A stretch of 64,000 nt of DNA from a virus, in IMG/VR virus record IMGVR_UViG_3300043399_000446, positions 1 to 64,000 of that record; one strand, given 5' to 3'. The position numbers and the translations under genes were made by a program. Below, piece by piece: positions 1-64,000 of this stretch. Every line of letters begins with the position of its first letter. Positions within the stretch are counted from its first letter, which is position 1. The notes below the pieces were generated by a model. It saw only the letters and a list, made by a program, of their open reading frames with translations. It was not told the DNA's origin and searched no databases.

Positions 1-85
1 AATGGTTTATAGAGAAATGAAGCATCCGTTGAAGTATATCGGCCCGGCTCTAATGGATTTAAATAAACATACACATAATAAGTAG
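1..85 (+). CDS. possible C-terminal end of a plus-strand gene entering from the left
   Basis: A plus-strand frame is open from base 2 to a TAG at 83-85 and encodes 27 residues. It could be the tail of a gene that begins outside the window, since the right end of the window also carries a plus-strand gene. It has no recognisable domain and is too short to identify. It would be convergent with the GMP reductase gene. The spacer 86-161 holds only weak 6-bp inverted repeats and no clear terminator. Confidence 0.25.
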   Translation, partial: MVYREMKHPLKYIGPALMDLNKHTHNK

Positions 86-161
86 ACATATAAGATTCCC
101 GACTCCTTATATTATAAATTTTAAGATATCGAAATCTATCTTATTTCGACATGTTTATTTA

Positions 162-1193
162 TCACTTGACGTAGATATCATTAATTTGTCGGTTGACCTT
201 AATGAAGGTTGTGCATTTAGCCAATTGCTTTAATGTAGGTGCACCAACATATGTGCAAGTGCTACGCAAGCCACCCAAGATATCTTTTACAATGTCATGG
301 ATATTTCCTTTGTAAGGAACCATAACAGTTCTACCCTCTGAGCTACGATAGTCTGCAACACCACCATGATGCTTATTCATAGCAGTATCACTACTCATTC
401 CGTAGAATTCAACCACTCCTTTACCGTCGATTTCCACGACCCGTCCGCCGCCCTGATCTGTACCAGCAAACATACCGCCCAGCATAACAAAATCGGCACC
501 AGCACCAAAGGCTTTAGCAACGTCGCCAGGACAAGTGCAACCACCATCAGCGATAATATGTCCGCCAAGGCCATGAGCGGCATCGCTACATTCGATGATG
601 GCAGATAGTTGCGGATAGCCCACACCAGTCTGCACCCTTGTAGTGCATACGCTGCCAGGACCAATGCCCACTTTAACAATATCGGCTCCACGTAAAATTA
701 ACTCCTGTGTCATGTCTGCGGTAACTACGTTACCTGCAATGATAGTATGCTTTGGGTATAGTCTGCGAACCTCAGCAACAAAGTCACCAAAATGCTCGCT
801 ATAACCATTAGCTACATCAATACAGATAAAATGTATAGCAGGTATTGAATCTAAGATCAATACTAACTTATTTAGATCACGTTCACTAGTTCCCGTAGAA
901 ACAGCTAAGTAGTTACCACCAATTTTATCAATAGTGGGTTCTAATTGCCAATGATTATAAGATTTTACTAGACACGTAAACAACTTATGCTCATAAAGTG
1001 CTTCTGCAACGTCTGTAGTACCTACTCCATCCATGTTAGATGCCATAATAGGCACTCCTGTCCACGTCCAACCACTATGCTTGAATTTGTATGTGCGTTT
1101 TAAATCTACTTCTTTACGGCTTGAAAGTGTACTACGTTTTGGACGAATAAGTACATCTTTAAAGTCAAGTTTAACATCCTCTTCAATTCTCAT
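162..1193 (-). CDS. guaC: GMP reductase
   Basis: NADPH-dependent GMP reductase (GMP to IMP plus ammonia), a purine salvage enzyme of the IMPDH/GMPR TIM-barrel family. The 343 residues match bacterial GuaC in length and start in the same way (MRIEED, then [13 protein letters not shown]). The catalytic loop [11 protein letters not shown] with its cysteine lies near residue 180, followed by the phosphate-binding DGGC and the GGMFAG loop. There is no CBS insertion, which argues for GMPR over IMP dehydrogenase. The start has a strong GGAGG ribosome site and abuts the stop of the upstream glycosyltransferase gene, so the two are co-transcribed. Inference: it may redirect guanine nucleotides toward adenine for an A+T-rich genome. 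Confidence 0.95.
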
Positions 1194-2260
1194 TATACCT
1201 CCAATAATTTGTTTACCATAACTGTAGGTGTTAGGTATTTTTCAATAAGTATATCTCGTTGTGTTTCTAACAAACGAACGTAATAATCTCTAACATCCAA
1301 TCTATGATTGATAAAGTTAACTAGTTCTTGCTTGTGCTTTTTGTAACTATCATAATCTTTAGTCCATTCACTTGGATACAAGAATTCAGGCATGTACATT
1401 TCTCTATAAGAGCAACGATTTGGAAGTACAGGAATCACACCTGCTAACACAGCTTCCATCACACTAATACCCAAATTCTCATGTAGACTGCAACTGAAAA
1501 TAACGCTGCATGATCCCAAAGTTTTGTAATATTCTTCCTTAGACAGATTCATTTTCTGTGTTACTAAAGTTTCACCTGTAATGCTGTACCTAACATCTTC
1601 CATGATATTAGGTTGCTTATCGTCATTATAACGATGAGGCCAAATCATTACTTTCTTTTTAGGTTTATCCCAGTATTGACCACATTGCTCAATGATAGGA
1701 GTATGAGGCTGCCCACTACGTACGGCTTTGTGATGATATGCTTTATCAATCAACAGATTAGACAAAAACATATCTTTATGAAAATCTGTTGCGTAATAGT
1801 TATAATCGCAGCTATGAAACCAAGAAGATTCTTGATGCCAGGGCCAAGGTTTAGCCATTTTGTATCCCAATATATCTGTGGGATCATAAGCTCCTGCGTG
1901 CCAAATACCATGAATCTCTACAGGAATATTCAGTAGATCGCTCATGTATTTGATAACAGTTATAGCGAAATTCCATGCATCAGTAACTAGAAATTTGTCG
2001 CCTGGCTTTACGCGACCACTTTTGAATAGTTCGCTGACTTTTTGTGTTTGACTTGCTTTGTAAATGTTTGTGGCTGCAAAATCTAAGAATGCACCTTTAG
2101 TAGTACCCACAGCAGCCTGTACGCCATCAATAGTTTCTACACAGACATCTAAACCTCGTTTATAGATTTCTTTTTCTAAGATGGCAGGTATATTATAGTA
2201 CCACTGTTTAGTGTATCTCGCATCAATAGGTTCGATAGGAATAATGTATATTGTTTTCAT
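1193..2260 (-). CDS. GT-B type glycosyltransferase (group 1 like)
   Basis: A 355-residue probable glycosyltransferase. The C-terminal half carries the [14 protein letters not shown] segment, the ExxxxxxxE donor-binding signature of GT-B enzymes, followed by a proline-rich strand (VIPVLP) typical of these folds. The N-terminal half is not recognisable by eye. It overlaps the GMP reductase start by one base. No good Shine-Dalgarno lies before the ATG; a GGGCCC hairpin occupies the leader. The acceptor (DNA base, virion protein or host glycan) cannot be read from the sequence. A family with DNA glucosyltransferase activity is possible but unsupported. Confidence 0.7.
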
Positions 2261-2269
2261 AAAGTTATG

Positions 2270-2290
2270 GGGCCCTTGCGGGCCCTTTTT
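2270..2290. other. GGGCCC hairpin in the leader of the glycosyltransferase gene
   Basis: Two GGGCCC hexamers separated by TTGC form a strong hairpin at 2270-2285, followed on the plus strand by five T. It looks like a rho-independent terminator, but in plus orientation, where no gene is seen. On the transcribed minus strand the A-run precedes the hairpin and no U-run follows. It may block antisense transcription or affect translation of the downstream gene. Confidence 0.5.
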
Positions 2291-2291
2291 C

Positions 2292-2513
2292 TTAGATACT
2301 TACTGCAACATCTGGCGTATCTTCATCCCACATGTTTTTGACTTCTTTGCCTGCTAACTTTTTAGTAAAAGTCCTATAGACATGATTCTTCATGTCATAT
2401 AGTGAAGCCTCGTCAAAAATGTAACCATATTCTACGCAAAATTCGCGATATTGGTCAAGATCATCAAAAATTTGATGTACGCGAGCATTGGGCTGAATGT
2501 TTAGTTTTGCCAT
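2292..2513 (-). CDS. small conserved-type phage protein, unknown function
   Basis: A 73-residue acidic protein with no domain I recognise. The start ATG at 2513 has AAAAAGG upstream. It lies in the run of small genes between the QueD-like gene and the glycosyltransferase, all in one direction with short spacers. Confidence 0.7.
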   Translation of the reverse strand: MAKLNIQPNARVHQIFDDLDQYREFCVEYGYIFDEASLYDMKNHVYRTFTKKLAGKEVKNMWDEDTPDVAVSI

Positions 2514-2548
2514 TTTAATACCTTTTTAAGTTTGTTGTTAAAGTTAGA

Positions 2549-2989
2549 TTATACACGACTGTTGTAAAAAATAGTAGCACCGTTTTCACCATCTTCACTA
2601 ATTTGTATTTGAATATCCCTGAATGGATATCTGACTGCTATTTGCTCATATAAGTCATCGGCTATCATCTCACAACTTTTATAATTCAATTGCAAAGTAG
2701 CTTGTGAGCCACTATACAGCCCTTCAAGCCAGCGTTTGAATTGAATAAATTCGATGTCTCTATCGTTGTGAAAGACTTGGATGCCCACATTAAAATGAAA
2801 AATGTGGCGATGAGGATAGCCCAAAAACGAAACGTCATATTCATCTCCTGTTTTAAGATTTGGATCTGTTTCAGCAGCAGGATAACGATGAATACCTTCT
2901 TTACGAAATGTTACCCAAATCATACGCTTTGCAGCGTTTTTAATTACTTCTCGTTGCTCTTTTAGAGCTTGTTCACGTTGGTCAAACAT
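2549..2989 (-). CDS. conserved T4-like phage protein, possibly QueD/6-PTPS fold
   Basis: A 146-residue protein. I place the start at 2989 because that ATG has AAGGAAT upstream and avoids overlap with the preceding gene; a longer frame to 3028 exists. The HRHIFHFNV segment resembles the zinc-binding H-x-H strand of 6-pyruvoyl-tetrahydropterin synthase/QueD. It is followed by an IEFIQFK segment like the family DF-LK, a SCEMIADDLYEQI helix like the family TSENLA helix, and a C-terminal IQISEDGENG strand in the place of the family V-V-E strand. I remember close relatives as hypothetical proteins in cyanophages. The T-fold call is tentative, but it lies four genes downstream of the TGT-like enzyme, where a 7-deazaguanine pathway protein would make sense. 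Confidence 0.6.
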   Translation of the reverse strand: MFDQREQALKEQREVIKNAAKRMIWVTFRKEGIHRYPAAETDPNLKTGDEYDVSFLGYPHRHIFHFNVGIQVFHNDRDIEFIQFKRWLEGLYSGSQATLQLNYKSCEMIADDLYEQIAVRYPFRDIQIQISEDGENGATIFYNSRV

Positions 2990-2997
2990 ATTATTCC

Positions 2998-3246
2998 TTA
3001 ACGAGTTAATGTATTGTAAGTTAACCACTGATGAAACGCATTATACACTATTTCTGCTTCTTTTTCATCCTGATTTACCCTAACTCCACGAACATAAAAC
3101 CCATCTTTTTTAATTTCAAGCATGGGTACGTTACCATCACTACCAAAACGTGGCGCAGGTAACTGATTATAGTAATAATTAATACTAGTATTATTAATAT
3201 ACTCAGATGGAGTAGTAATTATTGTAGTCTGATTATCGATCTTCAT
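2998..3246 (-). CDS. small unknown protein
   Basis: 82 residues, no recognisable domain; the N-terminal part is rich in Asn, Thr and Tyr. The start overlaps the end of the upstream coiled-coil gene by 14 bases, which suggests translational coupling, and the stop lies eight bases before the next gene. Confidence 0.65.
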   Translation of the reverse strand: MKIDNQTTIITTPSEYINNTSINYYYNQLPAPRFGSDGNVPMLEIKKDGFYVRGVRVNQDEKEAEIVYNAFHQWLTYNTLTR

Positions 3247-3442
3247 CTAAATCCAACCTTTCGTATTTTTCCTCCCAGTCAAGTTTTTGCAACCTGCTGA
3301 TTTCTCGTTCAAGCGTAATTTTTTGTTGAATGGCTTCAGTCCAAACTTGATTATCTTGACTTTTGTCGATTTCACTAATACGCTTTTCAAGCAGTTTGAG
3401 ACTTTCTTGTAATACTGCAATTCTGTTAGTATAAGACATCAT
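3233..3442 (-). CDS. small coiled-coil protein
   Basis: 69 residues, highly charged, with heptad-like leucine and isoleucine spacing from about residue 8 to 55, so probably one long helix or coiled coil. The start is a double ATG with AGGAG a few bases upstream. Function unknown. It lies directly behind the 2OG-Fe(II) oxygenase gene. Confidence 0.65.
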   Translation of the reverse strand: MMSYTNRIAVLQESLKLLEKRISEIDKSQDNQVWTEAIQQKITLEREISRLQKLDWEEKYERLDLDEDR

Positions 3443-3448
3443 AAACTC

Positions 3449-4006
3449 CTATTTCCAATAAGGGCCCCAAGCCCATCCTATTAAAGACCACCTAATACCT
3501 TCTGTTTTCTTAACTTCATGAGGGAAAAAAGAAGGAAAAACTATAACACTGCCCCTTTTTTTAGTGCTGCTAAATCCTAATACAGATAATCCCCCTTGTT
3601 TATATGATTGCTCATCGGACAATTGAATAACCATAGTTAATTTTCTATCCCAGTTTTCACTATTGATGTATTTTGTATCAGTATGTTTTCCAAAATAGCC
3701 ACCGTTTTCATATTTTTTCAATTCATATTGTTCTATAAATGTAATGTCAAATTTGAAAAACTCTATTGCACTTTTCCATACATCTGCTAGAGTTGAATGG
3801 ATGGGGTGATTCAATGGCAATAAACAAGTTTGAAAATCAACCTCTACTCTATCACTACTAGGATATTTATTTACTCCGGGTTTTACATTCTGTTCACCAA
3901 ACCTAATTATATCCTCACACATTGTTACAGAAAGAATATCATGCTTTATAAAGATTTTTGAGCCTATGTTAAAAACCACATGGGGCATTTGCAAATTAGG
4001 TAGCAT
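3449..4006 (-). CDS. 2OG-Fe(II) oxygenase, prolyl-4-hydroxylase type
   Basis: 185 residues. The iron triad is visible: H108-x-D110 in the FGKHTD segment and distal H163 in FFPHEV. R172 is placed to bind 2-oxoglutarate. The double-stranded beta-helix strands follow in normal order, ending in RWSLIGWAWGP. P4Hc-like enzymes of this size are common in T4-like cyanophages and pelagiphages; the substrate is unknown. The first 11 bases overlap the end of the TGT-like gene, so the two are translationally coupled. A role in further modifying a modified DNA base is possible but is inference from position only. Confidence 0.85.
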   Translation of the reverse strand: MLPNLQMPHVVFNIGSKIFIKHDILSVTMCEDIIRFGEQNVKPGVNKYPSSDRVEVDFQTCLLPLNHPIHSTLADVWKSAIEFFKFDITFIEQYELKKYENGGYFGKHTDTKYINSENWDRKLTMVIQLSDEQSYKQGGLSVLGFSSTKKRGSVIVFPSFFPHEVKKTEGIRWSLIGWAWGPYWK

Positions 4007-5558
4007 CTAAAACCTCATTTATAGCCTCGTCACTATCTACAAAATCTTCATCCACCTCTTCAGTAGTGGAATCCTCTACTTCAAACAATTGGTCAAACAT
4101 AGTAGTAGCGTTTACTGCTCGCTTACCTGAATAACCCATACTTCCTGCTTTCATTTGCATCCAAAATCTGTTGTACTGTTCAATCAAATCTAAACTTTTC
4201 TGTCTATCTTTTTGAGCAAAGATTTCATCAACTACATCGCTGAATTTAATTCTATCAAAAGTCTCGTTCATTAGCATAGCTGGTATGATACCACTATCAT
4301 AACGACGATTTGCCTCTTGCACAGCAAAGATATGCTGATATACATTGTGTGCTTGCAATAGCGTGTAGCTCAACGTATCCCAACTTGTCTTTGTTTCTTT
4401 GCCTTGCTGATTGATGAATCCTACGCCCCTGTAGCAGATATCCTTAACAAGAAGTTTATCAGTTACAGGGCTATCTGTAAAGACTTTATGGATACCATCA
4501 GCTAATACAACATCCCTAAATTTACGATTATCTTGGGCATAGTTTTTATTTTCAGCAGTTTTTTCCATCCTATATGCCCATTTCTTGTTATGCTCAAAAG
4601 TATTTTCAAAATAACACAATCCTTTTGCAGCACTATAAAATGGGCTAGCACAGTCAAATGTAATACGCAAATTTGGATTATGATATTTGCGAATAGCTCT
4701 CTGAATATCGCTGAATAGTACAGCATATTCCATAATGCTGATACCCAAACAATGTATCAAATCATGTTTACCTGGAATAAGCAAACCATCATGGATAATG
4801 TTTACTAATCGCTTTAGTGTAAGATGAATATCAACTTTAGTTTGTCCACCAAATGCCCAACCATTAAAATGATTATTGGGATAAATATTTGGGTCACAAT
4901 ACTTTTTCATTTCATCATACCATTGATCGCTTTGAGTATGATTTTGCCCCTGCATTACATTTAGAAACTTACATTCGCCATTTCTATTTTTAATGAAATA
5001 TTCATTATTGATATGTGTGGCGTCAATAGCTTCCTGGATAGATGAAATACCATGAACTGATTTACCAGTTTTTGGATCTTTGATATGATAAGTAGTCAAC
5101 GACATAGAAGGAATATCAAGACACATACCATAATCCATGTATGTATCCATCCATTTTAGTACAGCTTGGCGTTTAGCCATAGCTTTAGGGCAGTTAGGAT
5201 CTTTCCAATCTGCTGGCCATTGACCTTTTAGAATCTGGAAACCACCTGAGTCTCCTAACATGAATGTACCCTTTTCGCGTTTGCGAATGATACTTTCTTG
5301 GGGATCATCTACAGTAGGATCCAAATTAGCATGACCTGATGAATAAAGACCCCATTTGTATGTATATAGACCCTCTTTACTATTAAGAAAGTTTAGTTTC
5401 TCTACATCGCCATTAAAGCTTTGTGGAATACGCGCAGGATCAAAATACTGTTTACCTTCCCGCTGTAGTCCCAATCCTGAAATGAAAAAGGATGATACTG
5501 CGGGGAGGAAAAGAGCCCAATCATCTTGTTGGGCTGCTGAAAGATCAATTTGTTCCAA
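3996..5558 (-). CDS. dpdA: TGT-like transglycosylase, probable DpdA-type DNA 7-deazaguanine inserting enzyme
   Basis: 520 residues with the tRNA-guanine transglycosylase barrel signature in order: GDSGGFQI at 102-109 (base-binding Asp103), MCLDIP at 145-150, VMQGQ at 201-205, GWAFGGQ at 233-239, HCLGI at 269-273 and FDCASP at 301-306, whose Asp302 aligns with the TGT nucleophile. The C-terminal CxCxxC/H zinc site of genuine tRNA TGT is not visible, and the protein is much longer than the usual 370-390 residues. Phage DpdA proteins, which exchange guanine in DNA for 7-deazaguanines, show this pattern. It overlaps the clamp-adjacent gene and the oxygenase gene, so it belongs to the replication operon. 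No QueC, QueE or FolE is in this window. Confidence 0.75.
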   Translation of the reverse strand: MEQIDLSAAQQDDWALFLPAVSSFFISGLGLQREGKQYFDPARIPQSFNGDVEKLNFLNSKEGLYTYKWGLYSSGHANLDPTVDDPQESIIRKREKGTFMLGDSGGFQILKGQWPADWKDPNCPKAMAKRQAVLKWMDTYMDYGMCLDIPSMSLTTYHIKDPKTGKSVHGISSIQEAIDATHINNEYFIKNRNGECKFLNVMQGQNHTQSDQWYDEMKKYCDPNIYPNNHFNGWAFGGQTKVDIHLTLKRLVNIIHDGLLIPGKHDLIHCLGISIMEYAVLFSDIQRAIRKYHNPNLRITFDCASPFYSAAKGLCYFENTFEHNKKWAYRMEKTAENKNYAQDNRKFRDVVLADGIHKVFTDSPVTDKLLVKDICYRGVGFINQQGKETKTSWDTLSYTLLQAHNVYQHIFAVQEANRRYDSGIIPAMLMNETFDRIKFSDVVDEIFAQKDRQKSLDLIEQYNRFWMQMKAGSMGYSGKRAVNATTMFDQLFEVEDSTTEEVDEDFVDSDEAINEVLDAT

Positions 5559-5916
5559 CTTTATTCTCTTCTTTTACTAGTGTTTGAATAACTTTAATTT
5601 GTGCTTCTTTTTCTTCGATTTGTTTCACCAAATCTTTTACTGCAGGATAAGATTCTGCGAGTTTTTCAAGTTCTATTTCTTCGTCACACTTCTTTTTAGC
5701 CCAGGATAAAATCTCTTGAGTCCCTCTGTCTAAGGCAATTGTAGTTGATAACGAAGTTATAGGACACCAATTATACCCATCATACACTTCAAAATTTGAA
5801 GTAGTACCATTATACCTCACCATTCCCGCACTTGTATTGGCCATATTCACGTAGGGGTAACTACTGCTACCTCCTACGATTTCAATACAATTTCCTCCAA
5901 CAATGGATTTAATCAT
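5545..5916 (-). CDS. phage protein with fibre-like N-terminus and coiled-coil C-terminus
   Basis: 123 residues. The N-terminal half holds a MVRYNGTTSNFEVYDG segment of the type seen in short fibre and whisker proteins of T4-like marine phages (an R-Y-N...E-x-Y-x-G-x-x-W pattern). The last 55 residues are charged and heptad-like. It overlaps the clamp gene stop in an ATGA arrangement, so it is translationally coupled to gp45 despite its structural look. No enzymatic motif. Confidence 0.65.
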   Translation of the reverse strand: MIKSIVGGNCIEIVGGSSSYPYVNMANTSAGMVRYNGTTSNFEVYDGYNWCPITSLSTTIALDRGTQEILSWAKKKCDEEIELEKLAESYPAVKDLVKQIEEKEAQIKVIQTLVKEENKVGTN

Positions 5917-6644
5917 TTTGATTGTGCGGGTAGTAGATAAGTGTATTCTGCTACACCACTATCAACTGTAACTTGTGCAGCGCCTTGATCTGAGATACGA
6001 ACTACTTTGTCGCCAGTTAGATTCATGATTGAAATGAACTGCTTGACAGGCCACATCCAAGCACGGCTTAGTGTACCACTTACGCCTGCATGAAATACGA
6101 AGTTAGCACTATGAGTAGAAGGATCGCCAAAATAAACTTTTAGATCACCTTTATCTGTCTTTAGTGTGAAGTTAGTTTCTTCGCTATTTGCGTTAGCTTG
6201 TTTTTTCAACCTAAGAATACCTGCCACACTAGGCTCAAACTCAACGTTCCAAGTAGCACCTTTGAAGTTGAAGTTCTTTACTTTATCCTCAATAACTGCT
6301 TTAGCCATTAGACGATAATCATTTACGAAATCACCACCTGCAGTTTCAAAGTGAATCGTTGAAGGGACATCTGCGCCGTCACGATTTGTTTTTGTTACTG
6401 ATACTTTAGCCTTTTCATCATATTCTTCAAAACCCAAAATGATTTGAAGTTTACTTAGATTAGGCATACCAAATACACCCTCAAACTCAGCGATAGGTGC
6501 TTTGAATTTACCCAATACGATTACTGATTTATCTTCTGCGATAGCAGTGATATTAGTTTCAGTAGCAGTACCATTGACGCGAATCAAATCGATTACGCCC
6601 AATGAATGTGTATGTTGAATTAGATCCTGTAGAAAATCTTTCAT
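5913..6644 (-). CDS. gp45: sliding clamp, DNA polymerase processivity factor gp45
   Basis: 243 residues, close to the 228 of T4 gp45. The two-domain clamp pattern is seen by overall similarity and by context: acidic N-terminal strand, AEFEGVFGMPNLSKL segment and C-terminal ISDQGAAQV strands. In T4 this trimer rings the DNA, holds gp43 and activates late transcription. It is the first gene of the operon running to 162. A sigma70-like promoter lies at 6683-6711, and the leader also has AAAGGA before the ATG. The gene directly follows gp43, unlike T4, where gp44, gp62 and regA intervene. Confidence 0.93.
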   Translation of the reverse strand: MKDFLQDLIQHTHSLGVIDLIRVNGTATETNITAIAEDKSVIVLGKFKAPIAEFEGVFGMPNLSKLQIILGFEEYDEKAKVSVTKTNRDGADVPSTIHFETAGGDFVNDYRLMAKAVIEDKVKNFNFKGATWNVEFEPSVAGILRLKKQANANSEETNFTLKTDKGDLKVYFGDPSTHSANFVFHAGVSGTLSRAWMWPVKQFISIMNLTGDKVVRISDQGAAQVTVDSGVAEYTYLLPAQSK

Positions 6645-6682
6645 GTTTTATCCTTTAAAATATTTAGGCAATATGTGTGTGC

Positions 6683-6711
6683 ATTATAGTGGAATAATTT
6701 GCGAAAAGCAA
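6683..6711 (-). promoter_or_regulatory. sigma70-like early promoter of the gp45 operon
   Basis: On the minus strand TTGCTT (6706-6711), a 17-base spacer, and TATAAT (6683-6688). It gives a leader of about 35 bases before the gp45 ATG. It allows the clamp and the downstream DpdA operon to be expressed early with host RNA polymerase. Confidence 0.7.
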
Positions 6712-6718
6712 GTTTGAT

Positions 6719-9421
6719 TTATCCAATACTAAACAAGTCATCAAATGTACTTTTAGTATCTGTATTGCTGCGTATGTCCCATTCTAAGATACCCAATAAG
6801 TTGTCGATTTTTTCATCTACTAGAGTACGCTCCATTTCAGAATCGTCAAATGGCAATTGAACAAACCAATCAGGCAATCTTAGTTCATCTGTGGGATAAG
6901 CAACGCTTGTAAAATTCAATGGATTAGATTTGAGTTTACAAACTACAATCTTCATGCCATCAACAATCTTCATGCTATAGTTATCACTATTGACTCTACG
7001 TAAGTAGTTCCAATTCAATGCTGCGCGAACGTGACCAGGCATGTTTGCTTTACCAGTTTTGCTTTTCTTTTCTAAATCACTATAGTAAGTCAGCTTGTTT
7101 ACAGATTTAGGGCTGCCTTTAGTCCAACTTTCTTTGTTAGATAGTTCTACCTTGAAGTTTTTGATTGTTTCGATTACATCGTCACGACCTTTACCTGCAA
7201 GAACCATTTCTAAGACACCCATCAAGAAATCTTGAACATATTTAGGAGTATCTGCACGTTTTAGGTCAAGACCCATAGCTTTGATTTTACCAATCTTGCC
7301 ATTTACGTCTAAACGCTTGCCTTCTTTGTCGAAGATATTAAGAGCATAGCGTTTCTTAGTAATGAATAAGCCACGATCAGCAATCAATTCTCTACCTGCT
7401 TTGATAATCATGCCATTTTTTCTTGGTGTATGAAAGGCGCGCTCCATGAACGCCGCAAAGCTATCATTGACTTGATCTGCGATTGTATCATAAAGCTTGA
7501 TTACTGTGTCTTTGCTCCATTCTACGCCATCAGCCTCTATTACAGGCTTTAGTGATACTGCACTAAAATAACAGCTATCAGTATCGCCATAAACAATAGC
7601 ATCGCCTTCGTGCGTATACTTTCCAGTAACGATTTCGTTAGTCTGACTCATCATATGCTTGACGATTTGACGACCTGACAATGTTACACTTTGACCAATA
7701 CGCTTGTCATAGAATCTGCAATGTTCATTTAACAGAGCACCATATGCTGAGTTAAGCAGAAACTTACGTACTAACTGACGCTTGTCCCAATATTCTTGGT
7801 CCTCTTTAGTAGTAGATTCTTTTAGCTTTTTCTGCATTTCTTTACGTTCACTATACCATTCACTTAGTAGAGCAGGAATCACGCCCTCTTTCTCATACGT
7901 GAAGATCGTGCCATTTGCAGACAACATCCAAGGCCTGTTACTGTCAAATACTAGCTTCCATATTTCAGCAGCAGACATTTCTTCACTGCGACCATCTTCA
8001 TAGTCTAATGTAAGAATAGTGCCACGCTCCTGATTCATGATAGAAAGATATTCTAAGCTACCAAACAGATTCTCCCATAGAATAGAACCAGTTACATCAT
8101 CATCACCCTCTTTGTATCGGGCTTTCTGACTTGCTAGTTTTCTTCCTTTGTCAGCCATGTATCGTTGCGTGAGAGTTTGTCTGACTTGTGCAACGATTGT
8201 TTCTGGAGCCATGTTGAGGGCTCTAATAACCGAGGGATAGAGCGAGTTGATGTCGATACCACCGATCCATTCGCTAAGTCCTTTCTTGGGCGTAGCAACA
8301 TAGGCACCTGCCGCAGCTTGTTCATCCGATTCTTTCTCCTGTTTGTCGGGTACTACTAAGCCCATTTTGTGAGCTTTATTGATGACTGCCATTTCAATCT
8401 GAGCAACTGAGCCCATTACAGTAGGCAGCAAAACTGTATTCTGATGCGCGATACTATTTGCAAGATCCAAAAATTTTAGTTTATTGTGGATCTTTACAAG
8501 TAGCATCGTATCTTGACGGTTATACTCAATAAACTTCTTGAAGTCCTTGTTGTATAGTTGATCTAGTGTACCTTCATATTGTGTTTTGTTTTCGCCAACT
8601 TCCATTTCACCAATGAAGTCAAGCTTATAACTATGACGGCTCTCATAGTTATACTTTTTGTATAATTGTAGATAGTCCATATGAATACGACCAACTAAGT
8701 CATATGTCATTTCTACTTTACCAAAACGTTCATACTCGCGAGGTTTAGGCAGTTGATCCATCAAACAAAACTTACGTGTATCGTCTTTACTCATTACGCG
8801 AGTTACACGATTGACCATGTAAGGTATGTCATACCCTTCTGAGTTCCAACCTGTGATGATATCTGCATCGTCAATGAGTTGAAAGAATGTTTCAAACATT
8901 TCAACTTCGTTTGTGAACAGAATACAGTTTTCAAACTCATTTACAATCTGATTGGCAGTTTCTTTACTCATGTGCTTAGGGGCAATGACCAACGTTACAA
9001 GTTGGTCTAGCCAATCCAAATACATAGAAATTGCTGTTACAGGATTGAAGGGATCTGTTGTGGGGGAGAAGCCCTTTTCTGGATCAAAGTCAACCTCAAT
9101 GTCAAAGAATACTGTGTGAAGTTTAGGAGGATCCACATCCATATAGTTTTCACTCAGACACCTGAAAACTACGTTGATATCGCTTTCGTATAGTTTTTTA
9201 TTACCATGAATGCGTTTTTCTTTTTCAAATTCGCTGCGCTTGCGAGTAGAAAATCTACTCACAGCCTTACCATCTGTACCCCTATACTTACCCTTTAGAT
9301 CAGGATAATAGAAGGTGTATGAAGGTGAATATTCTTTATACTGTCTCTTTCCTTGAGGATCCCTTTCAACTACATAAATTCTATCTTTATCTCGGTCAAA
9401 CAACGCATCAATATATGACAT
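6719..9421 (-). CDS. gp43: B-family DNA polymerase gp43
   Basis: 900 residues (T4 gp43 has 898). The 3'-5' exonuclease motifs are present: Exo I FFDIEVDFD near 105-113, Exo II GWNSEGYDIPY, Exo III YNRQDT. Polymerase motif A is IDINSLYPS, motif B is KFLLNSAYG and motif C is VYGDTDS. The C-terminus ends FDDLFSIG, a clamp-binding peptide in the same position as in T4 and RB69. The gene is uninterrupted, with no split or intein. Its ATG overlaps the stop of the HNH endonuclease gene (TAATG), so the endonuclease sits immediately upstream. Confidence 0.97.
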   Translation of the reverse strand: MSYIDALFDRDKDRIYVVERDPQGKRQYKEYSPSYTFYYPDLKGKYRGTDGKAVSRFSTRKRSEFEKEKRIHGNKKLYESDINVVFRCLSENYMDVDPPKLHTVFFDIEVDFDPEKGFSPTTDPFNPVTAISMYLDWLDQLVTLVIAPKHMSKETANQIVNEFENCILFTNEVEMFETFFQLIDDADIITGWNSEGYDIPYMVNRVTRVMSKDDTRKFCLMDQLPKPREYERFGKVEMTYDLVGRIHMDYLQLYKKYNYESRHSYKLDFIGEMEVGENKTQYEGTLDQLYNKDFKKFIEYNRQDTMLLVKIHNKLKFLDLANSIAHQNTVLLPTVMGSVAQIEMAVINKAHKMGLVVPDKQEKESDEQAAAGAYVATPKKGLSEWIGGIDINSLYPSVIRALNMAPETIVAQVRQTLTQRYMADKGRKLASQKARYKEGDDDVTGSILWENLFGSLEYLSIMNQERGTILTLDYEDGRSEEMSAAEIWKLVFDSNRPWMLSANGTIFTYEKEGVIPALLSEWYSERKEMQKKLKESTTKEDQEYWDKRQLVRKFLLNSAYGALLNEHCRFYDKRIGQSVTLSGRQIVKHMMSQTNEIVTGKYTHEGDAIVYGDTDSCYFSAVSLKPVIEADGVEWSKDTVIKLYDTIADQVNDSFAAFMERAFHTPRKNGMIIKAGRELIADRGLFITKKRYALNIFDKEGKRLDVNGKIGKIKAMGLDLKRADTPKYVQDFLMGVLEMVLAGKGRDDVIETIKNFKVELSNKESWTKGSPKSVNKLTYYSDLEKKSKTGKANMPGHVRAALNWNYLRRVNSDNYSMKIVDGMKIVVCKLKSNPLNFTSVAYPTDELRLPDWFVQLPFDDSEMERTLVDEKIDNLLGILEWDIRSNTDTKSTFDDLFSIG

Positions 9422-9978
9422 TATACCTTTTTCCTACAGTTATCAAAATGCCATCTAAATCCATTAAATTGGTTTTTTCCTTCTAATCCACAATGTGGAC
9501 AAACCCATTTAACTTGTGTATTAGGTGAAACATTTTTATGGCCACACCACTGATGTGTTTTGTTTTTCACCCTCTCATTTTGAAATGACCTTTGAATTTC
9601 TCCACCTAACATATGATAGGTACCCTCCTCAACCAAACGCTTTACTCGGGCACTAACATCGCTGGCATGTTTTTTAGTCGTCCAATGATGCGATCCTTCT
9701 TTAACACGCTTTTGGGCTGCTAAACTGTTTAACTTAGAGATTTCTTCTGGTGGGAGTTTCATCCTTAAACCTATCATAACACAGGACTTCCAATCTTGTT
9801 TTTCAAAGTGTATATCATAATGTTCTTGAATGGGAATCGCTTTTAAATTAAGCGGGTCGTTATTAGTGTGGTCGCCATCTAGATGGTGAATATCATATAT
9901 TCTACCAAATTCATCTTTAGGTGGTTGTCCATAATGTTGGACATATACCTTTCGGTATGTTTGTGTTCGTTTTACCAT
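9421..9978 (-). CDS. HNH homing endonuclease with C-terminal zinc finger
   Basis: 185 residues from the ATG at 9978, which has CGGAG seven bases upstream; an in-frame GTG at 10077 lengthens the frame but has no ribosome site. The HNH core IHHLDGDHTNNDPLNL lies near residues 30-45. The C-terminus is a CPHCG...WHFDNCRKK zinc finger, almost the same as that of the GIY-YIG endonuclease at 49988-50554. It is a free-standing homing endonuclease inserted between the DsbA-like gene and gp43. A late-promoter octamer at 10053 and a 6-bp hairpin precede it. Confidence 0.88.
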   Translation of the reverse strand: MVKRTQTYRKVYVQHYGQPPKDEFGRIYDIHHLDGDHTNNDPLNLKAIPIQEHYDIHFEKQDWKSCVMIGLRMKLPPEEISKLNSLAAQKRVKEGSHHWTTKKHASDVSARVKRLVEEGTYHMLGGEIQRSFQNERVKNKTHQWCGHKNVSPNTQVKWVCPHCGLEGKNQFNGFRWHFDNCRKKV

Positions 9979-10006
9979 GATACTCCGATTAGTAGTAGAA
10001 GGGCTA

Positions 10007-10024
10007 TCTGTGAATCGGCACAGA
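10007..10024 (-). other. hairpin in the leader of the HNH endonuclease gene
   Basis: TCTGTG and CACAGA form a 6-bp stem with a 6-base loop, 29 bases upstream of the ATG and downstream of the late promoter. A comparable hairpin precedes the GIY-YIG gene. Confidence 0.4.
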
Positions 10025-10052
10025 AGGGTAGCTACTCCCGTTCGCCCTCTAT

Positions 10053-10060
10053 TATTTATC
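10053..10060 (-). promoter_or_regulatory. late promoter of the HNH endonuclease gene
   Basis: GATAAATA on the minus strand, one base from the T4 late consensus TATAAATA. It lies about 75 bases before the chosen start and just behind the end of the DsbA-like gene. Confidence 0.6.
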
Positions 10061-10073
10061 AGATATCCGTAGT

Positions 10074-10334
10074 TCACAGTGTTTTTCCTACAGTTTCCAA
10101 AATAGTATTAAGTTCTTCATGATCTTGATTGGTTTTGGTTAATGCTGCTTTGTGGGCCAAACGAATTGCTTTTTTGAGCACACTTGGCTTGATTTCCATT
10201 TCTTCTGCTACAGCTTTGACCAAATCAGATAAGCCTTCATTTAGGCTATCGATTTCGTGCATAGTTTGGCAGCCTTCGTTGATTACTTGTGTCAGGCGTG
10301 CTTTTTGTTCGTTTGAAAAAATTCGGCTAGGCAT
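10074..10334 (-). CDS. dsbA: DsbA-like late transcription / dsDNA-binding protein
   Basis: 86 residues (T4 DsbA has 89). The region from about residue 30 (LNEGLSDLVKAVAEEMEI...KKAIRLAHK) follows the T4 DsbA pattern of a NELIKDIR helix, a DELGV turn and an LLALYHK helix. T4 DsbA is a small double-stranded DNA-binding protein that supports late transcription. The start has AAGGAG, and a strong sigma70-like promoter lies at 10365-10393. The order DsbA-like, then HNH endonuclease, then gp43 suggests the endonuclease interrupted a two-gene unit. Confidence 0.7.
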   Translation of the reverse strand: MPSRIFSNEQKARLTQVINEGCQTMHEIDSLNEGLSDLVKAVAEEMEIKPSVLKKAIRLAHKAALTKTNQDHEELNTILETVGKTL

Positions 10335-10364
10335 TGTTTCTCCTTGTGTAAGAAATACTCGCGT

Positions 10365-10393
10365 ATTATACTTATAAAGCTAGAAGAAATCAA
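10365..10393 (-). promoter_or_regulatory. sigma70-like early promoter for the DsbA-like gene and polymerase
   Basis: Minus strand TTGATT (10388-10393), 17-base spacer, TATAAT (10365-10370). The predicted start is about 25 bases before the ATG at 10334, with AAGGAG in between. Confidence 0.75.
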
Positions 10394-10405
10394 CATTATT
10401 TTGAC

Positions 10406-10798
10406 CTATTTGCGTTTGTAACCTTTGAACGATTTTATTGGACTGGTTTTATTAGTATCACCTAATTCTTGACTTTCATTGTGTGGATTTGGTGACAATG
10501 CGTCTTGCCAATCCACATTAGCCATTCTATACGCATGTTTTAGCATTTCAGCTTCCAATTTGGTATAAGGATGTGCAGTATTGTTTCTGCCCGCCCAACT
10601 TTGTTGAGGAATAGGTGGAAAATTTACTCCATCTGCAACAGCTACAAATTGCATAACTCTGTTCAAATCATACAACCTATCAGCAGTGCCTGCAACTCTA
10701 TGCGTGCCTGGCAATGAGGCTTCGTGTTCTTTAGGTAACTTTAGACCATTTTTTACAATGTTTTTGACTGCTTCGTTTATGAACTCTTTGGCACGCAT
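10406..10798 (-). CDS. tagged phage protein of unknown function (MRAKEFINE N-terminus)
   Basis: 130 residues from ATG 10798; a frame to 10825 adds nine residues. I prefer the inner ATG because it gives the MRAKEFINE tag shared with other genes here, and because an AGTAAATA late-type octamer lies exactly five bases upstream. The tag matches the T4 capsid-targeting pattern, with the I-x-E site cut by the gp21 prohead protease. The body carries an SWAGRNNTAHPYTKLEAEMLKHAY segment, split as SWAGRN then AHPYTKLEAEMLKHAY, typical of a conserved phage family. No Shine-Dalgarno is present. Function unknown; packaging in the head is inference. Confidence 0.7.
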   Translation of the reverse strand: MRAKEFINEAVKNIVKNGLKLPKEHEASLPGTHRVAGTADRLYDLNRVMQFVAVADGVNFPPIPQQSWAGRNNTAHPYTKLEAEMLKHAYRMANVDWQDALSPNPHNESQELGDTNKTSPIKSFKGYKRK

Positions 10799-10803
10799 CA
10801 AAA

Positions 10804-10811
10804 TATTTACT
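10804..10811 (-). promoter_or_regulatory. late-type octamer AGTAAATA five bases before an ATG
   Basis: The octamer differs from TATAAATA at two positions. Five bases separate it from the ATG at 10798, so a T4-like late start would fall on the A of the ATG. Confidence 0.45.
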
Positions 10812-10818
10812 GCGTACA

Positions 10819-10838
10819 AGTACATAAACTTATGTACT
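10819..10838. repeat. 20-bp inverted repeat between tilS and the tagged gene
   Basis: Two 9-base arms, AGTACATAA and TTATGTACT, with a 2-base centre. It lies just behind the tilS-like stop (10844) and ahead of the tagged gene. It could be an operator or an mRNA 3' end hairpin; no U-run follows. Confidence 0.5.
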
Positions 10839-10843
10839 ATAGT

Positions 10844-11440
10844 CTATAAATTTTTTTCAATGATCTTCTTGACTACAGTATGTAAGCCAGGATTTACTTT
10901 AAGTGCATGTGGCACTAGATGTTTGCGGATGTAGTTGCGAGTATACTTTTCGTCTTGATTGCTAAGATCCTCGCACCATTTTAACCCTTTACGCTCACAC
11001 CAACTGACAAACTCGCTTTTAGGTGTTGTTAGAAATGGTCTGATTACATTATCTCGGATCATGGGAATTACCTTAGGTGTACCATGCATACATGACCAAA
11101 GATAAGTTTCTACACAATCATCCAAATGATGTGCGGTTACAACTGGTCCCATACCCTCTCTGCAAAGAAATTCATAGCGACTGTTTCGCCAAAATTCTTC
11201 GGTGCTTAACTCTTTTGGTTTAGTGCCGCGAAGGAATCCAACCAATAAAGGTAAGTCATGCTCGTTACAAAACTTGCTGACGAATTCAAAAGCCCTATTA
11301 CTATTCTCAGTGCCATGATGGTAAAAGGCACAAGTAACCTCATGCTTTCTACGCAAGAAGTCAGTAATAGCAACACTATCCACACCACCTGAAAAAGCGA
11401 TGGTTAGTTTGCGTGGTAAGGGAACAAGAAGTTTTAGCAT
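10844..11440 (-). CDS. tilS: TilS-like PP-loop ATPase, tRNA(Ile)-lysidine synthetase core
   Basis: 198 residues from the ATG at 11440; a TTG five codons earlier is also in frame. It has the PP-loop FSGGVDS near residue 18, then TAHHLDDCVET, and the TilS-specific RPFLTTPKSE, KWCEDLSNQDEKYTRNYIR and P segments. TilS adds lysine to C34 of tRNA-Ile(CAU) so that it reads AUA. Bacterial enzymes have extra C-terminal domains (about 430 residues); this one keeps only the catalytic N-terminal domain. It has no ribosome site. TATAAT ends six bases before the ATG, so the mRNA may be leaderless. QueC was considered and rejected because the RPFL and SN-D-Y-RN motifs are TilS-specific. Confidence 0.85.
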   Translation of the reverse strand: MLKLLVPLPRKLTIAFSGGVDSVAITDFLRRKHEVTCAFYHHGTENSNRAFEFVSKFCNEHDLPLLVGFLRGTKPKELSTEEFWRNSRYEFLCREGMGPVVTAHHLDDCVETYLWSCMHGTPKVIPMIRDNVIRPFLTTPKSEFVSWCERKGLKWCEDLSNQDEKYTRNYIRKHLVPHALKVNPGLHTVVKKIIEKNL

Positions 11441-11458
11441 TCTTGTATTATACAAGAA
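11440..11458 (-). promoter_or_regulatory. -10 box inside an inverted repeat at the tilS start
   Basis: On the minus strand TATAAT (11447-11452) ends six bases before the ATG at 11440. It lies in a perfect inverted repeat of two 8-base arms (TTCTTGTA and TACAAGAA) around TAA. The -35 region (TTTCAA at a 17-base spacing) is poor. The arrangement suggests a repressor- or activator-controlled, leaderless promoter. Confidence 0.45.
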
Positions 11459-11466
11459 GTGGGATT

Positions 11467-12036
11467 TTATTGAAAGATATTTGGGTGATTTTTACCATAA
11501 ATCTTGATAAGTTTGCCCGCAACCATATCAGCTAACAATTCAATTGGGCTACCTGGATAGCTATCATTTGGTTCAATCATGCCCAATTCATGTTGTTTTA
11601 CATGTGTCAACTCATGTGCAACTGTTCTAAGAATATCAACTAAATTACGATTTTTGGCATATACCCAAATACTTCCTGATCCTGGAGTATGTCCACCAGT
11701 ATGAGTGTTTTCCTGTGCTTCTTCGGTATCCATACTCAATTCTATTTTAGGTAATTTACCCAAATTTAGCTTTTTACCTACCCAATTAGCAAAATCTCTT
11801 ACTATTTCTTCATTCGTATTTGGATCTTCATCCAGCTTATTTTTTATCCAATCGTCCGGTGTTTTCTTATATTTCTTTACAAAGATATCATGCAATGCGT
11901 TAGCTGATATCTTATGCTTTTTAGATATATTACGCATTAACTTGTCTATGGTATCGTAGTCGTGTTTAGCCAATGAAGGTAGTTTGTCCTTCAATTCTGT
12001 TACTGCCGAATCTAATAGTAATTCATTATAGCGCAT
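11467..12036 (-). CDS. HExxH metallopeptidase-like protein
   Basis: 189 residues. The zinc site HELTH (about 141-145) sits in a VAHELTHVKQ helix, and a downstream ELLADMVAGK helix offers the third ligand Glu, as in gluzincin-type and SprT-like peptidases. The family is not one I can name. The N-terminus MRYNELLLD resembles the tag of neighbouring proteins (MRYNEITKE at 13636) but lacks the exact I/L-x-E site. It starts exactly five bases after a GATAAATA late octamer and has no Shine-Dalgarno. A virion-carried protease is possible. Confidence 0.75.
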   Translation of the reverse strand: MRYNELLLDSAVTELKDKLPSLAKHDYDTIDKLMRNISKKHKISANALHDIFVKKYKKTPDDWIKNKLDEDPNTNEEIVRDFANWVGKKLNLGKLPKIELSMDTEEAQENTHTGGHTPGSGSIWVYAKNRNLVDILRTVAHELTHVKQHELGMIEPNDSYPGSPIELLADMVAGKLIKIYGKNHPNIFQ

Positions 12037-12041
12037 CAATT

Positions 12042-12058
12042 TATTTATCAGATAAATA
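12042..12058. promoter_or_regulatory. back-to-back divergent late promoters
   Basis: TATTTATC, one A, GATAAATA: two late octamers in opposite directions form a 17-bp palindrome. The minus-strand octamer (12042-12049) drives the metallopeptidase gene with exactly five bases before its ATG. The plus-strand octamer (12051-12058) drives the adhesin gene at 12086. Confidence 0.7.
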
Positions 12059-12085
12059 CAATATATTATCTTAAGGACTAATATT

Positions 12086-12802
12086 ATGGGAATGAGGTTT
12101 TCTAGTGGAATGAGATTGATTGGTGGTATGCGGGCGTTGAGTTCAGGTGGAGGGGGTGGTGGTTCAGATCCTTATTTTGCTAATGTAGTGTTACTAGTGC
12201 ATGGTGATGGTGCCAATGGTGGTACTACTTTTATAGATAGTAGCTCTTATAATAGAACTCCTCAGTTCATTTCAGATGTAACTACAAGTAATGAGCAAAC
12301 TATTTTTGGTCAAAATACAATTAAAAGTGTTCAAGGAACTTTTGGTGGCAGCGTGTTACAATATGCATCTAGTACAGATTTTGCTGCTAATCAGCCATTC
12401 ACTCTAGAATTTCAAATATATATAACTTCTGCCCCATTTTTTCAACCTTTCTTTATGGGAAGGTCAGGAACAAGTTATACTATAATTAATGAAGAATCTA
12501 AGGCTATTCAATTTAGTAGCTATCCTGGTGACGGAGGGGGAAATTTAACAGTGAATTCTTGGAATTATGTAGCATATTCAGTTAATTCAACAGAAGTTAA
12601 TTTGTATATTAATGGGAATAAAATGACCGGGACTAGTGTAGGACTATCTGATCCTGCTACTCAGCCTTTTGGTTTAACAAATATACCCGATGGCATAAGG
12701 TCTTTGCAGGGATATTTAGCAGAGATTCGTTACACTAAAGGGGTAGCCCGATATTCAGGCGCAACTATACCTTTACAAACAGCGCCTTGGCCTAATAGTT
12801 GA
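12086..12802 (+). CDS. LamG / concanavalin-like adhesin, tail fibre type
   Basis: 238 residues, one of the few plus-strand genes. A short Gly/Ser-rich N-terminus (to about residue 26) is followed by a VLLVHGDGANGGTTFIDSS strand opening, the usual start of phage LamG-type jelly-roll domains. LEFQIYI, NSWNYVAYSV and LYINGNK strands and a closing AEIRYTKGVARY complete the domain. It probably binds carbohydrate on the host surface as a decoration or fibre-tip protein. AAGGA lies nine bases before the ATG. It is a single-gene unit between a divergent late promoter and a bidirectional terminator. Confidence 0.8.
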   Translation: MGMRFSSGMRLIGGMRALSSGGGGGGSDPYFANVVLLVHGDGANGGTTFIDSSSYNRTPQFISDVTTSNEQTIFGQNTIKSVQGTFGGSVLQYASSTDFAANQPFTLEFQIYITSAPFFQPFFMGRSGTSYTIINEESKAIQFSSYPGDGGGNLTVNSWNYVAYSVNSTEVNLYINGNKMTGTSVGLSDPATQPFGLTNIPDGIRSLQGYLAEIRYTKGVARYSGATIPLQTAPWPNS

Positions 12803-12821
12803 TTTAATATTTGAACTTATG

Positions 12822-12849
12822 AAAATGGCTGGATTAATCCAGCCATTTT
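12822..12849. terminator. bidirectional terminator between convergent genes
   Basis: A perfect 28-bp palindrome with 14-base arms (AAAATGGCTGGATT) that begins with AAAA and ends with TTTT, so both strands get a GC stem followed by a U-run. It serves the adhesin gene (plus) and the kinase-like gene ending at 12950 (minus). The stretch 12850-12949 shows nothing else. Confidence 0.85.
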
Positions 12850-12949
12850 TATTCTTGCTACTTTAAGAAAGATTTGGTAGCGAATCAAACATTTCTGGGA
12901 TAGTAGCCACCCATCACCCTAACTACAATGGTCCTAAGGATGAATTCTT

Positions 12950-13636
12950 TTAGGTTCTTGATTCCATAATACTGAACCAAGGATCTATAATAACTAATGT
13001 GCCATCTTGGCGCTGCATAACATTTTGTGTATGTAAATCCCAACCAAATTTATTTATATTACCTGTATGATATAGTAGTTGCATCAATGAGAATAAAATT
13101 CCCCACTTTGCTATATCTGAGTTATCCCAAGATTGTATATCAGCTATTACTTGCTCTATTGTTGGGGGTTCTTTTAAAAATATCCAAGTATGAGGATCTA
13201 ATAATTGTTCGTAGACTTGATTCCATTTCATGTTTTTTGTAGCAAAATCACTAAGCATCCAAACAATAGCCTCTTCAACTGTTCCCTCTGTAATAGGATA
13301 TAGTTGCTCCATAGATATCTGAATATATTCTTTATCACCTAGCATGAATGTAGCGTGATGTTTGCCTTGAATTTCAATGAATCTAGGTAAATTTTCATAT
13401 TGTTGATGCTGCTGAACAAACTCATAAAACTTATAAAAGATGTTTGCTGAGTGTGTTCTATCTTCAAAGGTGTCTGGCATTATAATTTTAATTACTTTGC
13501 CTGTATCTTTTGCCCACACTGTTGCATCAGCACCCGACCCCAGCATCTTGTATCCAGCGTTCTGTAATGTTTTTGTTATTTGTTGAGCTTCAGGGGTACC
13601 CACTTCAGCTTCTTTAGTTATTTCATTGTATCTCAT
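12950..13636 (-). CDS. protein-kinase-fold protein with capsid-tag-like N-terminus
   Basis: 228 residues from the ATG at 13636, whose ATGA overlaps the nuclease stop. The tag MRYNEITKE carries an I-x-K-E rather than a canonical I-x-E site. The kinase-fold landmarks are: G-loop GSGADA (33-38), beta-3 lysine in VIKII (K50), catalytic-loop-like WDLHTQNVM (D200, N205) and a metal-binding IIDPW (D218) in place of DFG. This is the pattern of small-molecule and atypical protein kinases. The C-lobe is short. Substrate unknown. It is the last gene of the minus-strand cassette starting at 17199. Confidence 0.7.
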   Translation of the reverse strand: MRYNEITKEAEVGTPEAQQITKTLQNAGYKMLGSGADATVWAKDTGKVIKIIMPDTFEDRTHSANIFYKFYEFVQQHQQYENLPRFIEIQGKHHATFMLGDKEYIQISMEQLYPITEGTVEEAIVWMLSDFATKNMKWNQVYEQLLDPHTWIFLKEPPTIEQVIADIQSWDNSDIAKWGILFSLMQLLYHTGNINKFGWDLHTQNVMQRQDGTLVIIDPWFSIMESRT

Positions 13637-14073
13637 TTTATAGGGCACCAACTTTGTTTTGCTGTTCCGTAATATTCGCGTGCATAACCATTAGCTATCA
13701 GCAAATATCTCAATGATACACCATCAATAATTAAATCACCTAATACCCTACCGCCATATTTGTCCCAATTCATTAAGACGATTTCTATTTTTTGAGCATT
13801 TGCTACAATTGTCTGTGTGTAAGTAGTAGCTTCTCTGCCTCGCTTATCTTCTTGTGGGCATTGGGCTCTTGATCCCTTTTCAGGTGTATCTACTCCATAT
13901 ATTCTTAAACTTAATTCTGGTTTTAAAGGTTGGGGCAAGAATTTAGCTTCAAATTTTACAGTATCGCCATCAACTACTGAAATGATTCTATAATCATATT
14001 TATTAAACGCGGGTTTAGCAAAGCCTAATAAAGGCAATGTTGAAAGTAATATTGTTGCTATTATTGTTTTCAT
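13633..14073 (-). CDS. secreted thermonuclease (SNase-like)
   Basis: 146 residues with a signal peptide: MKTIIATILLSTLPLLGFAKP has a basic start, a hydrophobic core and an Ala-Lys boundary near residue 20. The staphylococcal nuclease core follows: VVDGDTV, RIYGVDTPEKG with the catalytic Arg, Asp and Glu, then KYGGRVLGDL with the second Arg, and LIANGYAREYY. Two cysteines (CPQ and WCPIK) could form a disulfide in the periplasm. It starts one base inside the end of the amidoligase-like gene (TAATG) and its stop overlaps the kinase-like gene. Periplasmic action, perhaps against competing DNA or for nucleotide scavenging, is inference. Confidence 0.88.
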   Translation of the reverse strand: MKTIIATILLSTLPLLGFAKPAFNKYDYRIISVVDGDTVKFEAKFLPQPLKPELSLRIYGVDTPEKGSRAQCPQEDKRGREATTYTQTIVANAQKIEIVLMNWDKYGGRVLGDLIIDGVSLRYLLIANGYAREYYGTAKQSWCPIK

Positions 14074-16070
14074 TAGTCTGCTCTAATTGTTATGTCTCGC
14101 ATAGATAGTGAACCAAATATATCAGGCCTATCTTGTTGCGCCTGTCTATAAGCATCTTCTTGTGATGATGCTCTAACCATTATTTCTGCTCCAGGTCTTG
14201 CTGTAGGACTTACTCTATATAACTTTTCTTCAGATTGTTCAAAGGGCCTAATTAGTTTTGCTGTAGCTTTACCTTGTGATATTAAAGTTTGACCTGCTTC
14301 TTGTGGCATACCATATTCACTAAAAGCTTTTGCAAACGCTTCTTCTTTAGAACTTGCTGCAACTTCAATACCGTAATTACCAAAATTAACTTGCCACCAA
14401 TATTTACCTGTGGGTTTATTAGCAGTTTGATCTTTTTGATACTGACGCTGTGTTTGTATATTTTTAATAAAACTCTTTAGTGCCGATTGTGGCAACATAC
14501 CAGCACTATATTGAGCAAAAATTGCTATTGGATCATCATTAGATTTAGGTTGTAATAATTGATATAGCTTTTTCAAATATTCTTTACGATATGCCTGCGT
14601 ATCCATAGAAGCATCCAATGCTACTACAAATCGTAATAGTGTATTTGTTAGTTTGTTTATATCTTCGTTTAACCAATCGCCACCAGGACTACGAAACTCA
14701 ACATATCCTTCTTTAGGATTAATACTGGTATATTTACCGAATCCATCGCTGCTTGCTATTGCTCTTGATGCTATGGCGCCTAATCCTTTACGCATTTCAT
14801 CCATCAACTTTTGAGCGGAGTCGGGATAGTACCTTACTTGATCTTTAATTTTATCTAATGCGCTTTTTGTATAAGTATTAGCTTCGCGACCAAATTGTTC
14901 TAAAACATAATTATCGCCAAGTAATAATGCTAACTTTACAAAATCCATAAAAGCAACATTTTTACCTGGTATACTAATATTCATGTGTAAACCAGTTGAT
15001 TGATTGGTATATGCGCCACGTTGTTTAGCCCATGCTATAGTTTTCTTCAAATCACTTATCATTTCATCAATGGGCATCGGTGGACTTACAAATTCTAATC
15101 CACTGTCGTTGGCATCGTCTCCATCTATACTGCTATCAGGCTCTAAAACATATTTGTTAGGATCGCGTTTTGCGCCATGATATCTACCACTGACATTTAT
15201 ACCTTTACCTATCATATTGCTAAAATCTTCACCTACATCTTCAACTGACATTCCTCCGCCACTTGTTTCTGTATAATAGGGCCAAGCTACATAATTAGAA
15301 TAAGTCTGATAAACATCACTCATCCAACGTAGACCTTCGTCTTCAAAGAAATCGCTTTGGTCTGGTAAGTCAGAACTATCCATCCATCTATCGTAAGCGT
15401 TTTGGTATAAATCTCCCTGCTCATCCCATTCATTATCAACAAACTCATCAAACATTTCTTTGACGCGCTGTTTGACTTCATCACTGTCGGGATCTAAACC
15501 TAATTCTTCTGCTGCACTTTCTTGAGCTTCAGCAAAATCAAATTCATCTCCCATTTCTTCACGAAAAAACTCATCTTTTTCATCTTGCCACAATTCGCTT
15601 TGTTTTTCACTGGCCCATTCGTAGTAAGCTTCTTGTATTTTTTCTATCAATCTATCAACATCTCTACGACTGTTCCAATCACCATCAGCAAAAAAATCTT
15701 GAATGCCCTCAAAACTGCTTACTCTATCGTCGCTGCTAAAGTCTTGTTCTAATTCAGGTTCTTCGTCACCTTGAGTGTTTGGTACAACCATTTCAAATTC
15801 CATACCGGCTACTGCACCTGTATCTGCTGCTAATTTACGCAGATTACTTGGGCTCATATCTATTTCGTATAATGCCTCTTCTTCTAGTGGATGTAGTTTG
15901 GCTCCTGTAACCTGCTGTAGTAAGTCCCATGCCGCTTTCTTATCAGTAGAAAGCAAAAATTTCATTCTAACTTTTTCTTCAGGTGTGGCTACTTTTTGAA
16001 ACTTTACAAGTTCCATCATGCCAATATTATCTGGATAGGATAGTTCTTTTATGAATTGATTTGCTCTCAT
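14073..16070 (-). CDS. amidoligase-like protein with capsid-tag N-terminus
   Basis: 665 residues. N-terminal tag MRANQFIKE (I-x-E site). From about residue 88 the protein shows amidoligase (GCS/COOH-NH2 ligase fold) signs: a GMEFEMVVP strand, an acidic insertion of about 170 residues, GLEFVSPPMPIDEM, a GAYTNQSTGLHMNIS segment, a helical FVKLALLLGDNYVLEQFGR part and YVEFRSPGGDWL. Members of this fold make amide bonds between carboxylates and amines, for example on peptides. The C-terminal 120 residues contain two short repeats (EEAFAKAFSEYG and EDAYRQAQQDRP), each before a strand. It is the largest gene of the tagged cassette. The family call is by motif only. Confidence 0.65.
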   Translation of the reverse strand: MRANQFIKELSYPDNIGMMELVKFQKVATPEEKVRMKFLLSTDKKAAWDLLQQVTGAKLHPLEEEALYEIDMSPSNLRKLAADTGAVAGMEFEMVVPNTQGDEEPELEQDFSSDDRVSSFEGIQDFFADGDWNSRRDVDRLIEKIQEAYYEWASEKQSELWQDEKDEFFREEMGDEFDFAEAQESAAEELGLDPDSDEVKQRVKEMFDEFVDNEWDEQGDLYQNAYDRWMDSSDLPDQSDFFEDEGLRWMSDVYQTYSNYVAWPYYTETSGGGMSVEDVGEDFSNMIGKGINVSGRYHGAKRDPNKYVLEPDSSIDGDDANDSGLEFVSPPMPIDEMISDLKKTIAWAKQRGAYTNQSTGLHMNISIPGKNVAFMDFVKLALLLGDNYVLEQFGREANTYTKSALDKIKDQVRYYPDSAQKLMDEMRKGLGAIASRAIASSDGFGKYTSINPKEGYVEFRSPGGDWLNEDINKLTNTLLRFVVALDASMDTQAYRKEYLKKLYQLLQPKSNDDPIAIFAQYSAGMLPQSALKSFIKNIQTQRQYQKDQTANKPTGKYWWQVNFGNYGIEVAASSKEEAFAKAFSEYGMPQEAGQTLISQGKATAKLIRPFEQSEEKLYRVSPTARPGAEIMVRASSQEDAYRQAQQDRPDIFGSLSMRDITIRAD

Positions 16071-16078
16071 TTTTTCAC

Positions 16079-16762
16079 TTATAACTTATAATATTGATTC
16101 ATCACGTTGCTATTGAAGCCAACATCAATGATAACTGGTTTTCCTTGATATATACCCCAATTAACGGCTCTTCTAAAGTCACCTAATTCAACGTCAAACG
16201 AATTATTTAAATCTGCTAATGTATTAGCATAATCTGTCATTGTATCTATTTGTTCTTCTGATACATTGCGCTGACGAAGGAATGAAACAAAACTTTCATA
16301 GTTACCTGTATAACTCTTTTTACCTGTGATAGCCCAAGCCATGTTTACTAACTGCGACAAGTTATCACAGCCCATAATCTGGCACAATTGCTTCTCAGTT
16401 GCTTTTGTGGCCATTTCAGTATGAACCCAAGTAGGTTCACGATTCTGTTCGTCATAATCAATAATAGGTATCAATATACCTAGCTGACTTGCGTAACCAT
16501 CACTTAATATGTCTGCTTCTACACTATTCTGTGCTAGACCTTTTTGATTCTTAGCAATCTTTAGTACAGTAGGACGACCTTGATATTCAATGACTGTGGC
16601 AACACGGCTAGAACCAGCGCCTAATTTCTTGGCTCTTTCTAATGCATAAGCAAGTCTTGACTTGAATGTAGTTCCTTGTTGACGCATTTGAACAGGGTCC
16701 CAATCCGCAGGAAGAGGAGCTTCGTCAACAATAGCTTCTTTTAAAAATTCGTGGGCTCTCAT
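16079..16762 (-). CDS. kinase-fold protein with capsid-tag N-terminus
   Basis: 227 residues. The tag MRAHEFLKE has the L-x-E site. Kinase-fold landmarks: G-loop-like GAGSSR (48-53), VLKIA with K68, a helix glutamate E82, then VELGDFRRAVNWG (D195, N201) as catalytic loop and IIDVGF (D213) as the DFG counterpart. All key residues for ATP and metal are present, so it may be active. Its ATG overlaps the Dps-like stop (ATGA), so it is coupled to it. It shares the fold, but little sequence, with the protein at 12950-13636. Delivery into the host with the DNA is inference from the tag. Confidence 0.7.
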   Translation of the reverse strand: MRAHEFLKEAIVDEAPLPADWDPVQMRQQGTTFKSRLAYALERAKKLGAGSSRVATVIEYQGRPTVLKIAKNQKGLAQNSVEADILSDGYASQLGILIPIIDYDEQNREPTWVHTEMATKATEKQLCQIMGCDNLSQLVNMAWAITGKKSYTGNYESFVSFLRQRNVSEEQIDTMTDYANTLADLNNSFDVELGDFRRAVNWGIYQGKPVIIDVGFNSNVMNQYYKL

Positions 16763-17199
16763 GCTCTTTGTTTTTTAAGTAATGATTTTAATTGCCACTG
16801 CCATTTAGCATGTGCGTCAATTCTGCCAGCTATGTAATCAGCTATACCTTGCTCATCTGCTTCTTCAGCCAAATGAAAAGTTTGACGTAATAGTTCTATT
16901 AGTTTTTGATTATCTTCTGTTAACTCAGCTATCATTAACTCAGCGCGGGGAATTTTTACTTGATCTTGTATAATAGATAACTCGCCAAATCTAGTTAAAC
17001 TTCCTGGAGTATAACTATCTAATGTGCGAATTTTTTCTGCTGTTTCATCAATTGATTCAAAAACTTCTGTGTATATATCACCAAAGAATTCATGTAATTG
17101 TACAAAGTCTGGACCCTCGACGTTCCAGTGAAATGAATGTGTTTTAAGATAAAAGCAAAAACTGCTTGCTAAGTAAACTTTTAAACTATCAGATAGCAT
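16759..17199 (-). CDS. dps: Dps-like ferritin-fold protein
   Basis: 146 residues, the usual Dps size. The signature H24-WNVEGPDFVQL-H36-E followed by D51-ETAE55-KIR matches the Dps inter-subunit ferroxidase site with correct spacing. The acidic ligand expected four residues after the second His is Gly40, with Asp41 next to it, so iron oxidation may be altered. There is no basic N-terminal tail for DNA binding. Dps stores iron and protects DNA from peroxide. It is first in a unit with the two kinase-fold genes, the amidoligase-like gene and the nuclease. A GATAAATA octamer at 17223 and a weak GGGAT ribosome site precede it. Confidence 0.88.
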   Translation of the reverse strand: MLSDSLKVYLASSFCFYLKTHSFHWNVEGPDFVQLHEFFGDIYTEVFESIDETAEKIRTLDSYTPGSLTRFGELSIIQDQVKIPRAELMIAELTEDNQKLIELLRQTFHLAEEADEQGIADYIAGRIDAHAKWQWQLKSLLKKQRA

Positions 17200-17222
17200 A
17201 ATAAAAATCCCAAGTATTATAT

Positions 17223-17230
17223 TATTTATC
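17223..17230 (-). promoter_or_regulatory. late promoter of the Dps-led cassette
   Basis: GATAAATA on the minus strand, 23 bases before the Dps ATG. A TATAAT-like string follows at once, but no -35 box is visible. Confidence 0.6.
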
Positions 17231-17298
17231 TTAAAACAGAATACTTGATGCTTATCTGTAACCTTTAAAATTTACGTAAAAATCTATTACACTATCAG

Positions 17299-17523
17299 TC
17301 ATTTCTTTCTCCCTTGACAATGTGCGCGCTGTGAAAACCCTTTAGGATTTTTGCAGTTAATAGAGCGTTTATACTTAGCACTCCATTTCTCATCTAATAC
17401 ATCTTCTTCAGTCAAATCGCCTGTTCTGCGCTGACCTTTTTTGATGAATGGTTGATTTTCCTGCTCCCAAGTTTCAGGATAATTCATACCTAAACTTTCT
17501 TTGATAAATTCTTTGGCTCTCAT
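17299..17523 (-). CDS. small tagged protein with conserved basic C-terminus
   Basis: 74 residues. The tag MRAKEFIKE carries an I-x-E site. The C-terminal part, WSAKYKRSINCKNPKGFSQ then RAHCQGRKK, is a basic module with two cysteines that I recognise from many T4-like environmental phages, usually at the end of tagged proteins. It overlaps the stop of the upstream gene (ATGA at 17520-17523). Function unknown. Confidence 0.75.
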   Translation of the reverse strand: MRAKEFIKESLGMNYPETWEQENQPFIKKGQRRTGDLTEEDVLDEKWSAKYKRSINCKNPKGFSQRAHCQGRKK

Positions 17524-18509
17524 TTTACACTTGTTAAACTTATTCTGTATTGTTTACCGTGACTATCTTTTACGATGAGGCCTCCATTTTCAATCTTAAC
17601 AACAGTAACCGTACCTAACAGTCCATGTGTTACTTGTTTACCTGGAACAAGATTGCTGACATCAATATTCTTAGAACTCATACTTTCTTCAACATCTTGT
17701 TCATTTTGAATGCCACGCATGATTGCACTTTCGCTTTTTGTGCCCCAGTTCTTAGCACCTTTCTTGCGACATTTTACTAATGCACCTGAAGCATATGCTG
17801 ATGGCCAAACTTTGTATCTGCTCTTTACTTTATAATAGCAGGCGTCTTTTTTCTCCATCATTAATGCTTCGCTAAACATTGGACCTGCACAATGTGGGCA
17901 TTTTTCTTCTTTTATATCTTGCTCATCTAAAACATCACGGTAAAGTTCTAACCTACGCTTTTCAGTATCCAATCTTCTTTGTATATCTTCACGATCAATA
18001 TAAGGGTTAGGATCTTTTAGTTCAGATTCTAGACGTTTAATTACAGCTATTATTGCTTCAGCTTCTTTTTTTGCTCTTGCTTGTTTAGTTAATCCTTCCT
18101 CTACAGTTTCATCAGTTTTCTTTTTACAACTACCTGGCGCACCTGCTGGCACACCTTGAACTCTTGTATAGCCAGACCAACATTTTAGTTCGTCAAGTTG
18201 TTCTTCCGATATACCTTCGTTTGATTTCTTTTTAGTAGCGACATTGATCGCTTTGCCACTACGCTCTGGATTAGGATCTTCTCTGCGCTTGCGGGCTGCT
18301 GCACTAGCACGACCTTTCTTACCTAAAGAGTGTGCTTTACTCTGTGGCAAACATTTTGGTTTACCTTCACTATCATCTCCTCTAGCACAATCTCCTCGGA
18401 TCTTTCCATCAGGACCAAATCTTACCCATTTTTCTTTAAACCATTTACGTAAATCTTCGTTGATAGAATTTTCGGTACTTTTGACTAGGCCTTCAAATAT
18501 CTTACTCAT
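17520..18509 (-). CDS. modular basic phage protein (DUF6321-like module)
   Basis: 329 residues from the ATG at 18509, which has AAGGA nine bases upstream and begins five bases after the previous stop. Modules: residues 20-90 hold the LRKWFKEKWVRFGPDGKIRG and CLPQSKAHSLGKKGRASAAA blocks of a small conserved phage domain. A linker with a CWSGYTRV block follows. A helical charged part leads to CPHCAGPMFSE, and then a MEKKDACYYKVKSRYKVWP block ends with GALVKCRKKGAKNWG. The last 50 residues look like a small beta domain (LVPGKQVTHGLLGTVTVVKI). Several L-x-E and I-x-E sites lie in the linkers. Function unknown. Confidence 0.75.
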   Translation of the reverse strand: MSKIFEGLVKSTENSINEDLRKWFKEKWVRFGPDGKIRGDCARGDDSEGKPKCLPQSKAHSLGKKGRASAAARKRREDPNPERSGKAINVATKKKSNEGISEEQLDELKCWSGYTRVQGVPAGAPGSCKKKTDETVEEGLTKQARAKKEAEAIIAVIKRLESELKDPNPYIDREDIQRRLDTEKRRLELYRDVLDEQDIKEEKCPHCAGPMFSEALMMEKKDACYYKVKSRYKVWPSAYASGALVKCRKKGAKNWGTKSESAIMRGIQNEQDVEESMSSKNIDVSNLVPGKQVTHGLLGTVTVVKIENGGLIVKDSHGKQYRISLTSVK

Positions 18510-18513
18510 TGTA

Positions 18514-19692
18514 TTAATCCTTTTTCTTTTCGGGAAGACCTTTATGTTTTGTAGCAGCATATTCGTGACCTGCTTTTTTGCTCATACCTTTAGCCACTTT
18601 AGCTACCTCCTTGCTTGCTGGCTTCTCACCTTTTTGTGCAGCATGGACCATTCCCATAAATCTTTGTTGTGCTTTACTTACTGCTTTTTCTGCCACAATA
18701 TCAATCTTGGGTTTAATTTGATTTGATGTAGTTTCTTTATCAATAGTGCTATAAATTTTTGCTACACGTTCACCTTTAAAATCTATAGGTGTTTGTTGTT
18801 CTTTGGCTTTGTGGGCAGCAACCATTTTTTTAAACTGAGTATTTTTTAACATTTTTACAAATTTTCGGGGATCCATCAAAATCTGTAAAAAATCATCTTT
18901 TCTATCAGTTGACCTATATAGTTCCTGTATTGCCTTTGCTGCTGCGGACGTTACCGGTCCAGCCACACCACCTATATTAATTTCAATTGATTTATTAGAT
19001 TTTGCAGCGTTAAATATTTTATCTAAAATTTCATTAGCTTTTATGGAGGGACCTGGTTCTACTGTATGTGCTTCATATTGAGGTCCACCTGCAATAACTC
19101 CTGCACCTGTAACAGCCTCTCTGGCCATAGTTTTATGCTCAAGATATTCGCGAATAGTGTTTAGATAATCGTTTGCTTTTATAATCTTTTCTTGTACCCA
19201 GCCTTCTAAACCTTCTTCTTCGCTGATTTCAGAAATCAATTCATAAACTTTTTTAGCATTCTTTGCTGCTTGAAATAGATCACTACGCGCCATTTCTACT
19301 TCGTGGTCAGTGCGATCTTTGTCATGTGGTATAAATCCTGATTTTAATTTGCGACCTATTCCTGGCACTAAAATCAAATCATCTTCTTCTAACTTAGCTT
19401 CATCTACTTTTGTAGTATCCTGTTGAGGTTTACTTTTCATTAAAGCACGCATTTCTTGTTTAGTTTTGCCATATTTCTTTTTGAATTCTTCATCAGACAT
19501 TCCATCTTTGCCTGAACTAAGATCCATTTGTAATTCCTTGACTCTACCTTCAGAGATGCTATTAGCGTATTTTTTATTTGTTTTTTTACCGGTAAGTAGA
19601 TTACCGCCTTTACGACTTTGTTTGAATAAGGGAGTGGCTACTGTAGCAACGCTACCTGATGTCGTAGTTTCTACAATTTGAGTGATTTTCAT
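18514..19692 (-). CDS. modular phage protein with DUF3008-like C-terminus
   Basis: 392 residues. The N-terminus MKITQIVE resembles a short tag with an I-x-E-like site (I-V-E). Residues about 120-190 contain the HDKDRTDHEVEMARSDLFQA helix-rich domain conserved in T4-like marine phages. The last 55 residues (SKAQQRFMGMVHAAQKGE, then KGMSKKAGHEYAATKHKGLP) match the small DUF3008 family, which normally stands alone. The centre is low-complexity and rich in Lys and Glu. A GATAAATA octamer at 19721 precedes it. It leads the cassette that runs down to 17299. Confidence 0.75.
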   Translation of the reverse strand: MKITQIVETTTSGSVATVATPLFKQSRKGGNLLTGKKTNKKYANSISEGRVKELQMDLSSGKDGMSDEEFKKKYGKTKQEMRALMKSKPQQDTTKVDEAKLEEDDLILVPGIGRKLKSGFIPHDKDRTDHEVEMARSDLFQAAKNAKKVYELISEISEEEGLEGWVQEKIIKANDYLNTIREYLEHKTMAREAVTGAGVIAGGPQYEAHTVEPGPSIKANEILDKIFNAAKSNKSIEINIGGVAGPVTSAAAKAIQELYRSTDRKDDFLQILMDPRKFVKMLKNTQFKKMVAAHKAKEQQTPIDFKGERVAKIYSTIDKETTSNQIKPKIDIVAEKAVSKAQQRFMGMVHAAQKGEKPASKEVAKVAKGMSKKAGHEYAATKHKGLPEKKKD

Positions 19693-19720
19693 GATTGATA
19701 CCTATTAATAGCTATTATAC

Positions 19721-19728
19721 TATTTATC
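19721..19728 (-). promoter_or_regulatory. late promoter
   Basis: GATAAATA on the minus strand, 28 bases before the ATG at 19692. Confidence 0.55.
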
Positions 19729-19761
19729 TGTACCAATCATGAATTGTATTTTGAAAATAAA

Positions 19762-21150
19762 TTATCCAGCAATATCTTGTGCGTTATTGGGGAATGAGCG
19801 GCCTTCTCCCCAAATAATTTTTACTGCACCATCGGCGCCGGGTGCTGCCAATCCGGTATTATTATCATATGATCCGCCCCCACCCCCTCCAGGCCAACCA
19901 CCATTTCCTCCTTTAGATCCTGAAGTTGTTAGACCATTACCTACCGATCCTGCTTGGGCGGGATAACCTGAACTGAATATTGTGGTTCCACCGCCACCGC
20001 CACCTGTTATATCACTTTGACCTGTACCACCATTACCACCACCATTGTTACCTGATCCAGCAGAGAATTGTGCGCCACCACCGCCACCTGATCCTGTACC
20101 CACTCCATTTAATCCTGTACTATATAATAGCCCCGAAATAGATCCTGAACCGTTACCACCTACACCATCGTAACCGCCCGCACCACCTCCACCTCCACCA
20201 CCATTATAGCCAGCCCCTCCACCACCACCATTACCTCCACCTGTAGTTACCCCTTCAGGTGTGCTAGTAAATGAGAAGGTTCCTCCTGTGGCTCCTGGAT
20301 TATTAGAATACGGTGCTCCACCCTGACCACCACCTGCATTAATCACAAAAGATCCTATGGTTATTGTGGTATTAGCACCGCTTTGGGCTCTGGCACCTTT
20401 ACCGTTGCCATTAGTTCCACCTGCTCCAACTACAATTGTATAAGATGTTCCAGGTGTGACTGCAATATCATTGGCATAAGCCAATGCGGCGCCACCTCCA
20501 CCTCCGCCACCACCATCACCTGAATTTCCGTCATCGCCGCAACCGCCTCCACCAATAGCAACTACGCATATGCTAGTAACGCCTTCAGGGGCAGTCCATG
20601 AGTAAGTTCCTGCAGTACTATAAATTTGTTGGGGTCCTTCAATAGGAGGAGGAACTGGTGTTGGTCCTGAAAAAATAATAGGTAATTGTTGTACAGTATT
20701 GTCTGTAAATATACCATAATTTACATTACCTTGTACTGTAATTGGTAAATTAGCAAATTCAGTATCAGTAAATATACCGTAATTTACATTACCTTGTATT
20801 GTTATTGGAAGATTAGCAAATTCAGTATCAGTAAATACATTTATATTAGGCAAACTAAAATTAGATGATATATCTTCATTAATAGTACCTACAGCAAATA
20901 TACTTAATCCACCACCTTGAAATGATACTGTTACATCTTCATTAATAGCACCTGCTGCAAATATACTTAGACCACTACTTTGAAATGAAACTAAAACATT
21001 TTCATTAATAGCACCAGGTACGAATAAGCTTGGATTTCCCGCAAAGCTTATAGATATTTCAGCATCTTCATTTGGACCAATGAAAACACCTGTAGGTTCG
21101 CTGGTTATAGTAATATTTTCTAAAAAAATATTATCAAAAATTAATGGCAT
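19762..21150 (-). CDS. glycine-rich tail fibre adhesin
   Basis: 462 residues. Residues 1-165 hold imperfect repeats (AGAINENVLVSFQSSGLSIF and VGTINEDI, then two copies of FTDTEFANLPIT-QGNVNYGI). From about residue 180 a STAGTYSWTAPEGVTSI strand opens a long glycine-rich part (GGGGGG runs) as in T2 gp38-type adhesins and environmental phage fibre tips, where polyglycine helices carry specificity loops. It overlaps the start of the next structural gene by one base. Probable host-recognition protein. The C-rich (plus strand) triplet repeats at 19850-20550 are coding, not a separate repeat element. Confidence 0.8.
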   Translation of the reverse strand: MPLIFDNIFLENITITSEPTGVFIGPNEDAEISISFAGNPSLFVPGAINENVLVSFQSSGLSIFAAGAINEDVTVSFQGGGLSIFAVGTINEDISSNFSLPNINVFTDTEFANLPITIQGNVNYGIFTDTEFANLPITVQGNVNYGIFTDNTVQQLPIIFSGPTPVPPPIEGPQQIYSTAGTYSWTAPEGVTSICVVAIGGGGCGDDGNSGDGGGGGGGGAALAYANDIAVTPGTSYTIVVGAGGTNGNGKGARAQSGANTTITIGSFVINAGGGQGGAPYSNNPGATGGTFSFTSTPEGVTTGGGNGGGGGAGYNGGGGGGGAGGYDGVGGNGSGSISGLLYSTGLNGVGTGSGGGGGAQFSAGSGNNGGGNGGTGQSDITGGGGGGTTIFSSGYPAQAGSVGNGLTTSGSKGGNGGWPGGGGGGSYDNNTGLAAPGADGAVKIIWGEGRSFPNNAQDIAG

Positions 21151-21716
21151 TAAAATGTCCTATTTTGTGGGAAGTTAATATAAAATCCCGCAGATTGATA
21201 GTTTGCTCCTGAAACTATATCGGTATTAGGAATTTCTAAATCTGCACCTGAGCCTGTTGCGCCCACAGAACCTAGTAATGCGCCTCTAATTGTTAAACTA
21301 TTACTAGTACCTGTGCCAAATCCTCTGCCATAAGCTAAAAACCAAGTAGCTGTTCCTGATCCTACAGCCGCCGTCACCGTCAAACATTTACCTATGAGCC
21401 ACCTAACTTTTTGATTCACGATGCCCATATTTTCAACAGCCCGTGAATTATCTAATAAAACAAACTGAATTAGTAAATCAGATGACCTTGTAGATAAATC
21501 AGTAAAACTAGGAAAAGTTGCAGGAGTACCTTTATAAATATTTATTCTAGGAGATGGGGGAACATTGTTTGCTGCGGCACCCACAAACCCTCCAAAAGGG
21601 TATAAATTGTCGTATCCGCTACCACCTGATGTTAATCCCACAAATGCAGGTTGGTCAAAGCCCCCCACATAAACTATATTTTGTGCTATTTGGCTTGACA
21701 TTCTTAATGTTGGCAT
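21150..21716 (-). CDS. structural-type protein, copy A1 of a duplicated pair
   Basis: 188 residues, Gly/Ser/Thr-rich beta-type sequence. Residues 58-188 are clearly related to the protein at 22141-22650: both have IYKGT-ATFP, STR-SDLLI-F, IGKC-TVT, GALLGSVG or GAMIGTVG, then GSGADLEI and DIVSG-YQS. Probably a small tail-fibre or decoration protein. No known domain. Confidence 0.7.
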   Translation of the reverse strand: MPTLRMSSQIAQNIVYVGGFDQPAFVGLTSGGSGYDNLYPFGGFVGAAANNVPPSPRINIYKGTPATFPSFTDLSTRSSDLLIQFVLLDNSRAVENMGIVNQKVRWLIGKCLTVTAAVGSGTATWFLAYGRGFGTGTSNSLTIRGALLGSVGATGSGADLEIPNTDIVSGANYQSAGFYINFPQNRTF

Positions 21717-21727
21717 GTTATGACTCC

Positions 21728-22123
21728 TTAAATTACAGTTAAGTTCATGGTAACCGATACTATTTGTCCTGTTGTAGGAGTCATTGTACTGACTACCACC
21801 ATACCAGTACCACCTGATACGGAAATAGAATCACATACTATAACACTATTTCCATTTGACAGTGACCACCAAGAAATATTTCCTCCCGCAGTTGCAGCTT
21901 GTGAAATATTTCCTCCCGTTATAGAAATTGTAGTATTAGCTCTAGTATATGTTAAACCTGTATACGATAAAATATTTCCCGCTGGTAAATTAGCTGTAGC
22001 TTCAATGGGTATAGTGGGAAAAGCCACTGAGTCTGGGTAAATCCTTAAAGTTGCTGATCCTAAAGAATTCAACATACTTTGTGCCACACCCTGTGTTGAA
22101 AATGTATTTATTTGAAATGACAT
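21728..22123 (-). CDS. structural-type protein, copy B1 of a duplicated pair
   Basis: 131 residues, beta-type and rich in Thr, Ser and Gly. It is related to the protein at 22664-23098 through LRIYPDSVAFP, ITGGN, SWW and TPTTGQIVSVTMNL segments. Unknown function, probably virion-associated. Confidence 0.7.
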   Translation of the reverse strand: MSFQINTFSTQGVAQSMLNSLGSATLRIYPDSVAFPTIPIEATANLPAGNILSYTGLTYTRANTTISITGGNISQAATAGGNISWWSLSNGNSVIVCDSISVSGGTGMVVVSTMTPTTGQIVSVTMNLTVI

Positions 22124-22140
22124 TATATATCCTTATATAT

Positions 22141-22650
22141 TTAAACATCCCAGCCTTGTGGGAGTGAAATTAGCATGCCTGTTGATTGATAAGATTGTCC
22201 TGAAACAATATCTACATTGGCTATTTCTAAATCAGCACCTGAACCTAATGTACCTACGGTTCCTATCATTGCACCTTTGTCAGTCATAGAGGTTGTGCCT
22301 GAACGGCATAATATGAACCAAGCAGCAGTACCTGATGCTGATGCTGTGGTTACAGTTTGACATTTGCCAATTACATATTGTAAGTTTGTTCCACTATATC
22401 CTAAATTCTGATATTGACTAGATGTTGGTATAGTAAATGTAATTAATAAATCACTAGCTCTAGTTGATCTATCAGTAAGTGCAGGAAAAGTTGCAGCCGT
22501 ACCTTTATATATTAGTAATAAACTCACACTTGATGTACCAGAACCACTTATTATACTTGCAGAGGTAGATGAACCACTAGTTAATATTCCATTAGTGGAG
22601 TCATCTATCATGATATTTGCAGTCCCATTGGGAATATATAAATTTGCCAT
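22141..22650 (-). CDS. structural-type protein, copy A2 of a duplicated pair
   Basis: 169 residues, paralogue of 21150-21716 (shared GSGADLEI and DIVSG motifs). The N-terminal 45 residues differ, so the conserved part is the C-terminal beta domain. Probably virion-associated. Confidence 0.7.
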   Translation of the reverse strand: MANLYIPNGTANIMIDDSTNGILTSGSSTSASIISGSGTSSVSLLLIYKGTAATFPALTDRSTRASDLLITFTIPTSSQYQNLGYSGTNLQYVIGKCQTVTTASASGTAAWFILCRSGTTSMTDKGAMIGTVGTLGSGADLEIANVDIVSGQSYQSTGMLISLPQGWDV

Positions 22651-22663
22651 AATATAATTTACC

Positions 22664-23098
22664 TTATGTTGCTGCTGCTAATGATAAAGAAAATGCTATT
22701 GTAAGATTTTGCCCTGATGTTGGAGTAAGGGTATTTAGAATTAATACTCCTCCACCCCCAGTGGTACTTACTGAATTTGATATTAGGGCTCCTCCCACAG
22801 TGCCAACACCAGATTGACCATAAATTGCAAACCAACTTACTGTTCCTGCACCAGTAGTTGCAACAGTAGTATTACCACCTGTTATAGTGATAACACCGTT
22901 AGATACAGTAGTGGTTAAATTAGCGAATTCTGCTAAATGTCCTGAAGGCACATTACCTACACTATTTATAGGTGCATTTGGATATGCGACATTAGAACCA
23001 TATACTCGCAATCTTTGATTATTTGTTGCACTTAATATTCCCGATCTAAGCGCCGCAGCCATAGCATTAGCTGAAAAACTATTAAATTGTAAAGCCAT
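22664..23098 (-). CDS. structural-type protein, copy B2 of a duplicated pair
   Basis: 144 residues, paralogue of 21728-22123. First gene of the unit B2-A2-B1-A1-adhesin. AAAGGAT precedes the start, and a GAATAAATAG late-type octamer lies about 20 bases upstream. Confidence 0.7.
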   Translation of the reverse strand: MALQFNSFSANAMAAALRSGILSATNNQRLRVYGSNVAYPNAPINSVGNVPSGHLAEFANLTTTVSNGVITITGGNTTVATTGAGTVSWFAIYGQSGVGTVGGALISNSVSTTGGGGVLILNTLTPTSGQNLTIAFSLSLAAAT

Positions 23099-23117
23099 AT
23101 CTAAATATCCTTTATTC

Positions 23118-23125
23118 TATTTATT
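23118..23125 (-). promoter_or_regulatory. late promoter of the adhesin unit
   Basis: AATAAATA on the minus strand, 19 bases before the ATG at 23098. It would drive the five-gene structural run ending at 19762. Confidence 0.5.
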
Positions 23126-23157
23126 CTTAATTTAAAAAAAATAATACTTTTTATCTA

Positions 23158-25113
23158 CTATTTCCTTAACAAGGGAGGTATTCCTGCCCTACTAACTTTA
23201 AATCCAAAAGCTTTAGCATTCTTTTTGATAGTATTGGGTTTTACATCCACTGTTAGCGCAGTTTTAAATCTTGGATCATTCTTTTCTGCGTTGCTTGGTA
23301 TATATCCTGAAGCACTTTCGTCAACTTTTGTTAGCGATTTCCATTTATTAGCTAAATTATTAACCAAGTCGCTAACATTATTAAGTTTATTTGCCTGCAT
23401 GTATCTAATGATATTAATCGCATGTTCTCTATCTGGACCTGAATTGGGTTTACGAGCATTACTTAAATCATTAGCAAGTCCTTTGGCCGCATCATTTTTA
23501 TAGTAATCTTGGTATATCAAACTATAACGCAATTTATTTGCTTTATCACTTAATAGGTTTTGATTGTTAGATTTAACTAATTCTATCCAAGGTAGTAAAT
23601 AACCTTTATGTGTACTTATATAACCGCCTGTTCGTTCTTGTCCTGTTAAAATAGAAACATCTCCAAGTTTTCTTGTATCTTGATTTCTCCAAGCATTTTT
23701 ATCTGTATAAAAGTATGTTGAGATTCCCAATCTTTTAGCTAAAATTAAATCTTGTCTAGCCCAAGCTTTGGTTCTTGACTCTGCTTCAGGCGACACATAA
23801 ATATGTATTTCGGTTACTCCCTTAATACTCATCGTAGGATCTTTACTAAAAATTCTATCTTCTGCTTCATGTGTTCTATGATGAGATTTTTGCGGGTCAC
23901 GGTTGCTCCAATAATCTACAGGCGCGGCCTTGTAATGACTGCTATACCATTTACCATCTAACACAAATAAAACAGCGTCATCACCTATTGTTTCGTGGTA
24001 TCCACCTCGTCTTGACCTTGTGGTGCTCAAAAAATAAGGATAACCTTTGGGGGCATATTGTTCTTCTACGCTTCCTAATGTGCTACTTAATTGAAATTCG
24101 CCTGTGCTTAAAATATTTTTTGCAGTAACGGCTGTAGTATAATGATATACAATTGGACTTAATCCTTCATTTAAAAAAGTTTCTTCTAAATTGGCTTTTA
24201 ACAGTTTTGTATAGTAGTTGGGATCTTCTTTAAGATGGTCTAATGCTATTTCTTTAGCAACTTTTATGTCTTTAGTATGTTCTTGTTCTACTTTAATACC
24301 CTTCTTTAACTCTGCCATAATGTGTTCTACACTAACATTATGTCTTTTAGTTAATTGTTGGGGAGTTAGAGTAGGGACATTTAATATAGATTGTTCATAC
24401 ATAGCTTCAATACTTAAACTCTTGCTATGTAGTTTGTCTCGTAGATCGTATAATTTTGTTAGCCAACCCTGACTGCGTAATGCTTTGTAAGCCAAGTTTT
24501 CGGGGCTGAATTCGCCACCTTTATCTAAACCCACTTGACGATAGCGACGCATTGTTTTTAGAAGTTCTTCTACTTTTTTGATGTTTTTAGATTTCAATGC
24601 TATCTGTACTAAATCATATAGCTTTTTGAACTTTTGCTTTGTTATAGTTTGATCCAAGTTTGCTCTTCGTTTTACTGGAATTCTTAACCATTTATTTTGT
24701 AATAAACTATACTCACCCAAACTAATTACAGGCTCATTGCTGTCTTGTACATAAAGTTCTACAGGTACACCATGAACTTTTATATCGTGACTATCGTTAT
24801 ATATTGTCTTTTTGGCGTTGAATAACTCACGATAAACTTCATCGTTAGATAGTTTGTTAAAATCTACTAAGATGTGTAAATCTAAATCGCTATGTGGCGT
24901 ATAAGTATAGGCTGCATTTGATCCTGATATAGTGATATCTGCTACATCTAAATCTTTAATACCTAATTCTGTAATGAAATCCTTAGCTATCAATATCAAT
25001 TGCTTTTTAACTTCAGGGCGTGGCTTATTGTTCACGAATAGTTTGGGATTCAACTTATCGTGAAATTTGACGGCGTCTGAGAGTTTGAAAGATTCTAATT
25101 GATTGATATTCAT
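23158..25113 (-). CDS. nucleotidyltransferase plus ADP-ribosyltransferase-like fusion protein
   Basis: 651 residues. Residues about 60-120 hold a pol-beta-type nucleotidyltransferase motif: SGSNAAY, then SDLDLH with D76 and D78, and a later VELYV strand. A helical middle part follows (130-290). From about residue 318 LSPIVYHYTTAVTAKNIL, PYFLSTTRSRRGGYH and AEDRIFS resemble the ART fold as in DarT-like enzymes (a YH-T opening, an FLS-TR strand and a late Glu-Asp-Arg). The last 60 residues look like a separate tail. The ART call is tentative. It starts five bases after a GATAAATA octamer with no ribosome site. T4 packages the ART Alt, which makes a head-delivered role plausible. Confidence 0.65.
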   Translation of the reverse strand: MNINQLESFKLSDAVKFHDKLNPKLFVNNKPRPEVKKQLILIAKDFITELGIKDLDVADITISGSNAAYTYTPHSDLDLHILVDFNKLSNDEVYRELFNAKKTIYNDSHDIKVHGVPVELYVQDSNEPVISLGEYSLLQNKWLRIPVKRRANLDQTITKQKFKKLYDLVQIALKSKNIKKVEELLKTMRRYRQVGLDKGGEFSPENLAYKALRSQGWLTKLYDLRDKLHSKSLSIEAMYEQSILNVPTLTPQQLTKRHNVSVEHIMAELKKGIKVEQEHTKDIKVAKEIALDHLKEDPNYYTKLLKANLEETFLNEGLSPIVYHYTTAVTAKNILSTGEFQLSSTLGSVEEQYAPKGYPYFLSTTRSRRGGYHETIGDDAVLFVLDGKWYSSHYKAAPVDYWSNRDPQKSHHRTHEAEDRIFSKDPTMSIKGVTEIHIYVSPEAESRTKAWARQDLILAKRLGISTYFYTDKNAWRNQDTRKLGDVSILTGQERTGGYISTHKGYLLPWIELVKSNNQNLLSDKANKLRYSLIYQDYYKNDAAKGLANDLSNARKPNSGPDREHAINIIRYMQANKLNNVSDLVNNLANKWKSLTKVDESASGYIPSNAEKNDPRFKTALTVDVKPNTIKKNAKAFGFKVSRAGIPPLLRK

Positions 25114-25118
25114 TTACT

Positions 25119-25126
25119 TATTTATC
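25119..25126 (-). promoter_or_regulatory. late promoter, exactly five bases before an ATG
   Basis: GATAAATA on the minus strand followed by AGTAA and the ATG at 25113. With T4 geometry (octamer -13 to -6) transcription would start on the A of the ATG. Confidence 0.6.
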
Positions 25127-25345
25127 TTATAATTTATGACCGCAATGTGGGCAGCGTTTGGCATGTTCTTCTTTTGCTTCTTCGATAGCTTGTCTGATGC
25201 CTTTTATGTCTTTCAATAAGTGATTAAGTAGTTTTCTATCTCTGTGTTTTTTGTCTTTTTCCAGTTCTTTTTTAATGCGTTCTTTTTGACTATTAACGCG
25301 CTTTTCAAATACTTCAATGTAATGTGGTAATGATTTTTTTGTCAT
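25127..25345 (-). CDS. small zinc-ribbon protein
   Basis: 72 residues from the ATG at 25345; a TTG inside the upstream terminator would add seven. Lys- and Glu-rich helices are followed by a C-terminal CPHCGHKL half zinc ribbon with a CAKRC-like His/Cys neighbourhood. No ribosome site is seen, and the gene begins right behind a terminator, so its expression is unclear. Confidence 0.55.
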   Translation of the reverse strand: MTKKSLPHYIEVFEKRVNSQKERIKKELEKDKKHRDRKLLNHLLKDIKGIRQAIEEAKEEHAKRCPHCGHKL

Positions 25346-25355
25346 AGTATAAAAT

Positions 25356-25377
25356 AAAAGGGGCAACTGCCCCTTTT
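25356..25377 (-). terminator. rho-independent terminator behind the GT-A glycosyltransferase gene
   Basis: A 9-bp stem (AAAAGGGGC and GCCCCTTTT) with a 4-base loop, followed on the minus strand by ATTTTAT. It lies 20 bases after the stop at 25398. Confidence 0.88.
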
Positions 25378-25397
25378 ATCCCTTTATCTAATAATTT

Positions 25398-26309
25398 TTA
25401 TGATGTTGGTAACTCTGTTACTACTTTACCCGTGTTATCAACTACTTGTAGATTTTTTGATTTTAAGTATTCAACATACATTGGACCAATTGTCTTAAGT
25501 AGATGCTCTTGATTCTCCATACAGAATACATAGCTACCTGAGTGGCGTAGTAGGACACGTTTGTCTACCCAAACGCGGCCGCCTAGATCACGCCAGTTTT
25601 CGCAGAATGTCCAGTCTTCGCTGTAGTAACGATTCTGACGAACGGCTGTGTCAAAGTATGTCTTTAGATACTTGTCATACTTTGGATCCATACCAATGTC
25701 ATTTTTGTATGGCTTGACTGCTGGGTGAGCATTTAGCTTCGCAAATACATGCTTCTTCATTAGCAAGAAACCTGTACCAGCTTTGCTTACTTCTTGTAGA
25801 CCATCAGGGCCTTCTTCTGCACCTTCAAATCCATTTACTACCCATTTGATAGGCATTGACTTCATTGGATATAGACCTGCGATAACGTCAACGTCACGAT
25901 TTAGTAGAACTAGCAAATGCCATGGCTCCCAACCAATGTCAGCATCTACGAAGAATAGATGTGTAGCTTCGGGCATATCTAGAAACTTAGCTGTTAGTGT
26001 GTTACGTGCGCGACTAATCAATGATTCATTGACCATTGTTTCCAATGTCCAATCAATACCAAGTTGGCGAGCAGTATTTGCCCACTTGATGAATGACATG
26101 AATACAGATTCAGTTAGCATACCGCCATAGCAAGGCATAGCGATGTGTACGCGAGTGGTACGTAAGAAATCTACATTAACTTGAATTTGTCCAGCCTGTG
26201 GCTGTTGACCTTGCTCGACTTGAGCAGGTACTTGGGCTGCTTGTTGTGCTAATTCCTGTACAGCCTCTACAGGAACTTTCTTTTCTGTCTTGGGTTTTTT
26301 AGTTGCCAT
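25398..26309 (-). CDS. GT-A type glycosyltransferase-like protein
   Basis: 303 residues. The first 45 residues are a Gln/Ala/Pro-rich linker. The catalytic domain opens with RVHIAMPCYGG, continues through SLISRARNTL, and has the metal-binding FFVDADIG (D-x-D) near residue 125. GTGFLLMKKHVF and SEDWTFCENWRDLG segments are typical of phage GT-A glycosyltransferases. The acceptor is unknown; LPS, virion or DNA modification are all possible. AGAGGA precedes the start. It is a single-gene unit closed by a strong terminator. Confidence 0.8.
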   Translation of the reverse strand: MATKKPKTEKKVPVEAVQELAQQAAQVPAQVEQGQQPQAGQIQVNVDFLRTTRVHIAMPCYGGMLTESVFMSFIKWANTARQLGIDWTLETMVNESLISRARNTLTAKFLDMPEATHLFFVDADIGWEPWHLLVLLNRDVDVIAGLYPMKSMPIKWVVNGFEGAEEGPDGLQEVSKAGTGFLLMKKHVFAKLNAHPAVKPYKNDIGMDPKYDKYLKTYFDTAVRQNRYYSEDWTFCENWRDLGGRVWVDKRVLLRHSGSYVFCMENQEHLLKTIGPMYVEYLKSKNLQVVDNTGKVVTELPTS

Positions 26310-26366
26310 AGTGTCCTCTTGTAAAGATAAAATTATTTACACAGAGATGATGGCGATGAAATTTTT

Positions 26367-27035
26367 TTATTTTTCGTCTATATAGTCTTGATTTTCAAGG
26401 ATATTTTGAGGTTTAGTTTCAACTAAATTTTCTGCTAGTGTTTCTGCAACCTGCTCGCCCATGACTTGGTCAAACATTTGAACAACATTTTGTGCTAATT
26501 TAGGATTAGTCTGTGCTTTAGGATACAAACTCATAACTAATGCTGTTTTACGCTTATCGTTTAATGTAGGCCAAGCTTTACGAATTTGTGTGGCACTTGT
26601 TATGCCAGGTCCAAATTCAACAGTGGGCAAATAAGCCATATATGCGTGCTTGCTAAAAGGTTGTAGGTTTTTTCCTGTATATGGTTGAAAGTACGCAGGT
26701 GAACCATCTTTCTTTGTTCCACCTGCTTGAGGGGGTTCGTTGCGATCCTTTTCGCTACGCACGAAAATCAATACATCTTCTTCGGGATTAAATTGTTGTG
26801 TAATTTCTTTAGCTTGAAATGGGCTTTTAACTTGAATAAAATGACCAGGTTCAACGCCTGCTAATTTTGCTAATTTTTCCTTTAGTGCGAACGGGAAAGG
26901 TCTTTCACTTTGGTCATTGGTTGCAGCTACATAAACTTCAGCATTGGGGAATGCTTTTTTAGCCGATTGATATAACGCAAAATGCCCTGCGTGAAATGGA
27001 TGAAAGCCACCTGGCATTATAACAAGCATACGCAT
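26367..27035 (-). CDS. HxGH-family nucleotidylyltransferase (NMNAT / cytidylyltransferase like)
   Basis: 222 residues. The nucleotide-binding motif GGFHPFHAGH lies at residues 9-18, and ITSATQIRKA (about 147-156) matches the family ISSTxIR loop. EVYVAATND and VLIFVRSEKDR strands complete the Rossmann-like core. Such enzymes transfer AMP or CMP, for example onto NMN, pantetheine phosphate or sugar phosphates; NAD salvage occurs in other T4-like phages. The C-terminal 60 residues (Gln/Asn/Glu-rich) are outside the core. The substrate cannot be chosen from the sequence. Confidence 0.78.
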   Translation of the reverse strand: MRMLVIMPGGFHPFHAGHFALYQSAKKAFPNAEVYVAATNDQSERPFPFALKEKLAKLAGVEPGHFIQVKSPFQAKEITQQFNPEEDVLIFVRSEKDRNEPPQAGGTKKDGSPAYFQPYTGKNLQPFSKHAYMAYLPTVEFGPGITSATQIRKAWPTLNDKRKTALVMSLYPKAQTNPKLAQNVVQMFDQVMGEQVAETLAENLVETKPQNILENQDYIDEK

Positions 27036-27036
27036 A

Positions 27037-27423
27037 TTAATAACTCAATTTTACAAAATCCAATGTACCACCATCAAAATCAACAATCTTAGCACGCATG
27101 TAAACAAAGTTGCCTTCAATGTTAGTATAAACACTAGCATCAGATGCTAATTGTGGTGCGGTATTAGCAGGAGCATTAGCGTTAGCCACTAATTCGTATA
27201 CTTTGAACCAATCATTTTGTGTAGGTGATGTAGCTAAACTTGCTTCAATAACTATGTTGCCAGTCAAGCCTGTAGCTTTGATATTTATAGTTTGAAGATC
27301 ACGATTTCCTAAATAATATGCGGCTGCAGGTTGAGAGTTACCTATTACTGTGTAAGGTGCCCCGTTACCTGGATTCAAGTAACTGGTTTGTGGCAATAGA
27401 ATTAGTGTCGTTGTTTGAGACAT
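27037..27423 (-). CDS. small virion-type beta protein
   Basis: 128 residues. A LTGNIVIEASLATSP segment, a W-F-V-x-E strand, then NIEGNFVYMRAKIVDF form a beta-sandwich pattern I have seen in small structural proteins of T4-like environmental phages. It overlaps no neighbour and lies between the nucleotidylyltransferase and a 55-residue protein. No enzymatic motif. Confidence 0.65.
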   Translation of the reverse strand: MSQTTTLILLPQTSYLNPGNGAPYTVIGNSQPAAAYYLGNRDLQTINIKATGLTGNIVIEASLATSPTQNDWFKVYELVANANAPANTAPQLASDASVYTNIEGNFVYMRAKIVDFDGGTLDFVKLSY

Positions 27424-27424
27424 G

Positions 27425-27592
27425 TTATGCTTTAACTACCTCTACAACAATAGAATCGCCTACTAATTCCTGTGATACTTGCTCTAGTGCGGATGCTACA
27501 TCATCACTTAACAAGTTGGCAGAATCAGTTTCGCTATCTTTAACGATTTTACTGAATTTTACTACTAGTACTTCTTCAACAATTTTGGCCAT
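27425..27592 (-). CDS. 55-residue conserved-type small protein
   Basis: A short acidic protein starting MAKIVEEVLVVKFSKIVKD and ending VVEVVKA, with strand-helix-strand appearance. The ATG at 27592 has TTGGAG upstream, and a GATAAATA octamer lies at 27615-27622. The stop lies one base before the end of the next gene. Small proteins with this opening occur in T4-like cyanophages. Function unknown. Confidence 0.7.
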   Translation of the reverse strand: MAKIVEEVLVVKFSKIVKDSETDSANLLSDDVASALEQVSQELVGDSIVVEVVKA

Positions 27593-27614
27593 GAAAAATA
27601 CTCCAATGATAGAG

Positions 27615-27622
27615 TATTTATC
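27615..27622 (-). promoter_or_regulatory. late promoter
   Basis: GATAAATA on the minus strand, 22 bases before the ATG at 27592. Confidence 0.55.
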
Positions 27623-27628
27623 ATTAAT

Positions 27629-28306
27629 TTATTGTTTTTCAAGTTTAAAATTTAAACCCAATGCCTCAGGTATTGACAGAGCTAGTATAGTATAATCGCT
27701 TTCGTTATCATAGCCTATATTAAAGCTATCTCTTATCCAATTTTTAGTCCAACCTGTGTTATAATTTAGCCAATACTTCAAGCTTTTATTAGGATAAAAT
27801 TTAGTTGAACTGTTTTCGTATCTCTCAAAAAAATCTTTGAGATTACGATAAAAGTCATTACTAACTTTAGTATTTTTAAAATACACCCTATATTTTGTAG
27901 GGGGATTCCTTTTAAAATATTTAATTCCGCCAGGTACATTAGCTATAGCTTGTTTATATACAGGTTGATAATTTTCAAAATAGGGGGCTATCTGTTTAAG
28001 AATTTCAATGTCGTTTGCGTAGACTGACAAAGAATTCATACATAATCTTATGCTTGCACCCTCAGTATTAAAATTACTTTTCCACAAAAAGTAATTTTGA
28101 AATGTAGTTGTACGCTCTTTAGTCCAAGTAAAGGATGAAGCTATCCATCCTTTACTTCTCAAGAAAGCAATTCTATCTTTTAACGCTTTGAAATCCTTAC
28201 AGTACCTAGTTCTACCTATGTGAGATATCTTAAATACGACCTTGAATTCGTATTTTTTATAGTATAGTTCTGTCTTGTTTTCAGTTATTAACTTGAATGA
28301 TGCCAT
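27629..28306 (-). CDS. unknown phage protein
   Basis: 225 residues, basic and aromatic-rich (many Tyr, Phe, Trp), no motif I recognise. It overlaps the end of the ClpA-like gene by 26 bases, so it is probably coupled to it. Its composition resembles nucleic-acid-binding proteins, but that is only an impression. Confidence 0.6.
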   Translation of the reverse strand: MASFKLITENKTELYYKKYEFKVVFKISHIGRTRYCKDFKALKDRIAFLRSKGWIASSFTWTKERTTTFQNYFLWKSNFNTEGASIRLCMNSLSVYANDIEILKQIAPYFENYQPVYKQAIANVPGGIKYFKRNPPTKYRVYFKNTKVSNDFYRNLKDFFERYENSSTKFYPNKSLKYWLNYNTGWTKNWIRDSFNIGYDNESDYTILALSIPEALGLNFKLEKQ

Positions 28307-30548
28307 TGCTATCCACGCTTGCAGTATGTTTCATAGACATTACAAAGTCTACTTTGCCTTCTTTCATTACAGCAGCCACATTTGCGTTTTTGATCTTATC
28401 AAAAATAATCTTCTTACTTAGTGGAACTCTGATTAGCTCATCGATCTTGCGTGCCAGGGGTCTTGCACCCATTTTCTTGTCATAGCCCACTTCTGCCAAA
28501 TACTCTACTACTGGCTCTGTGATAGTAAGCGAAATGTTGTGCTTGTCTGCTAATTGCTTACGCAAATCTTCAGTAAACTTGATTACGATTTTCTTGATTG
28601 CTAGTGTATCAAGCTTGTTGAATTTACATACTAGATCAATACGATTTCTGAATTCTGGCTTGAAGAAGTCCTTTAGAGCTTTGTCATCTTCGCCCAATTT
28701 ATCCTGACTACCGAAACCAATATTCAATCGTTCGCTATCGCTTGAACCTAGATTGCTGGTCATGATGATGATCGTATTCTTACATGATACTACTTTACCA
28801 TTGCTGCCTGTGATCTTACCTTCATCTAGAATTTGTAAGAAGATGTTGAAGATATCAGGATGTGCTTTTTCAACCTCGTCAAATAACATGATTGCGTGAG
28901 GATTCTTGCTAAGATCATTAATTAGTCGTCCACCGCTTACTTGACTGTCGTTGAAGCCAACATAGCCAGGTGGGGGTCCAATCAATGACGATACAGCATG
29001 TTTCTCGCCAAACTCGCTCATATCATATTTGAGTAATGGCATGTCTAAGTTTTTACTTAGTAGTTTAGCCATTTCAGTTTTACCTGTACCTGTTGGTCCT
29101 AAGAACAAGAAACTACACATTGGCTTAGTTTCGTTGCTGATGCCAGCAAATGAAACATAAACACGCTCTAAGATTTCTTGTACGGTAGCATCCTGACCAA
29201 ATAGCTTGTTCTTTACATTCAACTCTAAGGTAGAGATACGATCATAATTGTCACTTTTTAGCTTATCGGCAGGAACACCTGTAAACTTCTCTACTTGTTC
29301 GTAGATCAATTCTTTAGTGATGATAGCGCCATGATTTTCTGCTACGCGCTGTTTAGCACAGGCTGCGTCAAGCAAGTCAATACTCTTGTCAGGATTTTTA
29401 CGATCATGGATGTATCGTGCAGAGCTATCTACTGCTGCCTTGATAGCCTCTTCAGTGATTTCAACATTATGAAACTCATTGAGGCGTTTGCTCAAGCCTG
29501 ATAGAATCTTGATTGTAGATTCTTGACTTGGCTCATCAACGGATACCCGATAGAATCTACGCATTAGTGCGCGATCTTTCTCAAAGCTTTCGTAGAACTC
29601 TTCCCATGTTGTGCTTGCGATGACTTTGAGTGTGCCCTTAGTGATAGCGGGCTTAATCATGTTAGCAAAGTCGATAGAACCCCCTGTTGAATTACCTGAA
29701 CCACGCATAGTATGCGCTTCGTCAATAAACAGAATAGCTTTCTTTTTAGTATTAAGTGCTTCAATAACTGCTTTTACTTTTTCCTCAAAGTCTCCGCGAT
29801 ACTTGCTACCCGCAAGCAATGAACCAATTTCAAGTGAATACACTTCATGGTCGTATAAAAACTCTGGGCATTCTTTTTCATAAATGCGTTTTGCTAATCC
29901 TTCTGCGATAGCAGTTTTACCTACGCCAGGATCACCTACCATCAATACATTGCTTTTGAACTTCTTAGCTAATACATTGATAATATCTTCTAATTCATCA
30001 TTACGACCAATTAGTGGTTCGATTTTATCTTCATGTGCTAATCTTGTTAGATTAATAGTATATTCATCTAATACTTCGTCAGCTTGATTTTCAGTCAACT
30101 TAGTTGTGTATTCACTACCCTTATAGTGCTTTTGCCAATACTGAACAAACTCATTTTTGTTGACGCCATATTTCATTAGAAAGTAATGTGCGTGACTATT
30201 ACCCTCGGAGATAATGCTTAAAAATACATCAATAGTAGTAACCTGATTGCGATTAGTGAATAATACTTGCGTAACCGCCCTATTCATTACACGCTCTAAT
30301 GAATTAGTCCTACGAGGTTCCACTGGGGTCGCGGTTGTCACGATAGAATGTAAACTATCCACATAAGCTGTTAGTTCGTTGATAAGCATATCTGCTTCAG
30401 CACCAAAATGTGCCAAACATTTTTTGAAGGGTTGATGCGATACTAGAGCTAAAGCAAGATGCTCTACGGTACAATATTTGTGGCTTCTTTCTTTCGCCAG
30501 TTCAATGGCTGCTTCAATGATGGCTTCAATTTCGGGTGAGTTTTTCAT
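28281..30548 (-). CDS. clpA: ClpA-like AAA+ unfoldase
   Basis: 755 residues, the ClpA length. A double Clp-N repeat (1-140) is followed by AAA1 with Walker A GDPGVGKT (205-212) and IDEAHT, then AAA2 with GPTGTGKT (484-491), DEVEKAHPDIF and MTSNLG. A late NIGFGSQD loop holds IGF at 610-612, the I/L/V-G-F/L tripeptide with which ClpA, ClpX and ClpC dock on ClpP. No middle coiled-coil domain is present, which excludes ClpB. It ends with the GYDKKMGARPLARKI sensor 2 region. AAAAAGGA precedes the start, three bases after the DnaJ-like stop. It probably redirects host ClpP or remodels virion proteins. Confidence 0.93.
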   Translation of the reverse strand: MKNSPEIEAIIEAAIELAKERSHKYCTVEHLALALVSHQPFKKCLAHFGAEADMLINELTAYVDSLHSIVTTATPVEPRRTNSLERVMNRAVTQVLFTNRNQVTTIDVFLSIISEGNSHAHYFLMKYGVNKNEFVQYWQKHYKGSEYTTKLTENQADEVLDEYTINLTRLAHEDKIEPLIGRNDELEDIINVLAKKFKSNVLMVGDPGVGKTAIAEGLAKRIYEKECPEFLYDHEVYSLEIGSLLAGSKYRGDFEEKVKAVIEALNTKKKAILFIDEAHTMRGSGNSTGGSIDFANMIKPAITKGTLKVIASTTWEEFYESFEKDRALMRRFYRVSVDEPSQESTIKILSGLSKRLNEFHNVEITEEAIKAAVDSSARYIHDRKNPDKSIDLLDAACAKQRVAENHGAIITKELIYEQVEKFTGVPADKLKSDNYDRISTLELNVKNKLFGQDATVQEILERVYVSFAGISNETKPMCSFLFLGPTGTGKTEMAKLLSKNLDMPLLKYDMSEFGEKHAVSSLIGPPPGYVGFNDSQVSGGRLINDLSKNPHAIMLFDEVEKAHPDIFNIFLQILDEGKITGSNGKVVSCKNTIIIMTSNLGSSDSERLNIGFGSQDKLGEDDKALKDFFKPEFRNRIDLVCKFNKLDTLAIKKIVIKFTEDLRKQLADKHNISLTITEPVVEYLAEVGYDKKMGARPLARKIDELIRVPLSKKIIFDKIKNANVAAVMKEGKVDFVMSMKHTASVDSNGIIQVNN

Positions 30549-30550
30549 TT

Positions 30551-31363
30551 TTAATCCTTTTTGTGTTTGGCCATGCTAATAGCATTTATGATGCTTGAGT
30601 CTATATTATCAGGTATGTAGGGTTTTATCAATAGAATTTGGTCCCCAAAACTACCTAAGTTATATATAGGAAGACCTTGTCCTGCTAATCTCAAATGTAC
30701 ATGTGGTTGTGTTTTGGGTGGAATTCTAACTTCTATTATACTACCCGAAATAGTTTTAAATTCCATACTTGTACCTACTACTAAGTCTAATACTGATACT
30801 GGAAAGTTTGATACCAAATCGTTATTGTGGCGATCAAAATGTAGATGTTTTTGTGTTCTGAACTCAACTATTAAGGTGCCATTATCTATAACATTGGGTA
30901 ATTTTATTTGTCCCCCTTCAGGTATTCCTTTGGGAATTTCTATATCAATAGTTTTAACTCCCGCATGAGTTTGTAATTGTATCGTTTGTCCCCCACCAAA
31001 ATAAACCTGTTCAAGGGTCACCATAAGTGTAGTTTTGAAAACTTGTTGTCTTGCTTGATTAGTATTCTGTCCTTGATTTCGGAAAAAAGTATGGAAAAAA
31101 TCTTCAAAACCATGTGCGTGAAACTGAAATCCGCTAGGAAAGCCTTGAGTGAATCCTGAAAAATCGCCAGCAACGTTAGGATCATCGTATTGTTTTCTTT
31201 TTTGGGGATCACCCAAAGTTTCATACGCAGCTTGTATTTTTTGGAATGTAGCTGTATCTCCACCTTTATCGGGATGGTGAATACTTGCTAATTTTCGGTA
31301 TGCTTTTTTAATATCTTCTTGTGTCGCGGATTTATCGACACCTAAAGTTTGATAATAGTTCAT
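30551..31363 (-). CDS. dnaJ: DnaJ-like co-chaperone (type B, no zinc finger)
   Basis: 270 residues from ATG 31363. The J-domain ([27 protein letters not shown]) occupies residues 1-65, with the HPD triad intact. A Gly/Phe-rich linker (about 72-100) and two C-terminal substrate-binding domains (from [11 protein letters not shown]) follow. The CxxCxGxG zinc finger is absent, so it is CbpA-like. It would feed host DnaK. An AGTAAATA octamer lies four bases before the ATG and no ribosome site is visible. It stands directly before the ClpA-like gene, giving a chaperone pair. Confidence 0.9.
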
Positions 31364-31370
31364 TAAGTAT

Positions 31371-31817
31371 TTACTGGCGTAAAACACCTTCCAGTTTTTC
31401 TTTTGTTCTACCGTAAACTGCGATGCCTAATACTGTACCCATTGCTATGTGGAATAATCCTGCACCCATTAATGTCATAGGCTGATATTGTGCTTCAACT
31501 TTGCCATTCATTAAAGCCTGTAAAATAGACCATAAAACAGGGAACACAATAAAATCTGTTATACATACCACCATATACATCCATCCCATAGCAGGGCGCC
31601 ATTTATTGTTTACCCAATCTTTGTTTGTGTTTTCTACTAAATTTTCACCATTATTTGCGGCAGTAGTTTCAGCAGATTGCATAAAATTTTGATTTTGCAT
31701 TATAGGAGGACCAAATTGAGGTACAGTGGGATCTTTTACCAATTGTTCTTCTGCTACATCATTTGTAGCAACAGGATTTTCGTTATCTGTTTTTTTGGGT
31801 AATTTAACTTCATCCAT
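31371..31817 (-). CDS. putative holin (hydrophobic helices at the C-terminus)
   Basis: 148 residues from the ATG at 31817, two bases after the upstream gene's stop, with GGAT about eight bases upstream. The first 75 residues are hydrophilic and Asn/Gln-rich. Then [25 protein letters not shown] forms one membrane helix and [21 protein letters not shown] another; charged residues close the protein. The W-RP opening resembles the Holin_3TM family of gene-transfer agents and phages. It is not beside the endolysin gene (41859). A holin role is likely but not certain. Confidence 0.65.
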
Positions 31818-31818
31818 G

Positions 31819-32364
31819 TTATAATCCGGCCATAGCCTTGAAATTTTTAATTTCAACATCTGCGTCATCGTATATAGGTTTGGCACCTATTCCTGCAATC
31901 TCACGCATTTCATTTAAGTCACCTTCGGACTCTTCTTCTATTCTATATTCATGTGGTGAAATTGTTATGACTTGTTTTAATATATTGCTGTCAGCCTCAA
32001 ATTCTTCTTCGTTGACCATAACAACCCACTCAGTAGGCTCTATACCTGTTAGTGTTTTTAAATCTGAAATAAGTTCAACTATATGTGCAGGTACTGTACT
32101 TCTGCGATTCATTTCAACGAATACAACCCATTTACCTGGAGATAGTTCACCTTCGCTTATGCTTGCATCAAGTACCCAATCATAGCCCCGCTCGAACCAT
32201 TCAGCTAAATCTCTACCTGCCATTTCACTATAAACAACAAATGCTAATGTAACGATGTCGCTATCTTTACCCATTTTAGCAGAGTATTCATCGACTGATA
32301 CGGTTGAATCCATCATGCCTTCTAAGTCGTGATAGTCTAATCCCTCTTTAAGAATTCTTTTCAT
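31819..32364 (-). CDS. conserved-type phage protein, unknown function
   Basis: 181 acidic residues. The N-terminus MKRILKE could be a short tag with an I-x-x-E or L-K-E end. The body has a DIVTLAFVVYSEMAGRDLAEW segment and a YDWVLDASISEG strand. The C-terminus (LNEMREIAGIG, then VEIKNFKAMAGL) is typical of proteins in T4-like environmental phages. AAGGAT precedes the ATG. It lies upstream of the putative holin. Confidence 0.65.
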   Translation of the reverse strand: MKRILKEGLDYHDLEGMMDSTVSVDEYSAKMGKDSDIVTLAFVVYSEMAGRDLAEWFERGYDWVLDASISEGELSPGKWVVFVEMNRRSTVPAHIVELISDLKTLTGIEPTEWVVMVNEEEFEADSNILKQVITISPHEYRIEEESEGDLNEMREIAGIGAKPIYDDADVEIKNFKAMAGL

Positions 32365-32372
32365 GTCTATCC

Positions 32373-32984
32373 TTATGCTACTGGTGGAGGTGCCATTCCA
32401 GGTGCCATAGCAGCTTGATCTCCTGCACCCATCTCAGCGCCTTCTGCGCCTTCATCTTGAGTCAATCCTTCTTCATCCAAATCGTTGCCATAAGCATCAT
32501 TCAATTCTTGTAAATCGATTTCTTGATCTGCTAAGTCAATAGAACCTTCTTTAATGTCGTTCATTAGTTCTTTTGGTATTTCTATTTCAACGAACCAAAC
32601 TTTTCTTTTCTTCATTCTAGGATATCTTGTACCAGGAACAAAGTCTTCATAGTCTTTTACTTCAACAGGTACTTTTAAAGATGATTTACCGTATGTTATT
32701 TTGCACCCTAAATTCAATAGTCTTTTTGCACCTTTAGGATCTGGCATCAATTTATAAGGCCACATGAATGCACATTTAACAGTATAACGCTTGACTATAG
32801 GTCCTTGAACCAATTCACCTAATAGCCAATTCTTGAATGCGTAAATGTCTGCTTCATCTAAAACTCGTTCAAAGTCTAAAAGAATAGACATAGAACCATC
32901 ACTGGTCATGATACCCTTGATAGTGTCTACTATACTAACGAAATCTATATCGTTGAAAAATTCATTTGCAGGTTTGTTTTTCAT
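32373..32984 (-). CDS. conserved-type phage protein, unknown function
   Basis: 203 residues from the second of two adjacent ATGs. A folded part (about 1-150) includes DGSMSILLDFERVLDE and RYPRMKKRKVWFVEIEIP strands. The tail is Asp/Glu/Gly/Ala/Met/Pro-rich and looks disordered. A GATAAATA octamer lies four bases before the chosen ATG and no Shine-Dalgarno is visible, suggesting a leaderless late mRNA. Divergent from phoH. Function unknown. Confidence 0.65.
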   Translation of the reverse strand: MKNKPANEFFNDIDFVSIVDTIKGIMTSDGSMSILLDFERVLDEADIYAFKNWLLGELVQGPIVKRYTVKCAFMWPYKLMPDPKGAKRLLNLGCKITYGKSSLKVPVEVKDYEDFVPGTRYPRMKKRKVWFVEIEIPKELMNDIKEGSIDLADQEIDLQELNDAYGNDLDEEGLTQDEGAEGAEMGAGDQAAMAPGMAPPPVA

Positions 32985-32988
32985 CATG

Positions 32989-32996
32989 TATTTATC
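32989..32996 (-). promoter_or_regulatory. late promoter next to an ATG pair
   Basis: GATAAATA on the minus strand, one and four bases before the two adjacent ATGs at 32987 and 32984. The rest of the divergent gap up to the phoH start (33141) holds no other clear signal beyond AAGGAG at 33129. Confidence 0.5.
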
Positions 32997-33140
32997 ATAA
33001 TGAAAAACTTTTTTTAATTAAGGAATTTTACTGACTATAGCCCAATATTTATCATGTATTTTTCGTAAAAAACGCTGCTATTAATGTGTAATAGGATCAC
33101 CTTAAATATTTTTGCGTTCAATCTTATTAAGGAGATAACT

Positions 33141-33926
33141 TTGAGTAAAAGAAAAACTAGTGCGCTAACCCGTGGTCATGACCAAACAAAAGCTCATTCA
33201 AGAAAGCTCGATGCTAGCAATACTTTTTATATGCATGAGTCTAAAACGATTGATTTTTCTCAGGCGTATCCTAAGCAGCGAAATAAAAAAGTAGCTGAAT
33301 TGATACCCCGAAGTTTAAATCAAGAGAAGTATATCATTGCTCTACTTGACGAGAATACTGATATCGTAATCGTTTCGGGCCCTGCTGGTACAGGCAAAAC
33401 TTACTTAGCTATGGTCGCTGCTATAAAAGCGTTACGCGCAGGTGAATGCGAAAGAATAATACTTACAAGACCCGCTGTAGGTGTTGACGATGAAAAACAT
33501 GGTTTCTTACCAGGCGACCTAAATGCAAAAATGGAGCCTTGGACTAGACCATTACTTGATGTGCTTAGAGAATTTTACAACGCAAAGGAAATTGCCCACA
33601 TGCTAGAAGAACAAATAGTGGAGATAGCACCCCTAGCATTTTGTCGAGGTAGAAATTTCAAAAATAGCTGGATAATTTTAGATGAAGCACAAAACGCTAC
33701 TCCTAGTCAAATGAAAATGATTATGACTAGGATAGGAGTGGGTAGTAAGATTGTTATCTGTGGTGACGTTGAACAAACCGATCGTAGAACACATGATAAT
33801 GGCTTGATGGACTTGTTAGCAAAAATGGACAAAAATGCAGTTCCAGGAATGCAACTATGTAAGTTTGAGATTAAGGATGTACAAAGACACAAAATAATTG
33901 AACATGTACTAAAACTATACTCATAA
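33141..33926 (+). CDS. phoH: PhoH-like ATPase
   Basis: 261 residues from a TTG at 33141, chosen because AAGGAG lies six bases upstream; in-frame ATG 33084 has no ribosome site. The P-loop SGPAGTGKTYLA follows the PhoH-type QEKYIIALL opening. PAVGVDDEKHGFLPGDL, the Walker B IILDEAQNATPSQMKM and a GDVEQTD segment complete the PhoH core. It is widespread in marine and freshwater phages; its role is debated (RNA-linked ATPase/helicase activity, sometimes phosphate-linked). A plus-strand single gene with its own terminator. No pho box is recognisable. Confidence 0.93.
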   Translation: MSKRKTSALTRGHDQTKAHSRKLDASNTFYMHESKTIDFSQAYPKQRNKKVAELIPRSLNQEKYIIALLDENTDIVIVSGPAGTGKTYLAMVAAIKALRAGECERIILTRPAVGVDDEKHGFLPGDLNAKMEPWTRPLLDVLREFYNAKEIAHMLEEQIVEIAPLAFCRGRNFKNSWIILDEAQNATPSQMKMIMTRIGVGSKIVICGDVEQTDRRTHDNGLMDLLAKMDKNAVPGMQLCKFEIKDVQRHKIIEHVLKLYS

Positions 33927-33955
33927 AGAAACGGGGACATATGTCCCCGTTTCTT
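33926..33955. terminator. bidirectional terminator overlapping both stop codons
   Basis: A perfect 30-bp palindrome with 15-base arms (AAGAAACGGGGACAT) that begins with the last base of the phoH stop and covers part of the stop of the convergent gene at 33954. Both strands have a GC-rich stem followed by a short U-rich run. Confidence 0.85.
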
Positions 33956-34226
33956 ACTTTGATTTCTCTTTAGCAGTTATTGTTGCTTCTTTTTCAAGTT
34001 GCGCAATAAGTGCAGGATAGATTTTCTTGTAATACTGATTGGCTTTATCCCAATCCATATCAACTATTTTACCCTCAATTACGCACTTTTCTATTTTCTT
34101 TGTGGCGTAATCTAAAATCACATTACAGGTTTGTTTATCGGTAGCTTTCAACTTTTTGCTAGTTGAAACTTGTTCATCGATCTGGCCGCCAGGCTTTCTC
34201 CAAAATGTAATAAGTAAGTAACGGAT
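33954..34226 (-). CDS. conserved-type protein downstream of gp44, apparent AUC start
   Basis: About 90 residues. The frame continues upstream of the first usual start codon (a TTG at 34151) with protein-like sequence, IRYLLITFWRKPGGQIDEQ, up to a GGAG six bases before ATC 34224-34226. Relatives I remember from cyanophages start with this RY-x-TF-x-KPGGQIDEQ block, so the true protein should include it. No ATG, GTG or TTG lies between GGAG and the block; ATC, or the ATT just before, must initiate, or a base was misread. Convergent with phoH. Not a recognisable gp62. Function unknown. Confidence 0.65.
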   Translation of the reverse strand: MRYLLITFWRKPGGQIDEQVSTSKKLKATDKQTCNVILDYATKKIEKCVIEGKIVDMDWDKANQYYKKIYPALIAQLEKEATITAKEKSK

Positions 34227-34236
34227 GATAATCTCC

Positions 34237-35160
34237 TTACATAGTCAATTCTGCTAACGAAGCTGCTAATGATATTTCGGGGACACCCACTAAAGGTAAA
34301 TTAGCAAGACCATTTCTAATGATAATAATGCTTGCGTCACGTTTTTCTTGTGTCTTACCCCACAAGTCAAGGTTTTGATACATCCAAACATAAATCTCTT
34401 CTACTCTTGTAGGATATAAAGAAATGTATTGCATCAACTGTTGACGACCTTCAAGCACTTTACCTGCTTTGAATAGTTGGCTTGCTTCTACAAGTAGTTC
34501 GTTTTCGCTACTTCCTGCTTTCTGTGGGGGCAACAGTTTACCTGTATTGCTATTTACTTGAAGTTGATTCAAGCATTTACGCAAGTCAGGATAAGTTGCG
34601 CGAACATAATCATCTAGTGTATCTAAATCAAATACTACATTCTCTGTTACTAGAACTGTAGCGGCGCGCGCTGTGAATTCCGTCTTATCTGTTTTAGCTA
34701 TATGGAATTCGTGACAGCGTGATTTTAGTGCAGGGATGATCTTGTGCTGATAATTACAAGTTAGAATGAATCTAACAGTTTGATGATATGCTTCCATATC
34801 ATTACGCAATGCTGCTTGAAACTCTGCGGATGTATAGTCAGCCTCGTCAAGTAGAATCACTTTGAAGTTACCAAAAGGCATTGTTTGTGCAAACCCATTG
34901 ATTTTTTCTCGCACAATAGCAACGCCATTCTCTCTTGACGCATTGATTTCTAGCACATCGTAATCTTCTACGCCTAGCTCATTAATCAATACTTTTGCTA
35001 GTGTAGTTTTACCTGTGCCAGGATCACCTGAAAGCAATAGATGAGGTATACTACCGTCTTTGATCCATTGTTCAACTTGCTGCTTTTGTCGTTCATCTAC
35101 GAACACATAATCAGCAACAGATTTAGGACGATACACCTCAACCCATAATTTATTTTTCAT
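34237..35160 (-). CDS. gp44: clamp loader large subunit gp44
   Basis: 307 residues (T4 gp44 has 319). AAA+ landmarks: GDPGTGKT Walker A at 45-52, LLDEAD Walker B (105-108), the sensor loop LTCNY and the arginine finger SRC at 147-149. It begins with WVEVYRPKS as RFC-type loaders do. It loads gp45 on DNA. Its ATG lies 11 bases inside the end of the endonuclease gene, which separates it from the upstream gene at 35899. A separate gp62 partner was not found in this window. Confidence 0.93.
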   Translation of the reverse strand: MKNKLWVEVYRPKSVADYVFVDERQKQQVEQWIKDGSIPHLLLSGDPGTGKTTLAKVLINELGVEDYDVLEINASRENGVAIVREKINGFAQTMPFGNFKVILLDEADYTSAEFQAALRNDMEAYHQTVRFILTCNYQHKIIPALKSRCHEFHIAKTDKTEFTARAATVLVTENVVFDLDTLDDYVRATYPDLRKCLNQLQVNSNTGKLLPPQKAGSSENELLVEASQLFKAGKVLEGRQQLMQYISLYPTRVEEIYVWMYQNLDLWGKTQEKRDASIIIIRNGLANLPLVGVPEISLAASLAELTM

Positions 35161-35833
35161 ATTTGATTTCTTTTCTCTCTAAAACTAGAACCACTTCAAA
35201 CCCTTCTAAAAGACATTGATTGAGTTTTGCCTTATTCCTATTTTCTAAAATAGGATCTTTTCCTTTTTTATTCCAAGTCCAGTTAGACTTAATCTCGTAA
35301 ATCGTATTATCTATGATATAATCACTTATGTAAAGTTTTTTGGTATTATCTTCTGGATCTAGGTACCATACGCAAGGACCCCGCTTTACATTTTTGGATA
35401 TCCAGTCAGACCCATAAACCTTTTCTAAAGTTTCTAAAAAATCAAATTCATATGTACCTTGATAAGGTATTCCTAAATTTTTATACTCTAAAATAGGACA
35501 GTTTTTATTATTGTCCCAAGGATTGTTTTCCCAATGCTTTCGCATTGTATTTGCTAATTTTTTATAATGCCCTTGTTGTTTTCTTGTTGCTGTTGCTTTA
35601 ATTTGAGATGTTTTAGTTATACCTAATTTAGTCCTAGTCTCTAAAGATTTTTTGGCTCTTTCTAAATGGTCTGTTCTGTCAGAAAATTGTTTCCGCTTCC
35701 CCATACATGAGTTATGATGGGCAGAGCAACAATATTTGCCATTTGAAAAAATAAAGTTTGCTTGCCCATCACATCCATAGTTACATTTAGTTTCTATATT
35801 AATTTCTTTAGCAATAGGTTTTTGAAATTTCAT
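35150..35833 (-). CDS. putative homing endonuclease, PD-(D/E)xK type with N-terminal zinc finger
   Basis: 227 residues. A Cys-rich N-terminus (CNYGCDGQANF, then YCCSAHHNSC) forms a zinc-binding module seen in phage homing endonucleases. A basic helical linker (about 55-100) follows. The C-terminal nuclease shows GTYEFDFLETL, then YISDYIIDNTIYEIKSNW, giving D...E-x-K as in the Vsr-like/EDxHD endonucleases. It is inserted between the gene at 35899 and gp44 and overlaps the gp44 start by 11 bases. AGGAG and a CATAAATA octamer precede it. It is the third free-standing endonuclease in the window. Confidence 0.75.
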   Translation of the reverse strand: MKFQKPIAKEINIETKCNYGCDGQANFIFSNGKYCCSAHHNSCMGKRKQFSDRTDHLERAKKSLETRTKLGITKTSQIKATATRKQQGHYKKLANTMRKHWENNPWDNNKNCPILEYKNLGIPYQGTYEFDFLETLEKVYGSDWISKNVKRGPCVWYLDPEDNTKKLYISDYIIDNTIYEIKSNWTWNKKGKDPILENRNKAKLNQCLLEGFEVVLVLERKEIKYEK

Positions 35834-35851
35834 AAAAATCTTCTCCTACAC

Positions 35852-35859
35852 TATTTATG
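35852..35859 (-). promoter_or_regulatory. late promoter of the PD-(D/E)xK endonuclease gene
   Basis: CATAAATA on the minus strand, 18 bases before the ATG at 35833, with AGGAG in between. Confidence 0.5.
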
Positions 35860-35898
35860 CATAGAAAAGACTTTTCAACCCAAAGTGTATTTTTCATA

Positions 35899-36195
35899 TT
35901 ACCCACGTAATGATTCAAAACTAATGATTTTACCCAATTCTTCACCTAAATCTTTATCTTCAGTAATGATATGCAGCCTTTGATCGTGACGATCAGTTCT
36001 TCTATCATATACACTATATGATACCACATACCCACCATTGGCTTTATTGATAGTGAAATTTATAGAAGATGCTGATTCTATGCTTCGGACCCCAACCCCA
36101 ATTACTGATGATTTAGTTTGATTAGCATAGGGAACGTCAACTAACAATTCTGTTTGCTGAATTCTTCTACGCAGCCATGTGAAAAACCAATTCAT
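35899..36195 (-). CDS. conserved-type phage protein, unknown function
   Basis: 98 residues. MNWFFTWLRRRI opening, then beta strands with NKANGGYVVSYSVYDRRTD and a HIITEDKDLGEELGKII close. I recognise this pattern from small genes of T4-like marine phages but know of no function. It overlaps the next gene by four bases (ATGA). Confidence 0.7.
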   Translation of the reverse strand: MNWFFTWLRRRIQQTELLVDVPYANQTKSSVIGVGVRSIESASSINFTINKANGGYVVSYSVYDRRTDRHDQRLHIITEDKDLGEELGKIISFESLRG

Positions 36196-36410
36196 TTTGT
36201 TTCCAGTAGTTTTTTAAGATTAAAGATAGCTTCTGGTCCAAGCAAAAATTCGCATTTACGCTGCTCTGATTTTGGGTTCTTTGCACCAGTCCAAACACTA
36301 TAGAAGCTTAGTTGCTTAGTGTTTTCAGGATTGGCACAATCAACCAATTCAGCATAAAGTTGATAAGTTTCACCGCTTGTGTCTTTTACTTCATGTAATA
36401 GTTGTTTCAT
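36192..36410 (-). CDS. small unknown protein
   Basis: 72 residues, acidic at the start, with one QLSFYSVWTGAKNPKSEQR segment. No domain recognised. Its stop and start overlap both neighbours in ATGA style, so it is in the GroES-like to gp44 operon. Confidence 0.65.
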   Translation of the reverse strand: MKQLLHEVKDTSGETYQLYAELVDCANPENTKQLSFYSVWTGAKNPKSEQRKCEFLLGPEAIFNLKKLLETK

Positions 36411-36772
36411 TATAGTACCTTATCACTCATAGTTTGATCGTTGACGGGTTCGTCACTTACTAGTAGTATATCATTATTATCTACTTTGCGTATGACTTTT
36501 TCGCCCTCATTATCTTCTATTTTAACACCTCGCGTCCAACGACCGTGAGCGATTAGGACATATTGCCCAACTTTTACATCTTTCTGCTCACTACCCACAG
36601 CGTAAACTTTTGCCCAACGTGGACGAATTCCAGAGTTTTTCATATCATCATTTGGAATGATGATGCCACCTTGACTGATACGCTCTTCAAACTTCATGTC
36701 GCATACGATTACTGCATCATTTAATGGGATTATTTTGTTGACTTTGTGTGCTGCAAATGCTAGTTTACTCAT
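36410..36772 (-). CDS. GroES / gp31-like co-chaperonin
   Basis: 120 residues. The Cpn10 pattern is clear: IIPLNDAVIVCDMKFEE first strand, the mobile-loop end SQGGIIIPNDD, AKVYAVGSEQKDVKVGQYVLI, and NDILLVSDE at the close. T4 gp31 replaces GroES so that GroEL can fold the major capsid protein. The mobile loop (about 28-40) here is shorter and closer to GroES than to T4 gp31. Coupled to its neighbours by ATGA overlaps. Confidence 0.85.
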   Translation of the reverse strand: MSKLAFAAHKVNKIIPLNDAVIVCDMKFEERISQGGIIIPNDDMKNSGIRPRWAKVYAVGSEQKDVKVGQYVLIAHGRWTRGVKIEDNEGEKVIRKVDNNDILLVSDEPVNDQTMSDKVL

Positions 36773-37149
36773 TTTTTACCTCGTTTTTGCTGTGCCTTTA
36801 GTTCTTCTTGTTTGATTCTTTCTACTTCTGCGTCATCTGCCATATCTTCTTCCAACTCTTTTTCAAATTGGCTCAACTCAATTAGCTCTTCAGCTTGGGG
36901 CTGAGGTGCTTGTGGTTTTTTAGATTCAGGCATGGGTTTTCTAACTGGATTGGCACTGCGATTGCCTACAGTTTTACTATAGTTTTGATTTACCTTTTCA
37001 GTAACAGGTGTAATTACCTTACCTTGAGCGTCGATAGTGTCTCCCCGTGCATTTACCGACATGTTTCCTACTGCGCGAACCTTTTCGTTTTTAGTAGCTA
37101 GTACGCTCATATCAACTGTTTTACCTAATGCTGTCCTATATTTGGCCAT
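36769..37149 (-). CDS. conserved-type phage protein, unknown function
   Basis: 126 residues. A conserved N-terminal block (YRTALGKTVDMSVLATKNEK, then VGNMSVNARGDTID) is followed by a low-complexity Pro/Gln/Glu/Lys-rich tail that looks disordered. Proteins with this block are common in T4-like cyanophages. AGGAG precedes the start. No function known to me. Confidence 0.7.
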   Translation of the reverse strand: MAKYRTALGKTVDMSVLATKNEKVRAVGNMSVNARGDTIDAQGKVITPVTEKVNQNYSKTVGNRSANPVRKPMPESKKPQAPQPQAEELIELSQFEKELEEDMADDAEVERIKQEELKAQQKRGKK

Positions 37150-37158
37150 TATGTTCTC

Positions 37159-37665
37159 CTATTTCAAAAATTCTTCTATATCTAAGTCATAGAATAAACT
37201 ATTTACCCTATGAACACCTATCAAAAATAATACAAAACTTGCTACTGAGCTACCTCTGCCCACTCCCCATACGATGTTATTTGCTCGCATAGTATCTACT
37301 AAGTATTTCAAATATTTTAGTAAGGGAAATAGGTCTCTTTCCTGATATAACATTAGCTCATTTGCTGCTCGTTGTAGTTCTGCTTCGCCCCTGCATTGAT
37401 CTAAAATCCATTTAGCGATATCTATGTTTTTGTAATCTTCGGGCATCAACCAAATGTTTTGACAGATTTGGTCGAACTCAGATTTATTTATTTTAGGATC
37501 AATATAAGTGATTAACTCAGGTTTATTAGATATATTTAACTCTGGGTCAAAAGTGATTTCTTTATCAACTAAGCATTTTTTGAGTGATAGCTCAGGGTTA
37601 GACATGATGGCGTCTAACAAGTCTTTTTCAGAGAAAATAGGGTTACCACAGCTATCAATTTTCAT
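37159..37665 (-). CDS. DnaE/PolC-like fragment (GRGSS motif)
   Basis: 168 residues. The last 40 residues, VWGVGRGSSVASFVLFLIG then NSLFYDLDIEEFLK, match the palm entry motif of C-family polymerases (GxGRGSAAGSLVAY...LGI...PL...FERFL). No catalytic aspartates of the polymerase follow, since the protein ends here. The first 125 residues are not recognisable as a PHP domain. Either a remnant or a stand-alone domain with a new role. Similar proteins exist in some T4-like phages, so it is probably not a broken gene. Confidence 0.65.
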   Translation of the reverse strand: MKIDSCGNPIFSEKDLLDAIMSNPELSLKKCLVDKEITFDPELNISNKPELITYIDPKINKSEFDQICQNIWLMPEDYKNIDIAKWILDQCRGEAELQRAANELMLYQERDLFPLLKYLKYLVDTMRANNIVWGVGRGSSVASFVLFLIGVHRVNSLFYDLDIEEFLK

Positions 37666-37701
37666 AACTTACATTATTACATCTATCGATGATTTAGTCA
37701 A

Positions 37702-38310
37702 TCAAACTGGTGTTTTTTCCTGAGGATTGGTAAAAAGTATTTCTGCTACAGTTGTCTTGTCTGTTTTGATTTCCCAAAGCAAATCCTGATCCCAATCGTT
37801 AGATATAGCGTGTAGCTTTACTATTTTTTCTTTCTTGTTTATTTTGTTGAAGTTTGATATGCATGTATTTGGGTTAAACCACCAGCCATCGTTTTTTGCG
37901 AATTCTTCGTCTATGACTTCGATGTCACCAAAAAACTTCACACCATCACTCATTTTTGAACTTAGAATTATTTCTGTTACGACAAATCTACCTTCTGTAA
38001 TCGAATTAAGTTTTAGCAATAATGCTTGCATCACTACTTGGTCATATGGTTCATTGGGCAATGTGCAAACTTTTATATTAGCATCTATGTATTTGTCTAT
38101 AGCACGCTTTTCTTTTTCATTAACAAATACTGAATTCTCTAAGCAATCTAATAGAAAGTGTTTTATTCTTTCCATAGCTATGTTTTGTTCTTTGGGACAA
38201 TTTATTTCCACATAAATTATAAGTGAAAGAGAATACAGATTCATCAAGAACTTATTATCATAATGAACACCAGCTTGAAATGCAAAGTCACGCTGTATTT
38301 TTGTACTCAT
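37702..38310 (-). CDS. unknown phage protein
   Basis: 202 residues, no recognised domain, mixed alpha/beta with aromatic clusters (NDGWWFNPNTC). It lies in the same operon as the DnaE-like fragment and the GroES-like gene. Its stop is 36 bases before the next start. Confidence 0.65.
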   Translation of the reverse strand: MSTKIQRDFAFQAGVHYDNKFLMNLYSLSLIIYVEINCPKEQNIAMERIKHFLLDCLENSVFVNEKEKRAIDKYIDANIKVCTLPNEPYDQVVMQALLLKLNSITEGRFVVTEIILSSKMSDGVKFFGDIEVIDEEFAKNDGWWFNPNTCISNFNKINKKEKIVKLHAISNDWDQDLLWEIKTDKTTVAEILFTNPQEKTPV

Positions 38311-38317
38311 TTTATTC

Positions 38318-38542
38318 TCATTTTACGTTGATTTGTTTTTTGATGTTTTGCTTTTCAAGCATTGCATCCATTTTACGTCTGTATTCGTTCTTATAACTTT
38401 CAATAACCATTTGAAGCTGATGTATTAGTGGAGCATTGCCAGTTCTGTATGCAAAGGTTAGTTTATTTGTGAGGTCTGAAATTGTGTTTTGTAACTCTTC
38501 AAGAGTTTTCTTTTCTAAGCTTTGTACAAAGGGATGTTCCAT
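38318..38542 (-). CDS. small coiled-coil protein
   Basis: 74 residues from the ATG at 38542, two bases after the upstream stop; a GTG three codons earlier overlaps that stop. Heptad pattern in LEKKTLEELQNTISDLTNKL. No function recognised. Its position behind the fibre-like gene suggests a chaperone or small structural role, but that is inference. Confidence 0.65.
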   Translation of the reverse strand: MEHPFVQSLEKKTLEELQNTISDLTNKLTFAYRTGNAPLIHQLQMVIESYKNEYRRKMDAMLEKQNIKKQINVK

Positions 38543-38544
38543 GA

Positions 38545-39309
38545 TTACCACGCACTTAAGCTAACGCGCTTCCAAATAGCTGTCGATCCATCATAAGTAC
38601 CTACACAAACATAAAGATAATCACTGTCAACTGCTACTGTACCTGCCCTATCACCCAGCGAACCCACATTGCTTGCGGGAACTGTAGTTTGTATCTGTGT
38701 AACTTTTCTAGGACGATTATATGGCTCTATGAGGATCGTATTGCCGCAATCTAAACTACTTAATCTATAATCTAGTTGACTGACACCTGCAGGTGCGGTG
38801 ACAGTAGCCACATTTGCTACAACTGCATAATTTTCTAATGTAGTTACACCAAAATTATTATTACTGTTTACTACTTCACTGGGAAAACTGATGATTGCGT
38901 TAGCATTACTCACGGCTAGTTGCAATTGAACATTGCTTTGTGTACCTGTAGGGGCCCAACCACTAAATTGCAGCGTAACATCTCCTACTACAGTACCATA
39001 CTGGACATCTCCGGATTGTACATTTACAACTACAATGCCTGATAATGAACTTCCTAAATTATAAGTAGTTGCTCTAAATCCCCGCGTGGAAGCATTACTA
39101 ATAAGTGTTCCCTCCATGTCATTATTTACAGTAGAGTTGGCTAATGCTTGTTTTACGACTACTTTTGTTTGTAGATCAGTAATTTCATTTGCTGCTGTAT
39201 TTAAATTAGTTTTTATAGAGGCGAAATTATCCCTAAAACCTTGAGAACTATTGTTCTGTCCAGGTATAGGATAATTTACATTTATTCCACTTGTATTAAT
39301 TGTACTCAT
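38545..39309 (-). CDS. tail fibre / whisker-like structural protein
   Basis: 254 residues. The N-terminal block INVNYPIPGQNNSSQGFRDN followed by a NTAANEITDLQTKV coiled-coil stretch is a recurrent opening of fibre proteins in T4-like environmental phages. The rest is beta-rich with a SDYLYVCVGTYDGSTAIWKR close typical of fibre C-termini. First gene after a late octamer at 39326. Confidence 0.75.
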   Translation of the reverse strand: MSTINTSGINVNYPIPGQNNSSQGFRDNFASIKTNLNTAANEITDLQTKVVVKQALANSTVNNDMEGTLISNASTRGFRATTYNLGSSLSGIVVVNVQSGDVQYGTVVGDVTLQFSGWAPTGTQSNVQLQLAVSNANAIISFPSEVVNSNNNFGVTTLENYAVVANVATVTAPAGVSQLDYRLSSLDCGNTILIEPYNRPRKVTQIQTTVPASNVGSLGDRAGTVAVDSDYLYVCVGTYDGSTAIWKRVSLSAW

Positions 39310-39325
39310 AGTTTATTCCCTATAG

Positions 39326-39333
39326 TATTTATT
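39326..39333 (-). promoter_or_regulatory. late promoter
   Basis: AATAAATA on the minus strand, 16 bases before the ATG at 39309, with AGGGA in the leader. Confidence 0.5.
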
Positions 39334-39337
39334 ACCT

Positions 39338-41857
39338 TTAATCTTTAGGTAAAATTGTTTCTCTAGGAAACAATACATAAAAATCTTCGCTGTCGATAGG
39401 ATTAGGAGTAGGAGTAGCACTTGGTAAGTCAGTATACTCCCAAATTGGTGGATCTATTTCTGTCCTATCAATATCATAGGTAATACTTTTATCAACTGTA
39501 AATCTATCAATTTGGAAATTAATTTCATTTAACCTATAGTTTCTGCCTATTGGATCTTTCCAATTATTGTTTATATTATTTGCTATAGTTTTTGCAAATC
39601 CGGGCTTAGTGTAACAAATAACCCAAGCTTGTGTGTACCCTAAAGTACTACCATTTTCTTGCTGTGAAGTCATCCATAATGGTAATAATGAGCTATCAGG
39701 TTCTTCTCCTAAAACATCACCTACTTGAACCCTCATATTGTAAAGTGAGTTTGGATGCAATATCTGTGCGAAGCCTGGACTTAGGCTTGTATAGTATTCT
39801 TTACCTAATATCTCTATCCAACTGACATAAATGTTCACAACGCTAGTCCAATAAGGACCTAAAAATAAGGGTATCAATCTAGGCCAAACTATAGTTTTTG
39901 GTATACTCGCGCCTTCAGGATTTACTAGGTTATCAACTACCTCGCTATATACAACTTCGTATACTACTTCTCCTAAATTGTTTTTTGCTATGGCCGTTTT
40001 TATTTCACCTAAAGTAATGTTTCTCCAATAATGATTTTCATTAATGGCGGATAAGTACTGATTAATATCACTGGCGTAAATATTATAGGAGTGTGCATAA
40101 ATTACGCTTGTTGCTTTCCCAAAATATATGTCATCAGGTCTATATAAAAATTCTTGGGGTATCAGTTCATTATTTTGTAATAAGCTATTTAAAATTTCTC
40201 TATCTTCTATACTTGGTGATGCTTTAATGTATAGTTTATCTGTAGGTTGTGCATATCTTTGTAGAACATTAATAGTAAATTCCTTCGATAATGTAACTAC
40301 TGAAAATTCTGGAGAAAATGCTCTTATTTCAAATGAAAACTCTGTGTTAGTTCCTAAAGGTAATTCTACGCTTGTGGGTTGGTTTGCAACAACCCCTGTT
40401 ATTTCGCCATTATTTAATAAAGATAAATTAGGTGGCAAGCTTCCATTAATAATTTCATATTGTAAATCAACATCCGATATTGCTGCTACTCTTAGGGTAC
40501 TTATAGTGCCATTAAATATCGTTCCTAAATCTTTTGGAGTTATCCAAGTAATTACGCCTTTTACAGTCTTATATACTAGTAAGGAAAAATTAAATATTGG
40601 ACTAACTACTGCTAGATTATTACTTTTTATAACTCTAACTGAAAAATTAAATTCCTGTATGCCTTCTTCATCTAGAATAGGTGTTCCTACTATCCATCCG
40701 GTCTGAGAATCTCCTGATAAGAATGTAGGAGTATTAAGGAATTGATATATTAGTGTAGAACCATCAAAATCATATCCTAGAATTCTAAAAGCAAAATAAT
40801 TATTACTTTCTTTTTTACCTATGTCTGCAAATGATGTTAACGGTACAGTAAATTGCTGACTAGGTTCAGCTGGTACTATATAATATCCAAAATTCTCAGG
40901 GTCACTCTTGCTTATGTTAAATGTAAGTGGTCTAGTGTTTAATATAGTAGGTATTCTGGTATTAGGCAAATATCCTGGCCCACCTGAAAAAACGGAAGTA
41001 TTTTGATTAATTATTGTAATCGAATATTCAGAAGTATCATTACCTAATGGGCTATTCAATCTTAAGACAAAGGTATAGGTTTGGATAGTAGGAGATCCAG
41101 ACGAAACGCTGGGTAATGTTGTAGTCATAAATCCTGTTCCAGAATTTAGAATTACAATAGGCCCATTTTGTGTAGAACTAATAGTAAAAGTCGTACTATT
41201 CAGTATTTCTTTTACATAATACGTAGTTCCTTCAGAAATTCCACCAAAAACACTGCCTGAAAATATTATAGGCCTACCGACAACAAACCCTGTAGTACTT
41301 ATACAAGTAAAAGTATTATTAGAATTATCAGTAATAGTCGTGGCTGTCTCAACTAAGGGAGAACTAATGTTTATTAAAGGAGCTTGTGGATATCCCCTTA
41401 GTATTCCTAATTCATTAATTTCTAATCCTGGGGGTAGGATACCTTCTTTTACTTCGATGTAAACAGGATTGTCTGGGTTAGGATTTGAATACTCAATGGC
41501 TAATTCGACCCAGGTACTATCTAATACACTTAATAAATCACCTTCAGGTGTCGTAAACTGAGGAATAGCCGCACCTGAAATAGTGATAGAAAATGTTCTA
41601 TCTCTTAAACCACCTAAATTATCAATAGCGCGTAAACTAAATGTATATATAGTATCTTTGTCAACTGTAGCAGGAGTACCACTTAGTACACCTGTATTTT
41701 GAAATGTTACTCCTTCAGGTAAATCTCCACTCAAAAAAATGTAGGAAACACTTACTGCGGGACTTACAGGAGTTGCGATAAAAGTATATTCAAGAAAGAT
41801 TTGTGCAGGGAAACTGCCTAAACTTCCTGATTTTGTTTGCCAAATAGGTTGTGCCAT
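39338..41857 (-). CDS. large Ig-like (He_PIG / cadherin type) structural protein
   Basis: 839 residues with at least four putative Ig-like repeats, marked by the LP-G-NTGVLSGTP pattern: LPEGVTFQNTGVLSGTPATV near residue 47, LPPGLEINELGILRGYP near 140, and LPPNLSLLNNGEITGV near 475. IYTFSLRAIDN-type strands follow each. The last 250 residues are different and more helical, perhaps the baseplate- or fibre-attachment part. Probably a tail or fibre protein. Its stop is separated by a single base from the start of the gene before it in the window order (the endolysin ends upstream at 41859). Confidence 0.75.
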   Translation of the reverse strand: MAQPIWQTKSGSLGSFPAQIFLEYTFIATPVSPAVSVSYIFLSGDLPEGVTFQNTGVLSGTPATVDKDTIYTFSLRAIDNLGGLRDRTFSITISGAAIPQFTTPEGDLLSVLDSTWVELAIEYSNPNPDNPVYIEVKEGILPPGLEINELGILRGYPQAPLINISSPLVETATTITDNSNNTFTCISTTGFVVGRPIIFSGSVFGGISEGTTYYVKEILNSTTFTISSTQNGPIVILNSGTGFMTTTLPSVSSGSPTIQTYTFVLRLNSPLGNDTSEYSITIINQNTSVFSGGPGYLPNTRIPTILNTRPLTFNISKSDPENFGYYIVPAEPSQQFTVPLTSFADIGKKESNNYFAFRILGYDFDGSTLIYQFLNTPTFLSGDSQTGWIVGTPILDEEGIQEFNFSVRVIKSNNLAVVSPIFNFSLLVYKTVKGVITWITPKDLGTIFNGTISTLRVAAISDVDLQYEIINGSLPPNLSLLNNGEITGVVANQPTSVELPLGTNTEFSFEIRAFSPEFSVVTLSKEFTINVLQRYAQPTDKLYIKASPSIEDREILNSLLQNNELIPQEFLYRPDDIYFGKATSVIYAHSYNIYASDINQYLSAINENHYWRNITLGEIKTAIAKNNLGEVVYEVVYSEVVDNLVNPEGASIPKTIVWPRLIPLFLGPYWTSVVNIYVSWIEILGKEYYTSLSPGFAQILHPNSLYNMRVQVGDVLGEEPDSSLLPLWMTSQQENGSTLGYTQAWVICYTKPGFAKTIANNINNNWKDPIGRNYRLNEINFQIDRFTVDKSITYDIDRTEIDPPIWEYTDLPSATPTPNPIDSEDFYVLFPRETILPKD

Positions 41858-41858
41858 A

Positions 41859-42479
41859 TTATCCTTTTAGGTATTTTAACGCAATATCATAATGATGCTG
41901 TCTATCTGCCAATCCATTAGTTCCACCATTGATTCTTTTTGTTAAGCCAATAAAATCATTTCTATCACAAAACGCATTTAGTTTGTTAGTATCCCAAAAC
42001 CATCCTGCACTTACACATGCTCCTGAGGGTGTTTCTAAGTATTCTACTGCTGCATCCAAGTCCATTTCTAACGATTTTGCGAATCTTGTATAATTATCTC
42101 TGCCTGTTATTTGTATCAACCCTCTGCCTCTAAACTTCCATCCGTCACCTGATTTTTCATCACCATTTTTCATACGATTTGCATATACGCGATTAGCTAT
42201 TTTCTCTGGATTTCTTGCGTATTGATTTGCTAATTCTCTTGTAGGAAAATATCTAGGGAATATGCGCAATAACCCATCAGCAGAATAGTTCAAATTTTCT
42301 ATTACAAGGTTAAATCCACCTGATTCGTGTGCAAGTTGTGCTAAAAACGCCGCAGTTCTTTCCTCAGTATCCAATATATTATAATACATTGCTATAGTAT
42401 ATAAAGGCCCCACGTATCGTTCTAACACAATTCTACGTGTTCCTGGACAAACTTTTTGTAATAATTCTATAGTAATCAT
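41859..42479 (-). CDS. GH19-type endolysin (chitinase/lysozyme family)
   Basis: 206 residues. The GH19 catalytic glutamate lies in LAHESGGF (E52) and the second acid in IENLNYSADGLLRIFP (E61), followed by the conserved fold elements WKFRGRGLIQITGRDNY and SAGWFWDTNKLN. It cuts peptidoglycan at lysis or forms part of the virion. No signal peptide or membrane helix, so it needs a holin such as the candidate at 31371. It sits between fibre genes, so a tail-associated role is possible. Confidence 0.92.
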   Translation of the reverse strand: MITIELLQKVCPGTRRIVLERYVGPLYTIAMYYNILDTEERTAAFLAQLAHESGGFNLVIENLNYSADGLLRIFPRYFPTRELANQYARNPEKIANRVYANRMKNGDEKSGDGWKFRGRGLIQITGRDNYTRFAKSLEMDLDAAVEYLETPSGACVSAGWFWDTNKLNAFCDRNDFIGLTKRINGGTNGLADRQHHYDIALKYLKG

Positions 42480-42494
42480 AATTTTTCCTAATTA

Positions 42495-43709
42495 TTAGGA
42501 TATAGCTCCTATAATATACCATTGAGTTGTTGAGGCTGCGATATAATTTATAGTGGAGTTAGCTGCTTGAACATATGCTGCATTAGCAGATCCAAACCCT
42601 ATAGATGCGTTACTAGCTGGAAACACATTCAAGGTGTCTGATGTAGTATTTGTTATGTAAATAACTAATCCAGATACAGCTACAGGTAATATAACACTGT
42701 TTGCACCTGAAGTTACCGTACTAACTATATTTATTGTATTTCCCAATGCTGTGGCAGTACCTTGTGTAGTACCTGCAGCACTTATGCCTGTTTGTACTGA
42801 ATTTATTAAATATTGATTGGTTCTTAAGTTACCGCCTTGAATATTTCCTGTTGCTGTTATTAGACCTGTAGTGCTTATATTACCTATGTTAGCATTACCT
42901 ACAATATTTGCAGTGCCATTAGTCCTAATTACCAAATTACCAACATTAGCAGTTCCTGTAACAAATACATTACTAAGATTACCCACCGAAGTAATATTAG
43001 GTTGTGCACCAACACTAACGGTATTCGCTACATTTGAAAATGCTGATCTTAGGTTAGGAACCTGAGTAGTTGAAGTAACTATTAAAGGTGCGTTGCCTGT
43101 AGCTATTGTAGAAATTAAACGAGAACCCGTAATATTACCTGAGGCCGTTACTAAAGTGACACCTATATTACCTATGTTAGCATTACCTGATACACTTAGG
43201 CTTGCTAATGCACCAAGTGATGTAATATTGGGCTGAGACGCTGTAATTATTGTGCCACCTAAAAAATTTGCGCTTATTAAATTAGCGCCTAATAAAGATC
43301 CTCCATTACCGCTACCCAATAAAATATCATCGCTAAATATGGCTGTATTTGCTGAAATATTGTTGACACCTAAAATATTTCCGCCCGTACCATTGGCAAT
43401 TACTATGGAACTTTCAATATTTACATTCCCTATATTAGCATTACCTGTTATACTTAAATTTGCTAGTATTCCTAATGAAGTAATATTAGGTTGTGCATTG
43501 GTTGTAACCGTACCTGCATTAATTGCACTATTGGACCAATCTAAATTACCTTGACTGTCAATAATTAAAACTTGTGATGTTGAACCTGTATTAGCCGGTA
43601 AATTTAAAGAATAAGGCGCGGTTGCCCTATTAGAAGATAAAGTTATACCTTGTAACCCTATTTGAAAACTATTACTAGTAGTTCCTGCTAATTTTATTTT
43701 ATTCGCCAT
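42495..43709 (-). CDS. repeat-rich fibre-type structural protein, paralogue 1
   Basis: 404 residues built of imperfect repeats of about 25-50 residues around QPNITSLG-LA-LSITGNANIGN, each a beta turn pattern. The C-terminal 80 residues are a separate domain (LPVAVSGLVIYITNTTSD and AASTTQWYIIGAIS). Related to the two proteins to its right. AAAGGA precedes the ATG, and a hairpin and a TATAAATA octamer lie upstream. Probably trimeric beta-helical fibre. Confidence 0.8.
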   Translation of the reverse strand: MANKIKLAGTTSNSFQIGLQGITLSSNRATAPYSLNLPANTGSTSQVLIIDSQGNLDWSNSAINAGTVTTNAQPNITSLGILANLSITGNANIGNVNIESSIVIANGTGGNILGVNNISANTAIFSDDILLGSGNGGSLLGANLISANFLGGTIITASQPNITSLGALASLSVSGNANIGNIGVTLVTASGNITGSRLISTIATGNAPLIVTSTTQVPNLRSAFSNVANTVSVGAQPNITSVGNLSNVFVTGTANVGNLVIRTNGTANIVGNANIGNISTTGLITATGNIQGGNLRTNQYLINSVQTGISAAGTTQGTATALGNTINIVSTVTSGANSVILPVAVSGLVIYITNTTSDTLNVFPASNASIGFGSANAAYVQAANSTINYIAASTTQWYIIGAIS

Positions 43710-43733
43710 TTTCGCATTCCTTTAAGAAGAACA

Positions 43734-43758
43734 GGAGAGTTGCGGCTAACAACTCTCC
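43734..43758 (-). other. hairpin in the leader between two fibre genes
   Basis: A 9-bp stem (GGAGAGTTG and CAACTCTCC) with a 7-base loop, downstream of a late promoter and upstream of the ATG at 43709. No U-run, so more likely an mRNA-stabilising or processing hairpin than a terminator. Confidence 0.55.
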
Positions 43759-43772
43759 CACGATTACAACTT

Positions 43773-43780
43773 TATTTATA
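43773..43780 (-). promoter_or_regulatory. consensus late promoter TATAAATA
   Basis: Exact T4 late octamer on the minus strand, right behind the stop of the upstream fibre gene. Confidence 0.7.
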
Positions 43781-43781
43781 A

Positions 43782-45281
43782 TTAAATTGGTAAGGCATAA
43801 GTTATTAGAACTCTACCCGAACCTCCTGATGCCCCTGCAGCAGTGTAATATAATTCTACATTAATGGGGGTTCCCACTGGACCCACTGATGAAGGAACGT
43901 CGTATCTACCTACTGTTGTCAAGTCGCTATCACCGGCACCAGCAAATTGAGTAGGAATACCTTGTGGACCCACAGTGATAGTTGCTCCAGTGCCACCGCT
44001 GAATGCTGAATCAACGATAATGCTTACTGTGTCAACAATAGCATTTGCAGGTAAAGTAAATGCACTTATTGTAGCATTTGAACTGACAACGAAAGGTGTG
44101 CTTACAACCGTCATCATACCTACAGGCTGTGGTGCACTCCAACTTAAGTTTCCATTTCCGTCAGTTGATAAGAATTCACCTGCATTTCCGCCTGAAATCT
44201 TGACATTAGAAACAGGACCTAGGTTAGCAACACCATCTACTGTTAGACCTGTTAGAGTTCCAACAGAAGTAATGTTTGTCTGTGCATTTGTTAATATAGT
44301 ACCACTTAAATTACCAATGAATGTGTCAGCGCGTACATTACCTAACGTTGTCCAGTTAACAACTTCATTGTTGATACTTACTTGACTACCAAATGCAAAT
44401 TCACTATTACTTGTGTCCCAGCCCATAAATGCTGTTGCACCTGCATTACCAGCAGTGTTCCAATAGTTTAATGCAGTACCAACGTCATAATTAGTGTTAG
44501 AAGTTAGTGGACCACCATTAGAACTTTGTAATTGTATGATTGGATCTTTTACTGACAATGTATCAACATTAATGTATGTTAAATTACCATTGACAGTTAA
44601 ATTACCACCAACTAAAACGTTACCTTGAACATCTAAATTTGTTAATGTACCAACGCTTGTAATATTAGGTTGTGCATTTGACGTAACAGTCTCAGCTATT
44701 AAAGCGTTTGCTACCTGTCCTGTTATATTAGCAGCCGTAATACTTGTTAGTAACGCACCATTTCCGCTTAAGTTTGTAGCGAATAATGTATTAGTATCAG
44801 TGTTAAATGTGAAGTTAGCACTAGCACCAAATGAACCGCTACTGTTGAACTGAACTTGTGTATTATCACCACCTGCCTGTTGGAAATCAACAGGAGCGCC
44901 ATTTGCGTAATAATAGTTATCAGTTAGAATACCACCTGTACTTATATTACCTGTAACGTTAGCATTTCCTGATACACTTAGATTTGCCAGTGTACCAAGT
45001 GATGTGATATTGGGTTGTGAGCTTGAAGTAACTGTATCAGCAACTAATGCATTTGCTACTTGACCAACAATGTTAGCTGCTACAATGTTAGTTAAGCCTG
45101 CTGCATTACCTACGAAAATACCTTCAGATGCAGTAATATTACCTGCAGTTAGGCTTACAAAAGAGGTATTTGCACCATTTTTTACTTCAAGATTACCTGA
45201 AGCATTTTGTAGCAAAGGACCCGTAAATCCTAATTGGAAATTACCTCCTTGGGTACCTTTAATTTTAATCCATGTACTCAT
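43782..45281 (-). CDS. repeat-rich fibre-type structural protein, paralogue 2
   Basis: 499 residues with the same QPNITS-GTL-NL-V-GNANV repeat unit. A TWIKIKGTQGGNFQLGFTGP opening is shared with paralogue 1 (ANKIKLAGTTSNSFQIGLQG). The C-terminal 120 residues (MMTVVSTPFVVSSNATISAF onward) are a separate beta domain similar in position to the tip of paralogue 3. Probably a tail fibre. Confidence 0.8.
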   Translation of the reverse strand: MSTWIKIKGTQGGNFQLGFTGPLLQNASGNLEVKNGANTSFVSLTAGNITASEGIFVGNAAGLTNIVAANIVGQVANALVADTVTSSSQPNITSLGTLANLSVSGNANVTGNISTGGILTDNYYYANGAPVDFQQAGGDNTQVQFNSSGSFGASANFTFNTDTNTLFATNLSGNGALLTSITAANITGQVANALIAETVTSNAQPNITSVGTLTNLDVQGNVLVGGNLTVNGNLTYINVDTLSVKDPIIQLQSSNGGPLTSNTNYDVGTALNYWNTAGNAGATAFMGWDTSNSEFAFGSQVSINNEVVNWTTLGNVRADTFIGNLSGTILTNAQTNITSVGTLTGLTVDGVANLGPVSNVKISGGNAGEFLSTDGNGNLSWSAPQPVGMMTVVSTPFVVSSNATISAFTLPANAIVDTVSIIVDSAFSGGTGATITVGPQGIPTQFAGAGDSDLTTVGRYDVPSSVGPVGTPINVELYYTAAGASGGSGRVLITYALPI

Positions 45282-45293
45282 TTTTATATTCCT

Positions 45294-47120
45294 TTATTTA
45301 AAATTGATTATTAAGAGTCCCTCACCTGTGGAGCTTAAACCCGAATCAATGGTTAAAATTAATTGGGTAGCTAAGGCATATTTATACGCAGGTGAAACCG
45401 TATATGTGCCCACTGAATTTGCTAAACAGTCTGTAGTTGTAAACAATCTATTAGCATTTAAAGAATCTCCCACACTTAGTGTAGGGTTAGTACCATTAAA
45501 TGGTGTATTTATTATTATTGAAATTTCTGTTATTATAGTATTAGCTGCAACTAGAACTAAATTTAATAAAGATGCCGATGTATAACTAAACGGTGTTTTA
45601 ATAGTTCCCGCAACATTGTTTGCTACATTAGCAGTTTCAGCATATGAAACTATAGCATTTAATGTGCCTGAAACACTTAGATTACCTGTAACATCTAAGC
45701 CTGATTGGCTGAATACTGCAATATTAGATGTTCCTCCTATACTAGCAGTAATATTTCCGCCGGCTGCTGGTATAGATAGATTTGAATCACCGTTTATTAT
45801 ATTAGATACTGCCACATTACCAAGCGAAATATTACTTAAAAGACCCCCATCACCAATAAAGTAGTTAGCTGTAATGGTGTCAACACCTAAAATATTTCCG
45901 CCTGTCCCATTCCCAATAATTATTGCATCTTGGGCATTTAAGTTACCTATATTAGCATTGCTAGTAACACTTAAACTGTTAAGAGTACCTATTGAAGTAA
46001 TATTAGGTTGTGATGGCGTTGTGATTGTACCTGCTAAATAGTTAGCACTAATTAAATTTGCACCTATTAAAGAACCACCGGTGCCATTACCTAAATTTAA
46101 TTCTCCCTCTAAATTAGCACCATTGCTATGTACCTGTAATATATTTGATACGCCATTAATACTAGTATTAACATTGCCATTTAATTCTACAATTACACTA
46201 CTATTTCCGTTAACGATTGCAGTTCCATTTCCTATGTTACTAGATGTAGTGCTCCAAGATAGGTTACCTGATCCATCAGTAGTTAGTACTTGTCCACTTG
46301 ATCCTCCGGTAATTATTATATTACTTACATTACCTAAATTAGCTGTGCCTGCTACTCTTAAATTTGCTAATATTCCAACTGAAGTAATATTAGGTTGTGC
46401 AGAGGTTCGTAAAGTACCATAAAAGGAATTGGATGTGATATTATTTGCACCTAAAATATCTCCACCCGAACCTGAAGCTATAACTACGGAATCTTCAGCG
46501 ACTTGTAATACATTAGCTACACCATTAACACTCGTATTGACATTTCCATTTAATTCTACAACTACATTACTATTTCCGTTTATTATAGCGGTGCCATTAG
46601 CTTGATTTGTTGCCCAAGATAAATTTCCAGAACCATCGGTGGTTAGAAATTGCCCAATTGTTCCGCCTCTGATAATTACATTACTTACATTACCTAAATT
46701 AGCAATTCCTGATACATTTAGTGATGAAAGTGTACCCGTTGTTGCTGATATGTTACCTGATAAATTAATATTATTAACAGTATCTATGTCTGTTGGTAAT
46801 TCAATATATAAAGTTTGGTTTGAATCTATTAAAGTTGCCGTGGTAGGTAATGTACTAGGTATAGTTTGTGTGAATAAATATAAAGTACTTGAATATGTCC
46901 TAACGCAGGCAATTTTAGCAGAAATAACAACATCACCTGTAGGTTTAGGTGTTACCGTTATACCTGCGCCCGGAGTTTTATTAACAGATGACACGCCCGT
47001 GGTTACTTGATTTTGGAATAATTGATTAAAATTTTCTTGAGTTTTTTGAAAAGCGGATCTTATAGGATCCGCACTAGGGTCGTCTGGAAAATCCCCAAAA
47101 TCTATATTTTTTTGACTCAC
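45294..47120 (-). CDS. repeat-rich fibre-type structural protein, paralogue 3
   Basis: 608 residues from GTG 47120, chosen because AAAGGA lies nine bases upstream; an in-frame ATG at 47129 touches AAAGGA directly and is less likely. The N-terminus (SQKNIDFGDFPDDPSADPIR, then QKTQENFNQLF) is the usual baseplate-attachment opening of such proteins. The body is made of the same QPNITS repeat as its two neighbours. The C-terminal domain (AETANVANNVAG onward) resembles that of paralogue 2. Confidence 0.8.
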   Translation of the reverse strand: MSQKNIDFGDFPDDPSADPIRSAFQKTQENFNQLFQNQVTTGVSSVNKTPGAGITVTPKPTGDVVISAKIACVRTYSSTLYLFTQTIPSTLPTTATLIDSNQTLYIELPTDIDTVNNINLSGNISATTGTLSSLNVSGIANLGNVSNVIIRGGTIGQFLTTDGSGNLSWATNQANGTAIINGNSNVVVELNGNVNTSVNGVANVLQVAEDSVVIASGSGGDILGANNITSNSFYGTLRTSAQPNITSVGILANLRVAGTANLGNVSNIIITGGSSGQVLTTDGSGNLSWSTTSSNIGNGTAIVNGNSSVIVELNGNVNTSINGVSNILQVHSNGANLEGELNLGNGTGGSLIGANLISANYLAGTITTPSQPNITSIGTLNSLSVTSNANIGNLNAQDAIIIGNGTGGNILGVDTITANYFIGDGGLLSNISLGNVAVSNIINGDSNLSIPAAGGNITASIGGTSNIAVFSQSGLDVTGNLSVSGTLNAIVSYAETANVANNVAGTIKTPFSYTSASLLNLVLVAANTIITEISIIINTPFNGTNPTLSVGDSLNANRLFTTTDCLANSVGTYTVSPAYKYALATQLILTIDSGLSSTGEGLLIINFK

Positions 47121-47144
47121 CGTTATCATTCCTTTACGATAATG

Positions 47145-47152
47145 TATTTATC
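47145..47152 (-). promoter_or_regulatory. late promoter of the fibre cluster
   Basis: GATAAATA on the minus strand, 24 bases before the GTG at 47120. Confidence 0.6.
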
Positions 47153-47168
47153 AAAAGTTTGTCCAAAA

Positions 47169-47195
47169 AAATACCCGGGAATTCCCCGGGTATTT
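47169..47195 (-). terminator. rho-independent terminator behind the core-like gene
   Basis: An 11-bp stem (AAATACCCGGG and CCCGGGTATTT) with a 5-base loop, followed on the minus strand by a run of T. It closes the transcript of the gene ending at 47211, just before the late promoter of the fibre cluster. Confidence 0.88.
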
Positions 47196-47210
47196 AAAAT
47201 GCAGTTTATT

Positions 47211-49322
47211 TTACTTTAATCCTGCTAGCTTTTTCCAGTCAGTTAAAGAATCACCTTCTGTTACTTTAACTGATGTGTGGGGTAGCGTTGTTTGATCACG
47301 CTTTTGTTTATTCAACCCACCTGATATTACCTTAGTCATAAAATCCATATCCGCTTCAAATGTATCATCAGCACTGTTTGCAAATGATTCTTCTAATCCA
47401 TCATCCTGTTCTTCATCTGATTCTTCTTCAAGTTTAGAATCATCTGCACCTGCTGAATTTGCTAATCCTATGTTATCAGCAGCGATTTCTTTATCTTCTG
47501 CGTCGACTTCTTCTGCACCTGAATCGGGAGGATTATCTTCAGAAACTTCAAATTCCATCTGATCCTCTGTTTCGACTTCATCAACCATTTCTTTATCGCC
47601 GCAAGAATGTCCTGCTTCCAGCATGCCACCGCATTCTTGGCATGTTTCTTTATGACCGTCACATTGGCAATCTTGCATACCGCAATCAGGGCATACTTCA
47701 CCGTGTTCGTGATCGTGACTACCCATCTCATCAGCATAATCGTGAGAATCATCATGTGAGCCACCTGGCATACCTGTTCCAGCTACTTTCTTAATTAGTG
47801 CCATCATACCATCATGATCGTCAACTACTGTAAGATCGCCATGTTGTTTAACCGTATCTTGGTCAGCATGTGAAACTCCATAGTCGCTAGGTTGTTCTTC
47901 ACCGCCTAGAATTCCCATTTGCTTTACTAAAGCCATAAGCTTGTCTGCATCACTATCGCTAGCAGTTACACTTACTGAATCAGGAGCACCCATTTGACCT
48001 TTTGATACAGAAATGCTCATCCCTTCTTCGATGGCTTCACCTTCAGTTAGAAGTTCATTTAGTTGGTTGTCCCAACCTTCAAATGCCATCATCATTTCAT
48101 CAACTTTAGCATCATAATCTGATGTATCTTTGAAAGTTTTGCCACCAACACTAAACTTTTCACCTTTTTCTGCTTTTGCTAATGCTGCTGTGAAAGCATT
48201 TCCTTCTTCCATTTCATCTTCCATTGCTGGCATAGCTTGACTTGCCATTCCAGAAACTGTTGCTGCGGGCATTTCTTCACCAACTACTACACCACGCATT
48301 GGCATGATACCATAGCATTCGTCAAGACCCATTTTGTATCCTTCGTGATACATACGAGCTTCTTCGCTGCCTTCATCATAACGGCAGTGATAACTTTCTT
48401 TAGCAAGAGCGTGTGATTTGCCTCTGTGGTGTGCTGCTTTTAGGCGTTGATCCATGCCTTCTTCTACTTTCTTTTTCTTTTTATCACCAGCAGCCTTCTT
48501 CATGGTTTCTTTCTTGTTTCCATCTTTATCTAAGTCTAGAAAATCTGGTTTTGATCCTTTTGCTTCTAATGTTAAAGGAGATGCTAATGCGTCATTTGGT
48601 GGCATATCAGCTTCATTAGTTTTAGCACGTAGTTTAGCTAATACTGCACCTGCTACTTTTTCACCACGCTCTTTTGAACCATAATGCTCGCCCGCACTCT
48701 TAGCAATCTTAGCAAACTGCTTACCAGGCTTACCAATGTCTTTACCTGCACGGGCTGCCTTAGCTGAGTAATCGGCTTCACCTAGCTCGCTACCTGCCAA
48801 ACTCATTTCACCCTTGCCAATAGCTTGTTTGATTGTGTTAGCTAGTTGTGGATTAGCAACTTGTCCTAATACTTTAGTACCTTGTTTGATTACTTGTGTA
48901 GATGCTTTAGCTGGTTCTATAGTTAATTGTTCTGCTTCGGCTAGCATATCCAACTCAGCAATCCAATCTTTTAGGCTTTCTTTGACTTTCTTTTTCTCTG
49001 ATGGCTCCTTGTCAGATAGCTTGTGCTTTGTTTTTCCTAGCTTTTCTAGTTCTTTGCTTTTCTTAGGAACGCTACCTACAATATAACGCTGTAACTCTGA
49101 TGCTCCACCATAACGCTTTGATGTATCAGCTTCACCACCTGCTTTACGAGGACGGCCGCGGCCACGCTTTTCAGCAGGAGCCGCAGTTTTTTTCTCACCA
49201 TCTTCGTCATCTTCGTCATCATGTTGTGCGGCGCCACCATAAGCTTTACCTGCGACTTTTCTTGATGTCATTTCAGCTTCGTTAAGCTGGTCTAGTTTTC
49301 CTAAAAGACTTTTGAAATCCAT
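47211..49322 (-). CDS. large modular internal/core-like protein with many prohead-protease-type sites
   Basis: 703 residues, very charged. The N-terminus MDFKSLLGKLDQLNE carries an L-x-E site, and further L/I-x-E sites recur (LAE, LGE, LTE, IEE). Modules in order: an AT-hook RGRGRPRK near 55, helical LRAKTNEADMPPNDA and FLDLDKDGNKK segments, a SYHCRYDEGSEEARMYHEGY block, and a His/Asp/Cys-rich zinc part (CPDCGMQDCQCDGHKE, CQECGG). The tail is acidic and ends LTDWKKLAGLK. It resembles proteins located with head genes of T4-like cyanophages. A scaffold or internal-protein precursor cut into peptides is possible. Function unproven. Confidence 0.7.
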   Translation of the reverse strand: MDFKSLLGKLDQLNEAEMTSRKVAGKAYGGAAQHDDEDDEDGEKKTAAPAEKRGRGRPRKAGGEADTSKRYGGASELQRYIVGSVPKKSKELEKLGKTKHKLSDKEPSEKKKVKESLKDWIAELDMLAEAEQLTIEPAKASTQVIKQGTKVLGQVANPQLANTIKQAIGKGEMSLAGSELGEADYSAKAARAGKDIGKPGKQFAKIAKSAGEHYGSKERGEKVAGAVLAKLRAKTNEADMPPNDALASPLTLEAKGSKPDFLDLDKDGNKKETMKKAAGDKKKKKVEEGMDQRLKAAHHRGKSHALAKESYHCRYDEGSEEARMYHEGYKMGLDECYGIMPMRGVVVGEEMPAATVSGMASQAMPAMEDEMEEGNAFTAALAKAEKGEKFSVGGKTFKDTSDYDAKVDEMMMAFEGWDNQLNELLTEGEAIEEGMSISVSKGQMGAPDSVSVTASDSDADKLMALVKQMGILGGEEQPSDYGVSHADQDTVKQHGDLTVVDDHDGMMALIKKVAGTGMPGGSHDDSHDYADEMGSHDHEHGEVCPDCGMQDCQCDGHKETCQECGGMLEAGHSCGDKEMVDEVETEDQMEFEVSEDNPPDSGAEEVDAEDKEIAADNIGLANSAGADDSKLEEESDEEQDDGLEESFANSADDTFEADMDFMTKVISGGLNKQKRDQTTLPHTSVKVTEGDSLTDWKKLAGLK

Positions 49323-49334
49323 TTTAAGTTCCTT

Positions 49335-49958
49335 TTATTTCTTGGCGCCAGTTTTTGGTAATGCTGGTCGTTTAATTGTAGTCATTGGACTCTTTACACC
49401 TAAAGATGCGTCATCTTTTTGTGGCTTCCATGGGTCAAAACTATCTTTAGTTTTAGGAGCATCAAAATGCTCAGTGCCCTTGATATGTCCATCATCCGTT
49501 TGTTTCTTGATTTCATCTAGATACGAATTGCCATAAGCTTTAGCAGCTTCTTTACCATTATCAGGCATTTCTTCATGAGTAAGAACAGGACTATTGTCCA
49601 TCTGATTCTGATACTTTTCTGCTTCACTGTTCTGACTATCATCAAATGATGTAGAAACTAATCTAACCATGTTGACATTGTAGCCTAACAGTTGGGCCAT
49701 TTGCTGAACCATAGGCTCAGTTGCTGGATATCTAAATTCACACTTGATTATTGTTACAGGTTGATTTTCTATTCCAGGAAAGCCATATGGTGTTTTCTGA
49801 ATAGGAGTAGAAACAGGTTCACTGATTTTGATTGGGTCAAATTTTTTCAAGTTAAACTTGAACATATCTAACCAATTCTTATCAACTTCACCTGCAATCT
49901 TAATGGTGTAATTATATGTCTTTACACTTTCAGAGATAAATTGTTTTAACTGTTTCAT
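49335..49958 (-). CDS. conserved-type protein with capsid-tag N-terminus
   Basis: 207 residues. The N-terminus MKQLKQFISES matches the T4 internal-protein tag (M-K-T-Y-Q-E-F-I-x-E) better than any other here, with the I-S-E site. Residues 14-110 form an alpha/beta domain (YNYTIKIAGEVDKNW, then TIIKCEFRYPATEPM), as in a conserved family beside head genes. The tail is hydrophilic. Two late octamers lie upstream. Function unknown; a head-internal protein is the best guess. Confidence 0.75.
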   Translation of the reverse strand: MKQLKQFISESVKTYNYTIKIAGEVDKNWLDMFKFNLKKFDPIKISEPVSTPIQKTPYGFPGIENQPVTIIKCEFRYPATEPMVQQMAQLLGYNVNMVRLVSTSFDDSQNSEAEKYQNQMDNSPVLTHEEMPDNGKEAAKAYGNSYLDEIKKQTDDGHIKGTEHFDAPKTKDSFDPWKPQKDDASLGVKSPMTTIKRPALPKTGAKK

Positions 49959-49976
49959 TTATGATATTCCGTATTT

Positions 49977-49992
49977 TATTTATCTATTTATA
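49977..49992 (-). promoter_or_regulatory. tandem late promoters
   Basis: TATAAATA and GATAAATA lie directly side by side on the minus strand, 18 bases before the ATG at 49958. The first covers the end of the GIY-YIG gene. Confidence 0.65.
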
Positions 49993-50554
49993 TTTTTTTT
50001 CTACAGTTATCAAAATGCCATCTTGACATAGCAGGGTGCTGCCCCATTTTTCCACATTTAGGGCAAGTGGAAATAGGCTTAGGTCCTTTATTTTTACCCA
50101 ATAATGCTTTACTTATATTAGGCCTTTTTCTACCCTTAAGTGCTTTACTAACATGTGGTAGAGGCTTACCTAATTTACTAATACTTATAGATTTGCAATG
50201 TTGTTCAGACTTTTTCTTGCCCTCATGAGATTTACTCATTTTATTGCGTTGAGTTTTTGAGAATTTGAACCCCTCTATACCTTCACCCCCATCTGTAAGA
50301 TTTCTTAGAATTCCTGTTCCTAAATCCTTTCTACCATACCACTTAATCATTCTTCTTTCTATAGCAAGGGCACCCAATTCAGTTAAATTATGCTCTAATA
50401 TTATTATTTGAGAAAAATCTTTTGGTATATTTATAGTATGTTTTTCAATGGCTCTGGTGTTCTTTCCTTTACCAATATAATAAGGTGTCCCATCTTTTCT
50501 AAGGTAAGCGTAAACGTAAAAACCAACAGGAATAATTTTTTTGCTAAATACCAT
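49988..50554 (-). CDS. GIY-YIG homing endonuclease
   Basis: 188 residues from the ATG at 50554, with AAGGAG nine bases upstream; a longer frame to 50614 lacks a ribosome site. GIY-YIG core: [20 protein letters not shown] (residues about 11-30) with the catalytic Arg further on in [19 protein letters not shown]3-like repeats ([32 protein letters not shown]) bind DNA. The C-terminal CPKCGKMGQ...[11 protein letters not shown] finger is shared with the HNH enzyme at 9421. It lies between gp16 and the tagged gene at 49335, with its own late promoter and hairpin. Confidence 0.9.
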
Positions 50555-50581
50555 GGCTGACTGCTCCTTACAAGCGTTAGA

Positions 50582-50612
50582 GAGGATGGGTATTTCCAGT
50601 ACCGCGATCCTC
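50582..50612 (-). other. leader hairpin of the GIY-YIG gene
   Basis: Stem GAGGAT and ATCCTC with an inner GGTA and TACC pair, between the late promoter at 50619 and the AAGGAG before the ATG. Confidence 0.5.
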
Positions 50613-50618
50613 AATATC

Positions 50619-50626
50619 TATTTATC
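50619..50626 (-). promoter_or_regulatory. late promoter of the GIY-YIG gene
   Basis: GATAAATA on the minus strand, overlapping the stop of gp16. Confidence 0.6.
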
Positions 50627-51113
50627 ACTTATCTTTGGTTTTCTGACCTAGCATTTTCAATAGCTCATTTCTATCAGCTATTAATTTACCTTCACCTAAA
50701 GGAGTATTTTCTAGTTCTTTATTTGCTGCTTCACTTTTTTGATCTAGTGCAGCTTTTTTCAACTGTAACTCAATCATTTTTAGCTTTTTATTAAGTTTAG
50801 CTGTTTTTGCTGTTATTGCATGACCTAAAAATGTCCCTGCCGCTGCAAATATTTCACTGCTATAGCGACTATCTACCTGCATACCTAGCTCTTTCAAGTC
50901 CTTAAAACTGTCTACCGCTAAGTTTGCTAGTTCATCCATTTCTATATCGCTAGCTTCTAAACCACGCACTTGAGGTAATGCGTTGTCTATCTTTTCTAAA
51001 TTGTCTAATGCGTCTTGTGTAACTTCTTTTATTTCTTCTTTAGGTATAGGAAGATCGTCGTTAGATTCGTCATGCTGTGCTAGTTCAAAAAGTTCTGATA
51101 GTTTTTTAGTCAT
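50625..51113 (-). CDS. gp16: probable small terminase subunit gp16
   Basis: 162 residues (T4 gp16 has 164). Mostly helical with a conserved centre LDNLEKIDNALPQVRGLEAS, a SRYSSEIFAAAGTFLGHAI segment and a charged KLNKKLKMIELQLKKAALD coiled coil, the pattern of gp16 in T4-like cyanophages. It should start DNA packaging by holding the large terminase gp17, which is not in this window. A CATAAATA octamer lies six bases before the ATG. Confidence 0.65.
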   Translation of the reverse strand: MTKKLSELFELAQHDESNDDLPIPKEEIKEVTQDALDNLEKIDNALPQVRGLEASDIEMDELANLAVDSFKDLKELGMQVDSRYSSEIFAAAGTFLGHAITAKTAKLNKKLKMIELQLKKAALDQKSEAANKELENTPLGEGKLIADRNELLKMLGQKTKDK

Positions 51114-51119
51114 AATAGG

Positions 51120-51127
51120 TATTTATG
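51120..51127 (-). promoter_or_regulatory. late promoter of gp16, six bases before its ATG
   Basis: CATAAATA on the minus strand, followed by six bases and the ATG at 51113; no ribosome site in between. Confidence 0.5.
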
Positions 51128-51136
51128 ACTATAGGT

Positions 51137-51571
51137 TTATCTTTTACTTTTATGAAAGATATCATCTTCAGTTACGATTCTAAATGTAAGACCTGCACTC
51201 TTGCAGAATGCCATAGCCGATTTCCATTTAGCATGGTTAACAGCTACTATTGCTCTATCTTTAGCTGTAGCTGCTTTGCTTTCTATTAGACTTTGTTTTT
51301 TAGGTTTTATTTCCACTATTTCTGCCATTCTTTGGCCATATTTGTTTTCATAAACTACTAAAAAATCAGGTATATAGTTAGCTTTCTTTCCTGTCAGTGG
51401 ATTAATATAAGGTATGAATATTGGCTCACTTGCCCATTGTAAGATGCTAGGGTTGTTGTCCAAAAACATCATCATGGTCATTTCCCATCCTGATCTGTAT
51501 TTAGGTTTATGTTTTCCTATATATTTTTCAGGATTTTTAGGATTGAAAATGCCTTGAGCAAAGTTTGCCAT
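51137..51571 (-). CDS. gp4: head completion protein gp4 (TnsA-like nuclease fold)
   Basis: 144 residues (T4 gp4 has 150). The T4 pattern is visible: NPEKYIGKHKPKYRSGWEM, then FLDNNPSILQWASE, IPYINPLTGK, IPDFLVVYENKYGQR with Asp, EIKPKKQ with the nuclease E-x-K and a VNHAKWKSAMAFCKSAGL, then FRIVTED close. gp4 stabilises filled heads and has a PD-(D/E)xK-like fold. Start two bases from the neighbouring gene. Confidence 0.88.
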   Translation of the reverse strand: MANFAQGIFNPKNPEKYIGKHKPKYRSGWEMTMMMFLDNNPSILQWASEPIFIPYINPLTGKKANYIPDFLVVYENKYGQRMAEIVEIKPKKQSLIESKAATAKDRAIVAVNHAKWKSAMAFCKSAGLTFRIVTEDDIFHKSKR

Positions 51572-51573
51572 CT

Positions 51574-51933
51574 TTATTGAACAATGTTTCTTGCTATAAA
51601 TTGATTAGGAGGAGGTGTTACAGATACACCATATAGTGATGTTTTAGATTTAAAGCTATTCAAGTAATAACTAATAACTTTATTCATTTGTAATGCTGTA
51701 GTACCTTGGATAGAACTTAATAGTTCTAGCACTGGTATTCCAGTTTCTTGTGCTATTCTAAAAAATACAGCCGTAAAATTACCTGCTATATTTTGTGTAG
51801 CACATACTGTTCTAAAATATCCATAAACAATATCAAAATCACTGGCATTAACTTGTAGATCAAAGGCATAAAAAGAATCAAAAATTCTTACTGTTTGGTC
51901 TAATGAAGTTCTAGTATCAAGAATTTGTGGCAT
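51574..51933 (-). CDS. structural-type protein near gp4 and gp19
   Basis: 119 residues, mostly helical, with a FRTVCATQNIAGNFTAVF segment and a FRIAQETGIPVLELLSSIQG segment. It lies between gp4 and a tail-tube-related gene, and its ATG shares a base with the upstream stop. Conserved in position in T4-like marine phages; function unknown. Confidence 0.7.
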   Translation of the reverse strand: MPQILDTRTSLDQTVRIFDSFYAFDLQVNASDFDIVYGYFRTVCATQNIAGNFTAVFFRIAQETGIPVLELLSSIQGTTALQMNKVISYYLNSFKSKTSLYGVSVTPPPNQFIARNIVQ

Positions 51934-53126
51934 TATCTTCCTCTTGTAGCTTGCCCTGCTGTTGGATTAGGTCCTGCATTAGGAGGCTGTTGATTTGCTT
52001 GTGGTGCTCCTGCTGTCCCTTGTGAGGAGGGAGTTGCACCAAAAATGGGTGTATTAAACAACTGATTCCTATTAGGTGTACCTTGAATACTATTTATAAT
52101 GCCTGTAGTTACTTCGGACCTTGCTATTTTTGCTAAATTTTGTCCTTTAAATGCGTTGTATGTTGTGCCTGCATTTCTAACAGCACCCAATACATCTCCT
52201 TCTAAAATCAAGCTCTTTAATGTCCCACCTACACCATCCACTAATCCCCCTTGACCCATTATAGTTCTGTTAGATCCTGGTTTAGCTATTGGACTAAGCA
52301 ATCTATCGTATGTAGCTTCATCACCAAATCCAGGTATATAATTTTCTGGTTTTCCCCCATCTAGTTTACCTTCGTTGTATACTACGGTTTCATAATCTAA
52401 TGTCATACTATTTTCCATAGTACCTGCATTTTCACCATAACTATATGTATCGTGTGCAAATCTTGTTATTATAGGGTTTATCAAAGTATATGCAGTAAAA
52501 TTGTGTTGATTGAATCCAAAAATAGTAATATCTTTAAAGAAAGGAACCTTTTGGGGTGCATTAGGATTTGTAGCTTCACCCGTAAAGCCCCAATCATTAT
52601 TTACTATTTGTTCTGAATATATATCTCTGTAATTATAATTAGCTAATGTGGGGCTTCCTTGACCATTAGCAGGACCTTGAGTGCCTTGTGCTGGTCCACC
52701 CCTTGCACCACCAAATACTACATTAGGATTTCTAGCATCTCTGAAATAGTATGTGAAATAACTTACCCACATTCCATTAATCAAATTATTATTGTCATCA
52801 TGAAAAGTGATATCAATAGGATCATACTTAACTTTTGTATAAGTTAATCTTTTTCTATTATATTGATTGTGTTCTGATGATTGTAAAGTAAAACTGGGGA
52901 GCTTTGCTGTCTTAACAGCTAATCCAAAATTCTCATTTCTAAGGGTATTTCTTGTATAAGCGTCTTGATTTATATTAAAATATACATGAAAAAGAAATTT
53001 GAATTTAGGTGCGTACTGATAACCATTACTTCTAAATGTTTTAGAAGCATGTGTATAATCTCTTAAATAATCGCTGCCGAAGAACGCTCCAGCAGCGTTA
53101 TTAAATTGGTTATTAAACCATCCCAT
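51933..53126 (-). CDS. tail-tube-related baseplate/tail structural protein
   Basis: 397 residues. The first 200 contain the tube-type segments YAPKFKFLFHVYFNINQDAY, AVKTAKLPSFTLQSSEHNQY, KVKYDPIDITFHDDNNNLI and SYFTYYF. This pattern is related to gp19 and to the gp48/gp54 baseplate cap proteins. The C-terminal 110 residues are Gly/Asn/Gln/Pro-rich. It directly follows gp19 with one base between. The exact T4 counterpart cannot be assigned by eye. Confidence 0.7.
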   Translation of the reverse strand: MGWFNNQFNNAAGAFFGSDYLRDYTHASKTFRSNGYQYAPKFKFLFHVYFNINQDAYTRNTLRNENFGLAVKTAKLPSFTLQSSEHNQYNRKRLTYTKVKYDPIDITFHDDNNNLINGMWVSYFTYYFRDARNPNVVFGGARGGPAQGTQGPANGQGSPTLANYNYRDIYSEQIVNNDWGFTGEATNPNAPQKVPFFKDITIFGFNQHNFTAYTLINPIITRFAHDTYSYGENAGTMENSMTLDYETVVYNEGKLDGGKPENYIPGFGDEATYDRLLSPIAKPGSNRTIMGQGGLVDGVGGTLKSLILEGDVLGAVRNAGTTYNAFKGQNLAKIARSEVTTGIINSIQGTPNRNQLFNTPIFGATPSSQGTAGAPQANQQPPNAGPNPTAGQATRGR

Positions 53127-53127
53127 A

Positions 53128-53769
53128 TTACTGGCTTATTGAACTACCTATACCTGTAACTGAAGTTCCGCCAAATGCACGACCAACGCTTGCACCAACG
53201 CCAGAAGCCAATGGTGCTTGAATTGCGTTATCAAATCTTATTGATAGTGATATAGTTACAACATCGCTTGTTCCATAATTTAGAGTATTATAGTTAGCTG
53301 ATGCTAAGAAGCAACCATATAATTCCCATGTCTCTAGAACTTGAGGTACTGCTGCACCATTTCCACCGTCTAGAATTTCGACGTTTGTTTGGAACTTATA
53401 GTCTTGACCTGTTGCTGCACTAGCTTGCTCAACAAAGTCCATTTGCTTCTGAATTTGTTGACCTACTAGTTTAGCTACACTACCTGATGCGTCGTCACGA
53501 ATATTGATAGACATTGGTGCCCAAGTATGTTTACCTGATAGATAAATCGTAGAGTTGTACACTGGTAATGTAATTTCCGAAAAGGTTACATTAGGTCTAG
53601 AACAATCTATAACTTGTTTAGTCAATTCTATTGAATTTGCTTCTACACCAAAGTTTAAGAAATTTACTCTAAAACGGAATTGTAGTTTAGGCATTAATAA
53701 GCCTTGGCTTCCCCCAGCGTTATCTGACGCTACGGTCATGTTGAACAATGATTGTGAGGCTGTTGCCAT
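53128..53769 (-). CDS. gp19: tail tube protein gp19
   Basis: 213 residues. MPKLQFRFRVNFLNFGVEAN, VIDCSRPNVTFSEITLPVYN, NSTIYLSGKHTWAPMSINIRD and the SIRFDNAIQ close match the T4 gp19 fold order (T4 163 residues; marine relatives are longer). It forms the inner tube in the sheath. A GATAAATA octamer and AGGAG lie upstream. Confidence 0.93.
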   Translation of the reverse strand: MATASQSLFNMTVASDNAGGSQGLLMPKLQFRFRVNFLNFGVEANSIELTKQVIDCSRPNVTFSEITLPVYNSTIYLSGKHTWAPMSINIRDDASGSVAKLVGQQIQKQMDFVEQASAATGQDYKFQTNVEILDGGNGAAVPQVLETWELYGCFLASANYNTLNYGTSDVVTISLSIRFDNAIQAPLASGVGASVGRAFGGTSVTGIGSSISQ

Positions 53770-53790
53770 TTTTTTATCTCCTATTATTTG

Positions 53791-53798
53791 TATTTATC
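53791..53798 (-). promoter_or_regulatory. late promoter of gp19
   Basis: GATAAATA on the minus strand, 21 bases before the gp19 ATG and directly behind a hairpin. Confidence 0.65.
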
Positions 53799-53804
53799 AT
53801 TACT

Positions 53805-53828
53805 AGATAAGGGGTTTCCCCCTTATCT
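53805..53828 (-). other. hairpin at the end of the sheath gene
   Basis: A 10-bp stem (AGATAAGGGG and CCCCTTATCT) with a 4-base loop, starting in the gp18 stop codon. No U-run on the minus strand; it may protect the 3' end of the mRNA or act as a weak terminator before the gp19 promoter. Confidence 0.6.
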
Positions 53829-56800
53829 TAGGCTGATAATTCTCCTGTGTTTAGAACACGAACTGGAATGTAGATGAATTCAGCAGCTTTCACTGGCTCA
53901 ATCGCAACGTCAACCCATAGTTCATTTCTATCTATTCTAGCAGGTGTGTTATTACTTTCATCACAAACTACTAGATAGTCGTAAATACCACGTTTTGCAA
54001 CTAAATCAATCATAAGTGTTTCGATAACACCTGCGATTTCATTACGTGTCAATGCATCATTAGGTTCAAACACAAATGGTCTAGAAGCTAGTGTTAGCTG
54101 ACGACGGATATATGCTACCAATCTTGCTACATTAGTTCTGTCTAGTGCGCTTTGTGAATTGAAACTTGTCTTATTGCCATAGTTCAATAATCCTACACCC
54201 GTAAAGAATACTAATGGGTTGATGAAATTGGTATACAATACATCACGAATACCTATACGTGTCTTAATTGTTACAAACTCACCTGTTGTTCTATTCAAGT
54301 AACCTATGTTAGTTGCGTTATCAATGATACCACGGCGTGTACCTGCTGCTGCTAACCATGGATAAGAAATAGTATCATTACGCAAGAATGTACGTAGCAT
54401 CATATGTGATGCTGGTACAGCAACTAAATTACCATTCAAGTCTGAAGTGATACCACTGGGATAAAATAGACCCATGTAAGTATTACGTGATACTAGACCT
54501 TCTTCGCCTGTTGAAGTTGCACCTACAGCATTATTTGCCCATGCTTGAATTGCGGTAGCGTCATCAGCTAAACCCATTGGTGTGTCACCAATAATATAGG
54601 CTGTTTCACCTCTATCAGCATTTAATACTATCATGTTAGGTTGTAACTCAGGATAGTTGGGAGTAGCAATTAGATTGAAAAAGTTATCTTCATCACGTAT
54701 ATCTGTGTTAGTATCAATTGCTTGACGCATTGATTGAACAACCATATTACGCTGTGCTTTACGGCCCATAAATGGCGCACCATTACTTTGTAAACCACTT
54801 ACTGATACCCAAGCATCTTTTTGTGCAGGTAACGATTGATTTGGAAAGTTGCTTCCACTGAAATAGTTTGCTCTAAACTGTTTTACGTTATATCCCGAGC
54901 GTCTTGTGTTGAATAAAAGCATACCTGTTGGATACAATGAAGCATCAGGAGCATCTAAGTCAAGATAATTGCTTGTTAATAGTGAAGCAATTGTGGGAAC
55001 TGGATCATCGACTGCACTTGTTGTACTATTAGTTGCCCAACGAGCATCAGCAAATAAAACACCATTTGAACTTACTTGATCTGTATTATTGATTAGCGTC
55101 CACTGATCTTCGCCATCCACACTTTCATAACGGCGTATTATGGGATAATTTTCTAAATCACTCGTATCTATCCATAAATCACCATAAACTAGTGACGTTC
55201 CATCGCTCTGTGCTGTAGGTGCTGTTGCACTAATGATAGGACCATTTGGATCAGTAGCGTTTGTTCCACTGGGTGTTGGAAAACCTGAAGAATCATAATT
55301 TTGATTCTTATATCCCCTCCAGTTACCATTGTAGTTTACCATGATATCTACTTGGTCGACTACTGAATAGAACCAATTTGTACCGTTCGCTGGTGCTTGT
55401 GCAGGCTCGCCTTCATTAGCAGTATATGTAAATTCAACCCAGTTACTGATCTGCGTAGTATAATTGCTTGCTGCTGTTCCTGAAATATATGTGACGCGGC
55501 TAACTGCTCCACCTGTTACAGCAGCCACTTCAATGACAAGATTATTTGCTGGCGCAGTGCCTCCTAAACTATTACCCGCGATAGTAATTTGATCGCCTAC
55601 AGCGTAACCTGAACCGCTTGCTGAAGGTATTGGAGCAACAGTATAAGATTCATATGATTTTGTGATATTAAATATTGCACCTGTACCTGCTCCAGTTGTT
55701 GATGTTTGCGAAACTGAAAACATTTTCACATCTGAAGGACCTATTTTACAACCTGACGTTGTTCCCACAACGAATCCTGCTGTTACTAATAATCCATTAG
55801 AAACGCCAGTTAGGGTATTGTAGTCATTAAGAACAATTTCACCACCTTGTGTATGAACTAGCTGTATTGAACCGCTAGTGGTAACTGAGGCTACTGTGTT
55901 AGGTATATTTGCAGCAGACCAACGAGTTACAAAATCTGTAGCAGTATCATTATTATTTATAGTAACAGTGTAATAAGATGAAAGTGATGAACTACCTGGT
56001 GTACTTACTGCCACACGTAATGTATATGGTCCTGATGAGAATACTGGATTATCGACAGAACCTGTTACAACTGTTGGACCAGTAGCTATACGCTCCCATA
56101 AATAAACTGGTGTCAAACTTGAGTCATTAAAGTTGTATTGCGCGTAAATAGAACCTGCAGGAATCGCTTTTCCACCAGTCGCGTCTAAGCTTTCTGTTGC
56201 TGCCCAGTCACTTGTAGCTAATGTTACAGCTTTTGTTGACCATGATGCTATGCCCGCGTCATAGCGAGCAATTACAGGAGCTAAACCTCCTCCTGCTGCA
56301 CCTACTTTAACCCATACTGAACCTGTAGGTCTTGGATTAGTTTGACTGCTTGTCCATAATGGCATTTGCGCCGCCGTACCATAATAAAAGCCTGGTTGTA
56401 AATAATTACCCGTATTTATTCCTAAATCTGTTAGTACTGTGCTACCTAATACTTGAGTTATTTCAATATAATTAGCATTACTTTGGCCTTTTTGCCTTGA
56501 ATAGATAGCTAGTTTTCCATCTACCACTTCAGCAAATAAGTCATACCAACCTAGTTCATTAATAACATTTTGTACACCGTGAACTGTATTATCAGGTGCT
56601 AGAGGTACTATAATATTTGCACTTATTGTGCCACCTAGACTTAATACAAAAGAATCACCAGCTGTTAGTGTAGGTTCACTTTGCGTTCCCTGGATTGTTG
56701 GCCAATCTGCTTTCCACGCATCTGAACCTAATGGTACCCATACATTGTTGGTTGATTTATAAAAATATTGTGCTGCATCGCTTGGTGCTGCTGTAATTTG

Positions 56801-57370
56801 TATAGCATTTACAGCGTATTCACCTATGTTACCAATGCTTGCTAATGGTACTCCACCTGACAATTGATCTGAATCTGTAATAACGATAGGGAATTGTTGT
56901 GTGAATTTACCAGTTGTAGCGTTGAATTCGAAAATTCCCCATGTACTATCTGTGGTATCTAACCAGTAAGCACCATTATCTGGTGCACCTGTTGGACGAC
57001 CTGTTTGACCTACTAGGGCTGCTAAGTCAATGTCTGAACGAAGTACGTAACAACGATTTGTTGCGCCTAATACTGAGTAGGCTGCTAATAAACCATATTC
57101 GTTTAGTTCATAACCTTGAATAGGTGTACCATTTGTTGTTGTATAAAAGAATGGTGTACCATAAAGATTTACTAAATCACGCTGACTTGTTACTAAGAAT
57201 AATTTATTAGAGTTAGCTAATGTCGTAGCTTGTGCGACACCTGTACCCGAGGCGTCTGCCTTGTTCTGTGCTGTAGCTACAACTACAAGAGGTACTGAAT
57301 TTGTTGGGGCAGGAAGATATTGACTTTGGTCAATAATCGTTACTTCTACGCCGGGTGATGTTAAAGCCAT
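53828..57370 (-). CDS. gp18: contractile tail sheath protein gp18
   Basis: 1180 residues, far longer than the 659 of T4 gp18. The N-terminal GVEVTIIDQSQYLPAPTNSV and the C-terminal sheath core (NDALTRNEIAGVIETLMIDL, then VDVAIEPVKAAEFIYIPVRV) are the conserved contacts. The extra length lies between about residues 150 and 740 and is Ser/Thr/Gly-rich, with strand-type repeats (SWSTKAVTLATSDW and similar), probably surface domains on the sheath. AAGGAA lies before the start. Confidence 0.93.
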   Translation of the reverse strand: MALTSPGVEVTIIDQSQYLPAPTNSVPLVVVATAQNKADASGTGVAQATTLANSNKLFLVTSQRDLVNLYGTPFFYTTTNGTPIQGYELNEYGLLAAYSVLGATNRCYVLRSDIDLAALVGQTGRPTGAPDNGAYWLDTTDSTWGIFEFNATTGKFTQQFPIVITDSDQLSGGVPLASIGNIGEYAVNAIQITAAPSDAAQYFYKSTNNVWVPLGSDAWKADWPTIQGTQSEPTLTAGDSFVLSLGGTISANIIVPLAPDNTVHGVQNVINELGWYDLFAEVVDGKLAIYSRQKGQSNANYIEITQVLGSTVLTDLGINTGNYLQPGFYYGTAAQMPLWTSSQTNPRPTGSVWVKVGAAGGGLAPVIARYDAGIASWSTKAVTLATSDWAATESLDATGGKAIPAGSIYAQYNFNDSSLTPVYLWERIATGPTVVTGSVDNPVFSSGPYTLRVAVSTPGSSSLSSYYTVTINNNDTATDFVTRWSAANIPNTVASVTTSGSIQLVHTQGGEIVLNDYNTLTGVSNGLLVTAGFVVGTTSGCKIGPSDVKMFSVSQTSTTGAGTGAIFNITKSYESYTVAPIPSASGSGYAVGDQITIAGNSLGGTAPANNLVIEVAAVTGGAVSRVTYISGTAASNYTTQISNWVEFTYTANEGEPAQAPANGTNWFYSVVDQVDIMVNYNGNWRGYKNQNYDSSGFPTPSGTNATDPNGPIISATAPTAQSDGTSLVYGDLWIDTSDLENYPIIRRYESVDGEDQWTLINNTDQVSSNGVLFADARWATNSTTSAVDDPVPTIASLLTSNYLDLDAPDASLYPTGMLLFNTRRSGYNVKQFRANYFSGSNFPNQSLPAQKDAWVSVSGLQSNGAPFMGRKAQRNMVVQSMRQAIDTNTDIRDEDNFFNLIATPNYPELQPNMIVLNADRGETAYIIGDTPMGLADDATAIQAWANNAVGATSTGEEGLVSRNTYMGLFYPSGITSDLNGNLVAVPASHMMLRTFLRNDTISYPWLAAAGTRRGIIDNATNIGYLNRTTGEFVTIKTRIGIRDVLYTNFINPLVFFTGVGLLNYGNKTSFNSQSALDRTNVARLVAYIRRQLTLASRPFVFEPNDALTRNEIAGVIETLMIDLVAKRGIYDYLVVCDESNNTPARIDRNELWVDVAIEPVKAAEFIYIPVRVLNTGELSA

Positions 57371-57482
57371 TTTATATTTCCTTTATTGTAAAATTTTGAG
57401 GTTTACCGCCTGAGTTATAAGATTATTTAGCAAAAATTTCAAAAAAGTGCTCAAACCGTGCCTTCGAAGGTTCCAAAACATA

Positions 57483-57490
57483 AATACTTT
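57483..57490 (+). other. gap 57371-57490 between divergent genes
   Basis: The 120 bases between the gp18 start and the plus-strand Zn/HNH gene hold a CATAAATA octamer at 57479-57486, four bases before the ATG at 57491. A leader with AAGGAA for gp18 lies on the other strand. I see nothing else. Confidence 0.4.
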
Positions 57491-57835
57491 ATGAGACCTA
57501 TTTGCGAAACCTGTAACAAAAATGTCAGGTCAATAAATTACATTAAAAATGGACAATACCATTACCGTAGCCAATGCGATGAGTGTAGAAGAAAGAAAAT
57601 AAATCTACCACCTAGAAAACCTAATTGGCTCAGGAGTGGTTATAAGAAAAAACCCGCATGTGATTTATGCGGGTTTAAGTGCATCTATCAATCTCAGATA
57701 GTAGTCTATCACATTGATGGTGACTTAGAGAACATTGAATTTAATAATTTACGCAGCGTGTGTTTGAATTGTATTGAAGTAGTAAAACGTACAAAGGTTA
57801 CTTGGCGCAGGGGTGATTTAAAAGTTGACTACTAA
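57491..57835 (+). CDS. HNH-like zinc-binding protein
   Basis: 114 residues from ATG 57491; a GTG at 57458 adds 11. Two Cys pairs (CETC...CDEC) at the start and CDLCG...CLNC around IVVYHIDGDLENIEFNNLRS make the HNH/treble-clef pattern with a His-Ile-Asp core. Related small proteins occur in T4-like cyanophages beside tail genes. It is one of few plus-strand genes and is convergent with the dNMP kinase, overlapping its end by 18 bases. Nuclease activity is unproven. Confidence 0.75.
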   Translation: MRPICETCNKNVRSINYIKNGQYHYRSQCDECRRKKINLPPRKPNWLRSGYKKKPACDLCGFKCIYQSQIVVYHIDGDLENIEFNNLRSVCLNCIEVVKRTKVTWRRGDLKVDY

Positions 57836-58450
57836 TTTAACTTTTTTGTGTAACTCATCTATAGTGCCGTCGTTTTGAATTACAAAATCATATTTCAATC
57901 CCACGCTACTATACTCGCTAGCATGAATACCAGCTTTTTCTAATCTACTTCTTGCCATTGCCCAACCATAATGGCGATCACCTTTTTGAAATTCTTCAGC
58001 ATCAGCATACCATTCTGGATTCTTACCACGTTCGACTCTGATAGTCATCCCACCCGCGTTTTTAATAGCTTTTAGCTCATTAGGGAATCTACAATCAGTA
58101 ATTACTACGTTGTGTTTAGTTTGCCTAAGTTTATTTTCTACGCTTGCCACCCAGATGTCGTTGTGAAAGTTTTGACGACAAACTTCTGTGCCCCAATACT
58201 GTAGGATCCATCTTGGGGTAAGATGTGGCATTCTTAAACGCTCAGACCACCATGGGTCTACTTGCTCACGCCATTCTCTGCTTGCTTTAGTTGTACCTTC
58301 AAGCATTTCACGATTCCAACCAAAAACATTAGCGACAGCATCCTTTAAAGATCCTGCGAAGCTCATACGCTTAAATCCGTGAAATGTACAAAGATAATCT
58401 GCTATTGTATCTTTACCTGAACCAATTAGGCCTGTTATTCCTACAATCAT
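57818..58450 (-). CDS. gp1: deoxynucleoside monophosphate kinase gp1
   Basis: 210 residues. P-loop GLIGSGKDT at residues 7-15, followed by LCTFHGFKRMSFAGSLKD, WNREMLEGTT and LTPRWILQYWGTEVCR. This is the T4 gp1 / dNMP kinase pattern. The LID-like part holds ITDCRFPNEL. It phosphorylates dNMPs for phage DNA synthesis. If a modified dGMP existed it would be a substrate candidate, but base exchange by a DpdA-type enzyme acts on DNA. Convergent with the Zn/HNH gene. The gap to gp13 (58451-58522) shows no clear signal. Confidence 0.9.
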   Translation of the reverse strand: MIVGITGLIGSGKDTIADYLCTFHGFKRMSFAGSLKDAVANVFGWNREMLEGTTKASREWREQVDPWWSERLRMPHLTPRWILQYWGTEVCRQNFHNDIWVASVENKLRQTKHNVVITDCRFPNELKAIKNAGGMTIRVERGKNPEWYADAEEFQKGDRHYGWAMARSRLEKAGIHASEYSSVGLKYDFVIQNDGTIDELHKKVKLVVNF

Positions 58451-58522
58451 TGAAACCCCCGTGATTTCTTATGACATAGTATTACAACATAGATAAAATG
58501 TAAAGAGATAAGGTTACCTATT

Positions 58523-59308
58523 TTATCCCTGTACCCAAGTCAACGGCTGTGAATAGTCAACATAACGCTTGAGTTCATCAATCAAACGTTCTTGGTCAGC
58601 TTTGCTTTCAGCTTTCATAGCTGAACCATTCAATGTTGTGCCACCACCTGGACCCACAATACTACCATATTTTTCACGGGCCTCACCTATGATACCTTTT
58701 AGAACTGCTAGTGTATAGTCACCTATCCAAACACCAGCACCTGGATCTTGTAGTAGCACTTCTTCAGGTCTTTGGACATCTGCCCAAATAAGGACTCTCT
58801 CGCCTGTTCCTTTAGGGTCACGGACAATACGTAATACTTTGGTAACAGGGTCAAATGTATAGATAACGTAACCACCAAACATACGTGCAGCCAGTTCTAC
58901 ATAACCTGCGTAAAAGTCATAAGTTGCCATACCACCAGCATAGTTATAATTTAGCAGGTAAGTATTAAGGATAGCACTACTAAAAGGATCAAATGAAGAT
59001 GATGCTGGTCCTGTTTCCATACCCACGGTTCTGCGGAAGATTGATCTTACGTTTATGAATTCCTGTGGCAATGTATAAGTGTCAACATTCTTGACCACAG
59101 TCATTAATGTATATGATTCCGCTGTGGCATTTTGTGCCCGTTGACGGTAAATTTTAATGGCGTAATTATAAGCAGCTTCAAAATGCTGGGGATCTAACTC
59201 CAGGTCTACAATATCACCACCTAATCTTAGGCGCAGATTTTCAAACATTGCGTTTTTTAATTCGTCTAACGTGTATCCATTAGGTGTATTAAGTATATTA
59301 GCTGCCAT
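58523..59308 (-). CDS. gp13: neck protein gp13
   Basis: 261 residues (T4 gp13 has 309). TLDELKNAMFENLRLRLGG then VDLELDPQHFEAAYNYAIKI, and KNVDTYTLPQEFINVRSIF match the gp13 N-terminal helical and strand pattern of T4-like cyanophages. The C-terminal part ends in LIDELKRYVDYSQPLTWVQG. It joins head and tail with gp14. Its leader holds a GATAAATA octamer at 59331 and TATAAAT downstream of it. Confidence 0.8.
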   Translation of the reverse strand: MAANILNTPNGYTLDELKNAMFENLRLRLGGDIVDLELDPQHFEAAYNYAIKIYRQRAQNATAESYTLMTVVKNVDTYTLPQEFINVRSIFRRTVGMETGPASSSFDPFSSAILNTYLLNYNYAGGMATYDFYAGYVELAARMFGGYVIYTFDPVTKVLRIVRDPKGTGERVLIWADVQRPEEVLLQDPGAGVWIGDYTLAVLKGIIGEAREKYGSIVGPGGGTTLNGSAMKAESKADQERLIDELKRYVDYSQPLTWVQG

Positions 59309-59330
59309 AATTTTAATCCATTTATAAATT

Positions 59331-59338
59331 TATTTATC
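59331..59338 (-). promoter_or_regulatory. late promoter of gp13
   Basis: GATAAATA on the minus strand, 22 bases before the gp13 ATG; a TATAAATG lies between. Confidence 0.6.
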
Positions 59339-59375
59339 TGGATTTTCTGGTTCTCTAATCATTCCTAGGCAAAAG

Positions 59376-59398
59376 GCGAGTAGATATGCTCTACTCGC
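59376..59398 (-). terminator. terminator at the end of the structured region
   Basis: A 9-bp stem (GCGAGTAGA and TCTACTCGC) with a 5-base loop, followed on the minus strand by CTTTTG. It closes the transcript coming from the oxygenase gene and the structured region. Confidence 0.75.
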
Positions 59399-59760
59399 AA
59401 AAATAAAAACCATTCCTTAGGCTCTATTACAGAGGCGACGATGAATTTAAAGATTAAGGTGGAGGATTGTCTATGTCTCACCTACCCCTCAAGGGGACTT
59501 TACCATATTCGCTGCAAAGTCAAAACATTATTCATCGGGTAGTTTTGACCAGCCTGGGCCCTCTATCGCTATTACCATGACCCAGCAACATCAACCATTA
59601 AGATACAGGAAACGTTTCCGTCAAGGGACGGACGTTTAGGCATCATAGGGTAGTCCTGTAAATTCGGCGTTGGTCTCACCTGCCACCGTCACCCGTGAAT
59701 AGGGAACGGATTATAGACACACTCCAGGGCGTGTGTTTGCCCATTAACCAATAATTATTA
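59399..59760 (-). ncRNA. putative structured non-coding RNA of unknown family
   Basis: A 450-base gap (59309-59761) with no open frame, in a genome where gaps are mostly under 100 bases. It is dense in self-complementary segments. GTCAAAAC/GTTTTGAC (59519-59549) makes an 8-bp stem and CCCC-TCAA-GGGG (59485-59496) another. TACAGG/CCTGTA (59604 and 59655) encloses AAACG-TT-TCCGTC / GACGGA-CGTTT (59610-59637). GGGC/GCCC (59727-59742) has its GTGTGT loop complementary to ACACAC at 59717, an H-type pseudoknot. A terminator follows. Transcription on the minus strand is assumed. I checked for tmRNA, RNase P and group I signatures and found none. A large ornate phage RNA (GOLLD or ROOL type) is the nearest idea, without sequence proof. 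Confidence 0.55.
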
Positions 59761-59761
59761 C

Positions 59762-60631
59762 TTACTTGCTATTTTCGTAAGACCATTTCCAAGTATAACC
59801 TTCTTCTAGACCTAAACTGTCACACAATTCATCAGTAAAGGTACCATCAATTCGTAATGTATATCTAAATCCTGGTTCAGGATCTACACCATGATAGTCG
59901 CGGTTATTGAAAAAATAACTTCTAGCTCCTGAAGGGAGATAATGTTTTTCTTTATTTTTTTCATCCCATATAAAGCTAGGTCTCCACCCACCATCAAAGA
60001 ACAAGTTTATATTGTGATCTTTATGTTCTGCTACGATACTATCTCTGTGTATAGTTACCCCTGCGTTGGGATAAGTAGTGAAGAACATTATTCTTCCTAT
60101 TTCTTTGAAAGGTAGTGTTTTTATATATTCTAGTAGTTTAGGGAAATGCGATGCTGCAGGAGTCCAATTATCATTATTTTGAGTTTTATTCCTGAAGTCA
60201 CCGTGCTTTAGATAAAGAGCAAAGAACCAAGGTATAGCTGACCCTAAAGCAAAGTACGCATACTTATAAAATGCCTGTATTTCTTGGCCTTTAGGGGCTT
60301 TACTTATCAGATCCAGTAAAGCGTGATGATGAATCCCTGAGGGATCTAAAGTAGATAGAATTTTAGTCCATGACCCGTGATTATCATATCGCAATTCTTC
60401 TTCAGGGGGTATATCACCATATATCATTCCCATCTTGTATTCAGTAGCTAATGCTAATCCTTGGCAACATTCTATATGTAATTCAGTATCCATACTATGG
60501 TCGATAAATTGATCCATAGATATTATCAGTTGTTTTTTGATACCTACACCTTTAGCTCCATATTCTTGGTATTCAAAATGGGGTATTGAAATGTTTCCTA
60601 TACTGAATATTTTATGTGCTTGGTTGTTCAT
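59762..60631 (-). CDS. 2OG-Fe(II) oxygenase-like protein
   Basis: 289 residues. The C-terminal half carries H195-R-D197 in VTIHRDSI, distal H247 in RDYHGVD, and R256 or R260 in GFRYTLRIDG for 2-oxoglutarate, with the strand order of the cupin-like oxygenase fold (aspartyl hydroxylase type). The N-terminal half is unknown and helical. It shares no recognisable detail with the oxygenase at 3449 except the fold. It overlaps the MazG stop by four bases (ATGA). Confidence 0.75.
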   Translation of the reverse strand: MNNQAHKIFSIGNISIPHFEYQEYGAKGVGIKKQLIISMDQFIDHSMDTELHIECCQGLALATEYKMGMIYGDIPPEEELRYDNHGSWTKILSTLDPSGIHHHALLDLISKAPKGQEIQAFYKYAYFALGSAIPWFFALYLKHGDFRNKTQNNDNWTPAASHFPKLLEYIKTLPFKEIGRIMFFTTYPNAGVTIHRDSIVAEHKDHNINLFFDGGWRPSFIWDEKNKEKHYLPSGARSYFFNNRDYHGVDPEPGFRYTLRIDGTFTDELCDSLGLEEGYTWKWSYENSK

Positions 60632-61056
60632 AAATCTCTTTCTTTTCTATTTTCGCTATAGAAGGGATCAAACTCTCCACCAGGATATCGTGCTTTTAGT
60701 TTTTCTACATTCTCAGCAACAACATCATTGGGATCGTAACCTAGTGCGCGGCAAGCATTTATCCAATACCAAATGATATCGCCTAATTCACGTTTCATGT
60801 GATAGCGATTTTCTTCAGTATAGGGCTTACCTTGAAACGCCATCTTTTTGACGATTTCACTAAACTCCCCGCCTTCACTTGCCAACCCAATACTTGCGGT
60901 AAGTAGTAAGGGCATGTTTAGTTGTAAACTATGAACAGCAGCCTGCCTTTCCAACTTATGAATAGAATCTATAAAAGACTCTACATAATTTGATTGGTTG
61001 CTAGTTACGCCAGCTACAAACTCTTTGTATTTGTTTAAGTCGATTTTTTTATCCAT
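60628..61056 (-). CDS. mazG: MazG-type nucleotide pyrophosphohydrolase
   Basis: 142 residues. The MazG metal motif is visible as ASEGGEFSEIVKK and, later, ELGDIIWYWINACRALG (E-x-x-E...E-x-x-D). It ends with NVEKLKARYPGGEF, a usual close. MazG proteins of cyanophages hydrolyse nucleoside triphosphates or alarmones; here it stands in an early-type operon. AAGGAA lies before the start. Confidence 0.9.
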   Translation of the reverse strand: MDKKIDLNKYKEFVAGVTSNQSNYVESFIDSIHKLERQAAVHSLQLNMPLLLTASIGLASEGGEFSEIVKKMAFQGKPYTEENRYHMKRELGDIIWYWINACRALGYDPNDVVAENVEKLKARYPGGEFDPFYSENRKERDL

Positions 61057-61064
61057 ATTTTTCC

Positions 61065-62297
61065 TTAGAATGCTTTCAGCAGAATCATATCAGCGTTAAA
61101 CCTGCCGCTAGGGTTACCAGCTACCGCACGAATGTCTTTGAAATATTTCCGTGCCGCAGGCTTGCTACCCATGATCTCCTTGATTTGTTCAGCAGGACGA
61201 CGCAGCGTTTTCATTTCGCTTTTCAGCGTATCAAACCCCAGAAGCGTATTGCCCTTGACCGAGAAAGTCTTGGCAAGATCATCCGCAACATAGTGGTGCA
61301 GCTTGCGTTTCGCCGTATCATAGACCCACGCCTCACTCGCCCCCAGCAACATCTTGGGATGAATGCTGACAAGATTCAGCTTAGTCTCAGCGTCCTTGAA
61401 TTCCTTCAGGAACTTGAGTTTAGCTACAATCTTCTCGGGCGGCACAGCCTTACGCTTGCGCGGCGCTTTCGTAGCCTTTTTGTTGCTGACATAGCTACCC
61501 ACACTAGCCAGCATAGCTTCGATAAACTTGATCGTGTTTTTGACCTGAGTTTTCGTAAGATGCGAGTACGCTTGAACCAGTTGCGGGTCCCTACCCTCAA
61601 GCACCTCATTGTACTCTGCTAGCTTGCGCTTCCAAGCATCAGTAACAATTGAAGTATGCTGAGGCATAACATTGTATTTTGTCAGGAACCCAACAGCATC
61701 AGCAGGCGTATTAGCCTTCGATCCACCAAGATTGAAGTCATCCATCACACCTTCAAGCTCACCCGCAGCTTGACGCGCCTTTTCACGCATCACTTCCTGA
61801 ATATTAGGACGTGCTGCGGCGTCTTCCTTGACCTTCTTCTTGCCACCAATCAGTGACTCGACCCTGACAATGGGAGCAAGGAGACGGGCAACTTCAGCAT
61901 CCAGTTGCTTTTGTTCCACCTCAGTAAGGATCAGACCACGTAGAGTGAGGCGAGCCAGCCAGGCATACGTGGGAATAGCGAATTCGCTGTCATCTACCTT
62001 AGCCATGATTTTGGCTTCAGTAGTCTTTCCGTTATGGAGAAGGAACTGAATCATCAGGTCTTTGGCATCTTTACGACCATAGAACCTGTTGTACCAGTGT
62101 AGCGACGTAGCAAGGACGCTTTTGCGAACATCCTCATTGGGCTGAACCGTAAACTCAGGTTCATACCCAATACGAGCCACTTCAGGATCTTTAGGATTGA
62201 GAGCCTTGACGGTAGCAGAGTTGTCGATCAGCATCGACTTTTTAGTCACCCTACGTGCGACAGGCTTAGCAGGCTTTACAGCGGCTTTACGAGGCAT
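61065..62297 (-). CDS. unknown basic protein with higher G+C than its neighbours
   Basis: 410 residues. Lys/Ala/Pro/Arg-rich start, then helical segments: ATSLHWYNRFYGRKDAKDLM near 65, YAWLARLTLRGLILTEVE, and TKTQVKNTIKFIEAMLASVG. The close is KEIMGSKPAARKYFKDIRAV. No domain recognised. Base composition is clearly more G+C-rich than the surrounding genes, and it has the best consensus promoter of the window, so it is a strong early gene, perhaps recently acquired. Its basic composition would fit a DNA- or RNA-associated protein. Confidence 0.75.
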   Translation of the reverse strand: MPRKAAVKPAKPVARRVTKKSMLIDNSATVKALNPKDPEVARIGYEPEFTVQPNEDVRKSVLATSLHWYNRFYGRKDAKDLMIQFLLHNGKTTEAKIMAKVDDSEFAIPTYAWLARLTLRGLILTEVEQKQLDAEVARLLAPIVRVESLIGGKKKVKEDAAARPNIQEVMREKARQAAGELEGVMDDFNLGGSKANTPADAVGFLTKYNVMPQHTSIVTDAWKRKLAEYNEVLEGRDPQLVQAYSHLTKTQVKNTIKFIEAMLASVGSYVSNKKATKAPRKRKAVPPEKIVAKLKFLKEFKDAETKLNLVSIHPKMLLGASEAWVYDTAKRKLHHYVADDLAKTFSVKGNTLLGFDTLKSEMKTLRRPAEQIKEIMGSKPAARKYFKDIRAVAGNPSGRFNADMILLKAF

Positions 62298-62327
62298 AGT
62301 GTTTCCATGTGAGTAGACATTTCAAGC

Positions 62328-62356
62328 ATTATAACAGAGTGCCTATTTATTGTCAA
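62328..62356 (-). promoter_or_regulatory. perfect sigma70 promoter
   Basis: Minus strand TTGACA (62351-62356), 17-base spacer, TATAAT (62328-62333): full consensus. The -35 lies in the end of the upstream gene. GGAAA lies before the ATG at 62297. Confidence 0.9.
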
Positions 62357-62537
62357 GTTTTGGTGCCCGATTTAACTTAAGGCGCCAAAACATCCGCCAG
62401 CGAATGCTTTGTGGGGTTTTGTGTAGACTTTGCGTCCCAGTCAGCCATTTACCGTCAATAAGTTTGCCAAAAGGCTTTGGTTTAGGTTGACCCTTTAGCA
62501 ATCGGCGTGCTACTTGTTCGTAGGGAGAAAGTTTCAT
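62343..62537 (-). CDS. small basic protein, probably leaderless early gene
   Basis: 64 residues from the ATG at 62537; a TTG 12 codons earlier is inside the promoter. Very basic, with KLSPYEQVARRLLKGQPKPK and RWRMFWRLKLNRAP. No domain recognised. Only seven bases separate the -10 box from the ATG and no ribosome site exists. Small basic early proteins of phages often bind host enzymes, but that is inference. Confidence 0.6.
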   Translation of the reverse strand: MKLSPYEQVARRLLKGQPKPKPFGKLIDGKWLTGTQSLHKTPQSIRWRMFWRLKLNRAPKLDNK

Positions 62538-62544
62538 AGCAACT

Positions 62545-62573
62545 ATTATGACACGACCCTCATTTATTGTCAA
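62545..62573 (-). promoter_or_regulatory. sigma70 promoter adjoining an ATG
   Basis: Minus strand TTGACA (62568-62573), 17-base spacer, CATAAT (62545-62550), then seven bases to the ATG at 62537. It shares TTGACAATAAAT with the promoter at 62328. Confidence 0.8.
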
Positions 62574-62596
62574 CTTATTGAACCAAATAACTTTGC

Positions 62597-62604
62597 GATA
62601 AATA
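62597..62604 (+). promoter_or_regulatory. late promoter, exactly five bases before an ATG
   Basis: GATAAATA on the plus strand followed by AGAGT and the ATG at 62610. With T4 geometry the transcript starts on the ATG. Confidence 0.65.
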
Positions 62605-62609
62605 AGAGT

Positions 62610-64000
62610 ATGCCCAAACTATCTTTATACAAACCAAATAAGCAAAATGACTATAGGTTCTTTGATCGTACCATTTCAGAAATGTTTACGGCTGGAGCCA
62701 CTGATTTGTATGTACACAAGTATGCGGGCGTAGCCAATACAGGCCCAAGCAATGACTTTACACAGCCTGAATACGATAAACCAGATCCAACACAAATACA
62801 AGATTTACTATTCTTAGAGAATAGGGATCGTGTGTACGACCAAAACATTTATAGATTACGTGGTCACTACAATGTACAGAACCTGGACTTCGACTTGAGT
62901 CAGTTTGGTTTGTTTCTAAACAATGATGTGATCTTTATAACTGTACATTACAATGACATGATCGACATCATGGGTCGCAAGTTGATGGTAGGCGATGTAA
63001 TAGAACTACCCCATCTTATTGATTACAATCCTCTTGACGAATCATTACAGTATGCTTTAAAAAGATTTTATCAAATCACTGACGCAAACTATGCCAGCGA
63101 AGGTTTCAGTCAAACTTGGTTCCCACATCTTTGGCGTATAAAGTGTGAACCCTTAATCAATAGTCAAGAGTTCCAAAACATACTCAACAAACCCAACAAT
63201 GAAGATAACTATTTGGGCAATTATGATCCCGATAAAACTTATCCACCTGGGTATACGGTTCAGTATGGCGACAAAGTTTATGAGTCATTGAAAGAAGTTC
63301 CTATAGGTAAAAATCCACCCGATCCAGAATTTTGGAAAGAAATACCTGAGGGTGGCACATTATCTGACATTATTTCAACTTATAATAAGAATATCGCAGT
63401 TAACGATGCGATGCTTGAAGAAGCAAAACGATTGCTACCTAAGTCAGGATACGATACAGGTAATCTTTATGTCGTGCCAACTTACGGAGTAAAATCAGGT
63501 AAATTTGACCAACCTGCACCACCTATAAACATTTTGGGTAGTCCATTAGGATTAAGTGCTGTTATAGGTACAGTTGTATTGATGAAAGATCCCAACTATA
63601 AGAATAGTAGCCCTGTCATCAAAGTGTCAAAGCAGGCAGTGCAGAGCTTTTGGGACATGACTGCTGACATGGATCACATAAGCGATCCATTAGACGCATT
63701 CGTTGCTTTAAGTTTAGAAACAGATGAAATAGCTCCTGAAAGAACATCCACAGGATCGGGTGCAGTAAGCGGTGAGAAAGTTGTTGTAGCACAAAGTAAT
63801 GGTATCATTTTAGGACCCTATGGTACCGCCGATAATACTTACGCAACTGCTGACCAAGATCCAGTAGCTCCTGGATTTACAGGTACAGAGCCATATGGTC
63901 CCAATACAATGAACTATCGCGCAGACTGCGATCCAAGATTTCAGTTCATAGCGCGTAGCAGTCCAAGATCATTTGGTTATACTACAGGATACCTAACAGG
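62610..64000 (+). CDS. virion structural protein, neck/tail type (incomplete at the window end)
   Basis: 463 codons remain open to the window end. Opening KLSLYKPNKQNDYRFFDRTI, then IQDLLFLENRDRVYDQNIYR, NLDFDLSQFGLFLNNDVIF and GRKLMVGDVIELPHL, followed by GFSQTWFPHLWRIKCEPL. This pattern is conserved in T4-like marine phages as a virion protein; it may be the gp14-position neck protein, but I cannot fix the T4 number. A YPPGYTVQYGDKVYESLKE segment near residue 210 is a small carbohydrate-binding-like (ChiC-type) insertion. Leaderless late start. No stop in the window. Confidence 0.8.
   Translation, partial: MPKLSLYKPNKQNDYRFFDRTISEMFTAGATDLYVHKYAGVANTGPSNDFTQPEYDKPDPTQIQDLLFLENRDRVYDQNIYRLRGHYNVQNLDFDLSQFGLFLNNDVIFITVHYNDMIDIMGRKLMVGDVIELPHLIDYNPLDESLQYALKRFYQITDANYASEGFSQTWFPHLWRIKCEPLINSQEFQNILNKPNNEDNYLGNYDPDKTYPPGYTVQYGDKVYESLKEVPIGKNPPDPEFWKEIPEGGTLSDIISTYNKNIAVNDAMLEEAKRLLPKSGYDTGNLYVVPTYGVKSGKFDQPAPPINILGSPLGLSAVIGTVVLMKDPNYKNSSPVIKVSKQAVQSFWDMTADMDHISDPLDAFVALSLETDEIAPERTSTGSGAVSGEKVVVAQSNGIILGPYGTADNTYATADQDPVAPGFTGTEPYGPNTMNYRADCDPRFQFIARSSPRSFGYTTGYLT

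Follow-up and report, generated by a model that had tools for sequence, protein, structure and literature searches.

Proteins of unrelated sequence encoded in a 64,000-nucleotide stretch of viral DNA (IMG/VR record IMGVR_UViG_3300043399_000446, positions 1–64,000, hereafter the window; the contig is an 86-kb fragment) share an N-terminal motif that is very probably a T4-type capsid-targeting sequence: a protease would strip this leader and also cut between modules, and injection of some of the products is likely. With somewhat less assurance, we favour the broader view that T4-superfamily jumbo phages and cyanophages assemble head cargo from shuffled modules, each behind a gp21-type I/L/V/M-x-E site, so that a small number of targeted precursors would give rise, as the head matures, to a mixture of basic peptides and effector enzymes. 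This site is abbreviated hxE below, the leader motif is MRAxEFhxE (h, hydrophobic) and a slash marks a predicted cut.

The leader motif and the bodies behind it

The five strong leaders described in the earlier note lie where it placed them, all on the minus strand (MRAKEFINE at 10798, MRANQFIKE at 16070, MRAHEFLKE at 16762, MRAKEFIKE at 17523 and MKQLKQFISE at 49958), and the bodies behind them belong to unrelated families. Of the 764 genes called across five related genomes, 15 start with the strict motif M[RK]AxxF[ILVM]xE, and it occurs at none of 4059 internal methionines; its non-methionine part occurs at 2.7e-5 of interior positions. The search over relatives that the earlier note had proposed gave results far above chance. 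As a DNA pattern, the motif returned 24 matches in 12 related contigs and its reversal 0, and at least 120 IMG/VR stretches carry it, compared with 8 for the order-swapped control MRAxFEhxE. The tag on many proteins is real, well beyond chance expectation, and the end of the leader coincides with the exact start of body homology. The weaker leaders at 12036, 13636 and 32364 join the same system by homology, while the one at 19692 (relatives: MKINQIISE, MKINQIIVE) is partly supported. A correction concerns the gene starting at 10798, which is nested inside a reading frame open from 10825.

Table 1. Tagged and modular proteins of the window.
Coordinates	Strand	Feature	Basis or remark
10406..10798	-	Tagged gene MRAKEFINE/A..., 130 aa	Predicted helical, extended tails
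10772..10798	-	MRAKEFINE leader; prohead-protease site predicted at INE/A	Sequence
11467..12036	-	Metallopeptidase-like (HELTHVKQHE), variant leader MRYNELLLD/S	Orthologous to tagged metallopeptidases
12950..13636	-	T7-kinase-like, leader MRYNEITKE/AEV	Homologues behind internal LDE/ in MRAxEF-tagged proteins
14073..16070	-	Amidoligase-like, leader MRANQFIKE/, second site LYE/ at residue 69	
16079..16762	-	Kinase-like (phrog_4301), leader MRAHEFLKE/, second site VDE/	
17299..17523	-	74-aa tagged MRAKEFIKE/SLGMNYPETWEQENQ...VLDE/KWSAKYKRSINCKNPKGFSQRAHCQGRKK	Internal site before basic Cys module
17520..18560	-	Modular polyprotein, 346 aa, homology-supported sites	
18514..19692	-	Modular protein, leader MKITQIVE/TTTSGS, internal VDE/AKLEEDDLILVPG and VAE/KAVSKAQQRFMGMVHAAQKGEK	
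23158..25113	-	Multidomain: nucleotidyltransferase-like N-terminus, FLNE/, ADP-ribosyltransferase-like module, VDE/SASGYIPS module	
31819..32364	-	Leader MKRILKE/GLDYHD, virion structural protein family phrog_13138	
47211..49322	-	Acidic 703-aa protein, many hxE sites (LNE/AEM..., IEE/GMSISV...)	Candidate core protein or polyprotein
49335..49958	-	10-aa leader MKQLKQFISE/S	Homologues

Sets of homologues fetched by body only retain the site: hxE closes the leader in 41 of 44 metallopeptidases and is present at 14/14 amidoligase junctions, and 39/39 unique homologues of the 49335 protein keep both leader form and site. All three orthologues of the protein starting at 32364 have hxE as well (MTRILNE/, MTNILNE/, MQLNE/). 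The leader-final Glu is kept in 42/44 metallopeptidase orthologues; the window copy (12036) has Asp instead, a residue that in T4 stops processing at this position and leaves targeting intact (PMC9026906). A tblastn search with the 10406, 12950 and 49335 proteins gave no match to phage-collection isolates at the limits used. A point against the targeting reading is that certain related families of this lineage have no leader; two such stretches of the contig, 72174–72509 and 74705–75874, were rejected as tagged proteins of the lineage, the site not being kept in their orthologues. The pattern GATAAATA (T4 late promoter), one of four patterns tried, may be enriched upstream of tagged genes (9/31, compared with 91/733 others; p=0.013).

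The variety of cargo, which the earlier note had judged much larger than in T4, amounts to at least about 30 unrelated body families behind the leader in relatives, among the matches listed. They include kinase-like, GNAT, ADP-ribosyltransferase, amidoligase, metallopeptidase and lysozyme-like proteins as well as unknown ones. The family of 10406..10798 is the commonest (at least 75 members among the matches listed), frequently as tandem pairs. A model of the tagged family FAM0 reached moderate confidence (pLDDT 78.8, pTM 0.43), and the sole return of its viral fold search was an uncharacterised protein (E=0.13). Its body alignment was too divergent to yield a body-only IMG/VR pattern. Of the two kinase-like proteins, 12950–13636 scored 20 bits against Kinase-PolyVal, under the 27-bit cut-off. 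The model of 16079–16762 has low confidence (pLDDT 56.5) and no fold match in the PDB, so that its kinase call rests on sequence motifs.

A possible, if doubtful, reading accepts head targeting and cutting but supposes that the products, instead of being injected as effectors, serve as structural or DNA-condensing head components similar to the internal peptides of T4. T4 retains internal peptides from gp22 and gp67, several modules here are short and rich in Lys, Arg and Cys (KWSAKYKRSINC..., NFADGKKPGRKG...), and FAM0 is small and helical, without an enzyme signature. The many enzyme-like cargoes (Amidoligase_2, ADPrib_exo_Tox, GNAT, T7-kinase-like, metallopeptidase) nevertheless ill suit a structural role.

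Sites between modules

Bodies found behind the tag also occur within longer proteins, where hxE is kept exactly at the internal boundary. At internal boundaries homologous to post-tag bodies, hxE is present in 59/84 cases, against a background of 1.7%. Boundaries defined without reference to the tag share it as well (20.6%, compared with 3.7% of interior controls). Internal sites, which the earlier note had not described, are found in 14073–16070, 17299–17523, 17520–18560, 18514–19692 and 23158–25113.

In the amidoligase-like protein, LYE/ immediately precedes the conserved amidoligase region, and in the kinase-like protein 16079..16762, VDE/ abuts APLPADWDP, with hxE there in 21/21 unique homologue contexts. 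The polyprotein 17520..18560 carries the sites SINE/DLRKWFKEKW, GISE/EQLDE/LKCWSG, VEE/GLTK, IKE/EKCPHC and MME/KKDACYYKVKSRYKVWPSAYASG, the last followed by a module that is also present in cyanophage gp114. A DUF3008-like module is part of 18514..19692. The multidomain protein 23158–25113 comprises NTP_transf_2, DUF5661 and ADP-ribosyltransferase (ART)-like domains, and its ART-like module (GLSPIVYHYTT...) starts directly after FLNE/. Because tag and internal boundaries carry the same kept site, the protease sites appear to be used for leaders and for polyproteins alike, including cyanophage gp114.

Prohead protease, head genes and virion-annotated homologues

The gp21 homologue that the earlier note expected outside the window was not found on the 86-kb contig fragment itself; it is present in 8/8 tested tag-bearing contigs of at least 147 kb. 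The copy in the relative G001 retains GE-x-x-HP and GVSSRG. Head genes of G001 are in T4 order, and a T4-type head cluster occurs in all four tag-bearing relatives examined. In four relatives, hxE falls at residues 7, 19, 34 and 42/43 of the major capsid protein and next only at ~388–391, and the protein at the gp22 position has 24–27 hxE sites in ~365 residues (7%, compared with a proteome rate of 1.57%). A gp22/gp67-type core identity was rejected for the tagged window genes, which lie outside a head cluster; in relatives, the gp22 and gp67 positions are held by other proteins.

These observations bear on an alternative in which hxE simply belongs to ordinary Glu-rich linkers joining domains that recombine, and the N-terminal motif is conserved for translation or folding and has no head role. 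Acidic linkers are common and domain shuffling is evident, but the site is position-exact (59/84 at boundary offset 0, 0–12/84 at other offsets), its P3 is hydrophobic and P2 mostly polar, which is the known gp21 specificity, the tag co-occurs with gp21, and a like density of sites marks the propeptide of the major capsid protein and the scaffold at the gp22 position, which makes a mere linker very improbable. Least probable is a single exon-like N-terminal segment spread by common descent and now neutral: MRA at positions 1–3 is highly uniform within one phage group, but metallopeptidase residues 2–5 vary freely ahead of a constant hxE (MISKNFIAE, MLTEHIIIE, MKTYQIVLE), tag codons vary, and XacN1 and Alishewanella phages put other leaders (MKQVRLSQFLSE/, MKIYNLYSTLLE/) on the same body.

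Homologues of the 49335 protein, FAM4 and FAM19 are annotated as structural proteins by ESI-MS/MS in phage PA5oct, whose list also includes metabolic enzymes, so that detection is no proof of head location. The 49335 link was made by phmmer only, through the G001 orthologue (E=9e-12), and the PA5oct leader ends in Asp (MKSFRDYYD). Among the mass-spectrometry annotations of S-SCSM1, a polyprotein sharing the modules described above is listed as a virion protein. The NMNAT-like protein 26367–27035, considered as a counterpart of the virion NMNAT of S-SCSM1, did not match it.

Relation to known systems and proposed role

T4 gp21 cleaves L/I-X-E, and residues 7, 8 and 10 of the targeting sequence MKTYQEFIAE matter (PMC9026906). 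The likeness to this sequence drawn in the earlier note holds in length (9–10 residues), Phe, Ile/Leu and terminal Glu, with F-[IL]-x-E at the T4-critical positions. As in T4 IPI, IPII, IPIII and Alt, whose targeting sequence was described by Mullaney and Black according to the reviews PMC9026906 and PMC9958956, a leader ending in [LI]-x-E precedes unrelated bodies, and relatives have the gp21 protease and T4-order head genes. Unlike in T4, the leader reads MRAxEF[IL]xE, body families number in the dozens, many are predicted enzymes and sites also lie between modules. T-even ip genes, found by their signal sequence (Repoila 1994, as cited in PMC12373910), are likewise recognisable by a common packaging leader on non-homologous bodies; they encode small coliphage inhibitors, with IP1-3 blocking GmrSD enzymes according to PMC12373910, whereas the cargo here is multidomain or enzymatic and belongs to environmental jumbo phages.

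Polyvalent proteins, predicted to be injected, combine kinase, ART, GNAT, peptidase and lysozyme domains (PMC5512222); 23158–25113 and L161 (lysozyme, LysM, ART-like) similarly join unrelated enzymatic domains in one polypeptide. Embedded metallopeptidases were proposed to release those domains (PMC5512222), whereas here the boundaries match the prohead-protease site and the packaging signal is a leader of capsid-targeting type. In phiKZ and SPN3US, head ejection proteins are cut by a gp21-related protease (PMC5694885, PMC9026906). Many cleaved head or ejection proteins in jumbo phages are a shared trait, cleavage being predicted here, but several SPN3US propeptides exceed 100 residues and the phiKZ motif is S/A-x-E. 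Cyanophage gp114 (Syn9, S-SSM7, S-SCSM1) shares basic modules (KDACYxKVKSRYxVWPSAYASG, GAAWTKK...GGLNE/KGRKSYERENPGS) with hxE between them, though not the MRAxEF leader; in S-SCSM1 it carries a virion-protein annotation.

For the window's own proteins, we infer targeting, cleavage, packaging and injection along the following lines. While the head is being assembled, the leader would direct its cargo protein to the core of the prohead; a gp21-family protease would then cut after I/L/V/M-x-E, so that the cargo, now mature, lies among the DNA. Cuts at such sites between the modules of longer proteins would turn one targeted precursor into several enzymes or basic peptides borne in the head. The purpose is probably that some products, at least, enter the host along with the DNA, as T4 Alt and IPI do, and serve there in counter-defence and host take-over.

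The findings suggest that large T4-related environmental phages carry a head cargo far bigger than that of T4, cut to size. If so, a tag of nine residues and a cut site of three would suffice to read from sequence which proteins are packaged in the head and probably injected, proteins that otherwise rank with the least annotated of phage genomes, and would provide a direct candidate list of anti-defence and host-takeover enzymes. This reading would also tie the T4 internal proteins to the idea of polyvalent proteins and explain the modular gp114 proteins of cyanophages as precursors cut in the head.

Unrelated proteins behind a common tag

The source contig (an IMG/VR virus of 86,132 bases, with bases 1-64000 forming the window) has a tail sheath nearest to those of the jumbo T4-superfamily phages Sinorhizobium Phosso, Pseudomonas PA5oct and Agrobacterium Atu_ph07. 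The five strong leaders named in the earlier note were all found at their positions, and domain and family matches confirmed that the bodies behind them are mutually unrelated: an amidoligase, a kinase-like protein and three others. Each leader ends in hxE ([ILVM]-x-E), the predicted cut site of a gp21-type prohead protease.

Tagged genes of the window and genes with hxE sites at tag-independent homology starts
Coordinates	Strand	Protein	Site marked by tag-independent test
10406-10798	-	130-aa body protein, no assigned function	
14073-16070	-	Amidoligase_2 body (E=4e-9)	yes
16079-16762	-	phrog_4301 body with kinase-like motifs	yes
17299-17523	-	74-aa Cys/Lys-rich tagged protein	
17520-18560	-		yes
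18514-19692	-		yes
23158-25113	-		yes
49335-49958	-	207-aa tagged protein, no assigned function	

A Dps/ferritin-like gene without a leader (16759-17199, minus strand) sits between two tagged genes. Homing-endonuclease-like proteins at 9421-10077, 49988-50614 (minus strand) and contig 64313-64936 have a common C-terminal Cys/His tail (CPHCGxxG...), and 3996-5558 (minus strand) encodes a queuine tRNA-ribosyltransferase-like protein, recognized by eye from its GDSGGFQ motif and possibly involved in DpdA-type DNA modification.

A motif search over related phage genomes, of the kind proposed in the earlier note, showed the tag to be enriched at gene starts. The strict motif begins 15 of the 764 genes called by a home-made gene caller on the contig and four relatives, and follows none of 4059 internal methionines. 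The tag DNA pattern has 24 matches in 12 related contigs, its reversed control none; across IMG/VR, MRAxEFhxE occurs in at least 120 stretches, compared with 8 in a complete scan for an E/F-swapped control. Among the IMG/VR matches listed, 193 unique tagged ORFs (median 135 aa) form 30 body families by single linkage, with an in-frame stop a median of 7 codons upstream of the tag methionine; M1, R2, A3, E5, F6 and E9 are fixed by the search pattern in this set and are not counted as evidence of conservation.

Predicted cleavage sites at leaders and module boundaries

Homologues retrieved through the body only, leaving the leader free of selection, retain the site. The metallopeptidase-like protein (11467-12036) has E directly before the body in 42 of 44 unique N-termini and [ILVM]xE in 41, while the first half of its leader is unconstrained (MISKNFIAE/S, MLTEHIIIE/S, MKTYQIVLE/S, MRYTEFIIE/S; slashes mark the predicted cut); the window's own copy has D in place of the final E. 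All 39 unique homologues of the 49335-49958 protein carry a 10-residue leader, Mxxxxx[YF][IL]xE, followed by S. In the kinase-like protein, hxE immediately precedes [AM]PLPxxWD in 21/21 unique contexts, and tagged relatives have very different domains between tag and kinase. The amidoligase has hxE at all 14 readable junctions, both behind a short tag and when fused after a nucleotidyltransferase-like domain.

Post-tag bodies also recur within longer proteins. The residues preceding the homologue of body position 1 are [ILVM]xE at 59 of 84 unique internal junctions (hxE background, 1.7%; adjoining offsets, 0-12), and E at 72. Examples are AINE/DWQKVNKKDKTDG, VDE/NLRKWFKEKWVRFG, IAE/AFDQPYP, LDE/LFQPGK, ISE/EAKASKYKGL (GNAT-like) and IDE/MPLPADWDP (kinase-like). 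A second, tag-independent test used points where the homology of two proteins begins internally in both: a shared hxE site lies within 6 residues at 196 of 951 such starts, versus 3.7% of interior control columns. These predicted sites at internal module boundaries are a finding additional to the earlier note.

The NMNAT/cytidylyltransferase-like protein at 26367-27035 (minus strand) has a C-terminal series of hxE sites (MGE/QVAE/TLAE/NLVE/), and in a relative in contig L020 one such site is followed by a module with homology to the body of the 17523 gene. NMNAT-like proteins have been reported in cyanophage virions (PMC9602691); the S-SCSM1 genome yielded no match to this one. Tagged or internal-site proteins of two contigs (L012:10660-11301 and an L066 ORF from 14139, minus strand) carry a twin-arginine-like SRRGFLG stretch after the predicted cut, followed in the former by a chitinase/endolysin-like domain.

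The prohead protease and its specificity

The gp21 homologue (PF03420) for which the earlier note proposed to look outside the window is absent from the 86,132-base fragment but present in the 364-kb relative G001 (E=6e-28), in XacN1, in Alishewanella phage Slicko01 and in 7/7 further tag-bearing contigs of at least 147 kb. The head genes of G001 follow the T4 order (gp20, small protein, gp67-like acidic protein, gp21, gp22-position, gp23), and its gp21 retains GE-x-x-HP and GVSSRG stretches. The major capsid proteins of four relatives show hxE at residues 7, 19, 34 and 42/43 and no further site before ~388-391; 42/43 aligns with the T4 cleavage site (alignment in G001). The gp22-position protein of these relatives has 24-27 hxE sites per 363-367 residues, compared with a proteome-wide rate of 1.57% of residues in G001. 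The cut-site specificity can therefore be deduced from the same phages' expected substrates.

T4 gp21 cuts L/I-X-E; in the T4 capsid-targeting sequence (CTS) MKTYQEFIAE, targeting depends on residues 4 and 7, processing on 8 and 10; an Asp in position 10 retains targeting while blocking processing (PMC9026906). When FIxE is used to align the two, residues 7, 8 and 10 all have their equivalents in the tag. This match, hxE at boundaries and gp21 in relatives together support the earlier reading of tag, site and protease.

Virion homologues and cargo

The PA5oct record flags proteins detected by ESI-MS/MS, among them EST35_0202 (homologue of the 49335 protein), EST35_0205 and EST35_0238 (tagged families 4 and 19). 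We regard this as support rather than proof, because the list includes metabolic enzymes, the comparison covered only about half of the genome and the EST35_0202 leader terminates in D. Proteins of the gp114 type that bear such modules are found in hundreds of cyanophage records; one, SSCSM1_29, is a 'virion protein' by its record label, the record's paper giving 45 MS-detected virion proteins. Cyanophages Syn9, S-SSM7 and S-SCSM1 all have gp21.

A common CTS on diverse internal proteins is known from T-even phages (PMC3012670, PMC12373910), and it was suggested that it may allow T4-like phages to package various proteins (PMC9026906). Polyvalent proteins are likewise known, with predicted injection and proposed release by embedded metallopeptidases (PMC5512222). 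Within the literature searched (passages of the jumbo-phage papers PMC7824862 and PMC13282480, and text searches outside subscription journals and supplements), neither the tag in jumbo phages nor prohead-protease sites between modules was found, and both appear to be new here.

Beyond the window, contig 74705-75874 (minus strand) encodes a nucleotidyltransferase-like protein of the DUF6267 type, which has a KWDG motif. Its relatives carry an MRAFEFLTE/ tag in some phages and orthologues of the window's lineage have no conserved leader, an instance of leader gain or loss.

Tagged or module-bearing proteins match Amidoligase_2, the T7-type protein kinase family phrog_15752, GNAT, ADPrib_exo_Tox, chitinase/lysozyme-like, LysM, DUF6267 with KWDG, HExxH metallopeptidase and nucleotidyltransferase domains. 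We infer that the window's particular proteins are packaged and injected; judged by family, the domains matched by the tagged or module-bearing proteins resemble host-modifying enzymes and counter-defence proteins, comparable to T4 Alt and IPI.

What the first reader, a model, noticed from the sequence alone, without database searches (positions are those of the whole stretch)
12950..19692. Candidate injected-effector cassette: Dps, two kinase folds, amidoligase-like, secreted nuclease and modular basic proteins
Eight consecutive minus-strand genes with ATGA/TAATG couplings combine tag-bearing enzymes with a Dps-like protein. The combination (signalling or modification enzymes plus iron/DNA protection) is not a replication or structural module. 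It looks like a takeover kit expressed late, when it can be packaged: late octamers at 17223 and 19721, no early promoter seen.
Basis: inference. Interest (0 to 1): 0.8.

Follow-up and report, generated by a model that had tools for sequence, protein, structure and literature searches.

The report
Phage cassette of capsid-tagged enzymes
A T4-superfamily phage carries a swappable block of enzyme genes (kinases, amidoligase and, in relatives, acetyltransferases and cell-wall hydrolases) that share a nine-residue N-terminal tag matching the signal T4 uses to load proteins into its head, so they are probably packaged and delivered with the DNA; this would let one list a phage's injected proteins from its genome.

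Summary
In detail: eight coupled minus-strand genes, two kinase folds, Amidoligase_2, SNase, Dps and three basic proteins, with an N-terminal tag (MRAxEF[IL]KE type) on four of them and a one-residue-shorter form on a fifth (18514). Nine-residue tags occur at ORF starts with odds 57 times those at internal Met, are conserved at protein and not DNA level, and cluster (5 of 5 tagged ORFs of the 86-kb record lie in 7 kb). A profile trained without T4 ranks T4 IPIII and IPII first and second of 249 T4 ORFs. The tag therefore most likely is a T4-type capsid targeting sequence. In about 30 related contigs the block has a fixed frame, 18514-17520-Dps-[slot]-SNase-metallopeptidase-DNA polymerase, and the slot holds zero to five variable, mostly tagged genes. 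In three relatives tagged enzymes (one the 16079 kinase itself) sit beside the major capsid gene. GATAAATA boxes at 17230 and 19728 belong to a motif that also precedes virion genes. Corrections: Dps is never tagged (0 of 56 relatives), nor are SNase and 17520, so only part of the block is predicted cargo; 'takeover' is unproven. New variant of a known kind (T-even internal-protein loci), with enzymes as cargo. Packaging and cleavage were not observed directly.

The parts
18514..19692 (-). Basic 392-aa protein, short tag MKITQIVE|TTTSGS, C-terminal DUF3008-like module; frame gene at the head of the block
   Evidence: homologues L013, L041, L073, L082 start with the MKINQIISE/MKITQIISE type
17520..18509 (-). 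Basic 329-aa protein (phrog_727, DUF5872-like), untagged frame gene
17299..17523 (-). Small basic tagged protein MRAKEFIKE|SLG with Cys-containing C-terminal module
17223..17230 (-). GATAAATA late-promoter-like box upstream of Dps
19721..19728 (-). GATAAATA late-promoter-like box upstream of 18514
16759..17199 (-). Dps/ferritin-like protein, untagged; left border of the variable cargo slot
   Evidence: PF00210, Dps chains in PDB, 0 of 56 relatives tagged
16079..16762 (-). Kinase A (phrog_4301), tag MRAHEFLKE followed by APLPADWD kinase domain
14073..16070 (-). Amidoligase_2 protein, tag MRANQFIKE|LSYP
   Evidence: tagged homologue L082 (MRAQELLSE|LSYP) next to Dps
13633..14073 (-). Staphylococcal-nuclease-fold protein with hydrophobic signal-like N terminus, untagged; frame gene at right border of slot
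12950..13636 (-). Kinase B (T7 0.7-like), tag MRYNEITKE|AEVG (ATG at 13636, not TTG at 13651)
11467..12036 (-). Metallopeptidase-like frame gene, degenerate tag MRYNELLLD|SAV (homologues MRFSDILTE|SAA)
10406..10798 (-). Small basic tagged protein MRAKEFINE|AVK

Best explanation
The block is an internal-protein locus of a T4-superfamily phage. Proteins bearing the tag M-[RK]-A/I-x-E-[FIL]-[IL]-x-E are captured by the prohead core through this N-terminal peptide, cut after the final Glu by the gp21-type prohead protease, kept in the head with the DNA, and delivered into the next host, where the enzymes (two kinases, an amidoligase, a metallopeptidase; in relatives GNATs and murein hydrolases) act before phage genes are expressed. 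The frame (basic 18514/17520, Dps, SNase, metallopeptidase, DNA polymerase) is stable and the slot after Dps exchanges cargo. Shown: domains, tag statistics, protein-level selection on the tag, resemblance to T4 IPII/IPIII, conserved frame with variable slot, capsid-gene adjacency in relatives, late-type boxes. Inferred: packaging, cleavage, injection, targets. Dps and SNase are more likely made in the infected cell than packaged by this route.
For: Tag enrichment 75/952 versus 6/4001. Back-translated MRAxEFITE: at least 120 IMG/VR stretches versus 4 for a permuted peptide; all 132 matches in the held loci begin frames of at least 60 aa or run off the end, in 14 sequence clusters. Held-out T4 test: IPIII and IPII rank 1 and 2 of 249, gp24 6, gp22 7, IPI 8, gp68 9, gp21 13 (Mann-Whitney p 2e-6). 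Codon third positions free, second positions of tag columns 5, 6, 7 and 9 (nearly) fixed. Tag stays N-terminal when other domains are inserted before the kinase. Tag residues 1-13 and 1-10 disordered in both models. Likely MCP maturation sites of relatives read [LI]xE|[STA], as T4 gp23 FLTE|A. Kinase A directly after MCP in G005; tagged kinase-B-like gene and tagged GNAT-like gene by MCP in G001 and G010. Frame and slot. Slicko01 has eight consecutive tagged genes including kinase A. T4 precedent: ten IPIII residues suffice for targeting, processing set by residues 8 and 10 (PMC9026906).
Against: No virion proteomics for this phage or a close relative; supplementary tables of Atu_ph07 (131 virion proteins, PMC6102473) could not be read. 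I identified no prohead protease or MCP in the 86-kb record, though I did not search it exhaustively. XacN1 chitinase, found in virions (PMC5852040), carries no such tag, so virion enzymes also use other routes. The tag regex was written after seeing the tags; the T4, permuted-peptide and internal-Met tests are the independent checks. T4 Alt ranks only 22 and gp23, whose site is internal, 78.
Confidence: 0.8

Rival explanations
1. The tag is a docking or localisation peptide for another partner (phage compartment, chaperone, membrane, tail/baseplate), and the proteins act inside the cell that makes them.
For: No direct packaging data; several relatives' tagged proteins are murein hydrolases, which could serve lysis or tail entry.
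Against: Profile matches T4 IPII/IPIII and prohead-core proteins in a held-out genome; its end matches a gp21-type site and relatives' MCP sites; adjacency to MCP.
Confidence: 0.12
2. Tagged proteins are packaged but serve head morphogenesis or DNA packing; the enzyme folds are inactive relics.
For: Basic tagged proteins (18514, 17299) fit DNA packing; IPIII itself affects T4 head assembly (PMC9026906).
Against: Kinase residues are conserved in both families; cargo differs between related phages and the slot can be empty, so it is not needed for assembly.
Confidence: 0.15
3. The shared start is a DNA or RNA element (recombination or translation signal) rather than a peptide signal.
For: Four of the five tags in the window begin ATGAGA.
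Against: Third positions vary at 1.6-1.8 bits in several columns while tag columns 5, 6, 7 and 9 have (nearly) invariant second positions over 109 tags.
Confidence: 0.02

Closest known systems
T-even internal proteins IPI/IPII/IPIII with capsid targeting sequence (PMC3012670, PMC9026906, PMC12373910)
   Same: Short N-terminal M-K/R..EF[IL]xE|A signal, unrelated mature parts, variable locus
   Different: The T4 IPs with a known function are small inhibitors of Type IV restriction enzymes; here the cargo is mostly enzymes, in a slot with a conserved frame including Dps, SNase and DNA polymerase
T4 Alt
   Same: Enzyme packaged in the head and injected
   Different: Alt is an ADP-ribosyltransferase with a different N terminus (MELITELFDE; rank 22); here kinases, amidoligase, GNAT
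Polyvalent proteins of phages and conjugative elements (PMC5512222)
   Same: Predicted injected; kinase, ART, GNAT, peptidoglycan and peptidase domains
   Different: Those are large multidomain polypeptides; here mostly separate genes, each with a short cleavable-type tag
SPN3US ejection proteins with prohead-protease propeptides (PMC10052503)
   Same: N-terminal propeptides removed by a prohead protease
   Different: AXE cleavage motif; no shared short uniform tag known to me

Membership tests
T4-type CTS internal proteins | Short N-terminal CTS-like peptide ending in [IL]xE | tested here: met
T4-type CTS internal proteins | Unrelated mature parts behind one tag, variable locus | tested here: met
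T4-type CTS internal proteins | Tag separable from folded domain | tested here: met
T4-type CTS internal proteins | Cleavage after the tag Glu by gp21-type protease | tested here: inconclusive
   Site matches likely MCP sites of relatives; no cleavage data
T4-type CTS internal proteins | Present inside the capsid and injected | not testable with these tools
   needs virion proteomics
T7 0.7-like protein kinase (kinase B) | Profile match and catalytic residues | tested here: met
   phrog_15752 E 4e-10; GxG, K50, DLHxxN, DP conserved; kinase-like folds dominate the listed hits
Kinase-like superfamily (kinase A) | Kinase fold and catalytic residues | tested here: met
   GxGxxR, K68, E82, N201, D213xG invariant in 28 sequences; listed PDB hits are kinase-like, but E about 1e-3 and TM about 0.35
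Amidoligase_2 | Pfam score above cut-off | tested here: met
   37 versus 22 bits
Dps | Ferritin/Dps family by sequence | tested here: met
   ferroxidase activity not tested

The most novel reading that the evidence does not exclude
A widespread, exchangeable effector cartridge: one capsid-tag code lets environmental T4-superfamily phages load arbitrary enzymes into the head, and some cargo carries a second, twin-arginine signal behind the tag (L017:10660, L019:3540), which would route the delivered murein hydrolase from cytoplasm to periplasm of the new host.
Probability: 0.35. Interest if true: 0.9.

Novelty: new variant of a known kind. Interest (0 to 1): 0.75.

Why it matters
What phages deliver with their DNA is known for very few of them. 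If the tag is a capsid targeting sequence, the injected proteins of many uncultured T4-superfamily phages can be read from sequence, and the slot after Dps becomes a place to look for anti-defence and host-modifying enzymes. It also suggests packaged kinases and amidoligases in addition to the known packaged ADP-ribosyltransferase Alt.

Tried and rejected
DNA-element origin of the tag: rejected by codon analysis. Tag phage-specific: only partly; Slicko01 uses MKIxxLYxxLLE, but MRA.EF and MKI.EI forms coexist on one contig. XacN1 virion chitinase as proof of tag packaging: it is untagged. Amidoligase search in IMG/VR by pattern found nothing, though a 62%-identical tagged homologue turned up in a Dps locus. 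ART identity of YHATxx proteins (Slicko01, L022, L075): no Pfam match above cut-off; the best is ART-PolyVal E 0.017 for L016, so left as a resemblance. Atu_ph07: amidoligase relative (AUZ94978) lies two genes from the portal, but detection in virions could not be checked. No paper found describing this cassette.

Full report
What is there. The window is part of an 86,132-bp IMG/VR virus record whose DNA polymerase is closest to Phosso, Atu_ph07 and Rak2-like jumbo phages of the T4 superfamily. The eight minus-strand genes exist as described, with short overlaps. Reading 5' to 3' they are: 18514 (basic, DUF3008-like end), 17520 (basic, phrog_727), 17299 (small, basic), Dps, kinase A (16079), amidoligase (14073), SNase with a hydrophobic N terminus, kinase B (12950); then the metallopeptidase-like 11467 and a small tagged gene 10406.

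The tag. Nine residues, M-[RK]-x-x-[EDQ]-[FIL]-[ILT]-x-E, open 12950, 14073, 16079, 17299 and 10406; 18514 has a one-residue-shorter form whose homologues are full length, and 11467 has a degenerate form ending in D. These five are the only full-pattern tagged ORFs among 111 in the whole record. Over 40 stretches (the window, the rest of its record and 37 related loci) 75 of 952 ORFs begin with the pattern versus 6 of 4001 internal Met positions. Scanning IMG/VR with MRAxEFITE gave at least 120 stretches, a permuted peptide 4. All 132 matches in the held loci open a frame of 60 aa or more or run off the end, 111 have an in-frame stop within 20 codons upstream, and the proteins fall into 14 sequence clusters. 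Codon third positions vary while key second positions are fixed, so selection acts on the peptide.

What the tag resembles. A profile built from 109 tags, without T4, was run on 249 ORFs covering 150 of 169 kb of T4. IPIII and IPII came first and second; the first ten residues of IPIII are the experimentally defined capsid targeting sequence, and IPII has the same propeptide (PMC9026906). gp24, gp22, IPI, gp68 and gp21, all prohead proteins, are within the top 13. In T4 the processing determinants are residues 8 and 10 of that sequence, which correspond to columns 7 and 9 here. The likely maturation sites of the relatives' major capsid proteins are of the same type ([LI]xE before S/T/A). This is a resemblance with a held-out test, not an observation of cleavage.

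Kinase A as a tracer. In direct fusions the tag joins the domain cleanly (xE|APLPxDWD). In other relatives a GNAT-like or another domain is inserted, and the tag is still at the very N terminus. AlphaFold leaves residues 1-13 (kinase A) and 1-10 (kinase B) disordered in otherwise confident models. Foldseek hits are kinase-like throughout the listed rows, though weak for kinase A. Conserved P-loop, Lys and catalytic Asn/Asp residues argue for activity.

The locus. Of 37 kinase A loci and 78 Dps loci from IMG/VR, about 30, some near-duplicates, share the frame p25398-p23158-18514-17520-(17299)-Dps-[slot]-SNase-metallopeptidase-(tilS-like)-p10074-DNA polymerase, in whole or in the part that the contig covers. 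The slot is empty or nearly so in L073, L074 and L079-L081 and elsewhere holds one to five genes, mostly tagged: kinases A and B, amidoligase, GNATs, cell-wall hydrolases (GH19, Hydrolase_2, SLT, LysM) and unknowns. L082 repeats the window order apart from lacking kinase A. Adjacent tagged pairs number 37 versus 15 in shuffles (maximum 25). Alishewanella phage Slicko01 has eight consecutive tagged genes ending in kinase A. In a 315-kb relative kinase A follows the major capsid gene directly, and in two others a tagged kinase-B-like gene and a tagged GNAT-like gene lie by it.

Dps is untagged here and in 56 of 56 relatives examined; SNase and 17520 are untagged too. Nothing shows that Dps is packaged. 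It is better described as a stable neighbour of the cargo slot. 'Takeover' is a plausible purpose, but anti-defence, as for T4 Ip1-3 (PMC12373910), is as likely, and the murein hydrolases suggest an entry role for some cargo.

Timing. GATAAATA boxes precede 18514 and Dps. The same octamer precedes the tail-tube gene and other virion-region genes and is enriched upstream of genes. This fits late expression but is a motif match only.

Literature. Reviews state that T-even internal proteins are diverse with only the targeting sequence conserved (PMC3012670) and that the sequence may be a general way to load proteins (PMC9026906). I found no paper applying this to enzyme cassettes in uncultured T4-superfamily phages. 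Hence: a new variant of a known kind.

Noticed in passing
L126:18966-19130 (T4 gene 61.1): T4 gene 61.1 (MKTFKEFIKEDMVAG...) ranks third of 249 T4 ORFs with the tag profile, just behind IPIII and IPII; I know of no report of it as an internal protein (not searched).
   Followed up: partly
L017:10660-11304, L019:3540-4217, L022:7956-8630: Capsid-type tag followed directly by a twin-arginine-like signal; L017 carries a GH19 chitinase/endolysin domain by Pfam, L019 looks similar by eye, L022 has another domain: a possible two-step delivery signal.
   Followed up: partly
L005:9933-15603: Slicko01 tagged genes include several paralogues starting ...SPIVFHST/SPVLFHAT, resembling ADP-ribosyltransferases, without a Pfam match for the two tested.
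   Followed up: partly
9421-10077 and 49988-50614: Two homing-endonuclease-like ORFs share a C-terminal CPxCG...WHFDNCRKK module.
   Followed up: no
12086-12802: Lone plus-strand gene, LamG-like by eye, inside the minus-strand block between kinase B and the metallopeptidase.
   Followed up: no
47211-49322: Large charged repeat-rich protein starting MDFKSLLGKLDQLNEAEM, possibly another head-internal protein with a prohead-type site.
   Followed up: no

Follow-up and report, generated by a model that had tools for sequence, protein, structure and literature searches.

Among the large RNAs with pseudoknots that occur in phages and prophages are ROOL and GOLLD, which are often located close to tRNA islands, assemble into homo-oligomeric RNA nanocages and have no known function (PMC12286853). 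The RNA described here resembles them in being large, phage-borne and noncoding, with multiple pseudoknots, an unknown function and no obvious protein partner (PMC12286853). It differs from them in that their covariance models do not match it, in its size (about 380-500 nt across the family, vs. 659 for the ROOL studied and often >800 for GOLLD), in the absence of tRNAs from the window (the whole 64,000-nt stretch of DNA that was analysed, taken from an 86-kb virus record) and in its location, with MazG and neck genes on either side or terminase genes downstream. Since it matches no Rfam model, is smaller and has no tRNAs beside it, the RNA is not a member of ROOL or GOLLD; by analogy, it may at most work like them. 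The bacterial OLE RNA is another large, ornate RNA with a complex fold (PMC12286853), but its Rfam model does not match either, and the present RNA was found only in virus contigs. The phi29-type packaging RNA (pRNA) is likewise phage-encoded and structured, and some copies of the RNA described here lie near head or packaging genes; however, there is no Rfam match, the virus groups are different, and many close relatives of the carriers do without this RNA. pRNA is also much smaller.

Searches against Rfam 15 with the whole window and ten diverse homologous loci gave no match at gathering scores (GOLLD, ROOL and OLE included), and at permissive E-values (up to 5-10) the gap and its homologues returned nothing meaningful. 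An Xoo1 match in the gap is due to chance (21.9 bits vs. a threshold of 70). ARAGORN detected 0 tRNAs and no tmRNA in the window, and there are no tRNAs around either of the two copies in a 277-kb contig. We rejected tmRNA on the ARAGORN and Rfam results and RNase P RNA on the lack of an Rfam match even at permissive E-values, in agreement with a preliminary description of the locus, made from the sequence alone, which had found no signature of either or of a group I intron or tRNA and had proposed the Rfam comparison. A literature search for the conserved motif found none, unpublished and subscription-only RNA families being outside its coverage, and the conserved loops are no more complementary to E. 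coli rRNA than shuffles are.

Extent, strand and covariation of the RNA

The gap at 59309-59761 (453 nt) is the longest gene-free stretch of the window, as the preliminary description had it, with the runner-up measuring 205 nt. That description had read the gap as a structured RNA; this is correct in that there is one compact RNA, but it lies on the minus strand and not on the plus strand, which had been folded. Based on the alignment of homologues (nhmmer, MAFFT alignment A3), the conserved structured RNA extends over 59360..59756 on the minus strand, corresponding to ~390 bases in the window; the transcript ends have not been mapped. We assign it to the minus strand, which is also that of the flanking genes, because the fold is more stable relative to shuffles on this strand (z -2.88 vs. 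-2.00 for the plus strand) and because the homologous RNA is always on the neck-gene strand wherever a neck gene follows. The RNA is not protein-coding and has no conserved ORF, with several stops on average in every frame and with lengths that are divided evenly among the three residues modulo 3.

We relied on covariation to define the helices, as single-sequence and RNAalifold folds mis-pair the long-range regions. Column-pair statistics on 64 sequences, compared with a null that keeps the tree and the substitution numbers, gave 22 pairs at E<1, nine of them above every null value and nearly all Watson-Crick and stacked. In a separate MAFFT alignment of 49 diverse members (A3), 90.7% of cells are paired and 65 of the 85 proposed pairs have two-sided changes, with a covariation score of 0.380 compared to 0.152 for shuffled and 0.064-0.097 for slid controls. 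A conserved secondary structure with covariation beyond phylogeny, the criterion for a new RNA family as such, is present. The preliminary description had suggested looking for covariation in environmental homologues; more than 100 loci display massive compensatory change in the stems that it listed, and together with the absence of an Rfam match this supports its proposal of a possible new phage RNA. As single-sequence folds outperform shuffles by a modest margin only (z -2 to -2.9), it could be argued that there is no functional RNA and that the stems arose by chance in an AT-rich spacer, but covariation across 49-64 diverse homologues refutes this, and we see practically no room for it.

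Fold and pseudoknots

The RNA, all elements of which are given here on the minus strand, contains at least three pseudoknots. Its 5' domain (59670..59751) is closed by P1 (59747-59751 with 59670-59674; five of five pairs with two-sided change) and includes an H-type pseudoknot at 59718..59742, in which PKa pairs GGGC (59739-59742) with GCCC (59727-59730) and PKb pairs CACAC (59731-59735) with GTGTG (59718-59722). This pseudoknot, already proposed at 59717-59742, can be written in 49/49 diverse homologues, in most of them at an unchanged position and with alternative complementary sequences in both helices (AGGU/ACCU, GGGC/GCCC, GAGU/ACUC; CCGC/GCGG, CCAC/GUGG, CUGUGU/ACACAG). PKa is included in the A3 covariation count; PKb, the inner stem, is only 45% paired there because the segment is misaligned, and was therefore scored per sequence. 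The P3 hairpin (CCGT:ACGG, 59686..59709) has 99% of cells paired and three of four pairs covarying. P4 (59654-59660:59604-59610; 97.7% paired, 7/7 covarying) surrounds P5/P5b (59627-59636:59611-59622) to form an arm at 59604..59660, whose pairs are significant against the phylogenetic null. It is followed by the P6 hairpin (59554..59585; 100% of cells paired, 6/7 covarying) with its conserved loop GUAAUNGCGAUAGA, and by P7 (GCTG:CAGC, 100% paired) around P8 (GTCAAAAC:GTTTTGAC; 86-90% paired, 8/8 covarying) at 59511..59553. The 3' domain (59449..59501), supported by the same covariation count, consists of P10 (59498-59501:59449-59452), P11 (CCCC:GGGG, 59493-59496:59485-59488) and P12 (59479-59483:59457-59461), the latter with a near-invariant loop segment, GACATAGACAATCCTCC, at 59461..59477, of which the variants GATATAGTC, GACATAGTC and GACATAGGC exist. 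In alignment A3, the long loops are conserved beyond pairing. Some subfamilies only (L107, L100, L147 and others) have an extra hairpin before P6 with an AGUAAU loop (GUAA, GNRA-type).

All stems named in the preliminary description are thus conserved: 59519-59549 is P8, 59604-59660 is P4/P5, and CCCC-TCAA-GGGG is P11. Two of its other statements need correction. The hairpin regarded as a terminator bounding the region is P13, which is inside the RNA and in most homologues has no U-run after it, and the GTCTCACCT repeat (59475 and 59673) is only partly conserved and, as a repeat, is not part of the conserved fold: one copy is P12 and part of its loop, the other a variable P1 flank. Two long-range pseudoknots that could not be seen in that reading, PK9 and P15, are both part of the conserved fold. 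PK9 (59440..59536) pairs the P8 loop GATGAAT (59530-59536) with ATTCATC (59440-59446), with 97.7% of cells paired and 5/7 pairs covarying. P15 (59376..59569) connects GCGATAGA in the P6 loop (59562-59569) with TCTA-C-TCGC (59376-59384), or, in RNA letters, GCGAUAGA with UCUA-C-UCGC near the 3' end; it is paired in 49/49 members, and its two sides have changed together in seven distinct RNAs (GUGA/UCAC) and in one more (GCAA/UUGC). The P13 hairpin (GCGAGTAGA:TCTACTCGC, 59376..59398; 79.9% of cells paired) shares its 3' strand with P15, and in L147 and L199 it is not formed by this strand. P15 is therefore the constant element, and an exchange between P13 and P15 on the shared strand is possible but unproven.

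The pseudoknotted core and long invariant loops, together with an optional presence at a fixed gap and spread to unrelated phages (see below), could point to a mobile RNA passed among phages, either a ribozyme or a self-splicing element of degenerate or unusual type. Some members have a UAUAGUC-like motif, and GAUAUAGUC, also in some members, resembles by eye the S element of group I introns. We nevertheless think that such an origin is rather unlikely, given that no group I/II, RNase P or self-cleaving ribozyme model of Rfam matches even at permissive thresholds, that no gene is interrupted and that no endonuclease is consistently attached. A group I intron specifically was rejected, as no covariance model matches and the GACUA-side bases, which would belong to P7, pair and covary in P4 instead.

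Genomic setting and distribution

Downstream of the RNA is the gene for a neck protein (head-tail adaptor Ad2; 58523..59308, minus strand; phrog_211, E 3.5e-22), with dNMP kinase and tail sheath genes also downstream of the gap. The upstream neighbour is a 289-aa gene (59762..60631, minus strand) without a family match that varies among homologues, and a MazG gene is located upstream at 60628-61056. In the main lineage, the gene order is MazG, variable small genes, RNA, neck, kinase, an opposite-strand ORF and sheath. The MazG-neck interval (59309-60628 in the window), like its counterpart in homologues, is a hot spot where genes are gained and lost; the genes from MazG to the RNA vary among relatives (c11, c13, c17, c21, c27 and the 289-aa gene of the window). 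An HxD...H pattern, noted by eye in the 289-aa protein, may mark it as a 2-oxoglutarate/Fe(II) oxygenase. Between the dNMP kinase and tail sheath genes there is a 125-aa ORF with CxxC pairs on the opposite strand (57458-57835, plus), for which Pfam gives no match but which by eye looks like an HNH-type endonuclease; most relatives have an opposite-strand ORF (cluster c4) at this place.

A T4-late-promoter-like motif of the neck gene, GATAAATA, called by motif only, is present at 59331..59338 on the minus strand, downstream of the RNA. The late-promoter-like motif TAAATA occurs between RNA and neck, or near the neck start, in 32 of 48 loci with the RNA and in 47 of 47 relatives without it. By contrast, a TAAATA-like motif is found within 150 nt upstream of the RNA in only 5 of 65 cases, and motif inspection upstream of the RNA revealed no obvious promoter of its own. 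In the window as a whole, the minus strand has 36 NATAAATA motifs and the plus strand 8, a distribution that fits T4-like late promoters on the coding strand. In several loci (L143, L109, L115, L098 and others), a GC-rich hairpin and its T-run separate the MazG stop from the start of the RNA; this is like an intrinsic terminator, through which transcription of the RNA would need to pass.

A search with the neck protein yielded 80 relatives, most with only ~55 nt between MazG and neck; nine share the gap at the DNA level (73-100% identity), oriented without exception like the neck gene. Scanning IMG/VR with the most conserved 17-mer, GACATAGACAATCCTCC, produced 80 stretches, nearly all with the full RNA by profile search, and other patterns added ~30 further loci. 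In total, there are more than 100 IMG/VR loci with ~80 distinct versions (103 loci with 71 distinct sequences before the last scans). BLASTN of five members found no homologue in named or cultured phages, and an R1 search of Atu_ph07, PA5oct, RaK2 and PBECO4 found nothing, with no positive control among these records. A pattern scan of bacterial and archaeal genome contigs (genome_contigs) gave nine matches, all due to chance as judged by profile. Within the collections searched, which left out metagenome contigs, only uncultured viruses appear to have the RNA.

The RNA is optional, with most close relatives lacking it. A covariance model of the core, whose short calibration makes its E-values rough, detects one copy in each of 13 carrier records (including that of the window) and none in the contigs of five RNA-less relatives, where absence is weak evidence since these contigs are fragments. 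No copy is present in the ~190-nt gaps of L019, L030, L032 and L042, which fail to align with the RNA. The 277-kb contig has two diverged copies, at 30465 and 251233, one ~1 kb upstream of a neck gene and the other elsewhere. The second, diverged copy in this phage (L199, G001:245000-258000, about 5940-6560) has a terminator-like hairpin and a TATACT box in front of it.

At least two unrelated phage lineages, with different neighbours, carry the RNA. The first consists of T4-like jumbo phages, in which all six large carriers have the phrog_10581 sheath and lack phrog_145. In the second, different genes come after the RNA, with terminase (phrog_2) and portal (phrog_145) further downstream; no sheath was found in its contigs, which are fragments. 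Given that it adjoins neck genes in one lineage and precedes terminase and portal genes in the other, the RNA might serve virion morphogenesis or DNA packaging, similarly to phi29 pRNA. This evidence is positional only, close relatives have neck and sheath genes but no RNA, and no packaging-RNA family of Rfam matches, making such a role improbable in our view.

The location of the main-lineage RNA, which is nearly always just upstream of the neck gene, would also suit a cis-acting leader or 3'-end element, riboswitch-like or autoregulatory, for the neck gene or late operon, and the competition of P13 and P15 for one strand is as in a switch. However, the late-promoter-like motif separates the RNA from the neck gene and is present in RNA-less relatives too, the next genes in the second lineage are unrelated, only one of the two copies in the 277-kb contig is near a neck gene, and the RNA is much larger than typical leaders. 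We therefore give cis action only a small chance of being correct. From the genomic setting, i.e. the promoter-like motif, the two lineages, the two copies and the RNA-less relatives, we favour an optional, exchangeable, trans-acting RNA gene.

A possible trans-acting RNA

The RNA is probably not a neck-gene leader or intron; because it is upstream of the late-promoter-like motif of the neck gene, it is probably free-standing, trans-acting and co-transcribed with the upstream genes. Read together with the established late promoters of T4-like phages, the arrangement would have the RNA transcribed with MazG and the accessory genes, by read-through from the genes above, while the neck mRNA would start downstream of it. 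There are no transcript data, and that the RNA is transcribed as a stable molecule and acts in trans is an inference, albeit one that we consider quite probable. Going by the conserved helices, the transcript is predicted to fold into a compact globule with a 5' pseudoknot domain, a P4/P5 arm and a P6-P12 core that PK9 and P15 would lock. The RNA might then work in trans in a similar way to ROOL and GOLLD, as either an oligomer made of RNA alone or an RNA-protein scaffold. This last step is a tentative guess by analogy, made without oligomerisation data and with somewhat less than even confidence, and a ribozyme or a regulator are alternatives.

Overall, the explanation we prefer, with moderate confidence, is a new family of free-standing, trans-acting structured noncoding RNA that is an optional gene of uncultured lytic phages, with an oligomer or scaffold as the most likely role. 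It is limited by the lack of an obvious own promoter and of transcript data, and by the identification of late promoters by motif only. A bolder version, which is conceivable but which we would not bet on, is an undescribed class of RNA machine, either a ribozyme or a self-assembling RNA, passed between large phages as a gene in its own right. In such a machine, the P13 hairpin and the P15 pseudoknot, which compete for one strand that varies in concert with both of its partners, might alternate as two states of the core.

Few large structured noncoding RNAs (ROOL, GOLLD) are known to be conserved across phages, and what they do is unknown; the present RNA is a separate family, and looks like a new class of large phage RNA distinct from those in Rfam. 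Its fold is well determined, so that conserved positions and competing helices are known ahead of probing, cryo-EM and knock-out experiments. Finally, the optional presence of the RNA among closely related phages provides natural plus/minus pairs, making the role of a large phage RNA directly testable.
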